Origin: Hyphococcus sp.
GTDB lineage: Bacteria; Pseudomonadota; Alphaproteobacteria; Caulobacterales; Parvularculaceae
DNA length: 64,000 nt
NCBI GenBank assembly: GCA_028284345.1
Contig: JANQRY010000010.1
Coordinates: 124,001-188,000 of the forward strand
Reading direction: 5' to 3'
Shown here: positions 1-64,000 of the stretch, piece after piece
Position numbering within the stretch: position 1 is the first letter of the stretch
How the letters are laid out: every line of letters starts with the position of its first letter
Made by a program: the position numbers and the translations under genes
Notes under the pieces: model-generated
What the model was told of the DNA's origin: nothing
Seen by the model: the letters and a program-made list of their open reading frames with translations, nothing else
The model's database searches: none

Positions 1-435
1 CGACGCGCGGGCGACGAATCAAACGCGAACGTGGAGTTTTCATTCCGGAGCGAGGCCCTCGGCGACGGCGCTTATGCGTTGCGCGTCAACGACGAACAGA
101 TCGTCGCCCATGTAGCGCGCCATCTCAGTGGGTTGCGCGTATGGATCGGCGCCGCGCACTGGGACGTCGCTCTGCCCGATCCGCTCGCTGGCGTATCGGC
201 CCATCATTCCAGCGAAGGCACGCTGACCGCGCCGATGCCCGGCGTCGTCACCATCTTGTCAGCAAAGCCCGGCGACGCGGTCGACGCCGGCGCGCCGCTC
301 CTCATCATGGAAGCGATGAAAATGGAACACGCCGTCAAAGCGCCCTTTGACGGCGTGATCAAGGCGTACAAATTCAAACCCGGCGACCAGGTCAAGGACG
401 GCGACCTGCTCGTCGAATTTGAAGAGACCGTTTAG
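1..435 (+). CDS. Biotin carboxyl carrier end of an acyl-CoA carboxylase alpha subunit (partial)
   Basis: The reading frame is open from the first base, so this is the C-terminal 144 residues of a longer protein. It ends in a biotinyl-lipoyl domain with the biotinylation motif MEAMKMEH; the acceptor lysine codon is at 319-321. The segment before it (about 60 residues) resembles the BT linker of methylcrotonyl-CoA or propionyl-CoA carboxylase alpha chains. In the holoenzyme the biotin is carboxylated by the missing N-terminal biotin carboxylase domain and delivers CO2 to an acyl-CoA. Methylcrotonyl-CoA carboxylase (leucine catabolism) is my preferred family, but the catalytic domain lies outside the window. 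A GTG at 31 is in frame but is internal, not a start. The stop overlaps the convergent methyltransferase gene by four bases. Confidence 0.85.
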   Translation, partial: RRAGDESNANVEFSFRSEALGDGAYALRVNDEQIVAHVARHLSGLRVWIGAAHWDVALPDPLAGVSAHHSSEGTLTAPMPGVVTILSAKPGDAVDAGAPLLIMEAMKMEHAVKAPFDGVIKAYKFKPGDQVKDGDLLVEFEETV

Positions 436-1388
436 GCGGCCTTTGCGCCCGCCGCGCCGAGCGCATCGGCGATCTTTTCGATGTGACGCACATCGGTGCC
501 GCAGCATCCGCCAAAAATCGTCAGCGTCGGCAATAAGCGCCGCAATGCCGCATAGTCCTCGCCAAGCTGATCGGGATCGCCATCGTCAAGGGTTTCGGCG
601 GCGTCGAGTTCCGCATGGGAACATGTGGACGCATTGGCGCGAATGGCGCGCAACCGCGAAAGCCACGGACCGCGCTCGCGCAGCACATGCTCAAAATGCG
701 TTGGATGGGCGCAGTTGATCATATAATAGGCCGGCGCCTTCCTCGCTTCGAAATCCGTTTCCATGACAGCCTCGCCGAGCGGCTGGCCCGTGGGCAGCCG
801 GCCGTCGGTTTCGACCGTGAACGATACGACCGCCGGCATGTCCGCGCGGGCGGCCGCATTTACGAACCCGATCGCTTCAGGCGCGTTGGTCATGGTCATC
901 GCCGTCACAAGATCGGCGGCGGTGTCGGCGAAAACGCCGACCTGCCAGGCGTGATAGGTTTCCGCGTCGTCAATGGTCATCAGGTCGCCCGGATCGTAGC
1001 CGTCGCCGCGCGGACCGACATTGCCGGAAATGACAAACGGTTTGTCGAGGCGGACGGCGTTTGAAACCTCCGACAGGAATTCAACGGCGTCGCGATTCGC
1101 CCCCGCCAGCGCGTCCGGCGTGTATCCGATCTTCGCGCCCCAGTCGGGGCTCGCCCGCCAGGTCGGCGTCTCAAAGACAACGCCGCGATTGTGCCGGCGC
1201 GCCGCCTCGGCATGCGCGCGATAGAAATCGAACATCGCCTTACGCCCGATCTCGTCGCGAAGAAGCACGATGGACGCAAATTCCGGCAGGTCGAAACCCT
1301 TGTTGAAAATGAGGTCGGTCTCAAGGCCGCTGTCGGTCAGGAACAGATCGCGGCCCAGCTGCGGCAGGTTTTTTCTATAGCGCGCCAT
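432..1388 (-). CDS. Homocysteine S-methyltransferase family protein
   Basis: Zinc-dependent homocysteine S-methyltransferase family (MHT/BHMT type), which moves a methyl group from a donor such as S-methylmethionine to homocysteine or a related thiol. The protein has about 318 residues in one barrel domain. It contains the typical INCAHP segment and a C-terminal GGCCGTD motif, whose paired cysteines with the upstream NC cysteine form the zinc site. I chose the ATG at 1388 because AAGGAGA lies just upstream; the open frame runs further 5' but without a ribosome binding site. It stands alone, convergent with the carboxylase gene. The donor cannot be told from the sequence. The nearby transsulfuration genes show that homocysteine is a central metabolite here. 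Confidence 0.85.
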   Translation of the reverse strand: MARYRKNLPQLGRDLFLTDSGLETDLIFNKGFDLPEFASIVLLRDEIGRKAMFDFYRAHAEAARRHNRGVVFETPTWRASPDWGAKIGYTPDALAGANRDAVEFLSEVSNAVRLDKPFVISGNVGPRGDGYDPGDLMTIDDAETYHAWQVGVFADTAADLVTAMTMTNAPEAIGFVNAAARADMPAVVSFTVETDGRLPTGQPLGEAVMETDFEARKAPAYYMINCAHPTHFEHVLRERGPWLSRLRAIRANASTCSHAELDAAETLDDGDPDQLGEDYAALRRLLPTLTIFGGCCGTDVRHIEKIADALGAAGAKAA

Positions 1389-1459
1389 GGGGGTCTCCTT
1401 TGCATTGGGCGGCAGGAGATAGGCGCGCGCGGGCAAGGCTTTTACCGCCCAATGGCGCC

Positions 1460-1489
1460 CCGCGCCCCTCACTTTGGTCAGGGGCGCGG
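1460..1489 (-). terminator. Strong hairpin downstream of the peptidase gene
   Basis: Ten-base arms CCGCGCCCCT and AGGGGCGCGG enclose a ten-base loop, 16 bases after the stop of the minus-strand peptidase gene. There is no clear T-tract, so termination is inferred from position and stem strength. Confidence 0.45.
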
Positions 1490-1504
1490 GACGCGCCGGT
1501 CCGG

Positions 1505-3214
1505 TCAGAGACGGTCCGGATAAACGGGCTGAATATCGACCGGCAGGTCGGTTAGCGAGGCGATCACGGCCTCGGCATTGGCGTCGAGCCTCGCGTATTT
1601 GTCGAGGAATGCTTTCGCCGCATCATAATCGCCGTCGCCCTGCACGATCACGACGTCGCGGGTGAGATCGGAAATCGCCTGTTCAAGCGCGGCGAAATCG
1701 AGCCGGAATTTCTGTTCCGCGTCGTCCCATGCAAACGCGCCGACTTCCTTGAAATAGGAATACTGGAAAGCCGCGCCCTTGCCATGGGCTGCGTTTGTGC
1801 CAAAGCGCATGGCGCGGAAGAGACCGACGAAATAAGTGGCGAGGAAATTCTCCTTCTCCGCTGCGGGCATGTCGCCGCGCTCCATCATGAAGAGGACGTT
1901 GTAGGCGCCCATGACATCCGCCTTGCCTTCCTCAACGCCCGTATAAAGCTCCTTGAGTTCGGCGCTGACGGTCGTTTCCGCGCCGTCTTTGACGATCGTG
2001 CCCGGTCCGAGACTGTGGGCGAGTTCGTGAAACAGGGTCTGGCCGGCCATGTATTTTTTCATCAAGAGCGGCGCCTGATCGGCGACAAGGACGTATTCCG
2101 CCATCGGTCCCAGGATACGGTCGAATTTCGCGCCGAGGACGTTGTTGAGGATGACTTTCTTCGCGCCCTTCGCTTCGCGCACGCGCTCGTCATTGGGAAG
2201 ATTGAATGCAATCGTCTGGACGCCCGGCACATTGTCGCCGCCGCCATGAACCTGATCAGCAACGACAATGGGCGATTCAAATCCGCGGCGAAAGTTTTTG
2301 TAGGACTCCTCCACCGGCAGGTTCGCTTCCATATCGCGCAGGAAGTCCTTGTATTTGGCGAGCGCAGCGGACTCTTCCGGGCTCTTGATCGTGATAAACG
2401 CCTCGAACGCGGTTTTGTAGCCGAAGAGATTGTCCGTATAGACCTCATAAGGGCCAATCGCCGCCTCGATCGGACCGTCGAGATCCATCCATGCGATTTC
2501 GGACTCGTAGTAATCGTCGGACAGAAACGCGTCAGCGCGGAGATTAAGGAATGTCTTCAGCGATTCGTTTGACGTCAGTTCCGCCGCGTCGCGCATCAAC
2601 GCCGCCGCGGGCTCCAGCCATTCGCGATAGTGTTCCGCGTAGGGAATCGCCACGAGACCGTCGCCGTCGCGGCGGATCACCGTATAGCCGCTGCGAAAGG
2701 CGTCTTCATCTTCCGGATGCGCGGCGATCCAGTCTTCGAATTCCTGCTTCGTTATATCGGCCGGATAGAACGCGGCGCCGTCCGGCATCGGCGTCGACCC
2801 GTAAAAGGGCGCATTGTTATCGAGCATGTCCCAGGGGCCGAAATGCAGGTCAAAGAGCTGCAAAAGGAGGTCCTTGTTGGCGAGATCGCCGGCGGCGATC
2901 TCAGCGCGCCATTCGGGGTTCATTTCCGAGCGCTGCCGGCTGTAAATCTCCGACATGTAATTGCCCACTTGATTGAGCGTGTTCACGACGGCGCGCTCTT
3001 CCTCGGTCAGAAAGGAAGCATCGACATCCATATCGACGACGGCGAACTGCGCGCGCATGCGTTCAAGATCCGCGCTTGTCGCGACGCTGGCGGGCCCCGC
3101 ATCAGCGGGCTGCGCTTCCGCGCCGGCGTCAGGCGCGGCGGGCGTTTCCTCAGCCTTCTCTCCAGAGCAGGCGGCGGCGAGCGTCATGAACAAAGCGAAG
3201 GTGATTTTCTTCAT
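1505..3214 (-). CDS. M49-type (dipeptidyl-peptidase III-like) zinc peptidase, lipoprotein
   Basis: About 569 residues. The start at 3214 gives a short lipoprotein signal ending in the lipobox LAAAC, preceded by GGGAGA as ribosome binding site; the longer open frame lacks both. After an acidic, proline- and alanine-rich linker comes a catalytic domain with HELAH at residues 396-400 followed by the glycine-rich LGPG, and EEGKAD near 428-433 supplying the third zinc ligand. This layout matches the bacterial branch of peptidase family M49. Classical dipeptidyl-peptidase III has HEXXGH, one residue longer, so the spacing here is the shorter HEXXH form. The likely role is removal of dipeptides in the periplasm or at the outer membrane. 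Substrate unknown. Confidence 0.75.
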   Translation of the reverse strand: MKKITFALFMTLAAACSGEKAEETPAAPDAGAEAQPADAGPASVATSADLERMRAQFAVVDMDVDASFLTEEERAVVNTLNQVGNYMSEIYSRQRSEMNPEWRAEIAAGDLANKDLLLQLFDLHFGPWDMLDNNAPFYGSTPMPDGAAFYPADITKQEFEDWIAAHPEDEDAFRSGYTVIRRDGDGLVAIPYAEHYREWLEPAAALMRDAAELTSNESLKTFLNLRADAFLSDDYYESEIAWMDLDGPIEAAIGPYEVYTDNLFGYKTAFEAFITIKSPEESAALAKYKDFLRDMEANLPVEESYKNFRRGFESPIVVADQVHGGGDNVPGVQTIAFNLPNDERVREAKGAKKVILNNVLGAKFDRILGPMAEYVLVADQAPLLMKKYMAGQTLFHELAHSLGPGTIVKDGAETTVSAELKELYTGVEEGKADVMGAYNVLFMMERGDMPAAEKENFLATYFVGLFRAMRFGTNAAHGKGAAFQYSYFKEVGAFAWDDAEQKFRLDFAALEQAISDLTRDVVIVQGDGDYDAAKAFLDKYARLDANAEAVIASLTDLPVDIQPVYPDRL

Positions 3215-3397
3215 TGGTTTCTCCCGAAACACCCTGACGAATATTGACGAGCGGCGCCGAAACGCCTGATTTGTCGGGGACATTACCGCGTCGCGCCGCG
3301 CCCATAAAGGCCGCCATAAATCCGCCTTGCGCTGAATTTATGCTTCACGGTAATGGAAATGATGGCCGTTTGTCGCGTTCGCCTGAGGGGACTTTGC

Positions 3398-4591
3398 ATG
3401 AAACGACTATTCGCCGGGATTGCGTCGCTCTGCGCCGCCTGTTCCTCCGCCAGCGCGCAATCGAATGATTTCGCCGTCTGGCTCGACAGCTTTCGCGCCG
3501 AGGCGTCCGCCGCCGGGATCAGCGAAGCGGTGCTCGACGAAGCGTTCACGGGCGTCACCGTCAATGAGCGCGTCTTCGAACTCAACGACAACCAGCCGGA
3601 GTTTACCCGCGCCATCTGGGACTATCTGGATACGGCCGTATCCGACAGAAACATCGCCGACGGCCGCGCGGCGCTCGCGGAAAACCGCATTGCGCTCTCC
3701 CTGATCGACGAGGCTTACGGCGTCGACGCGGAAACCATTGTCGCTATCTGGGGACTTGAGTCCGCATACGGAAGGATTCTCGGCGACTATGACGCCATTC
3801 AGGCGCTGGCGACGCTGGGCTTTGAGGGCCGGCGCACAGCCTATGGCCGGTCGCAATTGATCGGCGCGTTGAAAATCATCCAGAACGGCTACGCCGCGCG
3901 CAGCGAGCTGAAAGGCTCCTGGGCCGGCGCCATGGGGCATACGCAGTTTATTCCGACGACCTATCTCGCCTATGCGGTCGATCATGACGGCGACGGCCGG
4001 CGCAATATCTGGTCCGACCTTGGCGACGTCTTCGCTTCCACCGCAAACTATCTCTCCGTCTCCGGCTATCGCGCCGATGAGGGCTGGGGTGTCGAGACGC
4101 GCCTGCCGGGCGGCTTCGACTACGCCCTCGCCGGCGTGTCGGTCAAAAAGCCCATTGTCGAGTGGGTCTCGCTGGGCGTTGAGGGGGTTCGCGGCGACCT
4201 GCTCGCGGCATTCGATCCCAATCTGCGCGCCCGGCTCATCGTGCCGGCCGGTGCCCGCGGGCCGGCGTTTCTGGTCTTCGAGAATTTCGAGGCGATCCTC
4301 AAATACAACCGCTCAACGTCTTACGCGCTGGCGGTGGCCATGCTGTCGGACGAGATCGCCGGGCGCGACGGCCGGGCGGCGACGCTGTGGCCCCGGGAGG
4401 ACCGTCCGCTGAGCCTCGACGAGCGCAAGGCGCTGCAGCGGGCCCTGGCCGATCGCGGTTATGATCCGGGCCCCGTGGACGGGATTGTGGGGGCCGGAAC
4501 CCGGGCCGCCTTGAGGAAATGGCAGAAAGACGCCGGCCGGCCGGCCGACGGCTACGCCTCGGCGGCGGTGCTTGAGGCGCTGCGTCAATAA
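3398..4591 (+). CDS. Lytic murein transglycosylase, MltB family, with peptidoglycan-binding domain
   Basis: About 397 residues. The start at 3398 follows GAGGGG at a seven-base distance and begins a signal peptide (MKRLFAGIASLCAACSSASA); a Cys in this region could make it a lipoprotein. The catalytic domain contains WGLESAYGRILG, where the glutamate is the acid/base residue of MltB-type lytic transglycosylases, and the conserved MGHTQFIPTTY segment. The last 60 residues are a PG_binding_1 domain (RGYDPGPVDGIVGAGTRAAL). The enzyme cleaves the MurNAc-GlcNAc bond forming 1,6-anhydro-MurNAc, acting in the periplasm in wall turnover. It is transcribed away from the peptidase gene from a 183-bp divergent region. 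Confidence 0.9.
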   Translation: MKRLFAGIASLCAACSSASAQSNDFAVWLDSFRAEASAAGISEAVLDEAFTGVTVNERVFELNDNQPEFTRAIWDYLDTAVSDRNIADGRAALAENRIALSLIDEAYGVDAETIVAIWGLESAYGRILGDYDAIQALATLGFEGRRTAYGRSQLIGALKIIQNGYAARSELKGSWAGAMGHTQFIPTTYLAYAVDHDGDGRRNIWSDLGDVFASTANYLSVSGYRADEGWGVETRLPGGFDYALAGVSVKKPIVEWVSLGVEGVRGDLLAAFDPNLRARLIVPAGARGPAFLVFENFEAILKYNRSTSYALAVAMLSDEIAGRDGRAATLWPREDRPLSLDERKALQRALADRGYDPGPVDGIVGAGTRAALRKWQKDAGRPADGYASAAVLEALRQ

Positions 4592-4699
4592 TATTTTCGC
4601 CGACCCCTTGCTGCACTGCACAAAATCACCTATGTGCCGTCTATGCTGCGCTGCACAATTTTCCGGCGCAGCTCGGATTTTTGCAAACGGGAGACCATC

Positions 4700-5206
4700 A
4701 TGGCGACTGCAACACCGACGAAGAAGGCCCCGGCGAAGAAAGCTGCGGCGAAGACCGACGACAAAGCCTTTGAGACCGCGGACGCGTTCGCGGAAAACGC
4801 CCAGGAGTATTTCTCCGAATTCGTGACGAAAATGTCCGATGCGGCCGAAGACCTGCGCGAGCAAACGGAAGAGTTCGCCGAAGACGTGCGCGCGCGCCTT
4901 GAAACCCAGCAAAAACTGGCCGCTGACGTCAACGCGGAAATCGTTGAAGCGGCGAAATCGGAAGTTTCCGACGCCGTTCAGTTCGCCAGCGACCTCGGCA
5001 AAGCGAAGACCTTCGCCGACGCCCTCGAAGTCCAGCAGGCTTACTGGACGAACCTGTTCGAAACGCGCGTTTCGCGCACGCAGGACCTGACCGCAAAATC
5101 GGTCGATGCGGCGAAAGACGCGTTCGCGCCGTTCAAAGGCGATCTGCCGACGGCGTTCGATATGTCGGCCATTGAGAAGTTTTTCCGTTTCCCGGCGAAA
5201 GCCTAA
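4700..5206 (+). CDS. Phasin family protein
   Basis: 168 residues, beginning with a Lys/Ala/Pro-rich tail (PAKKAAAK) followed by a long amphipathic helical region rich in Ala, Glu and Lys, without Cys or membrane segments. The middle matches Phasin_2-type proteins (AENAQEYFSEFVTKM, FADALEVQQAYW). Phasins coat polyhydroxyalkanoate granules and control their size. The ATG at 4700 is preceded by CGGGAGA. The open frame extends 22 codons upstream but that stretch is not phasin-like. No PHA synthase or depolymerase is in the window, so its link to storage polymer is from family knowledge. Confidence 0.85.
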   Translation: MATATPTKKAPAKKAAAKTDDKAFETADAFAENAQEYFSEFVTKMSDAAEDLREQTEEFAEDVRARLETQQKLAADVNAEIVEAAKSEVSDAVQFASDLGKAKTFADALEVQQAYWTNLFETRVSRTQDLTAKSVDAAKDAFAPFKGDLPTAFDMSAIEKFFRFPAKA

Positions 5207-5246
5207 GGGACGCGACATTTTCGTTGCTTGCGGCTAATCAGAGGCC

Positions 5247-7148
5247 GTGAGCAAACGCATCGACTATGCAGAACTGGACTGGGGCGCCCCGAACCAATCG
5301 GACGGGGCGCCCCGGTCCTTTTCTTTTGACGACGTCTATTTTTCCGGCGACGGCCCGGCGGAAAGCCGGCACGTGTTCCTTGCCGGCAATGGCCTGCCCG
5401 GGCGCTTTGACGGCGCGGAGCGCTTTGCGATCGGCGAACTCGGCTTCGGCACGGGGCTCAATTTTCTGACCGCATGGGCCGCATGGGCCGAAATCGAAAA
5501 GCCCGCCGGCGCGCGCCTGCATTTCCTGTCGGTGGAAAAGTTTCCGCTTGCGATTGACGACATGGAACGCGCCCACGCCGCCTGGCCCGAATTCGCGGCG
5601 AAGTCGGCGCAGTTGCGCAAGGCCCTGCCGCCGGCTTTTCCCGGCGTCTACCATATCGAGATCGCCGACGACGTATCGCTGACGCTCCTTTATGGCGACG
5701 CGTTGCCCGTCTTGCAGAAGGCCGAAGCCTCCGTCGACGCCTGGTTCCTTGACGGATTTTCGCCAGCGAAAAACCCGGCGATGTGGCGCCCGGAATTGAT
5801 GCGGGAACTGGCGCGACTGTCGGCGCCCGACGCGACGCTGGCGACCTTTACTGTCGCCGGCGCCGTCCGCCGCGCGCTGACCGACGCTGGCTTCGCGCTG
5901 GAGAAACGCGCCGGTTACGGGCGCAAGCGGGACATGCTGTGCGGGCGCATAGAGCAACCGCCGGCCCATGCCGGACGGCGCGCGCCGTGGTTCGACACGG
6001 GGCCCGCCGCGCCCCTCGACCGATCGGCGCGCATCGCCGTCATCGGCGCGGGGATCGCCGGCGCGTCCCTCGCCCGCGCCCTGCGGCGCGCCGGATATGC
6101 CCCCGTGATCTATGATGCCAATGGCCCCGCCAGCGGCGCCTCCGGCAACCCTGCGGGGCTCATCATGCCGCGACTTGACGTCGGCGATACGCCCGCCGGC
6201 CGGTTCCATGCCGCCGCCTATCTTCATACCATTCGCTTACTGAGGGATCTGCCCGATGGGGTTTTTAACCCGTGCGGCGTCCGGCGTCTCGCCTCATCGG
6301 ACAAAGAGAAAACGCGCCAGGAACGGTTGCTCGAAGCCGGCGCCCTTCCCGATGGATGGATGACCGCAGGCGAAAACAGTCTGGACTTTCCGCAAGGCGG
6401 CGTTGTCGATCCGGCCGCCTTCGTGCGCGCCCTGATTGGCGAGACGCGAATGATCGGAAAAGAGGTTTTTGAGGTCGCCCCCGCAGGCGGGGGCTGGCGC
6501 GTGGAGACGAGTGCTGGCGCAGACGACTACGACGCCGTTATCTTCGCCAATGCGCTTGACGCATTGCGTTTTGTGCAACTGCGCGGACTTCCCCTTTCCG
6601 GCTCGGCGGGACAGATCGATCTTTTCCCGGACGCGGCCGCGCCCGAAACCGCTTACGCCTTCGGACCCTATGCGGCGCCCGCGCCCGGCGGCGGCATGGT
6701 TGTAGGCGCGACGTATGCGCCGGTGGCGATCGGCGCGATCCCGCGCTTTTCCCCGGAAGCGACGGCGACGAATATCGCGGCAATCGCCAGGACGGCGCCG
6801 GCCCTCGCCCGCGGCCTCGATCCGGCGGCGTCCCGCCCTCGCGTCTCGGTCCGCTGCACGACGCCGGACCGCCTCCCGGTTGCGGGGCCCGTTCCCGACT
6901 GGGGCTTTTACGCCGGCGCCTATGACGGGCTGCGGACCGGCCTCAAGATCGACTACCCAAGCGCCCAGACCCTCGCCGGCCTTTTCGTTCTGACCGGGCT
7001 CGGCTCGCGGGGCCTCGTCACGGCGCCGCTTTGCGCCGCCATGATCGCCGCGGAGATTGCCGGCGCGCCGACGCCCGTCGAGGCCGACATCGCCGAGGCG
7101 CTGCACCCGGCGCGGTTCGCCATCCGTGATCTCAAACGCAGTCGATAG
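5247..7148 (+). CDS. mnmC: Bifunctional tRNA 5-methylaminomethyl-2-thiouridine modification enzyme
   Basis: 633 residues with the two fused MnmC domains. The N-terminal part (about 1-240) is the SAM-dependent methyltransferase with GFGTGLNFLTA and the conserved DGFSPAKNP. The C-terminal part (about 260-633) is the FAD-dependent oxidoreductase, with the dinucleotide-binding VIGAGIAGASLA and the family segment GASGNPAGLIMPRLD. The FAD domain demodifies cmnm5U34 to nm5U34 and the methyltransferase makes mnm5U34 in tRNA wobble positions. The start is a GTG at 5247, 40 bases after the phasin stop; it fits the family's N-terminal DYAELDW segment. The stop is 58 bases before the cystathionine beta-synthase gene. 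Confidence 0.93.
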   Translation: MSKRIDYAELDWGAPNQSDGAPRSFSFDDVYFSGDGPAESRHVFLAGNGLPGRFDGAERFAIGELGFGTGLNFLTAWAAWAEIEKPAGARLHFLSVEKFPLAIDDMERAHAAWPEFAAKSAQLRKALPPAFPGVYHIEIADDVSLTLLYGDALPVLQKAEASVDAWFLDGFSPAKNPAMWRPELMRELARLSAPDATLATFTVAGAVRRALTDAGFALEKRAGYGRKRDMLCGRIEQPPAHAGRRAPWFDTGPAAPLDRSARIAVIGAGIAGASLARALRRAGYAPVIYDANGPASGASGNPAGLIMPRLDVGDTPAGRFHAAAYLHTIRLLRDLPDGVFNPCGVRRLASSDKEKTRQERLLEAGALPDGWMTAGENSLDFPQGGVVDPAAFVRALIGETRMIGKEVFEVAPAGGGWRVETSAGADDYDAVIFANALDALRFVQLRGLPLSGSAGQIDLFPDAAAPETAYAFGPYAAPAPGGGMVVGATYAPVAIGAIPRFSPEATATNIAAIARTAPALARGLDPAASRPRVSVRCTTPDRLPVAGPVPDWGFYAGAYDGLRTGLKIDYPSAQTLAGLFVLTGLGSRGLVTAPLCAAMIAAEIAGAPTPVEADIAEALHPARFAIRDLKRSR

Positions 7149-7206
7149 GTTGCGGGGCCCGGCGCGCCCGCGCTATTCGGGACGCAAACAAAACAAGGGA
7201 CGCGCC

Positions 7207-8595
7207 ATGAAGGAAACGCCCTACGGCCCCGTCTATGACAATGTTCTGGAAGGCATCGGCAAGACGCCGGTCGTTAAGGTCTCGAATATCGAAACGGGAC
7301 CGTGCGACCTCTTTCTGAAACTGGAATCCAACAACCCCGGCGGTTCAATCAAGGACCGCATCGGCGTCGCCATGATCGAGGCGGCGGAAAAGGAAGGCAA
7401 GCTGAAACCTGGCGGCACGATTATCGAAGCGACCGCCGGCAACACCGGCCTGGCCCTTGCGCTCGTCGCCGCGCAGAAGGGTTACAAAACCATCATTGTC
7501 GTGCCCGACAAGATGGCGCAGGAAAAAATCTTCCACCTGAAGGCCCTCGGCGCCGATGTGCGCCTCACCCGCTCCGACGTCGGCAAGGGGCATCCGGAAT
7601 ATTATCAGGACATGGCCGAACGGATCGCCGAGGAAACCGGCGCCTTTTACGTCAACCAGTTCGGCAACGCCGCGAACCCGAAGGCCCATCTGGACTCCAC
7701 GGGCCCGGAAATCCTCGGCCAGCTCGACGGCAAGGTCGACGCCATCATCTGCGGCGTCGGTTCGGCGGGGACGATTACGGGGCTGTCGCGCTTCTACAAG
7801 AAAAATTCTCCGAATACGGAGATCATTCTCGCCGACCCCGAGGGCTCGATCCTCACCGACTATGTGAACACCGGCAAGATCCCCAACACGCTTGGCTCAT
7901 GGCTCGTTGAAGGCATCGGCGAAGACTTCATTCCGGACATCGCCGACCTTTCCCACGTCAAGAAAGCCTACGCCATCTCCGACAAGGAAAGCTTCGAGGC
8001 CGCGCGGGACCTGCTCAAAAAAGAAGGCATTCTCGGCGGATCGTCATCGGGCACCATTCTCGCCGCAGCGCTCAAATATTGCCGCGAACAGAAAACGCCC
8101 AAACGCGTCGTCGCCTTTGTCTGCGATCGCGGCGACAAATATCTGTCGAAGATGTTCAATGACTACTGGATGTATGATCAGGGCTTCCTGAAACGCCCGC
8201 CCAAGGGCGACCTCACCGATCTCATCTCGCGCCGGCATTCGGAGCACGCGACCGTGACCGTCAAACCCGACGACACGCTGATGCAGGCCTATGGCAAGAT
8301 GAAACTCTACGACATCTCGCAATTGCCGGTGCTGAACGGCGACGGCAAGGTGGAAGGGCTGCTCGACGAAGAAGACCTCCTCTTCGCCGTCGTGCGCAAT
8401 CGCGACAAGTTTCAGGACCCGGTGAAGTCGGCCATGACCTATCGCGTTGAAACGGTTGAGGCGTCACAGGAAATGGAATCGCTATTGCCGATCTTTGCAA
8501 AAGGCCACGTCGCCGTCGTGCTCAGCGACGGAAAATTCGAAGGGCTGATCACGCGCACGGATTTGTTGAACTATTTGCGGCTGCAGGTGGCGTAA
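7207..8595 (+). CDS. Cystathionine beta-synthase with C-terminal CBS pair
   Basis: 462 residues. The PLP-dependent fold-type II domain has SNNPGGSIKDR with the Schiff-base lysine near residue 49 and the phosphate-gripping TAGNTG near 76-81. It is followed by GVGSAGTITG and GGSSSGT. The last 120 residues form two CBS motifs (HATVTVKPDDTLMQAYGKM and the DLLNYLRLQVA end), as in eukaryotic-type enzymes regulated through that region. It condenses serine (or O-acetylserine) with homocysteine to cystathionine. A cysteine synthase role cannot be excluded, but the tandem CBS domains and the cystathionine gamma-lyase-like gene 2.2 kb downstream favour reverse transsulfuration. Start ATG 7207 follows AAGGGA. 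Confidence 0.88.
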   Translation: MKETPYGPVYDNVLEGIGKTPVVKVSNIETGPCDLFLKLESNNPGGSIKDRIGVAMIEAAEKEGKLKPGGTIIEATAGNTGLALALVAAQKGYKTIIVVPDKMAQEKIFHLKALGADVRLTRSDVGKGHPEYYQDMAERIAEETGAFYVNQFGNAANPKAHLDSTGPEILGQLDGKVDAIICGVGSAGTITGLSRFYKKNSPNTEIILADPEGSILTDYVNTGKIPNTLGSWLVEGIGEDFIPDIADLSHVKKAYAISDKESFEAARDLLKKEGILGGSSSGTILAAALKYCREQKTPKRVVAFVCDRGDKYLSKMFNDYWMYDQGFLKRPPKGDLTDLISRRHSEHATVTVKPDDTLMQAYGKMKLYDISQLPVLNGDGKVEGLLDEEDLLFAVVRNRDKFQDPVKSAMTYRVETVEASQEMESLLPIFAKGHVAVVLSDGKFEGLITRTDLLNYLRLQVA

Positions 8596-8628
8596 AAAAA
8601 TGAACTCTTCCAAATAAGGCGAACATCA

Positions 8629-9177
8629 ATGGAGCCACACGTATATGCCTTTGCCGGCGCTCTAATCGTCGCATTTGTTGCTTTAGTCGGATCGATATTT
8701 GTCGCAGAAAGATACATGAATGCGGCAAGAGAAAAGGATAGGAGTGATCGTCTGCTCAATGGAATTGAGCGTCTACTACAATCAGCTCAAGAATGCGCCG
8801 AAGCGATCCAGACAAGAGATATTGAAATTGTACAACTTATGAACGATCCCAACCATGTGATTGACAAAGATAAATGCGACTTGAACTTCGTAGCACTGGC
8901 AACAATGCAAAAAATATATGCTCCACATTCAAATGCAGAGATGGAGCGTCTCGCGAAGGCATGCCAAGAATACGATAAGCACTGGAAAAGCGCATTTAAC
9001 GCCGCGGCCATTGATGCAAACCAAAAAAGTGATCGCTTAAGCGAGTTGCAGTCTGCGGCTAAGGAAATGCATACGTGCCTAGGCGCGCTTATGGAGGCTG
9101 CAATCGTCGATTTACACGGCAGAGAATTAGTATTCGAACGACCTCCGTCGACTCCAAACTCAGCTTTGTTAAATTAA
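8629..9177 (+). CDS. Membrane-anchored protein of unknown function, AT-rich
   Basis: 182 residues. I do not recognise the family. The N-terminus has one strong membrane segment (about residues 5-27, AFAGALIVAFVALVGSIFVA), followed by a charged, mostly helical domain with four or five cysteines and no known catalytic motif; the cytoplasmic part may be a coiled coil. Base composition is clearly richer in A and T than either neighbour, and codon use differs (many AAA, ATA, TTA). Its genes on both sides are tightly packed and GC-rich, so it looks like a recent insertion between the cystathionine beta-synthase and ArsC-like genes. The start at 8629 follows a weak AAGG. Confidence 0.6.
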   Translation: MEPHVYAFAGALIVAFVALVGSIFVAERYMNAAREKDRSDRLLNGIERLLQSAQECAEAIQTRDIEIVQLMNDPNHVIDKDKCDLNFVALATMQKIYAPHSNAEMERLAKACQEYDKHWKSAFNAAAIDANQKSDRLSELQSAAKEMHTCLGALMEAAIVDLHGRELVFERPPSTPNSALLN

Positions 9178-9195
9178 GTGAAGGACTTAACTCGG

Positions 9196-9537
9196 GTGAA
9201 CCTCTACGGCCTCAAAACCTGCGACACATGCCGCAAGGCGAAGAGAGCGCTTGATGCAGCGGGCGCGAACTATGCGTACAAAGACGTGCGTGACGACGGC
9301 GTTTCGAAAGCGCAAATCGCGAAATGGGCGAAGGCGGTCGGTTGGGAAAAGCTGCTCAACAAATCCTCGACCACATGGCGCGGGCTTTCCGACAAGGACA
9401 AAGACGGCGTGACGGAAAAGAGCGCCGTCGCGCTGATGGCGGAACACCCGACGCTAATCAAACGCCCGGTGATTGAGAGCGGGAAAAGCATCACGGTTGG
9501 TTGGTCGAAGGATGTTCAGGCTGCGATTCTTTCGTGA
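9196..9537 (+). CDS. Spx/ArsC family thioredoxin-fold protein (YffB-like)
   Basis: About 113 residues with the family N-terminus NLYGLKTCDTCRKAK, the YKD segment, the conserved STTWR and the late IKRPV. This is the Spx/MgsR/ArsC-like thioredoxin fold whose YffB branch has no proven arsenate reductase activity. I prefer the GTG at 9196 because AAGGA lies ten bases upstream and the family starts there. A GTG at 9178, directly abutting the stop of the previous gene, would add six residues. The stop overlaps the start of the YaiI-like gene by four bases, so the two are translationally coupled. Confidence 0.8.
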   Translation: MNLYGLKTCDTCRKAKRALDAAGANYAYKDVRDDGVSKAQIAKWAKAVGWEKLLNKSSTTWRGLSDKDKDGVTEKSAVALMAEHPTLIKRPVIESGKSITVGWSKDVQAAILS

Positions 9538-9998
9538 CCATCCGCATCCTCGTCGACGCTGACGCCTGTCCGGTCAAGGAAGAGGTCTACAAGGTCGCCT
9601 TCCGCACCGGGACGCCGGTGATGATCGTCGCCAACGCGCCGCTCCGCATTCCCGATCACGACCTCATTTCGCGTATTGTCGTGGGCGACGCTATGGATGC
9701 GGCGGACGACTGGATCGCGGAGAACGCCGACGCTCGCGCCATTGTCGTCACGGCCGACATCCTGCTCGCCGACCGCGCCTTGAAAGCCAGCGCAGCGGTC
9801 ATCGCGCCTAACGGCAAGCCCTTTGACGACGCGTCGATCGGCTCAGCGATCGCGACCCGCGCCATCATGAACGATCTGCGCGCCGGCGCGACCGGCGAAA
9901 ATCTCGGCGGGCCGGCGCCGTTCAGGAAAGAGGACCGGTCGCGCTTTCTGTCGACCCTCGACGAAGCGCTGGTGAAACTGAAACGCGCTTGCAGCTGA
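9534..9998 (+). CDS. YaiI/YqxD family protein (DUF188)
   Basis: 154 residues starting with GTG in a GTGA overlap with the preceding stop. The N-terminus ILVDADACPVKEEVYKVA is the hallmark of the YaiI/YqxD family, which has a PIN-like fold. Further conserved pieces are VVTADILLADRAL, GKPFD and GGPAPF near the C-terminus. The family function is not established; the acidic residues suggest a nuclease-type metal site. Coupled to the ArsC-like gene, with no functional explanation visible. Confidence 0.85.
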   Translation: MTIRILVDADACPVKEEVYKVAFRTGTPVMIVANAPLRIPDHDLISRIVVGDAMDAADDWIAENADARAIVVTADILLADRALKASAAVIAPNGKPFDDASIGSAIATRAIMNDLRAGATGENLGGPAPFRKEDRSRFLSTLDEALVKLKRACS

Positions 9999-10120
9999 CG
10001 ATCCAAATCGCCGCACTTGAAACGGGGCGAGGCAAAACTATCTCTTCATCGTCAGCGGGCTCAGCGTTGACGCCCGTTTGACATTGTTTCGCATGTTCGA
10101 AAGCTCACGGAGGCAATGTC

Positions 10121-10612
10121 ATGTTCAAACCCCTTAGCGTTTTTGGTCGACACCGCAACGCGCCGGCGCTGCGCCGCGGCGATGACGCGGATCCCTTTTC
10201 TGCGTTTCACCAGGAAATGAACCGCCTGTTCGACGATTTCTTTATCGATTTCCGCGCGCCGTCCTATTTCACCGGCGATAAGGGCGTTCATCGCGGCATC
10301 CATATCGACGTCAAGGACGCCGGCAAGGCGTTCGAGCTTGAGGCGGAGCTGCCCGGCGTCGACGAGGACGATATCGACGTGGAGATCAACGACAATCTCC
10401 TGACCATCAAGGGCGAGAAAAAGGTCGAGCAGGACGACGATGACGGCGCGCGCCGCGCTTGGTCGTCCTTCCACCGGTCCATGTCGCTGCCCTTCGACGT
10501 CGACCCGGACGCGATCGAGGCGACGTTCAAGAACGGCGTCCTGAAACTGCGCCTGCCGAAACCGCCGGAACTGGAGGCGAAAACGCGGAAAATTTCGGTC
10601 AATAAGGGCTAG
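10121..10612 (+). CDS. Hsp20 small heat-shock protein
   Basis: 163 residues with a central alpha-crystallin domain (about 55-160). It carries the family segments ELEAELPGVDEDDIDV, LLTIKGEKK and the KNGVLKLRLPK terminal strand; the hydrophobic IXI-type tail is KISVNKG. It acts as an ATP-independent holdase for unfolding proteins in the cytoplasm. ATG 10121 is preceded by GGAGG. A TTGACA lies about 40 bases upstream of the start but without a convincing -10 or a sigma-32 type element, so heat-shock control is not demonstrated. The stop codon runs into an intergenic palindromic element. Confidence 0.9.
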   Translation: MFKPLSVFGRHRNAPALRRGDDADPFSAFHQEMNRLFDDFFIDFRAPSYFTGDKGVHRGIHIDVKDAGKAFELEAELPGVDEDDIDVEINDNLLTIKGEKKVEQDDDDGARRAWSSFHRSMSLPFDVDPDAIEATFKNGVLKLRLPKPPELEAKTRKISVNKG

Positions 10613-10613
10613 A

Positions 10614-10714
10614 GCGTTTTGAAGGAAAAGTGGGTACCGGTTTTCCGTCTCAAAACGCGCACTTAAGAATCTAGGGCATTCAACTGAATCATTCTGAAAA
10701 CAGGATGCCCCTAG
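10614..10714. repeat. Intergenic palindromic element (two hairpins)
   Basis: The first hairpin runs from GCGTTTTGAAGGAAAA (10614-10629) over the loop GTGGGTACCGG to TTTTCCGTCTCAAAACGC (10641-10658). The second pairs CTAGGGCAT (10671-10679) with ATGCCCCTAG (10705-10714). The first resembles, by memory, a dispersed intergenic repeat common in alphaproteobacteria with a central GTGGxTACCGG. It may also serve as the hsp20 terminator. Confidence 0.65.
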
Positions 10715-10772
10715 GGGTTACGCCTTGCCGCAGGGCGCGCTAACGGTCGGTTAAACCGCAAGCGAGCCTTTC

Positions 10773-11939
10773 ATGACCGACAAGAAAAACCGCCCCGCCT
10801 TCGCCACCCGCGTCATCCATGCCGGCCAGGAGCACGACCCGACCACTGGCGCGGTGATGCAGCCGATCTATCAGACTTCAACCTACGCCCAGGAAAGCCC
10901 GGGCGTTCACAAGGGCTTTGTTTACGCCCGCGGCGCGAACCCCACGCGTCACGCCTATGAACGCTGCATCGCCGATCTTGAAAACGGAACGCACGGCTTT
11001 GCTTTCGCCTCCGGCATGGCAGCGATTTCAACCATGCTGGAACTCCTCCCCGCCGGCTCGAACATCGTCGCCATGGACGATGTCTATGGCGGCACGTTTC
11101 GTCTGTTTGAGCGCGTGCGGAAAGACTCAGCGGCGCTGTCCTTCACCTATGTGGATCTGACAAAGCCGCAAAACCTTGATGACGCCATCACCGACAAAAC
11201 CAAAATGGTCTGGATCGAGACGCCAACCAATCCGCTTTTGAAGATTGTCGACATCGAAGCAGTTTCGAAACTCGCGAAAGCCCGCGGCCTGCTCGTCGGC
11301 TGCGACAACACTTTCGCCTCGCCCTATTGCCAGCGACCGCTCGACATGGGCGCCGATATCGTCATGCATTCGGCGACGAAGTATCTCGGCGGCCATTCCG
11401 ACGTGATCGGCGGCGTGCTCGTCGTTAAGGACGCGGGTCTCGGCGAACGCCTCGCTTTCCTGCAAAACTCCGTCGGCGCCATTCAGGGACCGTTCGATTC
11501 CTTTCTCGCGCTTCGAGGCCTCAAAACCCTCGCCCTGCGTCTTGAGCGGTCCTCGCAAAATGCTTTTGCCCTTGCGGAGTGGCTGGAGGCCCATCCCGCC
11601 ATTTCCAAGGTCAGTTATCCGGGCCTCAAATCCCACCCCGGCCACGCGGTCGCGGCGCGCCAGATGGACGCCTTTGGCGGCATGATCACGATCTTTCTCA
11701 AGGGCGGTCTTGAGGCGGCGAAAACCATGCTCGAACGGGTCGATCTCTTCACCCTCGCCGAATCCCTCGGCGGGGTTGAAAGCCTGATCGAGCATCCCGG
11801 CGTCATGACCCACGCCTCGATCCCGCCGGAGCGGCGGACCGAGCTTGGCGTCGACGACGCGCTGGTGCGGCTGTCCGTGGGCGTCGAGGCTTTCGACGAT
11901 CTCAAAGCCGATCTTGAACAGGCGCTTTCCGGGCTTTGA
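10773..11939 (+). CDS. Cystathionine gamma-lyase / gamma-synthase family enzyme
   Basis: 388 residues of the Cys/Met metabolism PLP-dependent (fold type I) family. It shows the N-terminal RVIHAGQEHDPTTGAV, YARGANPTR, the FASGMAAIS phosphate-binding segment and SATKYLGGHSD with the PLP lysine near residue 203. The late region LAESLGGVESLIEHP is also typical. It either cleaves cystathionine to cysteine or, with an activated homoserine, makes cystathionine; the residues I can read do not separate the two. With a CBS-domain cystathionine beta-synthase just upstream, the lyase direction (homocysteine to cysteine) is the more economical reading. It follows the palindromic element by about 60 bases. 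Confidence 0.88.
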   Translation: MTDKKNRPAFATRVIHAGQEHDPTTGAVMQPIYQTSTYAQESPGVHKGFVYARGANPTRHAYERCIADLENGTHGFAFASGMAAISTMLELLPAGSNIVAMDDVYGGTFRLFERVRKDSAALSFTYVDLTKPQNLDDAITDKTKMVWIETPTNPLLKIVDIEAVSKLAKARGLLVGCDNTFASPYCQRPLDMGADIVMHSATKYLGGHSDVIGGVLVVKDAGLGERLAFLQNSVGAIQGPFDSFLALRGLKTLALRLERSSQNAFALAEWLEAHPAISKVSYPGLKSHPGHAVAARQMDAFGGMITIFLKGGLEAAKTMLERVDLFTLAESLGGVESLIEHPGVMTHASIPPERRTELGVDDALVRLSVGVEAFDDLKADLEQALSGL

Positions 11940-11952
11940 TCCGCAAGCGTTG

Positions 11953-12028
11953 TTGCCGGGCTTGTTCCGGCAATCCAGCCGGTTCTAAGCTGCCCACTCT
12001 TCTGGATGCCCGGAACGAGTCCGGGCAT
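11953..12028. repeat. Pair of intergenic hairpins
   Basis: TTGCCGG (11953-11959) pairs with CCGGCAA (11967-11973), and ATGCCCGG (12006-12013) pairs with CCGGGCAT (12021-12028). This is the familiar alphaproteobacterial intergenic palindrome type with a CCCGG core. It also contains two in-frame ATG codons for the next gene, which are therefore unlikely starts. Confidence 0.55.
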
Positions 12029-12059
12029 GACATCTCCCCGAAACAAACGGACGATCATA

Positions 12060-13490
12060 TTGGCTGACGAAACCGCGCCTTCTCTCGCCGACCGTATCAA
12101 CGCGGCGCTGACGCCGGTTTCGGACTGGGTGTCGTCCGTCATTTTCTATTCCGTCGATATCTTCGGCGTATCGCTGCCCCTTGTCGTCGTCTGGCTGATG
12201 GCGGCGGCGGTCATTCTCACCTTCGCCAATCGCTTCGTGAATATTCGCGGCTTTGCTCATGGCTGGTCGCTGATCTTTAATCCGCAGAAGCATTTCGATT
12301 CGCCCGGCGAGATCTCTCACTTTCAGGCCCTGTCGGCGGCGCTTTCCGGCACAGTGGGACTTGGCAATATCGCGTCGGTGCCCGTCGCCGTGGCGCTCGG
12401 CGGACCGGGCGCGATTTTCTGGATGATCCTCGCCGGTTTCTTCGGCATGTCGGCGAAGTTCGCCGAGTGCTCCCTCGCGGTGAAATATCGCAAGGTCCTG
12501 CCGGACGGGCGCATCCTCGGCGGGCCGATGTACTACATCGAAGACGTCTTTTCGCGCATGGGGCTAAAAACCCTCGGCAAGGCCGCGGCGATCTTTTTCG
12601 CCATCATGGCCATGGGCGCCTCGATCAGCATCTTTCAAGTCAACCAGTCCCATGCGCAATTCGCAAACGTCACTGGCGTCTCGGCGCCCGTAACCTACGG
12701 CGTTATCATGGCGGTCGGCGTCGCTATCATCATTCTCGGCGGCATCAAGCGCATCGGCGCCGCCATGCGCCTGATCGTGCCGTCCATGGGATTGCTCTAT
12801 GTGGGGGCGGCGCTGGTCATCCTTACCCTGAATATACCGGCGATCCCGGCGGCGCTTGAGACGATTTTCCAAAGCGCCTTCGGCCTCGACGCCGCCGGCG
12901 GCGGCCTTGTCGGCGCGCTCATCAACGGCATGAAGCGGGCGACCTATTCTTCCGAAGCCGGCGTCGGATCAGCGGCGATCGCACACGCGCAGGTGCGCAC
13001 CAGGGAACCGATGACCGAGGGCTATGTCGCCCTCCTCGAACCCTTCATCGACACGGTCGTCGTCTGTACGCTGACGGGCCTCGTCGTCGTGGTGACGGGC
13101 GCTTACGAGCCCTTCCTGTTCAATCCGGACGTCGTGGGCATCGAGATCACATCCGCCGCCTTTGAAAGCGCCTTTGGCTGGTTCCCTTTTGTGCTGCTTG
13201 TCGCATCGGTGCTGTTTGCGTTTTCGACCCTTGTGGGCTGGGCGTTCTACGGCGCGCAGGCGGCGGCCTATCTATTCGGGCCGTCGCGCGCGACCGACAT
13301 TATTTTCAAGCTGACGCTGTGCTTCCTGTTATCGACGGGCGCGGCGGTGTCGCTCTCGGCCATCCTCAACTTCATCGACTCCATGCTGTTCGGCATGGCG
13401 ATCCCGAATATCATCGCGCTTTATCTGTTGTTGCCGGAACTCCGCCGCGACGTGAAAGCCTACGAGGCGCGCCAGCGCGCGAACGCCTAA
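12060..13490 (+). CDS. Sodium:alanine (AGCS family) symporter
   Basis: About 476 residues, highly hydrophobic with around ten membrane segments. Family markers are LSGTVGLGNIASVPVAVALGGPGAIFWM, abbreviated here to GTVGLGNIASV, and the later RATYSSEAGVGSAAIAHA region, typical of the AGCS family that takes up alanine or glycine with sodium. I chose the TTG at 12060 (ADETAPSLADRINAAL follows). ATGs at 12006 and 12027 lie in a hairpin and would add an arginine- and proline-rich stretch that looks non-coding. The ribosome binding site is weak in every case. The stop overlaps the convergent engB stop. Confidence 0.88.
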   Translation: MADETAPSLADRINAALTPVSDWVSSVIFYSVDIFGVSLPLVVVWLMAAAVILTFANRFVNIRGFAHGWSLIFNPQKHFDSPGEISHFQALSAALSGTVGLGNIASVPVAVALGGPGAIFWMILAGFFGMSAKFAECSLAVKYRKVLPDGRILGGPMYYIEDVFSRMGLKTLGKAAAIFFAIMAMGASISIFQVNQSHAQFANVTGVSAPVTYGVIMAVGVAIIILGGIKRIGAAMRLIVPSMGLLYVGAALVILTLNIPAIPAALETIFQSAFGLDAAGGGLVGALINGMKRATYSSEAGVGSAAIAHAQVRTREPMTEGYVALLEPFIDTVVVCTLTGLVVVVTGAYEPFLFNPDVVGIEITSAAFESAFGWFPFVLLVASVLFAFSTLVGWAFYGAQAAAYLFGPSRATDIIFKLTLCFLLSTGAAVSLSAILNFIDSMLFGMAIPNIIALYLLLPELRRDVKAYEARQRANA

Positions 13491-14122
13491 ACCAACGCCG
13501 CGAGTTCCGCGCGCAGTTCGGGAACGCCGTCGCCTTTTTCCGACGATGTGGCGCGCACCACGGGGTGCGCCGCCGGGCGCTTCCTGATCGCCTCTGTTGT
13601 TTTCTCGATCAGCGTCGCCAGCGCTGTCGGTTTCACCTTGTCGGTCTTGGTCAGGACAATCTGGTAGTTCACGGCCGCTTCATCGAGCATATCCATGATC
13701 TCATGGTCGCTCGATTTCAGCCCGTGACGGGAATCGATGAGGACGCAGACGCGGCGCAACACGGACCGCCCGCGCAAGAAATCCCGCGTCAGGCGGTTCC
13801 ACGCCTCAGACTCTTTCCGCGAAACTTTCGCATAGCCATAGCCCGGCAAATCGACGAGGCGCAAAACCCCGCCGAGGTTGAAATAATTGATTTCCCGCGT
13901 CCGGCCCGGCGTGTTTGAGGCGCGCGCGAGGCTGCCCTGATTGGTCAGAGCGTTGAGGAGCGTCGACTTGCCCACATTGGAGCGCCCGGCAAAGGCGACT
14001 TCCACCGGGCCCTCATCCGGCAGCGCGTCGAGTTTGACGACGCCGAGCATGAAGACGGCTTCCTGCGCGAACAGCTTGCGGCCGGTTTCAATCTCCGCTG
14101 CCGAAAAATCTTCAGAGAGCAT
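13487..14122 (-). CDS. engB: Ribosome biogenesis GTP-binding protein EngB (YihA/YsxC)
   Basis: 211 residues with all GTPase motifs: G1 GRSNVGKST at residues 46-54, G2 threonine in NTPGRTREIN, G3 DLPGYG near 91, G4 TKTD near 160. The family assists 50S subunit maturation. It is the last gene of the conserved rpmH-rnpA-yidC-engB order, with a 155-bp gap after yidC that carries an inverted repeat. Confidence 0.93.
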   Translation of the reverse strand: MLSEDFSAAEIETGRKLFAQEAVFMLGVVKLDALPDEGPVEVAFAGRSNVGKSTLLNALTNQGSLARASNTPGRTREINYFNLGGVLRLVDLPGYGYAKVSRKESEAWNRLTRDFLRGRSVLRRVCVLIDSRHGLKSSDHEIMDMLDEAAVNYQIVLTKTDKVKPTALATLIEKTTEAIRKRPAAHPVVRATSSEKGDGVPELRAELAALV

Positions 14123-14139
14123 TGCGAAAACCTAACCAC

Positions 14140-14226
14140 CCGACGTCCCCGGCGAAAGCCGGGGTCCAGAAACGCTGAAGTTTAGACCCGCCGCTCTGGG
14201 CCACGGCTTTCGCCGGGGAAGACGGG
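14140..14226. repeat. Large intergenic inverted repeat
   Basis: Arms of about 30 bases (14140-14170 and 14195-14226), both containing CCCCGGCGAAAGCCG on one strand or its complement, with few mismatches and a 24-base loop. It lies between yidC and engB and could be a REP-like element and/or an attenuator inside the cluster. Confidence 0.7.
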
Positions 14227-14277
14227 AGGATGATATACACTCAAGTTTGAGAGCATCGGGCCCGCCCTACGAACACG

Positions 14278-16098
14278 TCACTCCCCGGGCGCGGGCGCTT
14301 TCTTTTTCGGTTTCAGGAACGGCAATCGCTCGCCCCAGTCCACCTCAACGCCGTTCTTTTTCATAATCAGCATCTGCTGAAGGATGCCGAGGAAGGTGTT
14401 CCAGAACCAGTAGAGCACGAGGCCCGCAGCAAAGGGCGCGAAGATAAAGACGAAGATGAAAGGCAGCATGGCAAAGACCTGCGCCTGTACCGGATCGGTG
14501 GGCGGCGGGTTGAGTTTCGTCTGGAACCACATGGCGACGCCCATGAGGATCGGCAACACGCCAATGCCAAGAAACGCGCCGACAACGGGAACCGCCGTCG
14601 GATCGAACGGAAGCAGCCCAAAGAGATTGAAGATGGTCGTCGGGTCCGGCGCCGACAAATCCCTGATCCAGAGAATAAACGGCTCGTGACGCATTTCGAG
14701 CGTGACGAACAGCGTCTTGTAGAGCGCATAGAAAATCGGCATCTGGATGAGAATCGGAAAACACCCGGCGAGCGGATTCATCTTCTCTTTCTTGTAGAGC
14801 GCCATCATCTCCTGCTGCATCTTCATGCGGTCGTCGGGATAGCGCTTGCGCAGGGTTTCGATTTCGGGCTGCAGCTTTTTCATTTTCGCCATGGACTCAA
14901 AGCCCTTATTGGCGATGGGAAAGAGAATTCCCTTGACGATCAGGGTCAGGATCAAAATGGCGACGCCGAAATTGCCGGTGAGATCGCCGAAGAAGTTGAG
15001 CGTATAGAAAATCGGCCGCGTCAAAATGAAGAGGTGGCCCCAGTCAACAGCCTTGTCGAAATCATAAACGCCGAGGCCGCCGTCCTCCGGCTTCGCTTCG
15101 TAAGATTGAAGGAGGTCGACGTCTTTCGGCCCGCCGAAAATGTGCGACGTCAGCGTCAGGGTCTCGCCGGCTGCGAGCGCGCGTTGCGGCAGCGCATAGG
15201 TCGCCCGGAACACCGGCTCGTCGGCGCTGCCGATATTGTCGAGCGTCGCTTTCATGTCTTCGTCCTGCGGCGGCACGGCGGCGGCAAGCCAGTATTTGTT
15301 GGTGATGCCGACCCAACCGCCGGCGCCGGACTCCTCGACTTTCTTGTCGGGGTTATTGGCGAGCTTTTTGTACTTGCGTTCGTAAAGCGCCTTGCCGATG
15401 ACGCCGAGCGGGCCTTCATGCAGGATCATCCACCCTTTGAAGTCTTCCGGAATGCCGCGCTGAATGACGAGCGCATAGGGCGTCAGCAATTGCGCGTCGC
15501 CGCCTTCATTGCGCACGGTCTGATCGACTTCGAACATGTAGTTCTCGTCGATGGAAATTGTCTTTTCAAAAACAAGATCGCCCTGACGCCGCGTCATGGT
15601 GACGGGCGTCGCCGGCGTTAGCGCGGCGTCGTCCGGGACGGTCCAGACGGCGGCCTGCGCCGCGTCGCCGCCGGCGATCCAGCCGAGCTGTACATAATGT
15701 CCGTGCTCCGCCGAGCGCGGATTGAGCAGGCGAATATTGGCGCTGTCGTCCTCGAGCGTCTCGCGATACTGAAGCAGCGTCAGATCGTCGATGCGCCCGC
15801 CGGTGAGGTTGATAGAGCCTTCCAGCGTTTCGGTGCGGATCGGCACGCGGCCCGATGATTCGGCGAGCGCCTCTTCGAGAGAGACAGCAGCGCCCGCTTC
15901 CGTGTTCCGCGTCAGACCGGCAATGTCGGCATCGTCAACTTCCGCATCCCGCTGCGCGACGGCCTCGGCCTCAGCTGCTTCCTGGGCCGCTTCCTGCGCC
16001 TCGCGAAAGGCTTCGCGCTGGGGCCCCGAAATGAAGACGTCCCAGAACAGGAGCACGCCCATGGAAAGAGCGATGGCGATGATGAGATTGCGGTCCAT
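14278..16098 (-). CDS. yidC: Membrane protein insertase YidC
   Basis: 606 residues. An N-terminal membrane anchor (residues 4-22) is followed by an Ala/Glu-rich helix, then the large periplasmic beta domain (to about 350), then the conserved core with five membrane segments. The core begins at FGDLTGNFGVAILILT and has the cytoplasmic KMQQEMMALYKKEKMNPLAGC loop. It inserts and folds inner-membrane proteins alone or with SecYEG. ATG 16098 is preceded by AGGACAG. A yidD gene, often found between rnpA and yidC, is absent: the gap is only 52 bases. Confidence 0.96.
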   Translation of the reverse strand: MDRNLIIAIALSMGVLLFWDVFISGPQREAFREAQEAAQEAAEAEAVAQRDAEVDDADIAGLTRNTEAGAAVSLEEALAESSGRVPIRTETLEGSINLTGGRIDDLTLLQYRETLEDDSANIRLLNPRSAEHGHYVQLGWIAGGDAAQAAVWTVPDDAALTPATPVTMTRRQGDLVFEKTISIDENYMFEVDQTVRNEGGDAQLLTPYALVIQRGIPEDFKGWMILHEGPLGVIGKALYERKYKKLANNPDKKVEESGAGGWVGITNKYWLAAAVPPQDEDMKATLDNIGSADEPVFRATYALPQRALAAGETLTLTSHIFGGPKDVDLLQSYEAKPEDGGLGVYDFDKAVDWGHLFILTRPIFYTLNFFGDLTGNFGVAILILTLIVKGILFPIANKGFESMAKMKKLQPEIETLRKRYPDDRMKMQQEMMALYKKEKMNPLAGCFPILIQMPIFYALYKTLFVTLEMRHEPFILWIRDLSAPDPTTIFNLFGLLPFDPTAVPVVGAFLGIGVLPILMGVAMWFQTKLNPPPTDPVQAQVFAMLPFIFVFIFAPFAAGLVLYWFWNTFLGILQQMLIMKKNGVEVDWGERLPFLKPKKKAPAPGE

Positions 16099-16150
16099 GA
16101 GCTGTCCTGGATGGTTCTTTTAATCGGGGCGCGGCCCGCCATGTGGAGCG

Positions 16151-16486
16151 TTATTTAATGTTGCGGGCGAGCCTTAAAAGGGCCCGCTTCATATCGTCAA
16201 GGATCGCCTCATAGGACCGCGTCTCCGCCGGCCCCCGCGCGATCAGGACATAGTCCATGCCGGACCGGGCCGCGCCGGGGAAAACCTCGCGTATAGCGGC
16301 CCTCAGCCGGCGGCGAATGCGGTTCCGGACGACCGCGCCGCCCAGCTTTTTGGTGACGGTAAGGCCGACGCGGGCCTGATCGCCGGCGGCCTTATTTGGC
16401 CGGCCAGCCAGCAAAAACGCCGGCGTTCCGGCTTTCGGCGCGCTGCGCAACGCCAGAAAGTCCCGCCGTTTTTTGAGCGTGACCAC
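16151..16486 (-). CDS. rnpA: Ribonuclease P protein component
   Basis: About 111 residues with the family signature VVRNRIRRRLRAAIRE, the basic RNR motif that binds RNase P RNA, and the N-terminal LKKRRDFLALR. It helps the catalytic RNA process pre-tRNA 5' ends. I chose the GTG at 16486, where CGAGG lies about six bases upstream and the family N-terminus begins. A TTG at 16531 is the longer option and would add 15 residues. It lies 59 bases behind rpmH and is presumably cotranscribed. Confidence 0.93.
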   Translation of the reverse strand: MVTLKKRRDFLALRSAPKAGTPAFLLAGRPNKAAGDQARVGLTVTKKLGGAVVRNRIRRRLRAAIREVFPGAARSGMDYVLIARGPAETRSYEAILDDMKRALLRLARNIK

Positions 16487-16545
16487 GGTCAGCCTCGAAT
16501 GATTGTCGTTACCGGATTGATTTTCCGGCAATTTTCACGCTCCGC

Positions 16546-16680
16546 CTAGGCGGAAAGCTTCTTGCGGCCCTTGGAGCGGCGACGGGCCAGAACCTTGCGC
16601 CCGGCCACGGTGGCCTTGCGCGCACGGAAACCATGGCGGCGCTTGCGTTTCAGCCGGCTCGGTTGAAAGGTCCGTTTCAT
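16546..16680 (-). CDS. rpmH: 50S ribosomal protein L34
   Basis: 44 residues, [18 protein letters not shown] then a strongly basic helix ending in KGRKKLSA, the invariant L34 pattern. First gene of the rpmH-rnpA-yidC-engB cluster. Start ATG 16680 follows AGAGGAA. Confidence 0.97.
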
Positions 16681-16727
16681 GGGTCCCGTTCCTCTAAAAT
16701 CCTTGCGCAAACGCGCGCGAGCGCGGG

Positions 16728-16756
16728 GAAATAAAGCGTAGATAATGCCCCGTCAA
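16728..16756 (-). promoter_or_regulatory. Candidate promoter of rpmH operon
   Basis: On the minus strand TTGACG (16756-16751) is followed after 17 bases by TATTTC (16733-16728), about 50 bases ahead of the rpmH start. Good -35, mediocre -10. Confidence 0.4.
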
Positions 16757-16929
16757 CCGGCCGCGCGCTGAATTCCCACCGATTTTGGCCATGGCCCGCT
16801 TTCTCGCGTTTGTGAGCGAACGGCGCGAGAAGTTGACTTGGGCGCGCCGGCCCCGCCGGGTAGGTAACGCCTAAGGAAAAGCGCGATCCGGCGAACGCCA
16901 AGCGGCTCCGGCAATAAAGGACATCATCA

Positions 16930-17667
16930 ATGGCTGAGGCCGGGAAATCGACGCTGAAGCGGCTTTTGCCGATTCTGACGGTCGCCCTGGGGCTCGCGGC
17001 GTTCTTCGCGCTCGGGCTGCACCGCTATTTCACCCTCGACACGCTGCGAGAGAACCGCATGGCCCTTCAGGACTGGGTCGACGCCTCGCCCGTCCGGGCG
17101 ATCGCCGCGTTTATCGCCGTTTACGCCGCCGCGGTCGCCATATCGTTTCCGGGCGCCTCGATCCTGACGATTTTCGGCGGCTATCTGTTCGGGCTCGCGA
17201 TCGGCGTCCCGGCGATCGTCGTCGCAGCGACGCTCGGCGCGAGCGTTATTTTCCTGGCGGCGAAAACAGCGCTGGCGGACTTTCTCCATAGCCGGGCCGG
17301 CGGCTTTGTGAAAAAAATGGAAAAGGGCTTTCATGAAGACGAGCTGAACTACATGTTCGTCCTGCGCCTTATTCCCGCCTTTCCGTTCTGGGCCATCAAC
17401 ATCGCCGCGGGCCTTCTCGGCGTTTCGTTACGCAACTTTGTTCTCGGGACGTTTTTCGGCATTATTCCGGGTACGTTCGTTTACGCCAGCATCGGCGCCG
17501 CCGCCGGCGCGGCGTTTGACGCGGGCGAGGACGTCACCCTGTCGGGCATCCTTCTGCAACCGCAAACCCTGGCGCCGATCATCGGCCTTGCCTTGCTCGC
17601 CTTGTTGCCCGTCATCCTCAAACGCGTGAACAAGCAAGCCGCGACACTGGGCGAGCGCGGCGAATGA
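16930..17667 (+). CDS. TVP38/TMEM64 family membrane protein
   Basis: 245 residues with about five membrane segments and the VTT (SNARE-associated) domain core: FPGASILTIFGGYLFG, then the cytoplasmic FVKKMEKGFHEDELNYMFVLRLIPAFPFW and GIIPGTFVYASIGAAAG, given here only as landmarks near residues 75, 130 and 180. DedA-superfamily proteins of this kind are thought to move lipids or maintain membrane energetics. The ATGA overlap couples it to the flavoprotein gene, an association seen widely in proteobacteria. Confidence 0.85.
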   Translation: MAEAGKSTLKRLLPILTVALGLAAFFALGLHRYFTLDTLRENRMALQDWVDASPVRAIAAFIAVYAAAVAISFPGASILTIFGGYLFGLAIGVPAIVVAATLGASVIFLAAKTALADFLHSRAGGFVKKMEKGFHEDELNYMFVLRLIPAFPFWAINIAAGLLGVSLRNFVLGTFFGIIPGTFVYASIGAAAGAAFDAGEDVTLSGILLQPQTLAPIIGLALLALLPVILKRVNKQAATLGERGE

Positions 17668-19079
17668 CGGAAAAAATCAAAGCCGACCTTTGTATCATCG
17701 GCGCCGGATCCGGCGGGCTTTCGCTGGCCGCCGGCGCCGCGCAGCTCGGGCGCAAGGTCGTCCTGTTCGAAGAAGGCGAAATGGGCGGCGACTGCCTCAA
17801 TACCGGGTGCGTGCCGTCAAAGGCGCTCATCGCCGCGGCGTCCCGCGCCCACGCCATGCGCAACGCCGACAAGTTCGGCGTTCGATCGGTCGATCCGGAG
17901 GTCGATTTCGCCGCCGTCATGGATCACGTCCACGGCGTTATCGAGGCAATAGCACCGATCGACAGTCAGGAACGGTTCGAAGGCTTGGGCGTCAAGGTCG
18001 TTCGCGCCCATGCGGCGTTCACCGGCGAACGATCTGTCGAAGGCGGCGGCGTCCGCGTCGCGGCGAAGCACATTGTCATCGCCACGGGATCGCGCCCCTT
18101 CGTTCCGCCGATCAACGGACTCGACGGAACGCCCTACCTCACCAACGAAACGATTTTTCAAAACCGCAAACTGCCGAAACATCTCATCGTCATCGGCGGC
18201 GGCCCCATCGGCGTTGAACTGGCGCAGGCCCACGCCCGGCTCGGATCGGAAGCGACCATTATCGAAGGCGCGCCAAGCATCCTCGGCAAGGACGACCCGG
18301 AACTGGTCGATGTGGTGCGGTCGCAACTGAAAGAAGACGGCGTGCGCGTGATCGAAGGCGCCATGGTTGAAGATGTTTCGGGCGACGAGGAAAACGTAAC
18401 CGTCCGCGCCGGAAGCCAGACAATTTCCGGCACGCATTTGTTGCTCGCCGTCGGACGAACGCCGACCGTCGACGGATTAAACCTCGAAGCCGCGGGCGTT
18501 GCCTATGACAACAAAGGCGTCACGGTCGACGACGGGCTGCGCACGACAAACAAACGGGTCTACGCCATGGGAGACGTCGCGGGCGGGCGGCAATTCACCC
18601 ATGTGGCCGGCTACCATGCATCCGTGTTGGTGCGAAAAATTCTGTTCAAGGCGCCGGCGAAAAATAATGAACATCTCGCGCCATGGGTCACCTATGCCGA
18701 TCCCGAACTGGCGCAGGCGGGACTCACCGAGCGCGAAGCGAAAGACCGCTATGACGACGCAAAAACCGTCACATGGAGCGCATCCGAAAATGATCGCGCA
18801 CAAGCCGAGCGTGATACGCGCGGGCTGATCAAGGTTGTCACGAAGAAAAACGGCGAAATCCTCGGCGCGTCGATTGTCGGAAAAGGCGCGGGCGATCTAA
18901 TCCTGCCCTGGGCCCATGCGCTGGCGAACGGACAGAAGATCAAGTCGTTCACGAACGCCATCGCCCCCTACCCCACCCGCAGCGAACTCTCAAAACGCGC
19001 TGCGGGGCAATGGTATACGCCGGCGCTCTTTTCGCCCCGCACGCGGAAACTCGTTTCTCTCCTGTCAATTTTCGACTAA
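17664..19079 (+). CDS. FAD-dependent pyridine nucleotide-disulfide oxidoreductase (mercuric reductase/lipoamide dehydrogenase-like)
   Basis: 471 residues of class I pyridine nucleotide-disulfide reductases. FAD-binding IIGAGSGGLSLA is at 11-22, the redox-active CLNTGC at 44-49, and an NAD(P)-binding GGGPIGVELAQ in the middle. AVGRTPTVDG and the second FAD contact YAMGDVAGG follow. The C-terminal dimerisation domain lacks the HxHPT His-Glu pair of true lipoamide dehydrogenase (it ends NAIAPYPTRSEL), so the substrate is probably not lipoamide. No mercury-binding N-terminal domain is present. Translationally coupled to the TVP38 protein, suggesting a membrane-linked redox role. Confidence 0.85.
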   Translation: MTEKIKADLCIIGAGSGGLSLAAGAAQLGRKVVLFEEGEMGGDCLNTGCVPSKALIAAASRAHAMRNADKFGVRSVDPEVDFAAVMDHVHGVIEAIAPIDSQERFEGLGVKVVRAHAAFTGERSVEGGGVRVAAKHIVIATGSRPFVPPINGLDGTPYLTNETIFQNRKLPKHLIVIGGGPIGVELAQAHARLGSEATIIEGAPSILGKDDPELVDVVRSQLKEDGVRVIEGAMVEDVSGDEENVTVRAGSQTISGTHLLLAVGRTPTVDGLNLEAAGVAYDNKGVTVDDGLRTTNKRVYAMGDVAGGRQFTHVAGYHASVLVRKILFKAPAKNNEHLAPWVTYADPELAQAGLTEREAKDRYDDAKTVTWSASENDRAQAERDTRGLIKVVTKKNGEILGASIVGKGAGDLILPWAHALANGQKIKSFTNAIAPYPTRSELSKRAAGQWYTPALFSPRTRKLVSLLSIFD

Positions 19080-19090
19080 GCCACGAAACG

Positions 19091-20512
19091 ATGACCGCGC
19101 GCCCGACCATTCCGTCCCGATCACTCACAACGCGGCTGTTGTTTCTGACCGTGCTGTTCGTGTTGTTGGCGGAAGTCGTCGTCATGATTCCCTCCGTTTC
19201 GAAACGGCGCGTCGACTGGCTGAACGCCCGCATTGAAACGGCCTATCTCGTCTCCGTCGCGCTCGAAGGACCGCGCGGCCGGATGATCACCGAAGACGAC
19301 GCCAAAATGCTGTTTGAAACCGCCGGCATTCGCGGCGTGACGTCGAAACGCGGCGATGTGCGCGTTCTCATCCTGGCGCCGGAGATCGATCCCCACGGCT
19401 CGCAAAAAATTCTTCGCGTCGACATGAGCAATATGATGCCGACATCGCTGATCGCAAACGCCTGGGGGGCGATTTTTTCAGACGGCGAGTCGCTTATCCA
19501 GGTCACCGCAAGGCCCATGGAAGCGTCGGAAGAAATTCTGGATATTGTTGTTTCGCAGGCGGACCTTCGCGCGGACCTGCGTATTTACGCGCGCAATATT
19601 CTGTTTCTGTCGCTCATTATATCCACCATGACCGCGGCGCTTTTGTTTTACGCCTTCAACCGCATGATCGTGCATCCCGTGCAGCGCCTGACGAGAAACA
19701 TGGCGGCGTTCGAATCCGATCCTGATCGCGCCACGCTGATCCACGTGCCGAGCGAGCGCAACGACGAAATCGGCGCGGCCGAACGCAGCCTCGCCATGAT
19801 GCAGCAGCGCATCAATGAACTGCTGGGCGAACGCCGGCGGCTGGCGGCGCTTGGCGCCGGCATTTCAAAAATCAGTCACGACCTGCGCAACATCCTCGCT
19901 TCGGCGCAGTTGATGTCCGACCGCCTCGCCAAGTCCGAAGACCCGGCCGTGCGCAAACTAAGCCCGCGCCTCATCAGCGCCCTCGACCGCGCCATCGCAT
20001 TAAGCCGCGATACCTTGTCGTTCGGCGGCATGGAGGCCAGCAAACTCGATCGCGCGCCCTTTGTTCTTCGCGATCTTATTGATGAAGTGCTGGAAGACAC
20101 GGCCTCAACCTACATCGCCGGCCGCAATGAAATTCCCGGAGAGCTGACAATCAACGCCGATCGCGCGCAGCTTTATCGCTGCCTGTTCAACCTCGCCCGC
20201 AATGCGGTCGAAGCGATCGCGCCGCCGGAACAGCATGTGACCGACGCGGCTATCGGCGCCGTTAGTTTTCGGACCGCCGTAAATGACGGCGACGTCGCGA
20301 TCCATGTCGCCGACAGCGGTCCCGGCATTGCCGATCACGCCCGCGCGGATTTGTTCGAGCCGTTCAAGGGCTCGCAAAAACCCGGCGGCTCCGGCCTCGG
20401 CCTCGCCATTGCAGCGGAAATCGCCCGCGCCCATGGCGGCGATCTGACGCTCGCCAAAAGCGACGCCGAGGGAACGGAATTCGAAATCTCCCTGCCCGGC
20501 GCCGTCGTCTAG
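19091..20512 (+). CDS. Membrane sensor histidine kinase
   Basis: 473 residues. Two membrane segments (about 16-36 and 172-192) enclose a periplasmic sensor of about 135 residues. A HAMP linker (MIVHPVQRLTRNM) is followed by a DHp domain with the phospho-acceptor histidine in KISHDLRNIL and a catalytic ATPase domain with the N box LARNAVEA, DSGPGI and GGSGLGLAI. ATG 19091 lies 11 bases after the flavoprotein stop, so it is probably in the same operon. There is no response regulator in the window, making it an orphan kinase. The signal is unknown. Confidence 0.9.
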   Translation: MTARPTIPSRSLTTRLLFLTVLFVLLAEVVVMIPSVSKRRVDWLNARIETAYLVSVALEGPRGRMITEDDAKMLFETAGIRGVTSKRGDVRVLILAPEIDPHGSQKILRVDMSNMMPTSLIANAWGAIFSDGESLIQVTARPMEASEEILDIVVSQADLRADLRIYARNILFLSLIISTMTAALLFYAFNRMIVHPVQRLTRNMAAFESDPDRATLIHVPSERNDEIGAAERSLAMMQQRINELLGERRRLAALGAGISKISHDLRNILASAQLMSDRLAKSEDPAVRKLSPRLISALDRAIALSRDTLSFGGMEASKLDRAPFVLRDLIDEVLEDTASTYIAGRNEIPGELTINADRAQLYRCLFNLARNAVEAIAPPEQHVTDAAIGAVSFRTAVNDGDVAIHVADSGPGIADHARADLFEPFKGSQKPGGSGLGLAIAAEIARAHGGDLTLAKSDAEGTEFEISLPGAVV

Positions 20513-22305
20513 TTTTCCGTCTCGACAACGCCGGTCAGCCAGACGCCTTCGCGGCGCGGGTCGGCGGCGCCTTCGAACGAGCCGTCGCTGCGAACGCGCA
20601 CCGCGTGAACGCCGCTGGTCAGCGCGCGCTCCAGGATGGCGTGACCCTTGGCTTCCAGTCCGGCGATCACCTGACTGTCGATGGCGTCTTCTTCGATCAC
20701 CGCCTGATCGCGCGGATAGACAGCGTTTGGCGCATCGACCGCCGCCTGCATCGTCATGTCCCAGTCAATGAGGGCGATCAGGGTCTTGACCACGAAACCG
20801 ATAATCGCCGGTCCGCCCGGAGATCCAAGCGCCGCGTAAAAATCGCCCCCGTCATCGAAAACGATGACCGGGCTCATGGAACTGCGCGGGCGCTTGCCCG
20901 GCCCGACCGCATTGGCGACGGGCCGTCCGTCCCGTTCCGGCAGGAACGAGAAGTCCGTAAGCTGATTGTTCAGGATCATGCCACCGGCCATCAGGTGACT
21001 GCCGAAAGCAAACTCGACGGTCGCTGTCATGGAAACGACATTGCCCTCGCCGTCGACAATCACGAAGTGGCTCGTCGAGGGCGGCTCCGGCGACGCGTTC
21101 TTGCCCATTGGCTTCCACACGCCGGCGCCATCATCGGCGTATGGCGACGGATCGCCCGCAGCGACCGCATCGGCGGCGGCGGCTGCATCGATTTTCGCCG
21201 CGCGCATCGCCAGATAATCCGGGCTGAGCAAACCGGAAATGACCTGCGCCGGCGACAGACCGCCGCCCTCGGCAAGTTGCTTGTTGTCGGCGAGATACTC
21301 ATTGCGGTCCGCATAGGCGAGCCGACTCGCTTCAAAAATCAGGTGCAAAGACTCAATCGAAAGCGCGCCCGCGCCGGCGAGATCGAACGGCTCCAACATG
21401 GACAGAATTTGCAGCGTCGTCACCCCGCCGGAACTCGGCGGCGCCATGGAGCAGATCTGATAGCCGCGATAACCGGAACAAACGGGATCGACCTTTTCGG
21501 GCCGGTACGCCGCAATATCGTCGAGGGTCATGCCGCCGGGGTTCGGCGCGGCGTTCACCGCCTCGACAATCGCTTCGGCGATGGCGCCGCCGTAAAACGC
21601 GTCGGCGCCCCCATCGGCGATGGCGGTCAGCGTCGCCGCATAGGCCGGGTTTTTCAGGACATGCCCAACGGGCCATGGCGCGCCATTGTCGTCATAGAAA
21701 TAGTCCGCCGCCGCCGGCATGGTTTTGATGCGCGGAAACCGCCCGAGCAGTTCGTTCAATCGCGGCGAGACCTCGAACCCGTTTTCCGACAGCGCAATTG
21801 CGTCGGCGAACAACACAGGCCACGGCAGACGGCCATGCTCGCGATGGGCGAGATCCATCATGCGGACCGCTCCCGGAACGCCGACCGACAGGCCGCTGGC
21901 GACGGCGTCGTAAAAATTCATCGGCTCACCGTTTTCGGTGAGAAAGCGCTCCGGCGTCGCCGAAGCCGGGGCCGTCTCGCGGCCGTTATAGGTTTCAAGC
22001 GCATCCGTCTTCGGTTCGTAATGGATCAGGAAGCCGCCGCCGCCGAAACCGGAAGACTGCGGCTCGACCAGACCGAGAACCGCCTGCGTCGCCACCGCCG
22101 CGTCAACGGCCGAGCCGCCGCGCCGCAGGATCGCCGCGCCCGCCTCCGCCGCATACGGGTTGGCGGCGGCGATAAACCAGGTTTTCGGCGTGGGCGCGTC
22201 ACCCTCGGCGGCGGGCGCCGCCGTCGCCGCCGCGTCGGCGCGATCAACGGGCTCCCCGCCGCAGGCGGACAGGAACAAGACGGCGATGAGCAATAGATGT
22301 CGCAT
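20509..22305 (-). CDS. ggt: Gamma-glutamyltransferase, lipoprotein
   Basis: 598 residues. An N-terminal lipoprotein signal ends in LSACGG. The Ntn-hydrolase fold is cleaved autocatalytically in front of the nucleophile threonine, here T411 in STSHFVIVD, leaving large and small subunits. Other landmarks are the GGGGFL region, SSGGVT and the glycine-rich GSPGGPAI oxyanion site of the small subunit. It cleaves glutathione and other gamma-glutamyl compounds outside the cytoplasm, which fits with the transsulfuration genes upstream as a cysteine-recycling source. Convergent with the kinase gene, overlapping by four bases. Confidence 0.95.
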   Translation of the reverse strand: MRHLLLIAVLFLSACGGEPVDRADAAATAAPAAEGDAPTPKTWFIAAANPYAAEAGAAILRRGGSAVDAAVATQAVLGLVEPQSSGFGGGGFLIHYEPKTDALETYNGRETAPASATPERFLTENGEPMNFYDAVASGLSVGVPGAVRMMDLAHREHGRLPWPVLFADAIALSENGFEVSPRLNELLGRFPRIKTMPAAADYFYDDNGAPWPVGHVLKNPAYAATLTAIADGGADAFYGGAIAEAIVEAVNAAPNPGGMTLDDIAAYRPEKVDPVCSGYRGYQICSMAPPSSGGVTTLQILSMLEPFDLAGAGALSIESLHLIFEASRLAYADRNEYLADNKQLAEGGGLSPAQVISGLLSPDYLAMRAAKIDAAAAADAVAAGDPSPYADDGAGVWKPMGKNASPEPPSTSHFVIVDGEGNVVSMTATVEFAFGSHLMAGGMILNNQLTDFSFLPERDGRPVANAVGPGKRPRSSMSPVIVFDDGGDFYAALGSPGGPAIIGFVVKTLIALIDWDMTMQAAVDAPNAVYPRDQAVIEEDAIDSQVIAGLEAKGHAILERALTSGVHAVRVRSDGSFEGAADPRREGVWLTGVVETEN

Positions 22306-22511
22306 GAACCCCTCAGTTGGCTAACTGCCGGACGTCATAAGGGGTTGCGGCGGCGGAGGCGACCCCGCGCGAGGGCCTCTATTGCGGCGGGCCCCACGCG
22401 ACCGCCGCGGCCCATGCGCCGCCCGACGGCGCCGTGCCGGCGCGCTTGCAATTGGCCGCGCCCTTGGGGTAAACCCCGCGCCTCGGCGCTGGCGAGCCAG
22501 CGCCTCTAAGC

Positions 22512-22588
22512 GCGCCCGTAGCTCAGCTGGATAGAGCACCAGACTACGAATCTGGGGGTCAGAGGTTCGAATCCTTTCGGGCGCGCCA
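22512..22588 (+). tRNA. tRNA-Arg (ACG)
   Basis: A full cloverleaf is readable: acceptor arms GCGCCCG and CGGGCGC, D arm with GCTCAGCTGGATAGAGC, anticodon stem CCAGA/TCTGG with loop CTACGAA giving anticodon ACG, T arm with GGTTCGAATCC, discriminator G and encoded CCA. Its 3' part is the left attachment repeat of the island. Confidence 0.97.
22541..22588 (+). repeat. attL: left direct repeat of the island (48 bp, within tRNA-Arg)
   Basis: Covers the anticodon stem-loop (from AGACTACGAATCT), the variable and T arms and the CCA end. It is identical over all 48 bases to 52787-52834; flanking bases differ on both sides. Confidence 0.9.
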
Positions 22589-22682
22589 TTTCCTTTTTTC
22601 ATATCAGTCGCTTGCATTTTTCTTGCCCGACTTTCTCGTCTCGGTTTGCAGTCGGTTTGCAAAATGCGTTGCCTTGGCGTTC

Positions 22683-22868
22683 TCAAATTTGTCGATCGCC
22701 GACCGCGACAATGACGGCGCCATCGTTGACGTCCAGAACGGCACTTCGCGATCCACTTCGAAACCCAATTCGGCTGGAGAAATATTTCGATGCGTTGCGC
22801 CATTCCTTATCCGCATTCAATGCAGCCAGGTATAACTCCAACCAGGCCTCGCTCAAGAACTCAGCCAT
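22683..22868 (-). pseudogene. Short open frame, possible truncated SCP2-like protein
   Basis: 61 residues starting MAEFLSEAWLELYLAALNA, 12 bases after the cyclase stop and in the same direction, so positioned like the next gene of that operon. The beginning resembles the N-terminus of SCP2-type sterol-carrier proteins, which are about twice as long. The remaining sequence to the att repeat is open in another frame (to 22604), consistent with a frameshift or truncation at the island edge. The family call is weak. Confidence 0.3.
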
Positions 22869-22880
22869 TGGACGAACCGT

Positions 22881-23822
22881 CTATTTGATTGCGATCGGAT
22901 TAATGATTGTTTGAACGGCGCCTTCAAAGCGCGGCTGCCCCAGAACAAACATGAACTCATAGACTTCGTCCGCCGCCAACATGCGGGTGTCTAGATTCTC
23001 GAGCAAATAGGTGCCGTTTTCGAATAGCAGCGTCACATGCGCGTCGAATATAGTGTCGTCTTTAAAAGGAACAGCATCGATCCCCCATGTGTCTGCGCCG
23101 ACCGCGACGACATTTTTGCTTGCGAGATATTCAGCCCCTTTTCGATCTATTCCCGGTTCACCAGCCATGAATCGATCCGGGTCCTTTTCCAACAGGGAAA
23201 TCCAGCCCGTATGGATAATTACGACATCGCCTTCGCGAATGGTCACTCCCTGCTTTTTCGCTGCCGCCTCCAATTCCTTGGGCGTTACGATATCGCCTTC
23301 CTCAAGCCTTGCAACGCCGCGATGCTTGGCGATATCGATCAGAATGCCTCGCGTGACAATGGGTGGGATGCCTTCCACCCCAAGCTTCCTAACGCCTTCC
23401 GGTGTTACAAAATCGCTTGCTTTGTTTCCATTGTAAAAGACGCCACGGCGGCCCGCATGGGCGAGGCCGTCGATCTGGGTGCCTATCCCGAGCCACCCCG
23501 TGATCATATCATCGAGATAACTTGCCTCATTTGAGCCCAATGTGGCGCCGCCATATTGACCGGGCATCAGCACATTGATCGCCATTTTGCGCGGCGCAAC
23601 CGCAGGCGATTTGCTACCGACCGGCACGCCAAGCGCATAAACCTTGCCTTCCGTAACAAGCCCCGCCGCTTTGCGCGCAAGCTCGGGAGTCAAATAATTG
23701 GCTGAACCAATAGTGTCATCTTTGCCCCATTTTGAAGAGGAACTGTCCTGCGCGAATAACGGTAGCGCTGCATTGACGGCAAAGGCGAAAAAAAGGGCTG
23801 TGGCTTTCAGGTAGTTTTTCAT
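22881..23822 (-). CDS. Secreted cyclase-family (kynurenine formamidase-like) metal hydrolase
   Basis: 313 residues with a clear signal peptide (cleavage after ALPLFAQ near residue 25). It belongs to the PF04199 cyclase/formamidase fold: GTQIDGLAH near residue 118-126 corresponds to the metal-binding HxGTHxDxxxH motif with the first His lost and Gln in place of the second. DVVIIHTGW and GADTWGIDAVP are further landmarks. Such enzymes hydrolyse amides or lactones. Last full gene of a TonB receptor, MFS, cyclase operon (gaps of 83 and 52 bases), so it probably processes the imported compound in the periplasm. GGAGG precedes the start. Confidence 0.8.
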   Translation of the reverse strand: MKNYLKATALFFAFAVNAALPLFAQDSSSSKWGKDDTIGSANYLTPELARKAAGLVTEGKVYALGVPVGSKSPAVAPRKMAINVLMPGQYGGATLGSNEASYLDDMITGWLGIGTQIDGLAHAGRRGVFYNGNKASDFVTPEGVRKLGVEGIPPIVTRGILIDIAKHRGVARLEEGDIVTPKELEAAAKKQGVTIREGDVVIIHTGWISLLEKDPDRFMAGEPGIDRKGAEYLASKNVVAVGADTWGIDAVPFKDDTIFDAHVTLLFENGTYLLENLDTRMLAADEVYEFMFVLGQPRFEGAVQTIINPIAIK

Positions 23823-23874
23823 GTCTGTTTTTTCCTCCGCACAAATCGCGGCGAACGATTATGCTGACTGCATC

Positions 23875-25206
23875 CTAAAGTGCGTCCGCCTGTAACATCT
23901 TCCGAAACGGTTTAAGTGATAGGTAACTTAGAACGCAGGCCCCTATCCCAGCGGCCGCGCCAACTATGCTGAGTGACGCGCCCACAGCAGCGTCATCCTT
24001 GAACACAAAGTCCGTAAACAGCGCCACAGCCGTCGGTCCGATCGCAAGCCCGATAAGATTGTTGATGAACAGATAAACCGCCGAAGCCTGCGCTCGAAAA
24101 TGCGGAGGCGTCGCCATCTGTAGCGCCGCCACGCCGGAACCGAACGGAAACGCCACCAGGAAAAACACAGCTCCGACAAAGACGAAGGAAATCATCTCGG
24201 ATTTTGTCGCCGTAACGCCCAAAACAGCTGGTGCGAGCAAAAACGACCCTATCCAGACACTGCGCATCGCACCATCTTTCAATGATCTCTTATTCTGCAA
24301 ATATTCAGCCAGGCGCGCGCCCGCAACAATACCCATTGGGCCAAACACAAGGATCAAAAGTCCGATATTTCTTGCGACTTCGCTGATCGGCATATCGAAA
24401 ACACGAACGAAATACGATGGAAGCCAGGAGAATGTACTGTAGGCAACTAAAGAAACGAGCCCGATGCTGACGGCATGGCAGAGATAAAAGCCCGCATGGC
24501 TTGCCAGAAATGGGACTACGTTCTTCACAAAGGAAACCTGGTCTTTTTGTTCTATATTTTTCGCTTTGCGTGCCGGTTCCTTGATTAACAGGAGCATCAA
24601 CAGCGCCAAAATTACGCCTGGAGCGCCGACCACAATAAAGGCAGCTTGCCAACTGGCGATTTCTCCAAGGACCGGTGCTGAAATCTTGTCCAAACTATCG
24701 AGATAACTGACCGTCGCGCCGCCAAGAATATAAGCAAGCCCCGACCCGATATATGGACCGGCGCCGTAAATCGACAACGCTGTGCTTAAGCGATTTACCG
24801 AAAAATAATCCGATATCATCGAATATGAAGCGGGCGACAAAGCCGCCTCCCCGACGCCAACGCCTAACCGTCCCAGAAAAAGCGTCCAATAGCTTTTTGC
24901 AATCCCGCAAAATGCGGTCATAACGGACCAAACTGAAATCCCGATGACTATAATGTTTCGTCTCGATCGCGTATCCGCCCACTTTGCGATCGGGATACCC
25001 ATCAGCGTGTAGAACAAAGCAAACGCCAGGCCCTGAAGCAAACTAATTTGGGTATCTGAGATGTTAAGATCCCTGCGAATAGGATCTACCAACAAAGAAA
25101 TTATCTGCCTGTCAATAAAAGACAGCGTGTAAGCGACAAGTAGAAAAAAAACAACAAACCATGGATAAAGCCGCGGTTTGCTGTCGTTATCATTCAGATC
25201 TCTCAT
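23875..25206 (-). CDS. MFS transporter, spinster-like
   Basis: 443 residues with 12 predicted membrane helices. The start contains the FIDRQIISLLVDPIRRDLNISD segment and the first loop DTRSRRN of the MFS motif A region. GVGVGEAALSPASYSM in helix 4-5 is characteristic of the spinster-like MFS subfamily abundant in sphingomonads and Caulobacterales. Its place between a TonB receptor and a cyclase suggests uptake of the island substrate across the inner membrane. Confidence 0.85.
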   Translation of the reverse strand: MRDLNDNDSKPRLYPWFVVFFLLVAYTLSFIDRQIISLLVDPIRRDLNISDTQISLLQGLAFALFYTLMGIPIAKWADTRSRRNIIVIGISVWSVMTAFCGIAKSYWTLFLGRLGVGVGEAALSPASYSMISDYFSVNRLSTALSIYGAGPYIGSGLAYILGGATVSYLDSLDKISAPVLGEIASWQAAFIVVGAPGVILALLMLLLIKEPARKAKNIEQKDQVSFVKNVVPFLASHAGFYLCHAVSIGLVSLVAYSTFSWLPSYFVRVFDMPISEVARNIGLLILVFGPMGIVAGARLAEYLQNKRSLKDGAMRSVWIGSFLLAPAVLGVTATKSEMISFVFVGAVFFLVAFPFGSGVAALQMATPPHFRAQASAVYLFINNLIGLAIGPTAVALFTDFVFKDDAAVGASLSIVGAAAGIGACVLSYLSLKPFRKMLQADAL

Positions 25207-25289
25207 GGAAAACTCTGGCTAAAGAAATATGGCGGCGCCGTTCTTCCCGGAGCCGCCATTGACTAAAGTCGCCGAGGCATAAGAGCCTA

Positions 25290-27563
25290 TTACCAGTCGT
25301 AACGAAGCGTCACGCCATAAGTGCGCGGTGCATTGTAGTACGCTGGGAAAGCGCCGAATAAGGAATAGCTGCCGATCAAAAACGTTTCATCGAGCAAGTT
25401 GCGGCCCCATACGGATATTTCCCAACCGCCGTCCGTTTCAAAGACGCTCAGCCGCGAATTCAACAGAAAGTAGGAATCCTGCGCGAGCCAGGGCAGGTTT
25501 TCCGCGTTCAGCTCATATTCTCCGTTGTACTTTCCATCGACCTGGATAGAGGCTGAAAAGCGGTCCGTCACAGGCTGTTCATAACGGCCAAGAACTGTGA
25601 ATGAATGATTGGCGGCAAGAGGAAGCTCATTGCCGTCGAATAGGGCGAGAGCCGGATCGGGATCATTTTCGTTTAACTGCGTATCTAGAAAAGTATACGA
25701 CGCGGCCAGATCAAGACCATCAACCGGCGCCCAAAGGACGTCGGCCTCAACCCCAAAGACATCCGCAGAATTCAAATTGATCAACTGGTTGAAGGGAAGG
25801 CCGGCGTTGCTGATACGTTGCACCCTGACTTGTGGGTCAGAATAATCGTAGTAGAAAGCAGCGCCATTGAAACGCAGCTGACCCTCAGCAACTGTCGTCT
25901 TCCATCCTAACTCGTAGGAAGTGAGAATTTCTTCGCTGTACGGCTCTAACTGTTGCCGTGTAAACGAGAAGTCGCCATCATATCCCCCGCTTTTAAAGCC
26001 GCGCGAATAACTGGCGTATATCATCGCATCATCTGTCAGAAAGTAATCCAATCCGGCACGGCCCGAGAGCTTCTTGTTTGTAACGCTATCGTCTATGATC
26101 GCTGCATCTTCCGGATTGAGACCAAAGTTCGCGACTGTTTCATTGCCAAATTCATCAGTAAAAGTATTGATACTGAAGAAGTCGCGCTCTTCATAGGTAA
26201 AACGTAATCCAGCAGTGAAACGCAATTTTTCTGTCAGAAAATACTCTGCTTGGCCATAGCCGGCGGCGCTGGTGGTTTTCTGTTCGAATTCGTTTCGGCA
26301 CTCGACGCCTAGCCCGAGGAGCGGGTTCAAATCTCCGCAAAAAATCTGGTCAATTTCGTCAAAGCTGAAATATGCTCCAACGATCCAGAAAAAGTCGCCG
26401 CTCGAGTTCGAATTCAAACGAAATTCTTGGCTTATTTGGTCTAAATTGATGTCGTAGGCATTGCTAAAAACTGCGAACGGCGACCCGTCTGCATCGGCGC
26501 TTTGCTCTTTCTCTGCGCTTTCATAAGCTGTAATGGAAGTGAAGGCGACAGCGCCCAAGTCCCATTCCAAACGCGCCGAGGCGCCCAAATTTGTTTCGTC
26601 GTTTTTACCGACAACATCATTGCTAACGGTATACGGATCTCCATCCGTATCGGAATAACCGAATGCGTCGCCGCAAAAGCGCGGATCGGAAAGCCCACCG
26701 CCGGTGGCGGTGGCTTCGCAGGTCCCGCCCGAGCCCGGAATTTGCGTAAAGCCTATCGGCGTGACAGGCAATGTGTCGGATTCTCGTCCGCCGCCATGGA
26801 CGTTCAGGAGTAGCGTTGCATTAGCGCCGATATCGAATTCCGTGAGCAGCCGGGCCGCCCAGTTGAAGTCCTCACCGACATCCGACTCTACGGTTGAAAA
26901 ATTCGGAAACGGGCCAAACGGATTTTGATCCTGCGTGAAGACGTTTGTGAAATATCCGCTGGCTTGATTTGAAACCTTGCCGGACAGACGCATCCTGATT
27001 CCGTCGGTAACAGCGCCGCCGAACGCCAGCTTGGCGTCTACAGACTGATAGTTTGAATAGCCAAATTCCGCATAGCCTTCAAATTCTTCAGTTGGCCGCT
27101 TTGTCGTATAGCTGACTGCACCGCCCGTCGTGTTTCGGCCAAAAAGAGTTCCTTGCGGACCCTTGAGAACTTCCACGCGTTCCACATCGAATATCTGAAA
27201 CCCGGTTACGATGTTCGAACCGAGATAGACTTCGTCTATGTAGACGGCGGCTGTTGGCGACGTGTTTGGGGCAAAGTCTTGTGTCCCGACACCGCGAACA
27301 ACAAATGACGGCTGACTTTTACCGCGATAGTTGTAGATTTGTACGCCGGATATTGAATCCGCAACGTTGTCCGCTGTTGAAATACCGGCGGCCCTGATTT
27401 GCTCATCGCCAAACGCCGTAACGGCGATACCGACATCCTGAACATTCTGTTCGCGCTTCTGCGATGTGACGACGATTTCGTCGACTTGCGCATGCGCCGC
27501 GCCAACGGAAAAAACCGATGGCAGCACATACAGCAGACAATTATTGAATTTCATCGGTTTCAT
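25290..27563 (-). CDS. TonB-dependent receptor 1 of the island
   Basis: 757 residues. A signal peptide ends at AAHA, then the TonB box DEIVVTSQKRE. The plug domain carries RVEVLKGPQGTLFGRNTTGGAVSY, of which VLKGPQGTLFGRN is the key segment, followed by a 22-strand barrel ending in the terminal YGVTLRYDW with C-terminal aromatic residue. It imports a substrate too large or scarce for porins. First gene of the operon with the MFS and cyclase genes. SD GGGAGGGA is five bases from ATG 27563. A dyad at 27665-27679 lies about 100 bases upstream. Confidence 0.93.
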   Translation of the reverse strand: MKPMKFNNCLLYVLPSVFSVGAAHAQVDEIVVTSQKREQNVQDVGIAVTAFGDEQIRAAGISTADNVADSISGVQIYNYRGKSQPSFVVRGVGTQDFAPNTSPTAAVYIDEVYLGSNIVTGFQIFDVERVEVLKGPQGTLFGRNTTGGAVSYTTKRPTEEFEGYAEFGYSNYQSVDAKLAFGGAVTDGIRMRLSGKVSNQASGYFTNVFTQDQNPFGPFPNFSTVESDVGEDFNWAARLLTEFDIGANATLLLNVHGGGRESDTLPVTPIGFTQIPGSGGTCEATATGGGLSDPRFCGDAFGYSDTDGDPYTVSNDVVGKNDETNLGASARLEWDLGAVAFTSITAYESAEKEQSADADGSPFAVFSNAYDINLDQISQEFRLNSNSSGDFFWIVGAYFSFDEIDQIFCGDLNPLLGLGVECRNEFEQKTTSAAGYGQAEYFLTEKLRFTAGLRFTYEERDFFSINTFTDEFGNETVANFGLNPEDAAIIDDSVTNKKLSGRAGLDYFLTDDAMIYASYSRGFKSGGYDGDFSFTRQQLEPYSEEILTSYELGWKTTVAEGQLRFNGAAFYYDYSDPQVRVQRISNAGLPFNQLINLNSADVFGVEADVLWAPVDGLDLAASYTFLDTQLNENDPDPALALFDGNELPLAANHSFTVLGRYEQPVTDRFSASIQVDGKYNGEYELNAENLPWLAQDSYFLLNSRLSVFETDGGWEISVWGRNLLDETFLIGSYSLFGAFPAYYNAPRTYGVTLRYDW

Positions 27564-27664
27564 TCTTCCCTCCCAGATCGCGTTTGTTGCGACGTTTTCT
27601 TGGTTGAACGACTTAACCGTTCAAAAAGTACATGCCCTACGCATAATGTCAATATATGCATATT

Positions 27665-27679
27665 TTTCATATAATGAAA
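27665..27679. promoter_or_regulatory. Candidate IclR operator, site 1
   Basis: Perfect dyad TTTCAT-ATA-ATGAAA, upstream of TonB receptor 1. On the minus strand it is followed 13 bases on by TTGACA (27652-27647), a likely -35 box, so the dyad would sit just upstream of the polymerase site. Confidence 0.5.
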
Positions 27680-27823
27680 TAAGATATTCGGTTCAGCTCA
27701 ACCGGACCGGCTGGAATTGGAGGCGGACCGTTCGCGCTCAGAGCGCGCGCAAAACCAATTTGGCGAGACTAAGTCGCGCGAAGTCGGACAGGCCTAGCTG
27801 CAGAACTTTCAGCGCATAGGTCG

Positions 27824-29320
27824 TTATTGGCGCGAGTTAATCGCTGTATATTGGGTGCTCAAATACTCTTCGATGCCTTCAAACCCGCCCTCTCGGCCGA
27901 GGCCTGAGTGCTTCACGCCGCCAAAAGGGGCCACCGGATCAGATATCACGCCGGCGTTGACGCCCAGCATGCCCGCTTCAAGCTTCGCTCTGATGCGCAA
28001 GGTTCGGTCGAGGTCTCTGGTATAAACATAAGACGCCAATCCGTACTCGCTGCTGTTTGCACGCTTTAGAACTTCGTCCTCTTCCACAAAACTCTGAATT
28101 GGTGCTACCGGGCCAAAAATTTCCTCGCGCATTACACGCGCTTCATCGGGAACGTCAGACAAAATCGTTGGCGGATAAAAATACCCCGGCCCCTCTTGCA
28201 GTTCACCGCCGGTGATCAGGCGAGCTCTACGATCGACAGCGTCCAATACCATGCCGTGAACATCTTTTCGTGCTGAGGCGCTGATTAGCGGGCCAATTAT
28301 GTCCGGATCAGAAACCGCACGACCAAGCCGCAGCGCTGAAAATTTCTGCCGCAGCCTATCAGTAAAGTCATCGACGATCGTCTCATGGATGTAAAACCGA
28401 TTGGCGGCGGTACAGGCCTGCCCGATGTTGCGAAGCTTAGCCTGCATTGCGCCATCTACTGCGGCATCAAGGTCTGCGTCCTCAAACACGATAAAGGGGG
28501 CGTTTCCACCGAGCTCCATCGACGTGCGCAATACGTTTGCCGACGCATTCTTAAGTATGAGCTTCCCGACGCGAGTAGAGCCGGTAAAAGATACCTTCTT
28601 CAGCCGCGAGTCGGCCATCAAAGCGTTGACAATCTCCGATGATTTCACCGCTGGGAGGAAATTCAGTACGCCCGCTGGTAGGCCCGCATTATGCATCAGC
28701 GAAACGAATCGGGACGCGGTTAGCGGCGTTAGCTGCGCCGGTTTCAAAAGCATCGTACAACCGGCGGCGACCGCTGGGCCCACTTTTCGGGTTATCATTG
28801 CAAGTGGAAAGTTCCATGGCGTGATCAGGAGACATGGGCCAACCGCTTTTTTTGCAATAATATGCTGGAGCTTGCCGTTTGGCGCCAATTGATATCGCCC
28901 ATGAATGCGCACCGTCTCTTCAGAAAACCAGCGCAGGAATTCAGCCGCGTAAGCGACTTCTCCATGGGCGTCTCTGACGGATTTCCCCATCTCCAGCGCG
29001 ATAAGCGTGGCGAATTCATCCGCCTGCGCTATTAACATCTCAAAAGCCGTGCGAAGGATTTCTCCCCGCTCCCGCGGCGGGCGCGCCGCCCAAACTGGCT
29101 GCGCGTTGCTTGCACTCTCAAGCGCCGCTAATGCATCAGATACAGATGCGTCCGCAATCTGCATCAACTCAGCTTCTGTTGATGGGTCGTGGACCGCGAA
29201 CCTTTTTTGGCCAGCGCTCTCCTTCCAGGACCCATTGATATAAAGTCCGCCCTGAACGGATTTTAAAATGTCCGCTTCAGGAGCAATGGCCGCCGTAGCA
29301 CCGAATGCTGAAGAATGCAC
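27824..29320 (-). CDS. NAD(P)-dependent aldehyde dehydrogenase
   Basis: 498 residues of the ALDH superfamily, near succinate-semialdehyde/aromatic aldehyde dehydrogenases. It has TPWNFPLAM, the cofactor-binding FTGSTRVG, the general base glutamate in MELGGNAPF and the nucleophile cysteine in GQACTAANR. Start is a GTG at 29320, with GGAGG nine bases ahead inside the previous gene, three bases after the ThDP enzyme's stop. This coupling suggests that it oxidises the aldehyde that the decarboxylase releases. Confidence 0.9.
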   Translation of the reverse strand: MHSSAFGATAAIAPEADILKSVQGGLYINGSWKESAGQKRFAVHDPSTEAELMQIADASVSDALAALESASNAQPVWAARPPRERGEILRTAFEMLIAQADEFATLIALEMGKSVRDAHGEVAYAAEFLRWFSEETVRIHGRYQLAPNGKLQHIIAKKAVGPCLLITPWNFPLAMITRKVGPAVAAGCTMLLKPAQLTPLTASRFVSLMHNAGLPAGVLNFLPAVKSSEIVNALMADSRLKKVSFTGSTRVGKLILKNASANVLRTSMELGGNAPFIVFEDADLDAAVDGAMQAKLRNIGQACTAANRFYIHETIVDDFTDRLRQKFSALRLGRAVSDPDIIGPLISASARKDVHGMVLDAVDRRARLITGGELQEGPGYFYPPTILSDVPDEARVMREEIFGPVAPIQSFVEEDEVLKRANSSEYGLASYVYTRDLDRTLRIRAKLEAGMLGVNAGVISDPVAPFGGVKHSGLGREGGFEGIEEYLSTQYTAINSRQ

Positions 29321-29323
29321 CGC

Positions 29324-31072
29324 TCAGGCCTCCGCCATATCTGTTCGCGCCCGCCCTTTCGCCGCAGGGGTGTCAAGTTTGTGTGTATGTCCGTCAAAAA
29401 TCCGGAGCGGTGCAAACGCATTAGGGCAGCTAACAACATCGAGAACCGTGATCGTTTCAGATGCTAACGCCTTCCTGAGCGATGGCGCGAAGTCTTCGGG
29501 GTCTTCTACGCGAATCCCTGCCGCACCAACGGAGCGCGCAACCGCAGCGTGATCAACCGTGTTAAACTCAATGCCGGTCGTCGTTTCTCCAAAGCCGAGC
29601 AATTCGCCATGGCGTTGCATAGCCAATTGGGAATTGTTTAGCACAATAAGGACCACCGGGATGTCTTCGCGAACCGCCATTTCGAGCTCACCCCAAACAT
29701 GCGCAAAACCGCCGTCTCCCACTAAACCAACCACCTTGGCGCTGGGGCGGGCTAGCTTTGCGCCCATCGCAAACGGCAAACCCCAGCCAAGTCCCGCAAT
29801 ACCGCGAGGCGTAAGAAATCGCTGGCCCGCTTTGCGTGCAGTCAGATATCCGGTCACCCAAACCGATGAATAGCTTGCATCCGCAACAACGATGTCATCG
29901 GGGCTGATAAGTTGATCGAGGTCGGCCATTAGCCTTTGAGGCATGATTGGCCGCGCCGAAGACGTCAGCTCGGGAGCAATCGCTTTTTCTCTATTGTTGC
30001 GGCCACTTTCGATTTTCTCGGACAAGTCGGAAACGTCTTGACGGCGCTTGGCAAGATCCTGCTGTTCCAACGCCGTCGTAAGATCCGCTATTGCAGATTT
30101 GGCGTCGCCGACAAGACGCACGCCTTCGTAGTTTCGGCCGACTTCCGAAGAGTCCACATCGATATGAATATAGGCGGCATTCGCGGATGTCAGAGACCAC
30201 GCCTCGGTTCCGTTCTCATTCGTGCGCGTGCCAATCAGCAAGACAACGTCGGCGTTCGAAATCAAGTCGCCGCAAGCGGTTGCCGGACCGTTCTCACCCG
30301 TAATGTTCGCAGCAACGCCCAAAGACAACGGGCCGGTCTCGTCTACAGCCCCCTTGCCCATAAAGGTTGTCGCAACAGGCAACTGAGAGACTTCAATTAA
30401 GCTGGCCAGCTCCTCGGCAGCTTGCGCCGCATGAACCCCGCCGCCCACAATAGCAATGGGCGATTCGGCGTCAGCGAGCAGTTTGGCCGCAGCGGCAATA
30501 GAAGAAGCTTCCGGACGGGGACGGTCTATTGGGAAGCTTCCAAGATTTTGCCGACGGCTTACGCCTGTCGACTCGCTTGTTTTAAGCAGCATGTCTTTCG
30601 CTAAAAGCAGCACAACCGGCCCTGGCCGCCCGCCATTTGCCGCAGTCATCGCAAGATCAATATATTCAGCCGCCCGATTCGGATCGTCGAGCCGGCGCAC
30701 CCATTTCGATACGCCCGCAAACAACGCAAAATGATCAAATTCCTGAAAGGCGTTGCGATCACGTTGAGAGGCCGGCACTTCCTGAACCAACACAAGCATA
30801 GGAATGGAAGCTTTCAACGCCTCGGCCATGGGCGCGACCATCAAAGTTGCGGCCGGACCGTTTTGGGCGGCGACAACGCCGATTTTGTTGGAAATGCGTG
30901 AATAAGCGTCGGCCATTGCTCCGGCGGCGTTTTCCGTCCTGTAAAGGAGCTGGCGAATGCCGGCGCTTTCAACCGCCAGCATCAACGCCGTCGGATTGCT
31001 CTGACCAAAGACAAACTCAACCTCGTGCCGTACCAGCGCAGACGCAATCGCCTCAGCTACGCTCTCAGACAT
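29324..31072 (-). CDS. ThDP-dependent enzyme (benzoylformate decarboxylase/acetolactate synthase-like)
   Basis: About 582 residues in three domains. The N-terminal Pyr domain has the catalytic-type glutamate in TENAAGAMADAYSR. The middle domain has a GGGVHAAQ nucleotide-binding-like loop. The C-terminal PP domain has the ThDP/Mg motif GDGGFAHVWGELEMA ending in NN. Start ATG 31072 follows AAGGAGGG; an upstream ATG would add 15 residues without such a site. Relatives decarboxylate 2-oxo acids to aldehydes or carboligate them. The directly coupled aldehyde dehydrogenase favours decarboxylation. Confidence 0.88.
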   Translation of the reverse strand: MSESVAEAIASALVRHEVEFVFGQSNPTALMLAVESAGIRQLLYRTENAAGAMADAYSRISNKIGVVAAQNGPAATLMVAPMAEALKASIPMLVLVQEVPASQRDRNAFQEFDHFALFAGVSKWVRRLDDPNRAAEYIDLAMTAANGGRPGPVVLLLAKDMLLKTSESTGVSRRQNLGSFPIDRPRPEASSIAAAAKLLADAESPIAIVGGGVHAAQAAEELASLIEVSQLPVATTFMGKGAVDETGPLSLGVAANITGENGPATACGDLISNADVVLLIGTRTNENGTEAWSLTSANAAYIHIDVDSSEVGRNYEGVRLVGDAKSAIADLTTALEQQDLAKRRQDVSDLSEKIESGRNNREKAIAPELTSSARPIMPQRLMADLDQLISPDDIVVADASYSSVWVTGYLTARKAGQRFLTPRGIAGLGWGLPFAMGAKLARPSAKVVGLVGDGGFAHVWGELEMAVREDIPVVLIVLNNSQLAMQRHGELLGFGETTTGIEFNTVDHAAVARSVGAAGIRVEDPEDFAPSLRKALASETITVLDVVSCPNAFAPLRIFDGHTHKLDTPAAKGRARTDMAEA

Positions 31073-31142
31073 CCAAATCCCTCCTTGCCGCTTCATGCTT
31101 ATTTCGATGTCGGACAAACCTTGGCTTGCGCTCGATCGTAAA

Positions 31143-31157
31143 TTTCATATACTGCAA
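31143..31157. promoter_or_regulatory. Candidate IclR operator, site 2
   Basis: TTTCATATACTGCAA, matching site 1 at 12 of 15 positions, 70 bases upstream of the ThDP-enzyme start. A nearby TGCAATTATTGCA forms a second short dyad. Confidence 0.45.
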
Positions 31158-31311
31158 TTATTGCATTATTTGCATATCTACTATCATCAGTAAAGACCCG
31201 CTCGACAAAGCGGCGCAGGTTTTCGCCTGAGGCGAGGGATATTCGGCGATAATTGGGAACGGTAATCGGCGCAGCGCAGGCGTTGCGTCCGTTCGCTCGT
31301 CGAGCGCGATT

Positions 31312-32082
31312 TTAGGCTTCGTGCGCCTCTTTTAACAATTGAGTCGCTTCAGTCGCGGCGGCCGTCACGGATTCGATGAAGTGATCTGGGGACTTTTCCA
31401 TGCGAACGGTCGGCAAAATCGTGCTTACCGCTCCCAAAACTTTCCCCTTCGCGTCGAAGATGGGCGCACCGATGGCGATGATGCCTTCCTCAGTCTGCCC
31501 GTCATCAACCGCCCATCCCCGCGCGGCAATTTGTTTTAACTCTTTTTCCAGCGCCTTGCGGATTGGCCTGCTCTGCAGTTCGGATATGTCGGCGAGACTC
31601 TTTTTCAGCATTGCCGCCTTTTCTTTAGCATTGAGGTGGGACAGCACAGCCTTGCCTGCGGCTCTGCGATATTCGTGACCTTTCAAACCTACATAAAGAC
31701 CCGCCACTCGAAGCCGCTGCGATCCTTCAACAAGCACTTTCAATATAACACTGTTCCCCTCGATCAAAGACAATGTCGAAGTCTCAAGTGTTTGGGCTGA
31801 GAGACGTTTCACAGTATCCGCAAGATACTCTTCAATATCCTGAGCGCGGCGATAGCTGCGGAACAGTTTGTTGACACCGTCGCCTAACTCCAGCCGCCCG
31901 TCTGCACGACGTTTAATGTAATTCCGGGCGACCAAGGTACGGAGCAAGTGATAACAAGTCGTAATATTGAGATCGAGGGCTTCGGAAAGCTCTCGAATAT
32001 GCGGAGGCTCAGTCGTCTCAGCGACGTACTCCAGAAAAGAAATCGCCCGCTCAACGGTCTGTAACGTGGTCTGTTGTTCCAT
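31312..32082 (-). CDS. IclR family transcriptional regulator
   Basis: 256 residues. An N-terminal winged helix (about 8-70) with ISFLEYVAETTEPPHIRELSEAL and NITTCYHLLRTLV is followed by the GAF-like IclR effector domain (about 85-250), with KGHEYRRAAGKAVLSH and the conserved DDGQTEEGIIAIGAPIFD region. These proteins control aromatic or carboxylic acid catabolism in response to a pathway compound. Located in the middle of module 1. A TTTCAGATAACGCAA box immediately precedes its start, suggesting autoregulation. Confidence 0.92.
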   Translation of the reverse strand: MEQQTTLQTVERAISFLEYVAETTEPPHIRELSEALDLNITTCYHLLRTLVARNYIKRRADGRLELGDGVNKLFRSYRRAQDIEEYLADTVKRLSAQTLETSTLSLIEGNSVILKVLVEGSQRLRVAGLYVGLKGHEYRRAAGKAVLSHLNAKEKAAMLKKSLADISELQSRPIRKALEKELKQIAARGWAVDDGQTEEGIIAIGAPIFDAKGKVLGAVSTILPTVRMEKSPDHFIESVTAAATEATQLLKEAHEA

Positions 32083-32086
32083 AGGG

Positions 32087-32101
32087 TTTCAGATAACGCA
32101 A
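32087..32101. promoter_or_regulatory. Candidate IclR operator, site 3 (autoregulatory)
   Basis: TTTCAGATAACGCAA, four bases upstream of the iclR start codon, so binding would block initiation as well as transcription. Matches the consensus TTTCATATAAYGMAA at 14 of 15 positions. Confidence 0.45.
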
Positions 32102-32190
32102 TTTTGCGGCTCTTGGAAATCGTTTGTAGGATGCGAACAAAGTGATCGCCGCAAAACCTGCTTGCCCGGAGTTAGTCGTCGCTCAGAAAC

Positions 32191-32988
32191 CTATAGATTC
32201 GGTGCGATGTTCAACCCGCCTGCGATCCAGAGCGGTTGGCCCGTCATATAAGGAAGACGGCCTGCGGCCAGCGACGCAACCGCACGCCCAACATCTTCGG
32301 CCTGCCCCCACCGGCGAATCGGCACAAACTCGTCGCCAAGCAGTTCCTCGATCCTGCCGCTACTGCCTGACGCAGTCATGGCGGTTTGCATAAAGCCAGG
32401 CCGGACCTCATGAACATGAATGCCCTCAGGCGCTAGTCGAGCGGCGAAGAGCTTGGCGACCATGCTGAGCGCGGATTTGGTCACACAATATTGAGAACGC
32501 TCCGTCGACACCATTTCCGCAGCGATTGAGGTGATGATGATTATCGAGCGGTAAACGTCTTTTGCGCTCCCCTTGGCCTTAATCAGCTTTCTTCCGAATT
32601 TCTGTGTTAGAAAAAATGTCCCCTTCAGATTAACATCGACCGACTGATCAAAGGCTGGCGCCTCAAGATCGAGGATATCCGTTAGCGGCCTAGCTGCAAT
32701 GCCAGCGTTGTTGACAAGACAATCCATCCTGCCGAAATCCGCTTCTATCTCTGACAACACATCCTCATGGCCAGCGAGATCTGCGATATCCAGTTGATAG
32801 TAGCGGCAGCTATCTAGACCCACATTCAGGCGGTCCGGCATCTCAGGATCTTCGGGAAGGTCGATAACAGCGATGCGGAAACCTTCCGATAACAATTCAA
32901 GCGCGATGCCGAGCCCTAGTCCCTGCAATCCGCCACTGACAATCGCCACAGGACGCGCCGGCCCTGACTCCGCCTTGCTATCGGTCAT
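32191..32988 (-). CDS. Short-chain dehydrogenase/reductase 1
   Basis: About 265 residues of the classical SDR fold. It shows the cofactor glycine motif SGGLQGLGLG, VNNAGIA, a serine in ITSIAAE and the catalytic YCVTK. ATG 32988 is preceded by AGGAAGG; the TTG at 33003 is not needed. Oxidises or reduces a hydroxyl/carbonyl with NAD(P)H. It lies 21 bases downstream of the second aldehyde dehydrogenase and is probably cotranscribed. Confidence 0.88.
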   Translation of the reverse strand: MTDSKAESGPARPVAIVSGGLQGLGLGIALELLSEGFRIAVIDLPEDPEMPDRLNVGLDSCRYYQLDIADLAGHEDVLSEIEADFGRMDCLVNNAGIAARPLTDILDLEAPAFDQSVDVNLKGTFFLTQKFGRKLIKAKGSAKDVYRSIIIITSIAAEMVSTERSQYCVTKSALSMVAKLFAARLAPEGIHVHEVRPGFMQTAMTASGSSGRIEELLGDEFVPIRRWGQAEDVGRAVASLAAGRLPYMTGQPLWIAGGLNIAPNL

Positions 32989-33009
32989 GCTGCCTTCCTG
33001 CAATTGCTA

Positions 33010-34443
33010 TCAGCTTGCCATTTCAAGTTTTTTTGAGGTTATCGTTTGCGTATTTGTGAACTCCAACAAACCTTCCATTCCGTGCTCGGCGCCAACGCCA
33101 GACTGTTTGTGCCCGGAGAACGGCGCATCAGGAGAGAAGAACAAGATCTCATTGATCCACACTGTTCCTGTCTCCAGTCTTTCCGCAATCTCGCGTGCTT
33201 TTTTCGGATCGCTCGACCATACCGAACCGGCAAGTCCCGTAAGCGTATCGTTCGCCCGTTTGATGACGTCTTCTATGTCGTTGAACTTTAACAGAGGAAG
33301 CAATGGGCCGAATGCCTCTTCCTTGACAACGCGGGAGTCCTCCGGCGGATTGTCGACGATCGAAATCGGAATGAAATATCCCTTTCCTTCGCCGGGCTCT
33401 CCGCCAAGTAGAAAACGATGCCCATGCTTCTTTGAATCAGAAAGTAGGCTTTTGACCTTCTCAAACTGCATCTGGTTTTGCACTGGTCCAAGATCGACGC
33501 CCTGCTGAGATCCGTCTCCCACCGTCACAGTTTTAGCGAACTCGACGAGTTCGTGCGCGACCGCGTCGTAAACATCTTCGTGGATGTACACCCGCTTGGC
33601 TGCAACGCAAACTTGCGCACTGTTGAAAAACGCGCCCCAAAACAACGCCGGCGCAATCTCTTTTGGGTCGACATCCGGCAACACGATCGCCGCGTCATTT
33701 CCGCCCAGTTCCAGCGTCACCCGCTTCAGCGTTTTCGATGCGCTTTCCATGACTTTCTTCCCAGTTTCCGTGGACCCGGTAAAGGAGACTTTTCCAATAT
33801 CGGGATGGTCTGTCATCCACTGCCCCAGCTCATTGCCGCCAGAAACGATATTTAATACACCAGCCGGCAAGATATCCCGCAAAAGCTCGCCCAGTTTCAA
33901 CGTTGCAAGCGGGGTATACGGAGACGGCTTCAACACAACGGTGTTTCCCGTCAGCAGCGCCGGCGCCAGTTTCCAGATAGCAATGAGGATCGGCACGTTC
34001 CATGGCGTGATCGCGCCGACAACGCCGATTGGAGTATGGCGGATTTCAACTGTTCGCTCGGGGGAATCCTCAACCACATTTACAGGCAAGTCATATTTCG
34101 CAACGCCACGGCACCAGCCCGCCGAGAGGTCAATTTCAAAATCGGAACCAGCACGAGATTTGCCTTGCTCAAGCGTAATCAACCGGGAGAACTCTTCGCG
34201 GTTATCTTCGAGACACTTTCCAATGGCGGCGACCAATTCTTTCCGCTCGCTGATCGGACGGGCCGACCAGGCAGGAAACGCGGCTTTCGCCGCGGCAACC
34301 GCCGCGTCCAACTGCTCGTGACTAGCGTCCGGAACGCTTGCAATAGTATTCTCCGTCGCCGGATTGACAACGCCGAACGTCTTCTCGCCCGGAACCTGAT
34401 TGCCGTTGATCAGCATAGAATATTCATTGTTGAAGACCATCAT
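33010..34443 (-). CDS. NAD(P)-dependent aldehyde dehydrogenase 2
   Basis: 477 residues. ALDH motifs: TPWNVPILIA, FTGSTETGKKV, base glutamate in LELGGNDAAI, nucleophile cysteine in SAQVCVAAKR. Close in style to aldehyde dehydrogenases such as those oxidising aromatic or terpenoid aldehydes (family-level impression). Start ATG 34443 follows GAGGAG. Differs clearly from the other island ALDH, so it is not a duplication of it. Upstream gene of the ALDH-SDR pair. Confidence 0.9.
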   Translation of the reverse strand: MMVFNNEYSMLINGNQVPGEKTFGVVNPATENTIASVPDASHEQLDAAVAAAKAAFPAWSARPISERKELVAAIGKCLEDNREEFSRLITLEQGKSRAGSDFEIDLSAGWCRGVAKYDLPVNVVEDSPERTVEIRHTPIGVVGAITPWNVPILIAIWKLAPALLTGNTVVLKPSPYTPLATLKLGELLRDILPAGVLNIVSGGNELGQWMTDHPDIGKVSFTGSTETGKKVMESASKTLKRVTLELGGNDAAIVLPDVDPKEIAPALFWGAFFNSAQVCVAAKRVYIHEDVYDAVAHELVEFAKTVTVGDGSQQGVDLGPVQNQMQFEKVKSLLSDSKKHGHRFLLGGEPGEGKGYFIPISIVDNPPEDSRVVKEEAFGPLLPLLKFNDIEDVIKRANDTLTGLAGSVWSSDPKKAREIAERLETGTVWINEILFFSPDAPFSGHKQSGVGAEHGMEGLLEFTNTQTITSKKLEMAS

Positions 34444-34534
34444 GGGTGCTCCTCTGTTTAAATTTGAAACCGCCGGAAATAAGCAAACCCCGCGGTTGTT
34501 AGTATTTTCGGCGGAATCCCGCTGCTCAGGCGCA

Positions 34535-35398
34535 TCAGTTGAAAAAGCCCCCGAAAAGTCTCCTTCGGTTCCCGCCGCTGTCGCCAGCGCTATCGAAAAA
34601 CTGCATCATCCGTGGAATGATGAAATCCGGCGCTTCAAGAATCGGGCTGTGACCGACACCGCCAAGCATGATTAATTCTGCATTCTTGAGGCCATCGACG
34701 ACCTCCTGCGCCCAGTCGGGCGGCCGGGCAATATCGTCTTCACCATTGATGACAAGGGTGGGTGTTTTTATTTTGCGCAGCAATTCTTGCCCGCTTTTGC
34801 GCTCTAATACGCCATACATAGCAGGCCACGCTGCGCGCGGCAGCAAACTCATCTTTGTTCGCCAATGATTGAGCATTGGCTGCATGTCCGCGCGCTCGCG
34901 TGTCGTGGCGCCGAACATAATTGCCATCAGCATGTCGAGGTCCTCGCCGACAAATCCCGTAACCATTGTGCGTTCCAGCAATTTCGTAAATTGCGCCTTC
35001 TGATCCGGCGGCTCGGAACGAACGGACGAGCCCATCATCAGCATTGATTTGAACAGACTGGGCCGCGCCGCCGCCATTCTCACGGAAACATCGCCGCCCA
35101 TAGAGGCGGCAGCGATATGCACGGGCGGTAATCCCATCACGTCGATTAGCGCCAGCATGTCTTCGGCGCACTGCTCCATAGTCACGATATCGCGTGTCGC
35201 CGGGGCGCTGCTTCCTTGAGCGCGAAAATCCGGGCAGATGATGCGGAAACGGCCTTTGGCCTCGCGCACAAGCCCGTCAAACATGGAGCGGTCGACGAAT
35301 AACGAATGCAGACACAAGATCGCCGGCAAATCCTTTTCGCCAGTATCTTCAACCCACAATATCGTATCCCGAATGGGGATGCCTTTTGCTGACACCAT
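34535..35398 (-). CDS. Alpha/beta hydrolase
   Basis: 287 residues. The nucleophile elbow is AAASMGGD, with alanine in place of the first glycine of GxSxG. An oxyanion region ILCLHSLFVD precedes it, the acid is in VINGEDD and the histidine in GGVGHSP. Closest by pattern to 3-oxoadipate enol-lactonase-type hydrolases. Start ATG 35398 has GGGAG upstream; the frame extends 60 codons further but into the divergent promoter region. It may hydrolyse an ester, lactone or C-C bond of a pathway intermediate. Confidence 0.85.
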   Translation of the reverse strand: MVSAKGIPIRDTILWVEDTGEKDLPAILCLHSLFVDRSMFDGLVREAKGRFRIICPDFRAQGSSAPATRDIVTMEQCAEDMLALIDVMGLPPVHIAAASMGGDVSVRMAAARPSLFKSMLMMGSSVRSEPPDQKAQFTKLLERTMVTGFVGEDLDMLMAIMFGATTRERADMQPMLNHWRTKMSLLPRAAWPAMYGVLERKSGQELLRKIKTPTLVINGEDDIARPPDWAQEVVDGLKNAELIMLGGVGHSPILEAPDFIIPRMMQFFDSAGDSGGNRRRLFGGFFN

Positions 35399-35532
35399 AA
35401 TGGTTCGCTCCCTAGCGGACTGAAAGGGCTGAGCTGCTTTTAATAGCCAGCGCGCGCGCCTTGCCGTTTTTCGTACCGCTTTCAGCGTTCCAAACTTTAC
35501 TGCACAAGTACAATATGTCAATATTTGCAAAA

Positions 35533-35547
35533 TTTCATATAACGAAC
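35533..35547. promoter_or_regulatory. Candidate IclR operator, site 4
   Basis: TTTCATATAACGAAC in the 219-bp region between the divergent hydrolase and CoA-ligase genes. A TTGACA (minus strand, 35521-35516) lies 11 bases away, the same arrangement as at site 1. Confidence 0.5.
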
Positions 35548-35617
35548 TATGCGCATTGATGCGAGCAACCACCTCCAAGACGCGTCAATTCGCAAAATCA
35601 AAGGGAGAAAATCGACT

Positions 35618-37231
35618 ATGCAAAACCGGCGCGCTGAGCCAAAGTTGCTCAGCACCTCCCATTATCCGGCTGATCCGACTAGCCAAATAATAGAGGAACC
35701 TGTTGGCGCGGCGCTCCTGCGCGCAGCAGATGCATTTCGATCTAAAACGGCGCTAATCGATGGCCGCGGCGGAATCGGGCCCCGGCGCCGGTGGGCTTAT
35801 GCCGAACTTGCTGAAGAAAGCCGGAAAGTCGCAAATGCGCTGTTGCAACATTTTGAACCAGGCGATCACGTAGCGATCTGGGCGAGCAATAGCCCGGAAT
35901 GGGTAATGACCGAGTTTGGCGCATCGCTTGCCGGTCTGGTGCTGGTGACAGTCAATCCTGCTTATCTCGCACACGAACTCAAATATGTTCTGGAAAAGTC
36001 AGACGCCCGCGGCATTGTTGTTCAAGAACACTACCGCGGTCGTAACCTCCGTAAAATCCTGGAAAATACGCGTAACGACCTGCCTTCTCTCCGCACCGTC
36101 ATTTCTCTCTCCGATTGGGAAAGCTTCATCGATTCCGGAACTCAACAACTACTGCCGAAAGTCGAGGCGGTAGACCGCGCGCAAATTCAATTCACATCGG
36201 GCACCACGGGTTTTCCAAAGGGCGCCTGCCTTCTTCACAGGGGATTAAGCAATAACGGCCGTTTATACGCAGAGGCAATCGGCGCAACCGCGTCAGACGT
36301 CTGGATCAATCCAATGCCGATGTTTCATACCGCAGGCTGCGGCCTGGCGACATTGGGCGCATTGCACACCGGCGGCGCGCATGTAATGCCACCGGATTTT
36401 GACGCCGGCTTTCTGCTTGATCTTATTGAACAGGAACTTGGAACCGTCATGCTCTGCGTTCCCACCATGCTGATCAGGATGCTTGAAGAGCAAAAACGCA
36501 ATCCCCGCGATGTTTCATCCTGGCGGCTAGTTACCCTTGGCGGAGCCCCCGTTCCTGTGGAACTGGTGCGCAGAGCTGAAAAAATTCTAGGCGTCGATGT
36601 CGCAATTGGATTTGGCCAAACCGAAGCCTCGCCTTACTTGACCCATACCGCGGTGAACGACCCGCATCCGGCGTGGTTTGAAACGGTGGGAAAGCCGCTG
36701 CCCCAAACAGAACTAAAAATTATCGACTCGGCAAGCGGCGAGACCGTGCCCGTTGGCGTTTCTGGCGAAATTTGCGGGCGCGGCTATGGCGTGATGGAGG
36801 GATACTATAATAACGCCGAAGCCACAGCGGTCGCTATTGATCCAGACGGCTGGCTTCATACCGGCGACATCGGCAGCATGGATGAACACGGATATTGCCG
36901 TGTTCACGGCAGGCTGCGAGACATGATAATTCGTGGCGGGGAGAACATTTATCCAAAAGAAGTAGAAGATGTTCTTTTCACGCATCCCGCGATCGCCAGC
37001 GTCGCCGTCATCGGCTTGCCGGACCCCGAATGGGGTGAAACCGTAGCGGCGTGCCTCATATTGCGTGATGGTCAAAACGCGACACAGGGCGAATTGGAAA
37101 AATTCTGCCGCGAAAAGCTGGCGAGTTACAAAGTCCCGCGAAGCTGGACGTTTCTTGAGTCCTTTCCACAAACGGCGTCGGGAAAAATTCAAAAATTTGT
37201 CCTGCGCGATCAGTTGCTCGAGAGGAATTAG
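35618..37231 (+). CDS. AMP-forming acyl-CoA synthetase
   Basis: 537 residues of the ANL superfamily. P-loop FTSGTTGFPKG, motif GFGQTEASP, hinge region GWLHTGDIG and the catalytic lysine in TASGKIQKF near the end. It activates a carboxylic acid to acyl-AMP and then the CoA thioester. ATG 35618 is preceded by AAGGGAGA. First gene of a plus-strand operon with the DsbA-like isomerase (3-base gap), an SDR and a RidA-like gene. Resembles medium-chain or cyclohexane/aryl acid ligases; the substrate cannot be fixed. Confidence 0.92.
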   Translation: MQNRRAEPKLLSTSHYPADPTSQIIEEPVGAALLRAADAFRSKTALIDGRGGIGPRRRWAYAELAEESRKVANALLQHFEPGDHVAIWASNSPEWVMTEFGASLAGLVLVTVNPAYLAHELKYVLEKSDARGIVVQEHYRGRNLRKILENTRNDLPSLRTVISLSDWESFIDSGTQQLLPKVEAVDRAQIQFTSGTTGFPKGACLLHRGLSNNGRLYAEAIGATASDVWINPMPMFHTAGCGLATLGALHTGGAHVMPPDFDAGFLLDLIEQELGTVMLCVPTMLIRMLEEQKRNPRDVSSWRLVTLGGAPVPVELVRRAEKILGVDVAIGFGQTEASPYLTHTAVNDPHPAWFETVGKPLPQTELKIIDSASGETVPVGVSGEICGRGYGVMEGYYNNAEATAVAIDPDGWLHTGDIGSMDEHGYCRVHGRLRDMIIRGGENIYPKEVEDVLFTHPAIASVAVIGLPDPEWGETVAACLILRDGQNATQGELEKFCREKLASYKVPRSWTFLESFPQTASGKIQKFVLRDQLLERN

Positions 37232-37234
37232 ACT

Positions 37235-37939
37235 TTGGCGAACGACTCACCCGTCGGCTCAACTGCGACTACAAAAAAGAGACGCCGGCGCATGATCGCT
37301 GAGATGAACAACAGTCCGGCTAACGAAGCGCCTACGGACCCGACAATTGAGTTCTTTTTTGACTTTATTTCGCCTTTTGGGTGGTTCGCCGCCGAGCAGA
37401 TTGGCGCGCTGGCAAATCGCTTCGACCGGCAGGTGAATTGGCGTCCTTTTCTGCTGAGGGTGACCGTGGGGGCAATCATGAAGGCAACGCCGCCGTTGGA
37501 ATTGCCGCTGAAAGGGCCTTATCTTCTTCACGACATCAAAAGATCAGCAAGATATTACGGGCTTTCTTTTTCGGAGAGCGCGCGTTTCGGTTTTAATTCG
37601 GTTTCTGCGGCTCGTGCGGTTAGATGGGCCCGTTCTAGCTCGCCGCGTCATGCGGGCGATTTGGCGCTCGCGCTCTATCGCGCTCACTGGTCGAGCGGTC
37701 GAGACATTTCCGACATGGAAATCGTACTCAATGTCATCGACGACATAGGCCTGCCCCGTGACGACGCCGCGCGGGCGCTCGCTGGTCCTAAGATCAAAGA
37801 CGCCTTCCGCAAAGACGTAGAGTCTGCGGTCGAACTCGGCGTCTTCGGGTCGCCGACTTTTGTTGTGGATGGAGAATTATTCTGGGGCGTCGACCGCCTT
37901 CCCATGCTTGAGACGTGGCTGGAAAAGGGCGGGTGGTGA
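37235..37939 (+). CDS. DsbA-like / 2-hydroxychromene-2-carboxylate isomerase family protein
   Basis: 234 residues with a thioredoxin fold of the DsbA/GST-kappa group: EFFFDFISPFGWFAAEQI at the start of the fold and FGSPTFVVDGELFWGVDRL at the end. There is no CXXC; instead a serine (SPFG) marks the glutathione-dependent isomerase branch (HCCA isomerase, NahD). I kept the TTG start at 37235, which has AGAGGAA seven bases upstream, although it adds about 37 basic residues before the fold. ATG 37292 is the alternative. Function in the pathway could be a glutathione-dependent cis-trans isomerisation. Confidence 0.82.
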   Translation: MANDSPVGSTATTKKRRRRMIAEMNNSPANEAPTDPTIEFFFDFISPFGWFAAEQIGALANRFDRQVNWRPFLLRVTVGAIMKATPPLELPLKGPYLLHDIKRSARYYGLSFSESARFGFNSVSAARAVRWARSSSPRHAGDLALALYRAHWSSGRDISDMEIVLNVIDDIGLPRDDAARALAGPKIKDAFRKDVESAVELGVFGSPTFVVDGELFWGVDRLPMLETWLEKGGW

Positions 37940-37988
37940 CGTCGCGCCACTCCCTACAATTTTCGCTGAATGGTTTGAGGAGAACAGT

Positions 37989-38846
37989 ATGCGATCGTTA
38001 CGGAACAAAACAATTTTTATCAGCGGCGGCTCGCGCGGGATTGGACTCGCTATCGCCATTCGCGCCGCAAGGGACGGCGCGAACATCGCTATCGCCGCGA
38101 AAACTGACACGGCTCATCCGACTCTGCCTGGGACCATCCACACGGCAGCCGAAGAGATCAGGGCGGCCGGGGGCCAAGCACTTCCCGTTGTCTGCGACAT
38201 CCGCGATGAGGCGCAGGTTGACCGCGCCGTTGAAAAAACCGTTTCAACCTTCGGCGGCATTGACGCCTGCATCAACAATGCGAGTGCAATCAAACTGACG
38301 TCGATCCTTGAGACGCCAATGAAGCGCTACGACCTCATGCATGGCGTGAGCGCCAGAGGAACCTTTCTCGTTACGCAAAAATGCCTGCCCTATCTCTTGA
38401 AGGCAGAAAACCCGCATATGCTAGCGATTTCTCCACCACTCAATATGGAAGAGCGCTGGTTTGCGCCGCATGTCGCTTACACCATGGCCAAATATGGCAT
38501 GAGCCTTTTGGTGCTCGGCGCCGCGGGCGAACTGCGCGGAAAGGTCGGCGTAAACGCCCTTTGGCCGCGTACTGCAATCGACACGGCGGCCATGGCGGAA
38601 TTTGATCCGGCGGCGAATGGCGGTGTGCTACGCTCGCCCGAAATCATGGCCGATGCGGCGCATCTGATTCTGACCTCCGAAGCAACAGAGACGACCGGCA
38701 ACTTCTTCGTGGATGACGAATTACTCGCTTCGCACGGAGTCCGCGATTTAAGCACCTATGCTCCGGACGGAACATCTGACGAAGACTTATTGCCGGACTT
38801 TTTTGTGCCAAGCCTGCGTGAATTGAGAACCGGCGAAAGCGCGTAG
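37989..38846 (+). CDS. Short-chain dehydrogenase/reductase 2, HSDL2-like
   Basis: 285 residues. SGGSRGIGLA cofactor motif; the HSDL2-type region HPTLPGTIHTAAEEIRAAGG follows; INNASAI; catalytic YTMAK. These proteins resemble the dehydrogenase half of human HSDL2, which in animals is fused to an SCP2 domain; none is fused here. The start is ATG 37989 with GAGGAG upstream. Third gene of the ligase operon. Confidence 0.88.
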   Translation: MRSLRNKTIFISGGSRGIGLAIAIRAARDGANIAIAAKTDTAHPTLPGTIHTAAEEIRAAGGQALPVVCDIRDEAQVDRAVEKTVSTFGGIDACINNASAIKLTSILETPMKRYDLMHGVSARGTFLVTQKCLPYLLKAENPHMLAISPPLNMEERWFAPHVAYTMAKYGMSLLVLGAAGELRGKVGVNALWPRTAIDTAAMAEFDPAANGGVLRSPEIMADAAHLILTSEATETTGNFFVDDELLASHGVRDLSTYAPDGTSDEDLLPDFFVPSLRELRTGESA

Positions 38847-38886
38847 GCCGCCGGCGAATCAATAGTAGACAAGGAGAATTTCAGCC

Positions 38887-39294
38887 ATGGCGACATCAAT
38901 CACCCGCATGAATCCGCCTTCGTTACCCGACGCTGGCGCTATCGGTTATTCCCAGATCTCCACAACAGAGCCAGGAAGGCTCGCGTTTATTTCCGGGCAA
39001 GTCGCCTGGCGCCCAAATGGTGAGGAGGTTCCGGACGATCTCGCCACGCAAGCGGAGATCGTAACCGATAATGCGCGAAAGGCATTGGAGGCCGTGGGCG
39101 CGACGTCGGAAGACATCGTCATAGCACGGGTTTACATGATCGACTTAACGCCGGACCGTCAGGAAATCGTAATGCAGAGCCTGATCAAATTTTTCGGTGG
39201 CGTGAAACCGAGCCTCACTGGGCTTGGCGTCGCCGAGCTCGGCGGGCCCGGGCTGCAATTGGAGCTTGAATTGGTTGTACGACTGCCTTCCTGA
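38887..39294 (+). CDS. RidA-family protein lacking the catalytic arginine
   Basis: 135 residues, a single YjgF/YER057c domain: FISGQVAWRPNGE, DNARKALEAVGATSEDIV, VYMIDLTPD. In active RidA enamine/imine deaminases an arginine occurs in PxRS/T near residue 105. Here the corresponding text is KPSLTGLGV, so the arginine is missing. The protein therefore belongs with the RidA subfamilies of unknown activity. SD AAGGAG at 38870. Last gene of the ligase operon; a hairpin terminator follows. Confidence 0.85.
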   Translation: MATSITRMNPPSLPDAGAIGYSQISTTEPGRLAFISGQVAWRPNGEEVPDDLATQAEIVTDNARKALEAVGATSEDIVIARVYMIDLTPDRQEIVMQSLIKFFGGVKPSLTGLGVAELGGPGLQLELELVVRLPS

Positions 39295-39424
39295 CCACAA
39301 CACAGCTCTTTTCATCAATTTAAATTCAAGGCGCAGCAACATTTTTGCGCTATTATGGACGTAGTTGAGCGTGTCGCCGATTGTATAGATCGCTTCAGAT
39401 TTATCACCCTGAAGAATGAATTTC

Positions 39425-39470
39425 TTCACCCTTTAAGATGCTTGCGCGATGCGCAAGCCCAAAGGGTGAA
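39425..39470. terminator. Long hairpin, probable bidirectional terminator
   Basis: TTCACCCTTT with GCTTGCGC pairs with GCGCAAGC and AAAGGGTGAA, with a small bulge and a three-base loop. It lies in the 287-bp gap between convergent operons. Nothing else is evident in this gap. Confidence 0.6.
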
Positions 39471-39581
39471 GGTTATTTGTCTCTTAGGACTGAAGGATTG
39501 CACCACGACTTCGGCAACGAACTATTGACTGGCAAGCTGAGAATCTCTGGTGTTCTGGTTCTGCGCTTTCATTTGCAATCT

Positions 39582-40424
39582 TCATGTTACGCCGCAACCG
39601 TCCGGCTTGGCGTTGCAGTTGTTCGTGCGCTTGCCGAAGAAGGCGCGTAGCGCTTCCTGAGCGTTCTCAGACTTCATCGCGATATCAAATTTTTCCTTTT
39701 CGACCGATACCCCGGTTTCAAAATCGTCAGAAATCGCCGCAACACTATCAAGAATTAGCTGGTGCGCCTGATTCAGGCGGCTGCACGCCTGGTCGCGATG
39801 ACGCTTGAGGGCGTCGGCTAAATCCAATGGCGGCGCCATATGATCTGTTCGCCGATATGTAAGGGTTGCATTGCGAACGAACGCCACGGCCGCCTCGATA
39901 ACATCGCCGTCCACTACTTGATCCACAAGTCCCATTGCCAAAGCTTCGTCGGCATCGATCATTTTGCCGGTCAGCATCATGTCAAGCGCCGCTTCGGCGC
40001 CGACTAGGCGCGGCAACCTCTGCGTACCGCCAAGCCCGGGCAGTAAGCCCATATTGACTTCGGGCAGGGAAAAACGCGCCTGTGAATGCGCGATGCGACT
40101 TTGCCCTGCCAAAGCGAACTCAACGCCGCCGCCCAACACCAAGCCGTGGATCGCCATAACAACAGGCTTTGTTGCCTTCTCTATGCTGTCAAAAATCCCG
40201 CGCAATTCCCCGGCAACTGGCAAATCTTTCAGGTCAGCGCCGCCGCAGAACATACGGCCTGCGCCCGCAATAACAATCGCCTTGCAAGACGGCGCTGCAA
40301 AAGCGGCTTCCAGAGCAGTAAGGAACTTCGCCATCATCCCATTCCTCACCGACAGAACATTCGCCCTGCCATTAGAGAGATGGATTACGTGCACGTCATC
40401 AGTTTGCGTCACTCCAGTGAGCAT
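39582..40424 (-). CDS. Enoyl-CoA hydratase/isomerase (crotonase) 1
   Basis: 280 residues. Crotonase fold with oxyanion-hole segments GRMFCGGADL and HGLVLGGGVEFAL, and both glutamates of rat enoyl-CoA hydratase are present (GGGVE and LPEV), so hydratase activity is plausible. Start ATG 40424 has AGAGGAA five bases upstream. The last gene of a three-gene minus-strand operon with the PaaK-like ligase and crotonase 2. Confidence 0.88.
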   Translation of the reverse strand: MLTGVTQTDDVHVIHLSNGRANVLSVRNGMMAKFLTALEAAFAAPSCKAIVIAGAGRMFCGGADLKDLPVAGELRGIFDSIEKATKPVVMAIHGLVLGGGVEFALAGQSRIAHSQARFSLPEVNMGLLPGLGGTQRLPRLVGAEAALDMMLTGKMIDADEALAMGLVDQVVDGDVIEAAVAFVRNATLTYRRTDHMAPPLDLADALKRHRDQACSRLNQAHQLILDSVAAISDDFETGVSVEKEKFDIAMKSENAQEALRAFFGKRTNNCNAKPDGCGVT

Positions 40425-40511
40425 TGTATTCCTCTTGTTCGAAATTTTAGAAAGATGTTGCTGAATGCGCGAGCGCGTCACAGCCCGTTGTTTTTTACAA
40501 CCGGTTTTATG

Positions 40512-41882
40512 CTAAGCGTCATCCGAAGGTATGATTGTTTTCACTAACTTGGCCTTCCCGGTCGCGCCATATTCCGGCGTAAACTTTTCCGCCTCCACCA
40601 AGGTCACCCGCGCCCTGAAGCGCAATGCATTCTGGATTTTGGTTTCCAAATCTTCTTTCAGGCCGATGCGACACGAATCAGCGACATCCTTTTTCAAGCG
40701 AACCTGAACTTCAACCGGAGCCTCAACGACAGCGGAGGTTGAATAGCGCAGTATCTGGATATCGCCGCTGACGAGATCAGAACTGCGCGCAACCACATCG
40801 CGCACGGCGTTGGGAAATACGTTGACGCCTTTGACCAGAAGCATGTCGTCAATGCGCCCGCGGAACTCTATTCTCGGTCCCGGACGCCCACATGGACATG
40901 GGTCGGTATAAACGCGGATGATATCCTTGTCGCGGAAACGAATTAAGGGCTGACACTCTTTCACCAGTCCGGTGAAGGCCACCTCGCCTTCCACGCCGTT
41001 TTCCAAAGGCATGGGCTGCAAGTCGGCGTCCAGAATCTCCATAAGCGAATTATCATTGGCGAATAGATGGATGCCGGAATTTTCCTCGCAGGAAATGCCA
41101 AGCGGATTGTTGCAGCCGGTTCCCCCGGACATGTCGTATATTTCCGCGCCGCCAAAACCATCCGACAGCTGGTCGCGAATCTCTGGAATGCTTCCCCCCG
41201 GCTCTCCGAAGACATATAATTTGCTTATGCCGAAATCCCGGGTGTGCCAACGCGTTTTCTCCGGCACGGATTTGATCAGGTGGAGCCCGTAAGACGGCGT
41301 GCACATCAACAGATCCGGCCGTGTGTCCATCGCCGTTTGCGCAAGGCGCTCGGTTTTCGCCAATCCGCCGATCGGAATGACGCCGAAACCGAGATTAAGC
41401 AAAGCGTCGACCGCAGGAATGCCGACGATCCACATGCTCATCACACCCGCAAACATCACCCTGTCGCCGCGAACGAGTCCTGTACGCGCGGCCATTCGCG
41501 CAAAATTATCCTCGGAAACGGCCCTATCTCTCGCCGTATAGCCGACATAGGTCGGCAAGCCGGTCGTGCCGGATGACGCGCTGACGCGATTGATTTCGCG
41601 AATATCGCAGGTGACATGCATGCCAAACGGGTGGTCCAGCTCATCGCGGGAGCGCTGCTGGCTAATCCGCTCCTCATCCTTGTCGAAAAAAGGATATGTT
41701 GAGTAATCCGCCCAATTCTTGAACCGGTGCGGGTCGACCCCCGCCGAATTAAACTTGTCCCGGTAATAGGGAGACGTTTCATAGACGCGAACAAGCTGCC
41801 GGCGAAGCTTTGAAAGCTGCATGTTCCGCAAATCGTCGCCCATCAGGTTTTCAACATCAGGGCGGTGAAGAACAAAACTCAT
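40512..41882 (-). CDS. Phenylacetate-CoA ligase family (PaaK-like) AMP ligase
   Basis: 456 residues. The PaaK-type P-loop SASSGTTGLPTYVGYT, the YDMSGGTGCNNPLG region, the hinge IEFRGRIDDMLLVKGVNVFP and a C-terminal lid with TGKAKLVK. The family converts phenylacetate-type aryl acids to CoA thioesters. It is the second CoA ligase of the island and differs in subfamily from the first, so the pathway probably activates two acids. Between two crotonases in an operon. Confidence 0.9.
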   Translation of the reverse strand: MSFVLHRPDVENLMGDDLRNMQLSKLRRQLVRVYETSPYYRDKFNSAGVDPHRFKNWADYSTYPFFDKDEERISQQRSRDELDHPFGMHVTCDIREINRVSASSGTTGLPTYVGYTARDRAVSEDNFARMAARTGLVRGDRVMFAGVMSMWIVGIPAVDALLNLGFGVIPIGGLAKTERLAQTAMDTRPDLLMCTPSYGLHLIKSVPEKTRWHTRDFGISKLYVFGEPGGSIPEIRDQLSDGFGGAEIYDMSGGTGCNNPLGISCEENSGIHLFANDNSLMEILDADLQPMPLENGVEGEVAFTGLVKECQPLIRFRDKDIIRVYTDPCPCGRPGPRIEFRGRIDDMLLVKGVNVFPNAVRDVVARSSDLVSGDIQILRYSTSAVVEAPVEVQVRLKKDVADSCRIGLKEDLETKIQNALRFRARVTLVEAEKFTPEYGATGKAKLVKTIIPSDDA

Positions 41883-41925
41883 GAGAAATACCTGTTGCGC
41901 CGGTTATGTGTCAGCCCGACGGCGA

Positions 41926-42681
41926 TCAGCGCCGTTGATCTTCCTGGATTCTCGCACGGGCGGCGGCGCCGTTCGTTCTTATGGCAGAAATATCGCCGGG
42001 AGTCCTCGCATCGTAAATGAGCGATTTCACGAGCGCGGCTGCTGCGCTGGGCGCGCCTGCAATTTTTTGCGCCAGTGAAAAGCCCGTATCCCAAACCGCT
42101 TCATCAGGCACGACCTGATTGACAAGTCCGACCTTATCCGCCCAAGCGGAATCTTTCCAGTCGCCGGTCAGCAGCGCCTCAAGCATATAAACGGGATTAA
42201 GCCTGCGCCCCGCCAGCAGCGGAATATCAACCGGCAGAATTCCAAAGCCGACTTCAGGCGTGCAGAATCGTGCGGATGCCCCGCAAATCACTAGGTCGCT
42301 TGCAAGTACGATAGCGACGCCTTCGCCTACGCAAGGACCGACGACACTGCAAATAATCGGCTTGGTGACCGATCCGGGTTGGCAAAATTCAAGGTCGAGA
42401 TTTTCCGTGCTGATAGCCCCGCTATTTGCGTTGTCGATCATGTTGAGATCGCCCCCCGCGCAAAACGCAGTGCCCTTTGCCGTGATCAGGATGGCGTTTA
42501 CATTAGGATCAGACTGATGCGCTCTCATGGCCTCGTTAAAGAGATCATACATCTCCGAAGACATCGCGTTTCGCTTCTCAGGCCTGTTGAGCAACAGGAC
42601 GCCCACGCCCTCGCGCACAAACCATTCAATAAGGCGGCCGGACTTTTCGCCGTCTTCATGCCTTGTTTCGGCGGTTGTCAT
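41926..42681 (-). CDS. Enoyl-CoA hydratase/isomerase (crotonase) 2
   Basis: About 251 residues. Crotonase segments GTAFCAGGDLNM and GPCVGEGVAIVLASD. Of the two glutamates of the canonical hydratase, the one in TPEVGFG is present but the GGGCE position reads GEGVA, so it may be an isomerase or lyase rather than a simple hydratase. ATG 42681 is preferred to a TTG six codons upstream. The Shine-Dalgarno is weak for both. First gene of the operon. Confidence 0.87.
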   Translation of the reverse strand: MTTAETRHEDGEKSGRLIEWFVREGVGVLLLNRPEKRNAMSSEMYDLFNEAMRAHQSDPNVNAILITAKGTAFCAGGDLNMIDNANSGAISTENLDLEFCQPGSVTKPIICSVVGPCVGEGVAIVLASDLVICGASARFCTPEVGFGILPVDIPLLAGRRLNPVYMLEALLTGDWKDSAWADKVGLVNQVVPDEAVWDTGFSLAQKIAGAPSAAAALVKSLIYDARTPGDISAIRTNGAAARARIQEDQRR

Positions 42682-43041
42682 AGTTATGAAGCAGCCCAAT
42701 TCAAAAACACGCCAACGCGATATTCATCGGCCCCGTCAAGCCGGCCCCCCTGATCGGAATGGCGAGACGCCCCCGCCGATCCCAACACTGTTCGCAGATG
42801 CTCCACGGGCCTCATGGCTCCCTCATTCGGATGTTCAGCCGCCATCAACATTGACATTTTCTTTTATTAGTTCTGATATGTCAATATGTGTTCTTGAAAT
42901 TTCAATAAATCAAGCTGTTGGATTCTTTGATTTTTGCCCTCGCACAAGTCCGCGGTCACTGCCTGCGAGGAAGACCTCTCCTGAAAAGAAGGCGCTATGA
43001 CACACTCCAGCAAGAATAATGAATGAAAGGGAGGCTCAACA
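42682..43041. other. Divergent intergenic region (crotonase 2 / AstE-like)
   Basis: 360 bases with no convincing gene. It is AT-rich in the middle, contains the 32-base dyad at 42852-42883 and a 12-base perfect palindrome TTGAAATTTCAA at 42894-42905. Confidence 0.7.
42852..42883. promoter_or_regulatory. 32-bp dyad overlapping a promoter, candidate GntR operator
   Basis: Half-sites TGACAT and ATGTCA 20 bases apart; with flanks ATTGACAT/ATGTCAAT are perfect. On the plus strand it contains TTGACA, 17 bases, TGATAT, a good promoter towards the AstE-like gene. Same geometry as the dyad at 50032-50063. Confidence 0.5.
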
Positions 43042-44088
43042 ATGGATGAAGCTTATCCTGATAGCATGATTATTGATCATGTCCTCCGCAACGGACGACC
43101 CGGTTCTGTGCATCGAGGCCGCATCGGTCTCGGCGCACGCGCCACCGGCGCGGAAATCGCGATCAGCTATATCGTCGTCATTGGCCAGGAACCGGGACCA
43201 ACGCTCTGGATCAACGGGCAGGTCCATGGGACGGAAGTTTGCGCCATCGTCGCCGGCATCAATTTTTGCAATAGCCTCGATCCGAAAACGTTGAAAGGCT
43301 GCGTCATCTTTACCGCCAGCGGCAATCCCCTGGCGCTGGAAAGCCGGACCTGGAGCACGCAACAGGATTTCGGTCAAAATCTTGATACAATGTTTCCCGG
43401 CCGGCCAAATGGCTTCGTGACCGAACGCATGGCAGACCGGCTGTCTCGCGAAGTCCTGGCCGTGCGCCCCGATCTGCTGCTCAGCATGCATGCGCAAGGG
43501 ACCGATTTTGAGAGCATGGTGTACGGCGTTTACAAACTGCCGCCCGATTGCAGCGTGAAACCGAATGAACTTTATCGTTACATGCGCTGTTTCGAGCCGT
43601 TCGCGATCTGTCATCAAAGCGTAAAGCCCGGCTCTGGCGAACATCCCGGCAATCATGCGGGCGCGCTGGATTATATGGCGCTGGCGCACGGCATCCCCGC
43701 TTTCATGATCGAGTTCGGCGTTGCACAGCGCGCAACGCCGGAACAGGTTCGCTTTGGCGCCGCTTGTTACGGGCGCGTATGCGCGGAGCTCGGCATGCTG
43801 CAGGTGAAAGGCGACGGATCAAAGGCAGACAAGACTTGGTTGGTGTCGGCGCGCAGCCATTGCAATTCCGATGCGGGCGGCATGTGGCAGTCTGCGCACA
43901 ATCCAGGCGTTCTCATTAAAGCCGGCGAAGAGATTGGGACGGTCACCGATCTGACGGGTGTGCTTGTAGATACAGTGACCATGCCGAAAGACGTTCTACT
44001 GATCGCGATAAGGCAGGACCCCGTCGTGCATACGGGTGATAGCGTCGCCTATCTTGCCCATGACTGGACGTCTTTCAACTTCGACTAG
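43042..44088 (+). CDS. Succinylglutamate desuccinylase/aspartoacylase family zinc hydrolase
   Basis: 348 residues, an M14-like zinc fold. The metal ligands are in NGQVHGTE (His and Glu) and LLLSMHAQGTDF (His). A basic NPLALESRT and an acidic C-terminal beta domain complete the AstE/ASPA pattern. It cleaves an N-acyl amide or similar bond. ATG 43042 follows AAAGGGAGG. It stands alone facing the MDR gene, with an 11-base gap between their stops. Within module 2 it may release an acid from an amide-type substrate. Confidence 0.85.
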   Translation: MDEAYPDSMIIDHVLRNGRPGSVHRGRIGLGARATGAEIAISYIVVIGQEPGPTLWINGQVHGTEVCAIVAGINFCNSLDPKTLKGCVIFTASGNPLALESRTWSTQQDFGQNLDTMFPGRPNGFVTERMADRLSREVLAVRPDLLLSMHAQGTDFESMVYGVYKLPPDCSVKPNELYRYMRCFEPFAICHQSVKPGSGEHPGNHAGALDYMALAHGIPAFMIEFGVAQRATPEQVRFGAACYGRVCAELGMLQVKGDGSKADKTWLVSARSHCNSDAGGMWQSAHNPGVLIKAGEEIGTVTDLTGVLVDTVTMPKDVLLIAIRQDPVVHTGDSVAYLAHDWTSFNFD

Positions 44089-44099
44089 CCTATAAACAA

Positions 44100-45101
44100 T
44101 CAGCCGGGGCGGACGATAACTTTCCCAATTGCCGACCGGTCAGAGAGTCTGGCGATCGCTTTTCCGCCTTCAGCGAGCGGATAGACCTTGTCAATGCGCG
44201 GGCGGATGCGCCCATTTTTCCACCAATTTATAAGCTGCGCCACATGCTGGCGATGACGCTGAGGCTCGCGCATGAAAAACCCGCCCCAAAATACGCCACG
44301 CACATCGCAAGCTTTTAGAAGCGTCAAATTCAGCGGTAGTTTCGGGATACCAGCGGGAAACCCGACAACAAGGTAACGCCCCTCCCATGCAATTGCGCGT
44401 AGAGCTGGTTCCGCGTAATCGCCCCCAACCGGATCGTAAATCACATGCGCGCCGTCTTTTCCCACCTCGTTTTTGAACTGATGCGCAAGAGTTTTGGAAG
44501 ACTCTTTGTCAAAAGGTCCGCGCGGGTAAATCATCGTCTGGTCAGCCCCCGCCTCAGACGCCGCAGCGGCTTTTTGCGCGCTTGAAACCGCCGCAACGAC
44601 ATGCGCGCCCATAGCCTTCCCGATTTCAATGGCGGCCAATCCCACGCCGCCGGCCGCGCCCAGAACCAATAAAGTCTCGCCTGACTTGAGTTGGCCGCGA
44701 TCCGTCAACGCATGGAGCGTCGTACCGAAAGTGAAGATGAGCGCGGCTCCCTCCACAGGGTCCAGGTCGTTGCTGAGTTTGATGGCATCTTCGGCCTTTA
44801 CGATTGCCTGTTCAGCGAGGCCGCCGCCGGTCCCCATGATCGCAATCAAGCGTTCACCGATCTTCCATCCGGCGACGTCTTCGCCTATTGCGTCGACAAC
44901 GCCAGTGACTTCGCTGCCCGGCGCGAAAGGACGTTCCGGCTTGAACTGGTATTTATCTTCAATGATTAAGACATCCGGATAATTGATGCCGCATGCAAGA
45001 ATGCGCACGCGCAATTCGCCCCGTCTCGGCTCTTGAACCGGTATTTCCATTAGCCGCAGCGTCTCAGGACCGCCCGGCGTTAAAGACAATAGCGCTTTCA
45101 T
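44100..45101 (-). CDS. NADPH:quinone reductase-like medium-chain dehydrogenase
   Basis: 333 residues, MDR superfamily without structural zinc motifs. GroES-like N-terminal half with GINYPDVLIIEDKYQ and PFAPGSEVTGVV; Rossmann GAAGGVGLAAIEIGKAMGA near residue 150. The quinone oxidoreductase / zeta-crystallin branch reduces activated double bonds, for example enoyl substrates. Last gene of the module 2 operon, 61 bases after the MFS gene. Confidence 0.9.
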   Translation of the reverse strand: MKALLSLTPGGPETLRLMEIPVQEPRRGELRVRILACGINYPDVLIIEDKYQFKPERPFAPGSEVTGVVDAIGEDVAGWKIGERLIAIMGTGGGLAEQAIVKAEDAIKLSNDLDPVEGAALIFTFGTTLHALTDRGQLKSGETLLVLGAAGGVGLAAIEIGKAMGAHVVAAVSSAQKAAAASEAGADQTMIYPRGPFDKESSKTLAHQFKNEVGKDGAHVIYDPVGGDYAEPALRAIAWEGRYLVVGFPAGIPKLPLNLTLLKACDVRGVFWGGFFMREPQRHRQHVAQLINWWKNGRIRPRIDKVYPLAEGGKAIARLSDRSAIGKVIVRPG

Positions 45102-45162
45102 AAACTCGCCTTCTTATGAACGGCGCCTCTGATCCGCAAACGACTGACGCGGACCTATTTGT

Positions 45163-46425
45163 TCAGAGCGCCGTCAACGGTTGTTCCAATTCTTGTGGTT
45201 TTCCGGAAAGGCTTGCACCGAGCGTGACAAACGCTGCGCCGATTAGCAAAGCCGGCGGCGCAACATAAAGGAGGGCCTTTTGCAGCGCCTCATCTTCGCC
45301 GATCAACGGCGTCAAGACATCGCTTAGTGCGCCAACCGCCAGCGGACCGACGCCAAAGCCAACCAAGTTCAACGCAAGGAAAATCACCGCCGTTACCATG
45401 GCGTGAACGTTGGACGGCATGATCTGTTGCGAATAGCTGATAATGGGCGCGCTGCAGGCTGTCACGAAAGATGCTGCGAAGGCGAAACAAACCAGCACCG
45501 CAATTGGCGTATGACTGAGAAACGCCATGGCGGCGAATGGCGCGCTGATTGCAAACAACACAGCCGGTATCCAGAGATTCCACCGCGCATCGCGTCGGGA
45601 CAATCGGTCGGCAACAACGCCGACAATGATCGTGAAAAACAATCCGCCGACTCCGTTGATAGCGCCGATGTAACCGCCCGCCTCCGCACGGGTCATATCG
45701 TAAACACGGATCATCAACGTCGGCAGCCAGGTGATCATGCCGGCAAGACCGAGCACCGCAAGAGAGCTTCCGATTATATAATAGCGCACCGCCGGCGCGC
45801 CAAGAATAACGCTGAGTGAAGCGATGAAACCCCGGCTCGCCTCATGCGCCTTCGCGCCGCGCGGCGGATCGCGCAAAGCAAAGAATGAGATCAGACCCAG
45901 CAGAACCGGCGTCAAGCCGACAACAATGAAGGCAACGCGCCAGCCATAATGAGTAGCAATCCAACCGCATAACCAAAGGCCAATGAACGAACCGATAAAG
46001 AAACCGGACTCGGTGATTGATAGCGCAGTCGTCCTTTGCCTGGGCGGATAAATGTCTGCGATAATCGAGTGCGCCGCCGGCACGCAAGGCGAAGCGCCAA
46101 CGCCGACGCCGCACCGCGCCGCGGCAAGTTGGAAGAAATTCTGTGCAAGGCCGCAAAGGACCGTCATCCCGCCAAATACCATCAGGGCACCGCCGATTAA
46201 GCGGCTGCGGTTCGAACGGTCGGAGACATAGGCCATAGGAATGCTGGCCGCTACATAAAGCGCGACGAAAGCAAAGCCCGATAAAAAACCTAGCTGAGCA
46301 TCGCTTAAATCGAGATCGTTTTTGATGTCTTCCAGCAGAATGACGATCGCCAGACGGTCGATTGCGTGGACGATGATAATGAATGTCAGAACCAATAGAA
46401 CGGCATGCTTGCGGATGATGCTCAT
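45163..46425 (-). CDS. MFS transporter 2
   Basis: 420 residues with 12 predicted helices, same spinster-like group as the first island MFS (AIDRLAIVILLEDIKNDLDLSD, GVGVGASPCVPAAHS), but clearly divergent in sequence. Three bases downstream of the triple RidA gene's stop and therefore coupled to it. Confidence 0.88.
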   Translation of the reverse strand: MSIIRKHAVLLVLTFIIIVHAIDRLAIVILLEDIKNDLDLSDAQLGFLSGFAFVALYVAASIPMAYVSDRSNRSRLIGGALMVFGGMTVLCGLAQNFFQLAAARCGVGVGASPCVPAAHSIIADIYPPRQRTTALSITESGFFIGSFIGLWLCGWIATHYGWRVAFIVVGLTPVLLGLISFFALRDPPRGAKAHEASRGFIASLSVILGAPAVRYYIIGSSLAVLGLAGMITWLPTLMIRVYDMTRAEAGGYIGAINGVGGLFFTIIVGVVADRLSRRDARWNLWIPAVLFAISAPFAAMAFLSHTPIAVLVCFAFAASFVTACSAPIISYSQQIMPSNVHAMVTAVIFLALNLVGFGVGPLAVGALSDVLTPLIGEDEALQKALLYVAPPALLIGAAFVTLGASLSGKPQELEQPLTAL

Positions 46426-46428
46426 GCT

Positions 46429-47604
46429 TTAGCGGCTCAACTGGTGACCCAGTATGGCGACGCCATCCACGGACAAAAGCGCATCGCCGTCGACCGGCGG
46501 CAATCCCTCAATACCGGAAGACGCCGGACCAGGATCGCTGAGAAGCTCCATGCGGGCCCGTAAGTTGTTGAACCAGTTCTCCTTGTCCCACGCCCCTCGG
46601 TAATAGGTTTTGATCTTCGCCAGGTCGCTCATCTTCGCCCCGACCTGACCCAACGCATTGCACAATGCGCGCATGGCGATGCGGGCTTGCTCTGCGATAT
46701 CGCCGGGATGCGTTATCTCACCGGTTGCATCGGCTGGAAACTGACCGCTGGCGAACACTGCCTCACCGCAGCGCACAACATTGCTGAACGGCCAGCTTTC
46801 GTTCCCGTGCGGCGCATAGGCGCCGCCAAAGCGACGTCGTTGAATATTTTGATTTGCGTTGGCGATAACTTCCAGCGCAATTTTGCAGCCAGAATTTCTG
46901 TTCTCAGGAAGCAGCGTCGCATGAATAGCGGGCTTCGATTTTTCAAAGGCGCTGGCCAATTCGGTTTCCATCGCCCTGCGCTCTTCGGCGCCGATCTCGG
47001 CGCCGTAATAGGCGTAGACGCGGCATGCGTCGTCGAGAAACGCCTCAAGGCCGGCAAGCGTTTGTCGTAATCCGCTTAAGGCATCCCCGGCGCCGGTGTT
47101 CGACCGCGCCTCGGCGAAGACCCAGTCACCGCGCCGAACGCCGACGGTTACGCCCGCCGCATCTTTGGCTTTACTGCGATCTCCCTTGACGGCGATCGCA
47201 TCGATTTCGACCACGTGCCCCAGAGTCGCAAAGCTCGGCACCGGGGTCAAAATCATGAGGACATCTCGGCATTCTGGAAACTCTTCAAGGATTTGCTGAA
47301 GATAGGCGGTTTCGTCTTCTATGGCGTCGGCGAGATAGAAGATTTGAACCTGGGCGAGTTCGGCGAGCCGGCAGTCCGCCCGCGCGACCACTTCGTAAAT
47401 ACTCCGCATGCAGGTTACGCTCTGTGCCAGCATGTCGTCCGGATTGAGAGTCTTGGCGTTGTCGCCAATATCCATCTGCCCGTTTGTGAACAGCCAATCT
47501 CCGATGCGGACGGCGCGGCTTATTTTGAAGCCATCCATGACCTTTTTGACCATTGGCGAAACACTTATGGTCAATCGTTCGCCTGTTGGACCGCCGCTGC
47601 TCAT
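46429..47604 (-). CDS. Three-domain RidA-like fusion protein
   Basis: 391 residues. Three YjgF/RidA-like units can be traced: about 25-140 (RIGDWLFTNGQMDIG then VPSFATLGHVVEIDAIAV), about 150-255 (RRGDWVFAEARSNTG then PAIHATLLPE and CKIALEVIA), and about 270-388 (CGEAVFASGQFPADATG then the ALLSVDGVAIL strand). None has the catalytic arginine of deaminating RidA. RidA is a homotrimer, so the chain could fold as a covalent pseudo-trimer. Located between TonB receptor 2 and MFS 2; no known function for such fusions. Confidence 0.75.
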   Translation of the reverse strand: MSSGGPTGERLTISVSPMVKKVMDGFKISRAVRIGDWLFTNGQMDIGDNAKTLNPDDMLAQSVTCMRSIYEVVARADCRLAELAQVQIFYLADAIEDETAYLQQILEEFPECRDVLMILTPVPSFATLGHVVEIDAIAVKGDRSKAKDAAGVTVGVRRGDWVFAEARSNTGAGDALSGLRQTLAGLEAFLDDACRVYAYYGAEIGAEERRAMETELASAFEKSKPAIHATLLPENRNSGCKIALEVIANANQNIQRRRFGGAYAPHGNESWPFSNVVRCGEAVFASGQFPADATGEITHPGDIAEQARIAMRALCNALGQVGAKMSDLAKIKTYYRGAWDKENWFNNLRARMELLSDPGPASSGIEGLPPVDGDALLSVDGVAILGHQLSR

Positions 47605-47785
47605 AACAACTCCAATTGGGCGACAAGCGGGCAGGAATGCGCCGCCTTTCCTTACTTTGCCCAGACTAGCATGGCCCCGGCTTCACAATGAAACGGGAAG
47701 CGCCGCGCCTCCCGATCAGCCCTTTACGCTTGAGGTTCGCGCCGTAACCCCAGAGCAGTTCCACGAACGCAATTGCACTCCGTAT

Positions 47786-49999
47786 CTAGAAATCAACGCC
47801 CGCTCTGACGCCCCATGTTCTGGGCAGACCCCACCAGAAAAGCCTTGTGTCGAACCCGTTAAATGTTCCGACATAGGAAGCATAGGTAGTATCCGTTACG
47901 TTCTCGACAAAGACTTGCAAGCTGTATCGGTCGCTACTGTCGCGCCAGAACGCTCGCAGGTTCAATACACCATAGGCTTCTTGCCCATCGCGTTCAGTAT
48001 TATCCAGCTGGTAAAACTGGTCCGCGACGTAGTTAAAATCACTCTGCACACTGAACTGGCCAGCTGCGATCGACGGAAAGTCATAGCGGACAAGACCGTT
48101 AAACGTGTAATTCGGCGTCCCGGTCAATTCATTTCCGTCGATCGGCGTTGCGATGCTTGCCGGACCCGTACTGAAAGTGGTTGTAATAGGCGCATCGATT
48201 TCCGTATCAAGCAATGACACTCCAAACGACGTCGTCAGTCCTTCCAAAAACCTTCCGGTGAATTCCAACTCCGCGCCACGGATCTCAACATCTCCGAAGT
48301 TGAAAAGTCGAGCAACCGGCAAATCATTGACGACTTGCGTAACAGTCGACTGTTTGTTCTCAACGTGGTTGCGGAAGATCGCTGCGGACAAGCTAATACG
48401 TCCGTCGGCCAACTCAAACTTGCTTCCAAGTTCAAGCGAAAAACTTGTTTCTGGTTCTGTTGGAGCAGCCGCCGTTGCGTCGCCAAAAAGAAGCGTCGTA
48501 TTGAAATCAGGAGATTTATACCCTGTCGCCGCATTGAAGTAGAAGAACGCCGGATCAATTGGACGCCAATTGGCGCCGGCCCGCCAAGTGAATTCATTGA
48601 CCTCAACATTGAAACTCGCGTCGGGGGCAAAGGCGAAAACAAGGTCGAGTTCCTTCGTCTCGTTTGTGAATCGAGCGCCGCCCTCAAGGCCAATAGTTTC
48701 CGTTATCGGGAAATCAACGCTCAAAAATCCAGCTAATGACTCCGTCTGTATCCGGCCAGTTGTGTCGATGGCGTCCCCAAAAAACTCCGGTAATGTACTC
48801 GTCGCCGAGCGGTCGTCATTATAGTAAAATCCGCCCAGAACCCAGTTTACACCCCTCGTTTCCCCAAGCAGCTGCAGCTCTTGTGTAAACTGATTAGATT
48901 CCAGACCATAAATAGCTGTAGCATTGCCTAAGAAGCCGCCGACAGCCGTGGCATCGCCATCTTCCGCATATATTCGATCATAATCGAGGTAGCCAGTGAT
49001 CGACACCAGCTCGATGGAGGGGGATAGCTTCCAATTCAATCGCGCCGCGTATTCAGCAAAATCAAGATGGTTCGGCAGGCCATCAGAGTCGCTGTATCCT
49101 ATGGTCGGATCTGGCGGCTCAAACACAAAACCAGTGCCGTTTACGCATTCATTAGCGACAATCCGCGCATCGCTGCACGGATCCCCTGTGTCAGGATCGA
49201 GCGCGCCTTGCGCACCGACCAAAGGAGCAATACTCCGATCCCGTGTATAGCTCGCCTTAAGGAGTAAAGTTGCATCAGGCGTAATATCAACAGCGAGCTG
49301 CCCGCGCCCAGAAATGACATCACGCGCGGACCACTTCACACCGTCAGGTATCGCCAAATTCCTTTGATAACCGTCGTCTTCATTATAGTAGAACGCCAAA
49401 CGCCCCCGCACTCGATCAGTGATACCACCGCTCACAGCGCCTTCAATCAAACGCCGATTGAAAGAGCCAACCTGACCGACCAAATAGCCTTCATGCTCAG
49501 CGGTCGGCTTTTGAGTGGAAACATTGACAAGACCAGCCGTGGTGTTTCGTCCAAATAACGTGCCCTGCGGCCCGCGAAGAACCTCGACACGTTGAATATC
49601 GTAAAGCGGCGCTCGCTGCAGGGCGCCCGCGCCATAAAAAACTTCGTCCACCGCGAAACCGACAGGCGAATCGGATGTGTCATTGAAAACCTGAAGTCCG
49701 TCGCCACGAATCCGGTATCGCGGTTGAAGGCCTGTATCCACATAGTTGAAATTCGGCGTTTGAACAGCGATCTCGTCAAGAGTGCCAATGCCGGCGTCCT
49801 CCAGCTGATCGCCGCCAAAAGCCGTCGCGGAAACCGGCGTAACGCTCAATACGGTTTCACGGCGGCGAGCCGTCACCACAATCTGATCCGTTGAGGCCGA
49901 CTCCGAGCTTTGCGGTTGCCCTGATTGCGCGCCGGCTTCGCCCCCCGCCATTAACGCCGCTGCCGCGGCGGAAGCCCACAAATATGCAGTCGCTCTCAT
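47786..49999 (-). CDS. TonB-dependent receptor 2 of the island
   Basis: 737 residues. Signal peptide to about residue 24, TonB box DQIVVTARRRE, plug with RVEVLRGPQGTLFGRNTTAG (key: LRGPQGTLFGRN), barrel ending in WGVRAGVDF. First gene of the module 2 operon with the RidA fusion, MFS and MDR genes; a 181-base gap follows. AGGGGAT precedes ATG 49999. The promoter region holds the second 32-base dyad. Confidence 0.93.
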   Translation of the reverse strand: MRATAYLWASAAAAALMAGGEAGAQSGQPQSSESASTDQIVVTARRRETVLSVTPVSATAFGGDQLEDAGIGTLDEIAVQTPNFNYVDTGLQPRYRIRGDGLQVFNDTSDSPVGFAVDEVFYGAGALQRAPLYDIQRVEVLRGPQGTLFGRNTTAGLVNVSTQKPTAEHEGYLVGQVGSFNRRLIEGAVSGGITDRVRGRLAFYYNEDDGYQRNLAIPDGVKWSARDVISGRGQLAVDITPDATLLLKASYTRDRSIAPLVGAQGALDPDTGDPCSDARIVANECVNGTGFVFEPPDPTIGYSDSDGLPNHLDFAEYAARLNWKLSPSIELVSITGYLDYDRIYAEDGDATAVGGFLGNATAIYGLESNQFTQELQLLGETRGVNWVLGGFYYNDDRSATSTLPEFFGDAIDTTGRIQTESLAGFLSVDFPITETIGLEGGARFTNETKELDLVFAFAPDASFNVEVNEFTWRAGANWRPIDPAFFYFNAATGYKSPDFNTTLLFGDATAAAPTEPETSFSLELGSKFELADGRISLSAAIFRNHVENKQSTVTQVVNDLPVARLFNFGDVEIRGAELEFTGRFLEGLTTSFGVSLLDTEIDAPITTTFSTGPASIATPIDGNELTGTPNYTFNGLVRYDFPSIAAGQFSVQSDFNYVADQFYQLDNTERDGQEAYGVLNLRAFWRDSSDRYSLQVFVENVTDTTYASYVGTFNGFDTRLFWWGLPRTWGVRAGVDF

Positions 50000-50031
50000 G
50001 TTTATCCCCTATGATTTTTCCCTCGCAATTG

Positions 50032-50063
50032 TGACATTTTTATACTGTATTTTTGAAATGTCA
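50032..50063. promoter_or_regulatory. 32-bp dyad upstream of TonB receptor 2, candidate GntR operator
   Basis: TGACATTT (50032-50039) and AAATGTCA (50056-50063), perfect eight-base arms. On the minus strand the right arm creates TTGACA, a -35-like hexamer facing the receptor gene. Located 33-64 bases before its start codon. Confidence 0.55.
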
Positions 50064-50253
50064 ATTAGCGCCCCTGACATTGTAGACTATTTGCAGATTT
50101 TTCCTTATTTGAACGTCGGAATCCAGAGGCGGCGCCACGCCTGACCCATCCGGGCGCGTGGCGGCGTCATCGGATTCTCATTTTTGTGGGTAATTCAGGC
50201 TCTGTGGGAGTGAGTATCTAGACTGCGCCCCAACATGGAAGCCGCCCCAGAAG

Positions 50254-50985
50254 CTAGAAAGTTTCCGCGGCGCGCCCTTCGACCCGGATGGGAAGCTCGC
50301 TAAAATAGCGCGACTGCATCAGTGCTTCAACGACCTGCTCTTCGCTTTCTCTGATATGTGCCTGAAAAAGCGCGGCGGTCTTTTCCGCGTCATTCGCGCT
50401 GATGGCGTCAAACAGCAATTCATGTTCTTCAGCGTTTATGTCGCTACGAGAATAGGCCCGTCCCCCGACTTTCGGCACAAAATAAGCGATCCGGTTCGAC
50501 TGATCCAGCAATTGGGTAAGCACTTTTTCGAGGATGGGATTGTTGCTGGCGGCGTAGATTTCACGATGAATTTTATTGTGAATTTCCATCGTACCATGTC
50601 GGCCCGCCTTCGCACTCGACACATACTCTTCATTGAGCTTTCGCAGTAAGTCGACATTGACGCGCCCGACACTAGCGCGTGCGGCTAATCCCTCAAGCGC
50701 AGCACGCATCTCAAAGGTCTGGCGGATCGCCACCAGGCTAATGTCAGATACGTGAAAACCAAGGCGCGGGATCGGGGTAATCAGGCCGTCATGAGCAAGC
50801 AGCGCCAGCGCCCTGCGCACGGGGCTGCGGCTGAGATCATATTTCTCGCACATCTGCGCTTCGGTAATATCGTCGCCCGGCAGGATCTTGCAGCGAACAA
50901 TTTCGCCATAAAGAAGACGATAGGCTTTTTCACCAAGATCCGTCTTTCCGGAAATATCGTTCCCATCCCGGGTTTTTTCAGGCAT
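50254..50985 (-). CDS. GntR family transcriptional regulator, FCD domain
   Basis: 243 residues. GntR winged helix (about 18-85) with DITEAQMCEKYDLSRSPVRR and ALLAHDGLI. FCD domain (about 95-225) with metal-binding residues in NKIHREIYAAS, EEHELLFDAI and FQAHI. Such regulators are usually repressors relieved by an organic acid. ATG 50985 has GGAGAG. Upstream, on the minus strand, TTAACC-N17-CATAAT is a possible promoter and includes TGACATTT (51042-51049 region), half of the module 2 dyad. Confidence 0.92.
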   Translation of the reverse strand: MPEKTRDGNDISGKTDLGEKAYRLLYGEIVRCKILPGDDITEAQMCEKYDLSRSPVRRALALLAHDGLITPIPRLGFHVSDISLVAIRQTFEMRAALEGLAARASVGRVNVDLLRKLNEEYVSSAKAGRHGTMEIHNKIHREIYAASNNPILEKVLTQLLDQSNRIAYFVPKVGGRAYSRSDINAEEHELLFDAISANDAEKTAALFQAHIRESEEQVVEALMQSRYFSELPIRVEGRAAETF

Positions 50986-52158
50986 CTGGCTCTCCGGTTA
51001 CCATCAAAAATGAAGGTATAATCCAGATTATGGGAAGCGTAAAATGTCAGGTTAATCTTTTGTGGATTCTCGGGCGATCCAATGTAGAGTATGGTGCCAA
51101 GGGATCCACTGTTCTCAACATTGGCTGATAATATCAAGAGCAAACAAGCGTAATTAACTAGCATTCGGTTTAGTCTTACGTAGATCCCAATCCGCAAGGT
51201 CTTTGATGTCAGGGTGGTAGTAGAAGACCGCAAACACAAGACATATGACAATTCACCAACATCAGCTTCTTGACATTTACGATGCCAAAAGCACACGGGA
51301 TTTTCGGCCATAAGAAATAACCGTCCACTGCTACAATAACGTTGCACATACCTCGGATTGTTGCGCATTTGGGAGATGAGAATAGCGAGTATTCGTGGTT
51401 ATCGATTTGCCAAAACTATGATTACCGATACTCGCTTATTTTGGACGTTGCTATTGCAAGCGGCCTCGGTTCAATTTCGGGTTGGAAGCGAATAGCTGCC
51501 CGTCAGTAACTTACTATTGCCGCCGGTTCGGTCCGTCGCAACCAATTCAACGTAGCTGCGCCGTGTGGTGGCAGATTTAGACCCCGAGTTATTCTGCTCA
51601 CGCCGCTGGCTTTTTGAGCTTTAATTCCAGGTCGCTGCAAAATTACTGGGGGTTGCCGGTATACGTATTCCGCTGCCGGCGATGAGACTCCCCCTAGTGC
51701 CTTGATTGTATTTCAACTGTTTTATTCTGTATACTAATAATAATTTGATGTAGTAGCATTTGGGACCGCCGGGTCGTGGGAGAAAGTATTGAACAATCTT
51801 TCGTCGTATTCGTCTCTCGCATATTCGTATCCCTCACCTCACTGCTCGTTGGTGAAGTCCGGAGCGAAGGCATAGGACGAACAGCCCTCGCGACGCGGCG
51901 AGACTGTTCCCCGTGCCTCAGCGTGAAGGTCATGCTCGTCGGAGCCAGCCCATCGCTTTGGCCCGATACGTCACAAACGGACTGCGTATCGGTTGGCTGC
52001 TACTTTCGAGAACGTCCGCGCTCCCGGCGGTCGGGCTTCAGCCTTTCGGACTGCCCGTGACCTTTGACCGCGCCCCACAGTTGGTCTCGCATGTCGCGCG
52101 CTGCCGTCATTCAACCGACCACGCGACATGAGGTAGCGCCCCGTCGTAACGGGGCGTT
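50986..52158. other. Gene-poor right shoulder of the island
   Basis: 1.17 kb with no convincing coding sequence; the open frames are short and lack ribosome binding sites. It contains a GntR promoter-like stretch, a hairpin at 51384-51436, a near-perfect dyad at 51782-51802, an AT-rich patch near 51700-51760 and an orphan plus-strand terminator at 52137-52165. It could hold a decayed recombinase or a small RNA. Confidence 0.6.
51384..51436. other. Inverted repeat in intergenic DNA
   Basis: AGCGAGTAT (51384-51392) pairs perfectly with ATACTCGCT (51428-51436), followed by TATTTT on the plus strand. Possible terminator-like hairpin or binding site; no gene ends here. Confidence 0.4.
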
Positions 52159-52165
52159 TTATTTT
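52137..52165 (+). terminator. Rho-independent terminator (plus strand)
   Basis: CGCCCCG, loop TCGTAA, CGGGGCG, then TTTTATTTT. On the minus strand no T-tract follows. No plus-strand gene ends here, so an unannotated transcript is implied upstream. Confidence 0.75.
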
Positions 52166-52686
52166 GCCGCCTCCTTTCGACCCTTGATTTTGATTTCGCT
52201 CGCAGACACAGCAGCAGAGTTGAGGTCTGCTAACGTGCAGATCACGTCGCCCAAGCGCTCTTTCAGCTCCGAGCGGATTTCTTCGATAAGATCGAGATCA
52301 ATGGCGGCGCCCGCCTTGAATTTAGCCTCACTTTTGCGGAGTCTTTCAGGCAGGCGCGCCACATAGAATCTGACCCAATTGAGCGCCTCCCATGCCCGCA
52401 CATATGCGCGCTCAACGCCGCCCTCACAGACTTCGCTCGGAGACCGGGATTTGCTCGGCGTATCCCTGTCGGCCAAGGCCGAGAAATTCTCTTTCGGGAT
52501 AATCGCGTAGTTGCGGTCTCGCCCATGGACAGTAACGATATCGCCACCGTCGAGAAGCGCCTCAAACAATGCGAGATGCGCATCGGCGATAGGCGACCCG
52601 TAAACGGCTTGCAGCGCCTCCACGGGCGCAAAGATCTGCCTTAGGAAGTCGCCAGGCGACGAGCCGCGCCGCCACGCCGCCGACAC
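52159..52686 (-). CDS. Unrecognised island protein next to the right att
   Basis: About 175 residues from a GTG at 52686. I do not recognise the family. The first part (FLRQIFAPVEALQAVYGSPIADAHLALFEALLDGG) looks helical, the rest is basic and mixed, ending in EIKIKGRKEAAK. The frame stays open upstream through the right att repeat to 52854, where it is antisense tRNA and not a real start; this suggests that the original 5' end was lost or lies at an unusual start. No good ribosome binding site is seen. Confidence 0.45.
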   Translation of the reverse strand: MSAAWRRGSSPGDFLRQIFAPVEALQAVYGSPIADAHLALFEALLDGGDIVTVHGRDRNYAIIPKENFSALADRDTPSKSRSPSEVCEGGVERAYVRAWEALNWVRFYVARLPERLRKSEAKFKAGAAIDLDLIEEIRSELKERLGDVICTLADLNSAAVSASEIKIKGRKEAAK

Positions 52687-52786
52687 GCGGTTATCGTTTT
52701 GCAGATTTTCCGCAACGTATTGATTTGATTGCCGTCGTTTTTGCGCCGGTTTGCAAAAACTACGTTTGTTATCAACGCGATCTGAA

Positions 52787-52834
52787 AGACTACGAATCTG
52801 GGGGTCAGAGGTTCGAATCCTTTCGGGCGCGCCA
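52787..52834 (+). repeat. attR: right direct repeat of the island (48 bp)
   Basis: Identical to 22541-22588; begins AGACTACGAATC and ends with the GCGCGCCA of the tRNA-Arg 3' end. The 5' half of the tRNA is absent, so this copy is not a functional gene. Confidence 0.9.
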
Positions 52835-53017
52835 ATACCTACTTGATTGCACATATACTTATGCAGTTTCGGTGATAGCTGCGCGCCGTCGGCTGGCCAC
52901 GCAATGACGCGGCCGCGACGACGCGGACCGGTTTTGACGCTTCCGTATCAATCGGTCACGGCGGCGTTCGACGTTCTCGGCGCCCGCGGTCACACATTCA
53001 AAAAACGGTAAAAAAGT

Positions 53018-53034
53018 TGTCACGAAACGGTTAC
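53018..53034 (+). promoter_or_regulatory. Pho-box-like direct repeat
   Basis: TGTCAC at 53018 and GGTTAC at 53029, spaced exactly 11 bases, resembling the PhoB half-site TGTCAT in direct repeat. Located 44 bases before the start of the receptor that precedes a phytase gene. Confidence 0.45.
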
Positions 53035-53077
53035 GTCGCGGGCGCATTCCCACCGCGCATTTGGTGGGGACAGATTC

Positions 53078-56047
53078 ATGAAAAAATTGCTTCAGACGAC
53101 GGCCGTTTCGGCTTTGCTTGCGGTTGCCGCCGGTCCGGCGCTTGCCGGCGTTATCGAGGGGCGCGTTAGCGACCAGAGCGGCGACATTTCCCTTGACGGC
53201 GCCATTGTGCGTATCGTCGAGACGGGCGTCGCCACGACGACCAATCGCGCCGGCGAATATCGGTTTGCGGCGGTGCCGGCGGGCGATTACACGCTTCGCG
53301 TCTCTTACGTGGGCGCAGAACAGATCACCGCGTCGGTAAGCGTGCCGACAGAGGATGCTGTCGCCCGCCGCGACTTCCTGCTTGGCGAAGACCTTCGCGT
53401 TACAGAGAATATCCTGGTTGTCGGACAGCGCGGCGCGCTCAATTCGGCGCTCAGCCAGCAAAAAGCGTCGGACCGGATCATTACGGTGTTGTCGTCGGAC
53501 GCGATCGGGCAACTGCCCGACGAAAACGTCGCGGAGGCGGCGCGGCGCGCGGTTGGCGTCAACATTCAAAACGACCAGGGCGAAGGTCGTTTCATATCGA
53601 TCCGCGGCGCGAATCCGAACTTTGTGACGTCAACGATCAACGGCGTCCGCATCCCGTCGCCGGAGGCCGATGCCCGCCAGGTGCCGCTCGATGTCATCGA
53701 CAGCGACATTCTTTCCTCCATTACCGTCACAAAAACGCTAACGCCGGACGTTGACGGCGACTCGATCGGCGGCAATGTCGAGATCTCAACCCTGTCAGGG
53801 CTTGATCAGAAAAATCTCCTCCTGAAACTGAAAGCGGCGGGCATCTACGCCAATCAAGTCGAAGAACTTTCGCAGCGCTATTCAGGCGTTCTCGCCAACA
53901 ACTTCATGGAGGGCCGTCTCGGCGTCGCCGCGTCCGTCGCGTGGCAACAGCGCAAGTTTGGATCGGAAAACAAGGAAGTGGACGGGCCTGATTGGGTTCT
54001 TGACGAGGCCATCCCCTACCCCGAAGAGCTGGAATTCCGCGACTATCAGATCACGCGCGAACGTCTCTCCGCCTCGCTCAATCTTGATTACGAAGCGAAC
54101 GACAATCTGCTGCTTTTTGCGCGCGGCCTTTATTCCGACTTCAGCGATCAGGAATTTCGCTCGCGCGTTGAAAACAAGTTCGGCGACCCCGATTTCGCCG
54201 GCGCAACCGGTTCGGTTGCAACCTTCGACGCGGCGGCAGACGATCCGTTCGAAGTTGACCGCGATATCAAGGACCGGCTCGAGGAACAGACAATCTGGTC
54301 CGTGGCCGCCGGCGGCGAATGGACCAATGGTCCGGCGCTCGTCGATGTGACCGCGGCCTATTCCTTTGCGGATGAGGTCGAACCGGAACGCCTCGACACG
54401 GACTTCCGCGCCGAACTCGACAGCGGCATTTTCGGCGTCGATGTCTCGGACCAGATTCTGCCAAGCCTCGCCTTCCCGGACGCCGCCGCGGAAGCAGCCT
54501 ATTTCGACGCAGACAATTACGAATTTGACGGCCTGGAGCGCACCAATGGCGTTTCGGAGGACGAGGAGCTCTCCTTCGCCGCCAATATCAAATATGAAAC
54601 CGACATATTCGGCGCGCCGGGCTTTTATAAAGTCGGCGGCAAGGTTCGCCTGCGCGAGAAGTTTTTCAACGGCCAGGTTGACGTCTATGACGGGTTCGAC
54701 GGTCCGGACCTGACGCTCGCGCAGTTTGTATCGCCGATCGATTACGGGCTCGATCGCATCAATCCGGTTGCGAATGGAGATCTTGTCCGCAATTTCTTCC
54801 TCGCCAACGAAAGCGCGTTCGAGCTGAACGCCATCGACACCGCCGTCGCCTCCAACGAAGCGAACTACACCGCGAATGAGGATATTTTCGCCGGTTACGT
54901 GATGTTCCAGCGCCAGCTTACGGATGTCTTCTCCGTCATCGGCGGCGTGCGCGTTGAAAACACGAAATACGACGCCGTCGGCCAGACATTGCTTGTGCAG
55001 GAGTTCGAGGACTCGTTCGACGGCGACATAACCGCGACAGATCCCTTCACCCTGATCCCGACGACCGCGATCGGCGGGGCGCCCCTGGCCGACGATCTCG
55101 AATTCGAATATGACGTCGGCGAAGATGAAACGATCCTCGAATACGAGGCGGTGTTCCTCCAGGCCGAGTCATTTGAGAAGAACTACACCGATGTTCTGCC
55201 GAGCATGACGCTGCGTGCCGACTTTACGGACGACCTCGTCGGCCGGTTCGGCTATTACAAAACGATCGTGCGCCCGAATATCGAGGCCGCAGCGCCGCGC
55301 ATTAACGCCGAGCAGGGCGAAGACGGTCTTGTCGCGGAAGCGGGCAATCCGAACCTTGAGCGACAGGTCGCGCATAATTTCGATATCGCCCTTGAGTACT
55401 ATCCGGGCAACAAAGCGGTCTATTCGGCTGGCGTCTTCGCCAAGGAGATTAAGGACTTTATCGCGGGCGCCGAAGTTGACGGCGACGATCCGCGATTTGC
55501 CGGCACGCGCTTTGCGGAGTTCGACGAGCTTAATATTTTCGTTAACCTGCCGACCGCCTCGCTTTATGGGTTTGAACTCAACATGCAGCAGCCGATGGAC
55601 TTTCTCCCCGGCTTGCTGGGCGGCCTGATCCTGAGCGCCAACTACACGTTTGTCGACGGCGAAGCGACGTTGGACGACGGTCGCAAGATCTCGCTACCGG
55701 GTCAGGCCAAGCACGTGGCGACGGGCATATTGGGTTATGAAATGGGGCCGATCGATCTGCGCGTGGCCGCGACCTATCGCGACGAATATCTCGATGAAAT
55801 CGGCGTCGCCTCGGAAGAAATCGGCGGCGAAGACGTTGCGCTCGATCGCTTTGTCGACGATCACATCCAGATCGACGTTTCGGCGAAATACAAAATCACC
55901 GATCAGTTCCGCGCCTTCGTTGAGTTCAAGAATGTCAACGACGAGCCGTTTGTGGCGACAATCCGGTCGTCGCAATTTGGTCGGCTGAACGCCCAATATG
56001 AAGAATATAGCTGGACCGCCAAGTTCGGACTGGCTTTCACCTACTAG
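53078..56047 (+). CDS. TonB-dependent receptor of the phytase operon
   Basis: 989 residues. Signal peptide ending AGPALA, then a carboxypeptidase-regulatory-like domain (about 25-100, GVIEGRVSDQSGD). The plug follows, with TonB-box-like ENILVVGQR and RAVGVNIQNDQGEGRFISIRG, and a long barrel ends in FGLAFTY. This domain order is the TonB receptor type of Caulobacterales and sphingomonads. It precedes a phytase gene by about 105 bases, an arrangement known for inositol-phosphate use. ATG 53078 is preceded by TGGGGAC. Confidence 0.93.
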   Translation: MKKLLQTTAVSALLAVAAGPALAGVIEGRVSDQSGDISLDGAIVRIVETGVATTTNRAGEYRFAAVPAGDYTLRVSYVGAEQITASVSVPTEDAVARRDFLLGEDLRVTENILVVGQRGALNSALSQQKASDRIITVLSSDAIGQLPDENVAEAARRAVGVNIQNDQGEGRFISIRGANPNFVTSTINGVRIPSPEADARQVPLDVIDSDILSSITVTKTLTPDVDGDSIGGNVEISTLSGLDQKNLLLKLKAAGIYANQVEELSQRYSGVLANNFMEGRLGVAASVAWQQRKFGSENKEVDGPDWVLDEAIPYPEELEFRDYQITRERLSASLNLDYEANDNLLLFARGLYSDFSDQEFRSRVENKFGDPDFAGATGSVATFDAAADDPFEVDRDIKDRLEEQTIWSVAAGGEWTNGPALVDVTAAYSFADEVEPERLDTDFRAELDSGIFGVDVSDQILPSLAFPDAAAEAAYFDADNYEFDGLERTNGVSEDEELSFAANIKYETDIFGAPGFYKVGGKVRLREKFFNGQVDVYDGFDGPDLTLAQFVSPIDYGLDRINPVANGDLVRNFFLANESAFELNAIDTAVASNEANYTANEDIFAGYVMFQRQLTDVFSVIGGVRVENTKYDAVGQTLLVQEFEDSFDGDITATDPFTLIPTTAIGGAPLADDLEFEYDVGEDETILEYEAVFLQAESFEKNYTDVLPSMTLRADFTDDLVGRFGYYKTIVRPNIEAAAPRINAEQGEDGLVAEAGNPNLERQVAHNFDIALEYYPGNKAVYSAGVFAKEIKDFIAGAEVDGDDPRFAGTRFAEFDELNIFVNLPTASLYGFELNMQQPMDFLPGLLGGLILSANYTFVDGEATLDDGRKISLPGQAKHVATGILGYEMGPIDLRVAATYRDEYLDEIGVASEEIGGEDVALDRFVDDHIQIDVSAKYKITDQFRAFVEFKNVNDEPFVATIRSSQFGRLNAQYEEYSWTAKFGLAFTY

Positions 56048-56152
56048 TCTTTCGCCGACGGATTTCTGCTTCGGGGGAGACAGGTTTCGTTGCGTGATGC
56101 GGGCGGCGGCGTTGCGTATGCCGTCGCCCGCATATTTGCTTGAGAGGATCGG

Positions 56153-57166
56153 ATGCGACAATTGCTGCTAGCTGTTTTATGGGCCGGAACGGCCTGTGCG
56201 CCTTTCACAAGCGAGTTGCCAGGCGTTGCGCCAGTCGCGGAGACGACGCCGGTCGCATCCAGCGATGACGCCGCCGACGATCCGGCAATCTGGATCAATG
56301 ACAATAATCCAGAGGCGAGTCTTATTCTCGGGACGGACAAGCAGTCCGGCCTCTATGTTTATGATCTTAAGGGCAATGAACGCCAGTTCCTGCCCACCGG
56401 CGCGGTCAACAATGTCGATCTGCGGCAGAACGTTTCATTGAAAGACTGGAGCGGCGACATTGCGGCCGCGTCAAACCGCAGCAACGACACAATCACCCTT
56501 TATGAAATTGACAATGACGTTGTGCGCGAAACCGGGGCCTTTCCCTCACGGATCGAGGAACCCTACGGTCTTTGCCTCGGCGCATCCGGCGGATCGGTTA
56601 TCGTGTTCGTCGCTCATAAGAACGGCGCGCTGGTCGCATACGACCTTGATGGTCCGACAAGAGCGACATATGCGGGCCGCGTCGATCTGGAAACGCAGCT
56701 TGAGGGTTGTGTCTTTGATGACGAGACGGGCGTGCTCTATATTGGCGAGGAATCCCGCGGGATCTGGAAAGCGTCCTATGCGGGCGGCGAATTTTCAACG
56801 CCGCAACTTGTCGACGAGACCGGCGGCGACAGCGGCGTCGCGGCGGATGTTGAAGGCCTGGCGATTTACCGCGCCGCCGACGGGCGCAAGCTGCTTGTCG
56901 CCTCGTCGCAAGGCAATGACAGTTTCGCCCTTTACGATATGGCCAATGACGGTTTTCTAGGGCGCTTTAAAATCATTTCCGGCGCTGACATCGACGGCGC
57001 CGAAGAAACGGACGGCATCGAGGCGACATCCGTTCCGCTTGGTCCGGATTTCCCCCTTGGCGTTCTGGTCGTGCAGGACGGCCACAATCGCCCCCGGGGA
57101 CAGCGTCAGAATTTCAAGATCATTGACTGGCGCGATATTGACGCGGCGATGACCATAGACGAATAA
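56153..57166 (+). CDS. Beta-propeller phytase (3-phytase family)
   Basis: 337 residues. Signal peptide (lipobox-like TACAP near residue 14-17), then the six-bladed beta-propeller with family motifs DDAADDPAIWIN, GTDKQSGLYVYDL, EEPYGLC, GEESRGIWK, and VASSQGNDSF. The acidic residues bind the calcium ions that hold phytate. It removes phosphate from inositol hexakisphosphate outside the cytoplasm. With the preceding receptor it forms a two-gene uptake and hydrolysis unit, likely induced by phosphate limitation given the Pho-box-like sequence. Confidence 0.93.
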   Translation: MRQLLLAVLWAGTACAPFTSELPGVAPVAETTPVASSDDAADDPAIWINDNNPEASLILGTDKQSGLYVYDLKGNERQFLPTGAVNNVDLRQNVSLKDWSGDIAAASNRSNDTITLYEIDNDVVRETGAFPSRIEEPYGLCLGASGGSVIVFVAHKNGALVAYDLDGPTRATYAGRVDLETQLEGCVFDDETGVLYIGEESRGIWKASYAGGEFSTPQLVDETGGDSGVAADVEGLAIYRAADGRKLLVASSQGNDSFALYDMANDGFLGRFKIISGADIDGAEETDGIEATSVPLGPDFPLGVLVVQDGHNRPRGQRQNFKIIDWRDIDAAMTIDE

Positions 57167-57351
57167 GCGTCCCACCGGATCGGCCCAACAATCAGTGACG
57201 GCCGACGTCGCCGAACACGCTTGCCGCAGATGGCGCAAGGGGCATGGCGGCATGGGCGTCGACAAGTTTCGACGGGTGACGGCGCGCTGGAATGAGAACC
57301 CGCAGCTGCGTCAGGCGACCTCCGGTCTAACATTGGACTTGGGGGGCGTGC

Positions 57352-59319
57352 GTGCCGTATTCGGTCGACCAACAATCCTTTAAGGCCCTGCGTTGCGCGC
57401 GACGCCTTTCGACCATACCCGCCGTCGTTCTAGGCGCGTCTGCGCTTCTAACGACCGCGCACGCCCAGCGGGCGGCGGAGAACGTGATCCGCGCCGCCGA
57501 CGACGCGTTCGGGGCGAGCGTCGGCGATGAAGAAATCGGTCTTTACTCCAATGAAAATGTGCGCGGCTTCAGCCCGATCAGCGCCGGCAATATCCGCATT
57601 GAACGGCTGACCATTGACCGCCAGTCAAACTTCAGCAATCGGCTGATTGGCGGCTCGACGATCCGCGCGGGGCTTTCGGCGCAAGGCTATCTCCTGCCCG
57701 CCCCTACCGGGATTGTCGATTTCTCCTTGCGCCGCGTGGCGGAGACGCCCGTGCAGAGCATTGTCGCGCAGTATGGTCTTTACGGGAGTTACAACGTCGC
57801 CGCCGACCTGCAGGAACGCTTCTTTGGCGGGCTTTTAGAAACCACCGGCGGCGCGGGCTATGAATATACTGTCAGCGGCAATGGTTCGCGCGACATTCGC
57901 TGGTCGCTCGGCGCCGCGCTGCGCCTTCGCCCGTCAGATGCGCTCGATATTACGGTGTATGGGGACTATTGGCGCGACGTTTCCGATCGCCGCTGGATCT
58001 TTTATTTCACGGACGGGACAGCCGCCCCGCCTGAGATCGACAATCGGCGCGACGACGCCGGCCAGCCCTGGGTCGAACGCTCGGGCGATAACGTCAATTT
58101 CGGAATAGTCGCCCGCTATTGCCCTTCCATCGCCGACTTTGAACTCGGCGCCTTTCGCTCGACAACGGAATACAACCGGCAGATCGCCCAGTTCTTCACC
58201 AACGTTGCGCCGGACAAGACCGGCGAATTAAACGCCTTCATCGGCCCCTCGCCGCGTTTCGCTTCAACCTCGTTCGAGGCGCGCGCGTCGCGCGGGCTTA
58301 CGGAGGGCGATCGCGAACATACGCTGACGTTCAATCTGCGGGGGCGCGACCGGGACCGACGCTTCGGCGGCGCAATCGACGTCAATCTGGGGCTCGTCAA
58401 TGTCGAGGCGCCCGGCGTTTTCCCCGAACCGGATGTCGTCGTCGGGCCGTCGACGCGCGAAGACGTCCGACAAATCACCGCGGGCCTTGCCTACGGCTTG
58501 CGCTGGCGGGACCGCGGCGAGATCAATGTCGGCCTTCAGAAGACGGACTATACGCGAACCATTACCGCGCCGAGCGCCGCGCCGACCGAAGGGAAGGCCG
58601 ATCCCCTTCTCTATAATGCGAGCGCCGCCATCGAGATCACGCCGCGTCTTGTCGCCTATGGCGGAATTGTGCGCGGATTTGAGGAAGGCCCGTCCGCGCC
58701 GTCAATCGCGCTCAACCGTAATGAAGCGCCGCCCGCTATTGAGACCGAACAGGCCGATGCGGGGCTGCGCCTCTTTGTCGGCAAGCTCACCGCCGTCGTC
58801 GGCGTGTTCCGGATCGAAAAGCCGTTCTTTTCGCTGGGAACCGACCGGTTGTTCCGCGAGACCGGGACGATCACCAATCGCGGGGTTGAACTCTCGCTCG
58901 CCGGGCCTGTCACCGACGAATTGCAGGTGATTGCCGGCGCGGTCTTCTTCGATCCGACCCTCTCGGGCGCGCCGGTCGAGGACGGTTTGTTGTCGGCCGA
59001 TCCGATCGCCTTCCGCAACCGGACCGTCACCCTCAATATGGACTATCGCCCCAAATGGGCGCCGGGTTGGTCAGGAGACTTAAGTCTCACCCATCTCGGT
59101 CCCCAGAATGGCGATAATCTCGGGCGTCTCACCGTAGAAGGACAAACCTTCATCGATTTGGGACTGCGCAAAGAGCTCGAGATCGCCGGTTCCACATTCG
59201 TGCTGCGCGCCCGCCTCGACAATGTTTTCAACACATTCGGCTGGATGGTTTCAGAAAGCGGCGCCTTTTCCTTCCGGGCCCCGCGCGGCTTTTCCATCTC
59301 CGTGCGCTCGGACTTTTGA
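57352..59319 (+). CDS. TonB-dependent receptor with atypical plug
   Basis: 655 residues. Signal peptide to about residue 38 (AHAQR). A receptor-type plug lacking the LRGPQG segment but with VRGFSPISAGNIRIERLTIDRQ, key RIERLTID, and a barrel ending RGFSISVRSDF with C-terminal phenylalanine. Start is a GTG at 57352 after GGGGGG. Probably a siderophore or nutrient receptor of the RGF type; substrate unknown. It follows the phytase gene by 185 bases but may have its own promoter. Confidence 0.85.
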   Translation: MPYSVDQQSFKALRCARRLSTIPAVVLGASALLTTAHAQRAAENVIRAADDAFGASVGDEEIGLYSNENVRGFSPISAGNIRIERLTIDRQSNFSNRLIGGSTIRAGLSAQGYLLPAPTGIVDFSLRRVAETPVQSIVAQYGLYGSYNVAADLQERFFGGLLETTGGAGYEYTVSGNGSRDIRWSLGAALRLRPSDALDITVYGDYWRDVSDRRWIFYFTDGTAAPPEIDNRRDDAGQPWVERSGDNVNFGIVARYCPSIADFELGAFRSTTEYNRQIAQFFTNVAPDKTGELNAFIGPSPRFASTSFEARASRGLTEGDREHTLTFNLRGRDRDRRFGGAIDVNLGLVNVEAPGVFPEPDVVVGPSTREDVRQITAGLAYGLRWRDRGEINVGLQKTDYTRTITAPSAAPTEGKADPLLYNASAAIEITPRLVAYGGIVRGFEEGPSAPSIALNRNEAPPAIETEQADAGLRLFVGKLTAVVGVFRIEKPFFSLGTDRLFRETGTITNRGVELSLAGPVTDELQVIAGAVFFDPTLSGAPVEDGLLSADPIAFRNRTVTLNMDYRPKWAPGWSGDLSLTHLGPQNGDNLGRLTVEGQTFIDLGLRKELEIAGSTFVLRARLDNVFNTFGWMVSESGAFSFRAPRGFSISVRSDF

Positions 59320-59427
59320 CAAGGCGCAAAGGCTGTAGCGGTTTAAAACCAGCGAGCCGGCCTGTCGAGCATATGCGTGCGACTGACATCTAATCATCCG
59401 TAGACAGATAGAAGACCGCGCGGCGCG

Positions 59428-61806
59428 TTACATCAGCTTGTCCAGCGTGATCGGCAGGTCACGGACGCGTTTGCCGATCGCATCATAGATCGCATTCGCC
59501 ACGGCCGCCGACGGCCCGTTCATTGAGATCTCGCCGATCCCCCGCGCGCCGGTCGGCGCCTGCGGGTCGGGAATCCCCGTCCACGCGACGTCGATCTCCG
59601 GAACGTCGAGATGCGAGGGCATATAGTAAGCGCCGAAGCTCGGATTCGCGATGCGGCCGTTGCGCTCGTCGAACTGCGCGTACTCCATCATGGCCATGCC
59701 GAGCGACATGATAATGCCGCCGCGGAATTGGCTCGCTGCAAGTTTCTCGTTGAGGATCCGGCCGCAATCATAGACGCCGCAGATCCGCGAAATGCGCAAT
59801 TCGCCCGTGACCGCGTTGACCTTGACTTCGCAGAATACCGCGCCGGTCGAATGCATCGACCATTCGGACACTTCGGTGGGCGGCGGCGCCGTCGCCTCGA
59901 CGGAGATCGAGGTTTGGCCGGACCGCGCCAGGAGGTCGGCGAAAGAGATGCGCACGGACGGGTCCGCGGCCAGCGCAAGCGATCCATCCACCGTTTTCAA
60001 CGCCGCCGCCGGTTGCCCACGCAGCGCGCCGCCTTCCGGCGCCAAAGCGGCGAGCTCGGCGACCAGCGCGGCGTGCGCGGCGGCGACAGACGCGCCGATC
60101 GCGGCCGTCTGCTGCGATGCGGCCGCGATGATGCTGCCCGGGAGCTTATTGTCGCCATGGCGGACATCGACGTCTTCGTAAGGAAGGCCGAGCCGTTCTG
60201 CGGCGACCGCCGCCGTCGCCGTGGACGTCCCCATCCCCATATCGGCCCCCGCCGTCTCGACAAGGGCTTTGCCATCGTCGGTGAGCGTGATGCGCGCCGC
60301 AGAGCCGCCGAAGCGCTTGTACGGATAATAGGCGGACGCCATCCCCGTGCCGACGAACCATTCGCCCTCGCGCCGTCCAAGGCGCTGACCGGAGCGCGGC
60401 CGCCAGCCGAACCTGCGGGCGCCTTCGCGGTAGGCATCGACCAGCGCACGCTGCGAGAAGGGTTTGCCGGTCGTCGGATTGTTGTCCGGCTCGTTGCGGA
60501 TGCGCAGCTCAACCGGATCCATCCCGAGTTTCTCGGCAAGCTCGTCGAGCGCGGTTTCCAAGGAGAACGTCCCGACCGCAGAGCCGGGCGCCCGCATGAA
60601 GGTGTTGCCCAGCATATCCATGATCCCGACGCGCACTTCGAGGTGCATCGAATCGGCCTGATACATATGGTGGCTGGCCTCGGTAAAGGGCTCGGTCATG
60701 GCGTTGTGCGCGATCTTCACTGTGGTTCCGGTGTGGATCAGCGCCGTCAACCGACCGTCACGATCGGCGCCGAGCGCGAGGCGTTGTCGGGTTGGCGCGC
60801 GGCCGCCGCAAACGCGGAAGACGCCCTCGCGCGTCAGCGTCATGCGAACCGGCCGGCCCGCGGCCTGAGCGGCGGCGGCCGCCAGGATATGATATTGCCA
60901 CAGCGTCTTGCCACCGAATCCACCGCCGACATATTCCGCCGTCAGATGAACTTTTGACGGATCGATGCCGAACACCTTCGCCATTGTGATCGCCGACATG
61001 TCAACGCCCTGCGTGCAGTCGTGCATGCGCAGAACGCCGTCTTGCCACGCGACCGTGACGGCGTGCGGCTCGATCTGGTTATGATTCTGCTGGGGCGTGC
61101 TGTATTCGCGATCGACGGAAACGGGCGCCGCGGCGAGCGCGGCTTCGGCGTCGCCGGCGACATATTTCAGATCGCGGCCTGCATAAAAGGCGACGTCAGC
61201 GCCGGCGGTCGCGTCCTCAAAGCTGGTGACCGCGTCCTCAACGTCATACGCAACGTTCACAAGGCTTGCGGCGTGATCGGCCTCTTCCTGCGTCGCGGCG
61301 AGGACAACGGCGACCGGCTGACCATTCCAGTGAACCGACGCGTCCTGCATCACCGGCAGCGAGCTTCCCGCCATGCCGGTCCGCGTGGCGTAAAACGGTT
61401 CCGGCGGCGCCAATCGAGGGGCGTTCTTATGCGTCATGACGAAAACGACGCCGGGCGCGGCTTCCGCTGCGTCCGTGTCGATCGTGCGGATCGTCCCCCG
61501 CGCAATCGTCGAGAAGACAAGCGCGCCGTAGACCATCCCCGGGAATTTATGCTCAGCGGCGAACTTCGCCTCCCCGCGCACCTTGAGCGGTCCGTCCCGT
61601 CGGGAATGCGCGGCGCCGAGATTGCCCGGCGTGCGGATCAGCGGATCGCGCGCATCGACCGGAACAGCGGGCTGCTCGGCGGTCGCCGCACCGCTGAGTG
61701 CGACGCCGGCAATCGTCGCCGCAGAGCCCGCAAGCATCTCGCGACGGTCGATCTTCAGGTTCTCGCCCGCCTTCGGGACGGCGTGTTTGTCCGACGGCTG
61801 CGTCAT
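59428..61806 (-). CDS. paoC: Aldehyde oxidoreductase, molybdopterin-binding subunit (PaoC-type), Tat signal
   Basis: 792 residues of the xanthine dehydrogenase family large subunit. A twin-arginine signal is at the start ([20 protein letters not shown]). The a/b-hammerhead domain is followed by the molybdopterin domain with [17 protein letters not shown], and the C-terminal [13 protein letters not shown] with the catalytic glutamate in GIGE. It oxidises aldehydes in the periplasm with the other two subunits. Its start overlaps the stop of the FAD subunit gene by four bases. Confidence 0.9.
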
Positions 61807-62789
61807 CGTGAGGCTCCCGCGAGATCATGCAGCACCGCAACGATCGTGCGGCGCGCGAGTTCTGGTTTAAAGGCGTTGCCCGGACGCGTTGCGGCGCCGG
61901 AGAGGGCGATGTCCGCAGCCCGCGCGAAGGCCGCATCGTCGGGCGCGGCGCCGACAAGCGTGGCCTCGGCTTCGCGCGCGCGCCACGGTTTGGGCGCGAC
62001 GCCGCCAAGCGCGATCCGCGCGTCCGCAATGCGTCCGTCATTCAAGCGCAAGACGGCGGCGACCGAAATCAGCGCAAAGGCGTAGCTCGCCCGGTCCCGC
62101 ACCTTGCGATAGGTCGAGCGCGCATCAACCGGCGGCGCCGGCAGCTCGATCGCGGTAATGAGTTCGCCGGGGGTCAAAACAGTCTCAACATGCGGCGTGT
62201 CGCCCGGCAGGCGGTGGATGTCCGTCAGGGGTAGGACACGTCGCCCGTCCGCGCCGGCGAGATGCACCGTTGCGTCGAACGCTGCGAGCGCCACGCACAT
62301 GTCAGACGGGTGTGTCGCAATGCAGGCCGGCGAAACACCGAGAACGCCGTGGCCGCGGTTAAACCCGTCTATCGCATCGCACCCCTCGCCAGGCTGACGC
62401 TTGTTGCAGCGAGCGCCCTCGACGTCATAGAAATAGGTGCAGCGCGTGCGCTGCAGGATGTTGCCGCCCACGGTCGCCATGTTTCGAATCTGCGCCGACG
62501 CGCCGGAAAGAATCGAGCGTGAGACGGCGGGGTAGCGTTCGCGCACCGCAGCGTTCTCCGCGAGCGCCGTATTGCTCGCCGCCGCGCCAATCATGAGGCC
62601 GCCATCGTCTGTCTCTTCGATACGGTTGGACAGGTCGGTGACATCGACAAGCACGGTCGGGCTCTCGATCCCTTCGCGCATGAGATCGACGAGATTGGTC
62701 CCGGCTCCGAGAAATCTTGCGGCCGTGTCCGCGCCGCGAGCGATGGCGTCCGGTTCGGACTTCGCTTTGTTATATGAAAAAGGTATCAT
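61803..62789 (-). CDS. paoB: Aldehyde oxidoreductase, FAD-binding subunit (PaoB-type) with Fe-S cysteines
   Basis: 328 residues. FAD site [14 protein letters not shown] and [11 protein letters not shown]. In PaoB an extra [4Fe-4S] cluster sits in an insert; here [24 protein letters not shown] and SPACIA supply four cysteines, matching. It passes electrons from the molybdenum centre to an external acceptor. Overlaps the 2Fe-2S subunit gene by four bases. Confidence 0.9.
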
Positions 62790-63289
62790 TCGTTGTCTTC
62801 CGAAACATAGGCGGCGATGGCGTCGACGATTCCGTTATGGGCGCCGCAGCGACACAGATTGCCGTTCATCCTTTCCTTGATCTCAGCACGGCTCCGCTCG
62901 GGAGACGCTTGCAGATCGGGCGAGATATTACTGGGCAATCCGCGCTTGAATTCTTCGCGAAGTGCGACGGCGCTCATAATTTGCCCGGGCGTGCAATAAC
63001 CGCACTGAAAGCCGTCATGCTCGACGAACAGCGATTGCAACGGATGCAGATCATCGTCATCAGCGAGACCTTCGATCGTTGTCACCGAGCGCCCTTCATA
63101 CTGCACGGCGAGGGCAAGGCAGGAGAGAATCCGCTCGCCGTCAACGAGTACGGTGCACGCCCCGCAGGCGCCCTGATTGCAACCCTTCTTCGTGCCCGGA
63201 CGGTCGAGCGTGTCGCGCAGCAGATCGAGCAGGGAAACGCGCACATCCTTCGGCGCATCATAAGCCCGCCCGTTGATCGTGATCGCCAT
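62786..63289 (-). CDS. paoA: Aldehyde oxidoreductase, [2Fe-2S] subunit (PaoA-type)
   Basis: 167 residues. N-terminal plant-type ferredoxin cysteines [11 protein letters not shown], a fourth cysteine in LSCLAL, and the C-terminal cluster QCGYCTPGQ and NLCRCG. No export signal precedes the ferredoxin fold from ATG 63289 (AGGAGG upstream), so it must be exported with the Tat-tagged large subunit. E. coli PaoA carries its own Tat signal, so the tag has changed subunit here. Confidence 0.92.
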
Positions 63290-63626
63290 CGTGAAGCCTC
63301 CTGCGAAGTCTGATCCCATCAGCCGACAGGAATCACGTCCGGTCGGGTGAATGCTTTAAGTTTACTCATCGATTCCTGATTGGTAAAAACGCATTGTTTC
63401 GAAGGCAAGTATCGTTACTGTCGATACTAAAAAATGGACTCGACAACATATTACGTTTCAAGACCGCCGTTCGGCTCACCCCGCTGAGCAGTGAATCTCG
63501 TCGCCCAGGACCAGGCGCTTTCAGCTACGAGCAGCAAGTGGAGGACAAGACATTGCGCCAGTGCCTCGTTATTGAATACTAACACGCCTCTCAAAAGCGC
63601 CTTGACGCCCCCGCACAAGGACCTGA
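63290..63626. other. Divergent promoter region paoABC / lysR
   Basis: 337 bases between the oxidoreductase operon and the LysR gene, with the LysR-type dyad at 63408-63428. A 62-codon open frame from 63394 has no ribosome binding site and covers the dyad, so it is not called. Confidence 0.7.
63408..63428. promoter_or_regulatory. LysR-type T-N11-A dyad
   Basis: AGTATCG, seven bases, CGATACT: perfect seven-base arms containing T-N11-A. It sits 118 bases upstream of the paoA start and 198 bases upstream of the lysR start, the standard place for a LysR regulator's main site. Confidence 0.6.
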
Positions 63627-64000
63627 ATGCCTAAACCTTTCGATCTCAATCTTCTTAGAAGCCTCGACGCCCTTCTTCAGGAGGAAAACGTCACGCGCGC
63701 GGCCGCGCGGCTTAACGTGACGCAGCAAACCATGAGCGGTTCGTTGTCACGGCTACGAGACCATTTCGGCGACCCGATACTGGTCAGAGTGGGACGCCGC
63801 CTGCGTTTGACGCCGCTTGGCCGTTCGCTTTTGCAGCCGGTTCGGGAAGCCATCCTGCGCGCCGACTTCGCCTTGGAAACCCAGCCCCATTTCGAACCGC
63901 GCCACGCCGTCCGGGAGTTCACGCTCGCCATGTCGGACTATGCAACGCTAGTGTTTCTGCCGCATTTCCTGCGCCGCCTGGCGAAACAAGCGCCGGGCAT
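63627..64000 (+). CDS. LysR family transcriptional regulator (partial)
   Basis: The first 124 residues are visible; the gene runs off the window. NLLRSLDALLQEENVTRAAARLNVTQ and the recognition helix MSGSLSRLRDHFGDPIL are the LysR winged helix, here with the NodD/PcpR-like FGDPILVRVGRRLRLTP spacing. The effector domain begins near residue 95. AAGGA precedes ATG 63627. Divergent from paoABC, so it probably controls it. Confidence 0.9.
   Translation, partial: MPKPFDLNLLRSLDALLQEENVTRAAARLNVTQQTMSGSLSRLRDHFGDPILVRVGRRLRLTPLGRSLLQPVREAILRADFALETQPHFEPRHAVREFTLAMSDYATLVFLPHFLRRLAKQAPG

Follow-up and report, generated by a model that had tools for sequence, protein, structure and literature searches.

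Catabolic genomic islands borne by tRNA genes generally display repeats of the tRNA 3' end, a shift in GC content and catabolic operons accompanied by regulators and transporters, and the island described here shares these properties. Two kinds of described elements resemble it further. First, cis-mobilizable elements (CIMEs), as presented in two reports (PMC5704250; PMC3146451), keep both attL and attR, have lost the integration gene, carry no recognised transfer gene, target a tRNA and occupy a locus with tandem elements in relatives, all as here. Second, the Dehalococcoides ssrA islands without integration modules (PMC3146451) likewise combine metabolic cargo, the lack of an integrase, insertion at one tRNA-like gene and tandem copies. 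In this study, we analysed a 64,000-nucleotide stretch of Hyphococcus sp. DNA (the window; genome G000). Our analyses suggested, with a probability of about 85%, that it contains a CIME-like island in tRNA-Arg(ACG) that arrived by tyrosine-integrase-type insertion, has since lost its integrase and carries a co-inherited cargo of 22 genes.

The borders of this island are defined by a tRNA gene, its partial copy and several features next to them:

22512..22588, plus strand: intact tRNA-Arg(ACG), integration target (ARAGORN; Rfam tRNA, 68.3 bits)
22541..22588, plus strand: left att core, the 3' 48 bp of the tRNA (same sequence as 52787-52834)
22642..22660, plus strand: a pair of GTTTGCA motifs with an 11-bp spacing, candidate arm-type sites (56 and 67 bp from the tRNA)
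22643..22717, minus strand: relic of a tyrosine-integrase C-terminus, 25 codons (match to a broken integrase in the G014 island)
51841..52127, no strand assigned: segment common to other islands of the genus (83% over 288 bp in the corresponding part of the G014 tRNA-Arg island; 86% over 157 bp in G016 C8)
52159..52710, minus strand: orphan end ORF, its open frame reaching 52854 via the att repeat (32-35% to the ORF in the corresponding position in the G014 island)
52747..52757, plus strand: GGTTTGCAAAA, candidate arm-type site on the right (~37 bp inward of the island end)
52787..52834, plus strand: right att core, partial tRNA copy (same sequence as 22541-22588)

The 30.2-kb block between the repeats is a tRNA-borne genomic island: the repeat of the tRNA 3' end stands at its far end, an intact tRNA has been restored, and its composition departs from the flanks. 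The original prediction of an exact 48-base repeat was borne out, since the two copies agree at 48 of 48 positions and differ at the next base on either side; this is also the sole direct-repeat family of at least 25 bp within 22500-53200. ARAGORN called a single tRNA in the window, at 22512-22588, and left the right copy uncalled, as expected from the claim of an intact left and a partial right copy. The lower GC content claimed for the interior was confirmed as well (54.2%, against 61.9% in the left and 61.7% in the right flank), with 2-kb segments ranging from 0.502 to 0.571 inside (n = 28) and from 0.555 to 0.678 outside (n = 31; p = 1e-10, an optimistic value because the segments overlap), and median GC3 reached 0.60 for 22 cargo genes versus 0.74 for 12 flanking ORFs. 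At 23 of the 26 loci in the genus, a tRNA match adjoining a gamma-glutamyltransferase gene was found, three of these 23 being partial. Different islands, each with its own second tRNA copy, occupy the same tRNA-Arg in G016 (peptidases, a TonB receptor and a broken integrase) and G014 (an RHS protein and a broken integrase). The 48-bp repeat, the integrase relic, the arm-like motifs and these other islands together support site-specific recombination as the route of insertion at the 3' end of tRNA-Arg, and the predicted location of the island in tRNA-Arg is thereby upheld.

Over 25 amino acids, the relic shows a 68% match to the broken integrase in the G014 island (tblastn E 5e-6; none of 5000 shuffles as good), and the underlying DNA matches G014 at 84% over 44 bp at an identical offset from the tRNA (none of 2000 shuffles as good). 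It comprises 25 codons only and was overlooked in the first tblastn with other integrases, in which two integrases from relatives gave no match better than E 4.2 in the window and none better than 0.58 at the island ends; its recognition came solely from comparing island ends. A pair of GTTTRCA motifs stands at the left end, at offsets from the tRNA of 56/67 in the window and G014, 55/66 in G016 and 47/58 in G015 and G013. At the right end, a related motif lies 37 bp inside the end in the window, 40 bp in G016 (GTTTACA) and 38 bp in G014 (the variant GATTGCA). The layout is thus common to three islands at both ends and to two further relatives at the left end, for a motif picked post hoc, once the ends had been inspected; we regard these motifs as candidate integrase arm sites. 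The right-end segment at 51841..52127 had no match in plasmid or phage collections, and the neighbouring end ORF had none in plasmids and, under the limits applied, was assigned to no family of Pfam or PHROGs.

Pfam annotation assigned 22 of the 27 island ORFs to uptake, catabolic or regulator genes, in agreement with the predicted content, namely uptake and breakdown of one or two organic substrates. The percentages give protein identity to G009:

22881..23822, minus strand: PF04199 cyclase-family metal hydrolase (Pfam E 1e-26; 85%)
23875..25206, minus strand: MFS transporter (Pfam; 80%)
25290..27563, minus strand: TonB-dependent receptor 1 (Pfam; 89%)
27824..29320, minus strand: aldehyde dehydrogenase 1, SSADH-like (Pfam; in G009 a 94-aa fragment only, 68%)
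29324..31117, minus strand: thiamine-pyrophosphate (TPP) enzyme, NF004772 subfamily (NCBIfam 789 bits, cut-off 673; 83%)
31312..32082, minus strand: IclR-family regulator (Pfam; 87%)
32191..33003, minus strand: short-chain dehydrogenase 1, NF009386 (NCBIfam 285 bits, cut-off 250; 82%)
33010..34443, minus strand: aldehyde dehydrogenase 2 (Pfam; 88%)
34535..35578, minus strand: alpha/beta hydrolase, start codon uncertain (Pfam; 74%)
35549..37231, plus strand: acyl-CoA ligase 1, start codon uncertain (Pfam; 79%)
37235..37939, plus strand: DsbA-fold protein, 2-hydroxychromene-2-carboxylate-isomerase-like (PDB 3fz5, 120 bits; 68%)
37860..38846, plus strand: short-chain dehydrogenase 2, NF006133 (NCBIfam 411 bits, cut-off 250; match from residue 45, true start probably ~37990; 80%)
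38887..39294, plus strand: RidA-family protein (Pfam; 82%)
39582..40481, minus strand: enoyl-CoA hydratase/isomerase 1 (Pfam; 62%)
40512..41882, minus strand: PaaK-like (phenylacetate-type) CoA ligase (PDB 2y4o, 166 bits; 86%)
41926..42699, minus strand: enoyl-CoA hydratase/isomerase 2 (Pfam; 80%)
43042..44088, plus strand: succinylglutamate desuccinylase/aspartoacylase-family deacylase (Pfam PF24827; 85%)
44100..45101, minus strand: zinc-type quinone oxidoreductase (Pfam; 85%)
45163..46425, minus strand: MFS transporter 2 (Pfam; 88%)
46429..47604, minus strand: 391-aa protein, each half with a RidA-like stretch (Pfam PF01042, two stretches; AlphaFold model poor, mean pLDDT 33.5; 78%)
47786..49999, minus strand: TonB-dependent receptor 2 (Pfam; 81%)
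50254..50985, minus strand: GntR/FCD regulator (Pfam; 92%)

The complete set of 22 cargo genes is present in unchanged order in G009 (protein identity 62-92%, with one gene just a fragment), placed as a 27.5-kb insertion at tRNA-Gly(CCC) in the orientation opposite to that of the window island. A second copy of that tRNA-Gly (37 bp at 92%) lies 130 bp beyond the last cargo gene. The junction at tRNA-Gly depends on two contig ends that overlap exactly over 66 bp. No integrase was recognised in the G009 island, no GTTTRCA-type motif was found at its ends, and blastn detected no ends common to the two islands. Because the same 22 genes stand at a different tRNA in a relative, the block seems to pass from species to species as one unit. 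Cargo orthologues of G000 and G009 are more similar (median identity 81.9%, n = 19) than other genes (69.7%, n = 20; p = 5e-4), the latter being sampled only from near the fetched sites, and this higher identity could reflect constraint instead of recent transfer. It is conceivable, if rather improbable, that the cargo is a satellite-like island that relies on the integrases of other elements, which differ in tRNA specificity (a tyrosine type at tRNA-Arg and another at tRNA-Gly), and hops between tRNA sites and species of the genus with no mobility gene of its own.

The original prediction needs a correction in that no integrase gene is present in the tRNA-Arg island. Pfam scanning of the 27 island ORFs found no recombinase, and a six-frame HMM search found PF00589 nowhere on the window's contig; with its own integrase absent and a 25-codon relic alone remaining, it falls outside the autonomous integrative elements (ICE, IME, prophage). 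A still working island, whose own integrase was overlooked or which a resident integrase excises routinely, would be compatible with its intact att cores and arm-like motifs and with the seven PF00589 proteins encoded elsewhere in G000. However, besides the negative Pfam and HMM searches, the integrase family found at the same tRNA-Arg in G015 and G016 has relatives in G000 that are just 25-27% identical, and we judge this explanation unlikely. An integrase-less, CIME-like island is consistent with the retention of attL and attR (cores and arm-like motifs), the loss of the integration genes and the Pfam scan of the 27 ORFs, which detected neither a relaxase nor a conjugation family and does not imply that such genes were present ancestrally.

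At the level of sequence, the repeat, the relic, the motif layout, the shared cargo and the two different tRNAs are in place, and we infer from them the order of events, the function of the arm sites and the mobility of the island. The island would have entered at the tRNA-Arg(ACG) 3' end by tyrosine-integrase-type site-specific recombination, with the tRNA kept whole and 48 bp of it duplicated at the opposite end. The integrase gene presumably adjoined the tRNA originally, reading towards it, and would later have been lost except for its last codons, its space now being taken by the 22-gene uptake-and-catabolism cargo. Any movement of such an island would depend on a related integrase acting in trans or on joint transfer with an element next to it.

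The original prediction highlighted a combination of two regulated modules, and the two regulators, two TonB receptors and two MFS carriers could indeed suggest unrelated catabolic modules joined by chance. We consider this very unlikely, since both occur together, in identical order, at another tRNA in G009, and each module's marker was limited to G000 and G009 among the 348 sampled genomes of the order; judged from gene order, the two are one cargo, a co-inherited unit. For the RidA-like protein, one locus, G009's own record, emerged when 84,980 species genomes were scanned by a pattern-based method; a class-wide search of 385 sampled genomes returned just G000 and a 32% relative, and viral contigs gave no match. 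The cargo may encode import through the two TonB receptors and two MFS carriers, followed by deacylation, CoA activation, and crotonase and dehydrogenase steps, under the putative control of the IclR and GntR regulators. Its substrates might be aromatic or aryl-alkyl acids, perhaps CoA-activated. None of the island genes was recognised as a ring oxygenase, and none of the NCBIfam, PDB and plasmid-neighbourhood comparisons named a substrate. The TPP enzyme has 53-63% identical relatives on the listed rhizobial and other plasmids, with a quinone oxidoreductase, GntR, a FabG-type SDR and an ABC importer as neighbours on the two plasmids inspected; 35-40% relatives of the deacylase lie on three plasmids, two of which were inspected, one of them without annotation at the site.

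The predicted empty site was demonstrated solely for the tRNA-Gly island of G009, where 11 of 11 other genomes examined have the next core gene (a HAGH-type hydrolase) downstream of the tRNA and no cargo match. At tRNA-Arg, no relative was found to join 22588 to 52835: the region beyond the tRNA was fetched in 15 relatives (3.5-19 kb; G004, with its tRNA inverted, is not comparable), and two of them (G016 and G014) contain a second copy and none has the window's right flank beside the tRNA. The right neighbourhood is itself variable, because genes resembling those of the right flank are clustered on a different contig in G016, the closest relative, and the block collinear between G000 and G009 starts 24 kb past the right repeat. 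The lack of a clean empty site at tRNA-Arg would suit an ancestral chromosomal block lost by other species, with the fragment at 52787 a chance or gene-conversion duplicate, but this already disfavoured explanation is hardly credible given the restriction of the cargo to 2 of the 348 genomes sampled from the order, its position at two different tRNAs, the low GC, the relic and the other islands at this tRNA-Arg.

The two islands are natural counterparts: a single metabolic package, with identical gene order, occupies different tRNA genes in two species and has an integrase in neither. They open the question of how cargo passes between integration systems. In addition, the tRNA-Arg hotspot offers intact, broken and nearly erased integrases that can be aligned as stages of decay, and the cluster gives a well-delimited starting point in the search for a new marine carbon-source pathway. 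In the titles and abstract openings of six papers that mention both Parvularcula and a genomic island, this island is not described. Unlike tRNA-borne catabolic islands generally, the window island has no integrase of its own. It differs from CIMEs in having no adjacent ICE or IME recognised in the window, in its putative mobilisation, and in a cargo found at two different tRNAs in two species. The Dehalococcoides ssrA islands (PMC3146451) involve serine recombinases at a tmRNA, whereas the present island combines a tyrosine-integrase relic with tRNA-Arg and carries an unrelated cargo.

The insert in tRNA-Arg(ACG) is a real tRNA-borne island of the integrase-less kind, similar to the cis-mobilizable elements (CIMEs), which keep their att sites and have lost the integrase. 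Two features at its left end recur in the argument:

22512-22588, tRNA-Arg(ACG) gene
22643-22717, minus strand, integrase C-terminus relic of 25 aa, 68% identical to the integrase C-terminus of relative G014 (E 5e-6)

The perfect 48-bp att repeats of the original prediction were recovered, the 3' 48 bases of the tRNA gene recurring exactly at 52787-52834 with a start-to-start distance of 30,246 bp, and the right copy is partial as proposed and was not called as a tRNA. A GC profile reproduced the expected drop in GC content (54.2% inside; left flank 61.9%, right flank 61.7%), and GC3 of the island was also below that of the flanks. Pfam and NCBIfam assignments gave 22 uptake, catabolism and regulation genes, in agreement with the predicted devotion to uptake and breakdown.

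The same cargo was found at another tRNA in G009, a relative from the same genus, and one cargo at two tRNAs is an uncommon pairing. Contig 71 of G009 (752-27457) carries all 22 genes, from the cyclase-family hydrolase to GntR, in the same order and at 62-92% identity, with aldehyde dehydrogenase 1 present only as a 94-aa piece. Contig 34 terminates in a complete tRNA-Gly(CCC) and contig 71 opens with the same 66 bases, so tRNA-Gly adjoins the GntR end of the cargo; in the window it is the cyclase end that adjoins tRNA-Arg, and the orientation is thus reversed. Past the cyclase gene, a 37-bp copy of the 3' part of tRNA-Gly (27588-27624, 92%) is followed by an IclR gene and then core genes. In all 11 other genomes, the HAGH-type hydrolase of this core block is found downstream of tRNA-Gly, at a distance of 15 bp to 12.8 kb that stays within 4 kb in all but one (the G016 contig stops inside the gene), and no cargo genes were found between the two in any of the 11; these loci are the empty-site comparison for the G009 island. 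The cargo was absent from the tRNA-Gly region of the window's own genome (G000) and from the fetched 19-kb tRNA-Arg region of G009, and the two islands had no common sequence outside the cargo. tRNA-Gly(CCC) is variable elsewhere as well, with a second copy of 29-30 bp 2.3 kb away in G021 (L133) and about 12.8 kb ahead of the core gene in G023 (L134).

In a sample of 348 genomes of the order, the TPP enzyme and PaaK-like ligase exceeded strict limits only in G000 and G009. Median identity between these two was 81.9% for 19 cargo orthologues versus 69.7% for 20 others taken near the sites studied, one of which, at 38%, is perhaps a paralogue (p=5e-4), and this higher cargo identity favours exchange after the species split, short of proof. 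For uptake, the cargo encodes TonB receptors and MFS carriers, two of each. It also has a hydrolase of the cyclase family, one of the alpha/beta type and an aspartoacylase-like deacylase. Of its two CoA ligases, one is nearest in PDB to phenylacetate-CoA ligases and the other to fatty-acyl/feruloyl-CoA synthetases. The remaining genes encode two crotonases, two aldehyde dehydrogenases, two short-chain dehydrogenases, a quinone oxidoreductase and the TPP enzyme; a 2-hydroxychromene-2-carboxylate-isomerase-like protein and two RidA-type proteins; and one regulator each of the IclR and GntR families. The island ORFs scanned yielded no recognised ring oxygenase, and our best guess, a tentative one, is aromatic-acid side-chain processing. 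The 391-aa protein at 46429-47604 has RidA-like stretches in each half and, beyond G009, just one full-length relative (32%) among 385 alphaproteobacterial genomes sampled.

PF00589 had no match on the window's contig and seven elsewhere in G000, and a tblastn search that used the integrases of G015 and G016 as queries had earlier detected no remnant in the window. The relic score was matched by 0 of 5000 protein shuffles; at the DNA level, 44 bp are 84% identical to G014 at an equal distance from the tRNA (0 of 2000 shuffles as good). The island has lost its integrase.

The tRNA-Arg site is a hotspot that hosts different islands among the relatives, and it seems to be used by both tyrosine and serine recombinases. 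The region past the gene was inspected in 15 relatives (3.5-19 kb each). Integrase sequences directed towards the tRNA adjoin it in G015 (an open frame of 353 aa), G016 (a frame-broken homologue), G014 (with a stop interruption) and G013 (a 37-aa piece). Second tRNA-Arg copies lie at 18.1 kb in G016 (45 bp, exact) and at 7.7 kb in G014 (48 bp, identical to the G014 tRNA-Arg, whose sequence is not that of the window's), and the islands so bounded are not alike in cargo: four peptidases, a TonB receptor, Fur, CobW and ParB in the former, an RHS-repeat protein of 1725 aa in the latter.

In G012 (L063), G027 (L074; one internal stop) and G006 (G006:C43:9144-9989; partial), large serine recombinase genes end directly at the 3' terminus of tRNA-Arg or no more than about 70 bp from it, and in G014 (L061) such a gene overlaps the second tRNA copy. 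A degraded serine recombinase stretch with two stops (G000:C5:67182-67536; L010, L084) lies beside a tRNA 86% identical to tRNA-Arg. Serine recombinase and tyrosine integrase fragments past the second att copy on G016 contig 8 (1-24000; L081, L080) suggest a tandem graveyard of elements.

The island ends carry candidate integrase arm-type sites (GTTTRCA). In G000, G016 and G014, a left pair with 11-bp spacing lies 55-56 and 66-67 bp away from the tRNA; in G015 and G013 the distances are 47 and 58 bp. At the right end the motif lies 37 bp inside in G000 and 40 and 92 bp inside in G016, and G014 has a variant differing by one base at 38 bp. Random internal 120-mer pairs held as many motifs in 0 of 20,000 draws in G000 and in G016 and 6 of 20,000 in G014; because the motif was picked after inspection of the ends, its constant position across genomes weighs more than these p-values, and since the left motifs fall within the integrase relic, their conservation is perhaps coding as well. 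The segment 51841-52127 is 83% identical to the corresponding part of the G014 island, and partly 86% to G016 contig 8, and identity between the end ORF and its G014 counterpart is 32-35%; from this shared right end, the window island is a G014-type element frame carrying other cargo. The same segment, about 290 bp conserved near the right ends of islands otherwise unlike, had no Rfam match at gathering thresholds and none in plasmid or phage collections.

No uninterrupted tRNA-Arg locus fitting both flanks of the island was found among the relatives. The window lies in the G000 assembly, which comprises 3.4 Mb in 10 contigs. The left neighbour of tRNA-Arg, a gamma-glutamyltransferase gene, is present in 26 of 28 genus genomes, G000 included, and 23 of these 26 loci had a tRNA-Arg match inside the fetched flank (three partial). 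In G004 (C1:2069000-2069212; L067), tRNA-Arg is inverted relative to that gene, its 3' end towards it. To the right of the island, the TonB-receptor and phytase genes have relatives on a different contig in G016, and the collinear block common to G000 and G009 begins 54.3 kb (G000) and 18.3 kb (G009) from tRNA-Arg, so more DNA than one island has been gained and lost in this neighbourhood.

Excision and mobilisation of the island, like an arm-site role of the end motifs, are inferred. The term CIME is used as defined in PMC5704250, and PMC3146451 offers a precedent for integrase-less islands as possible CIMEs.
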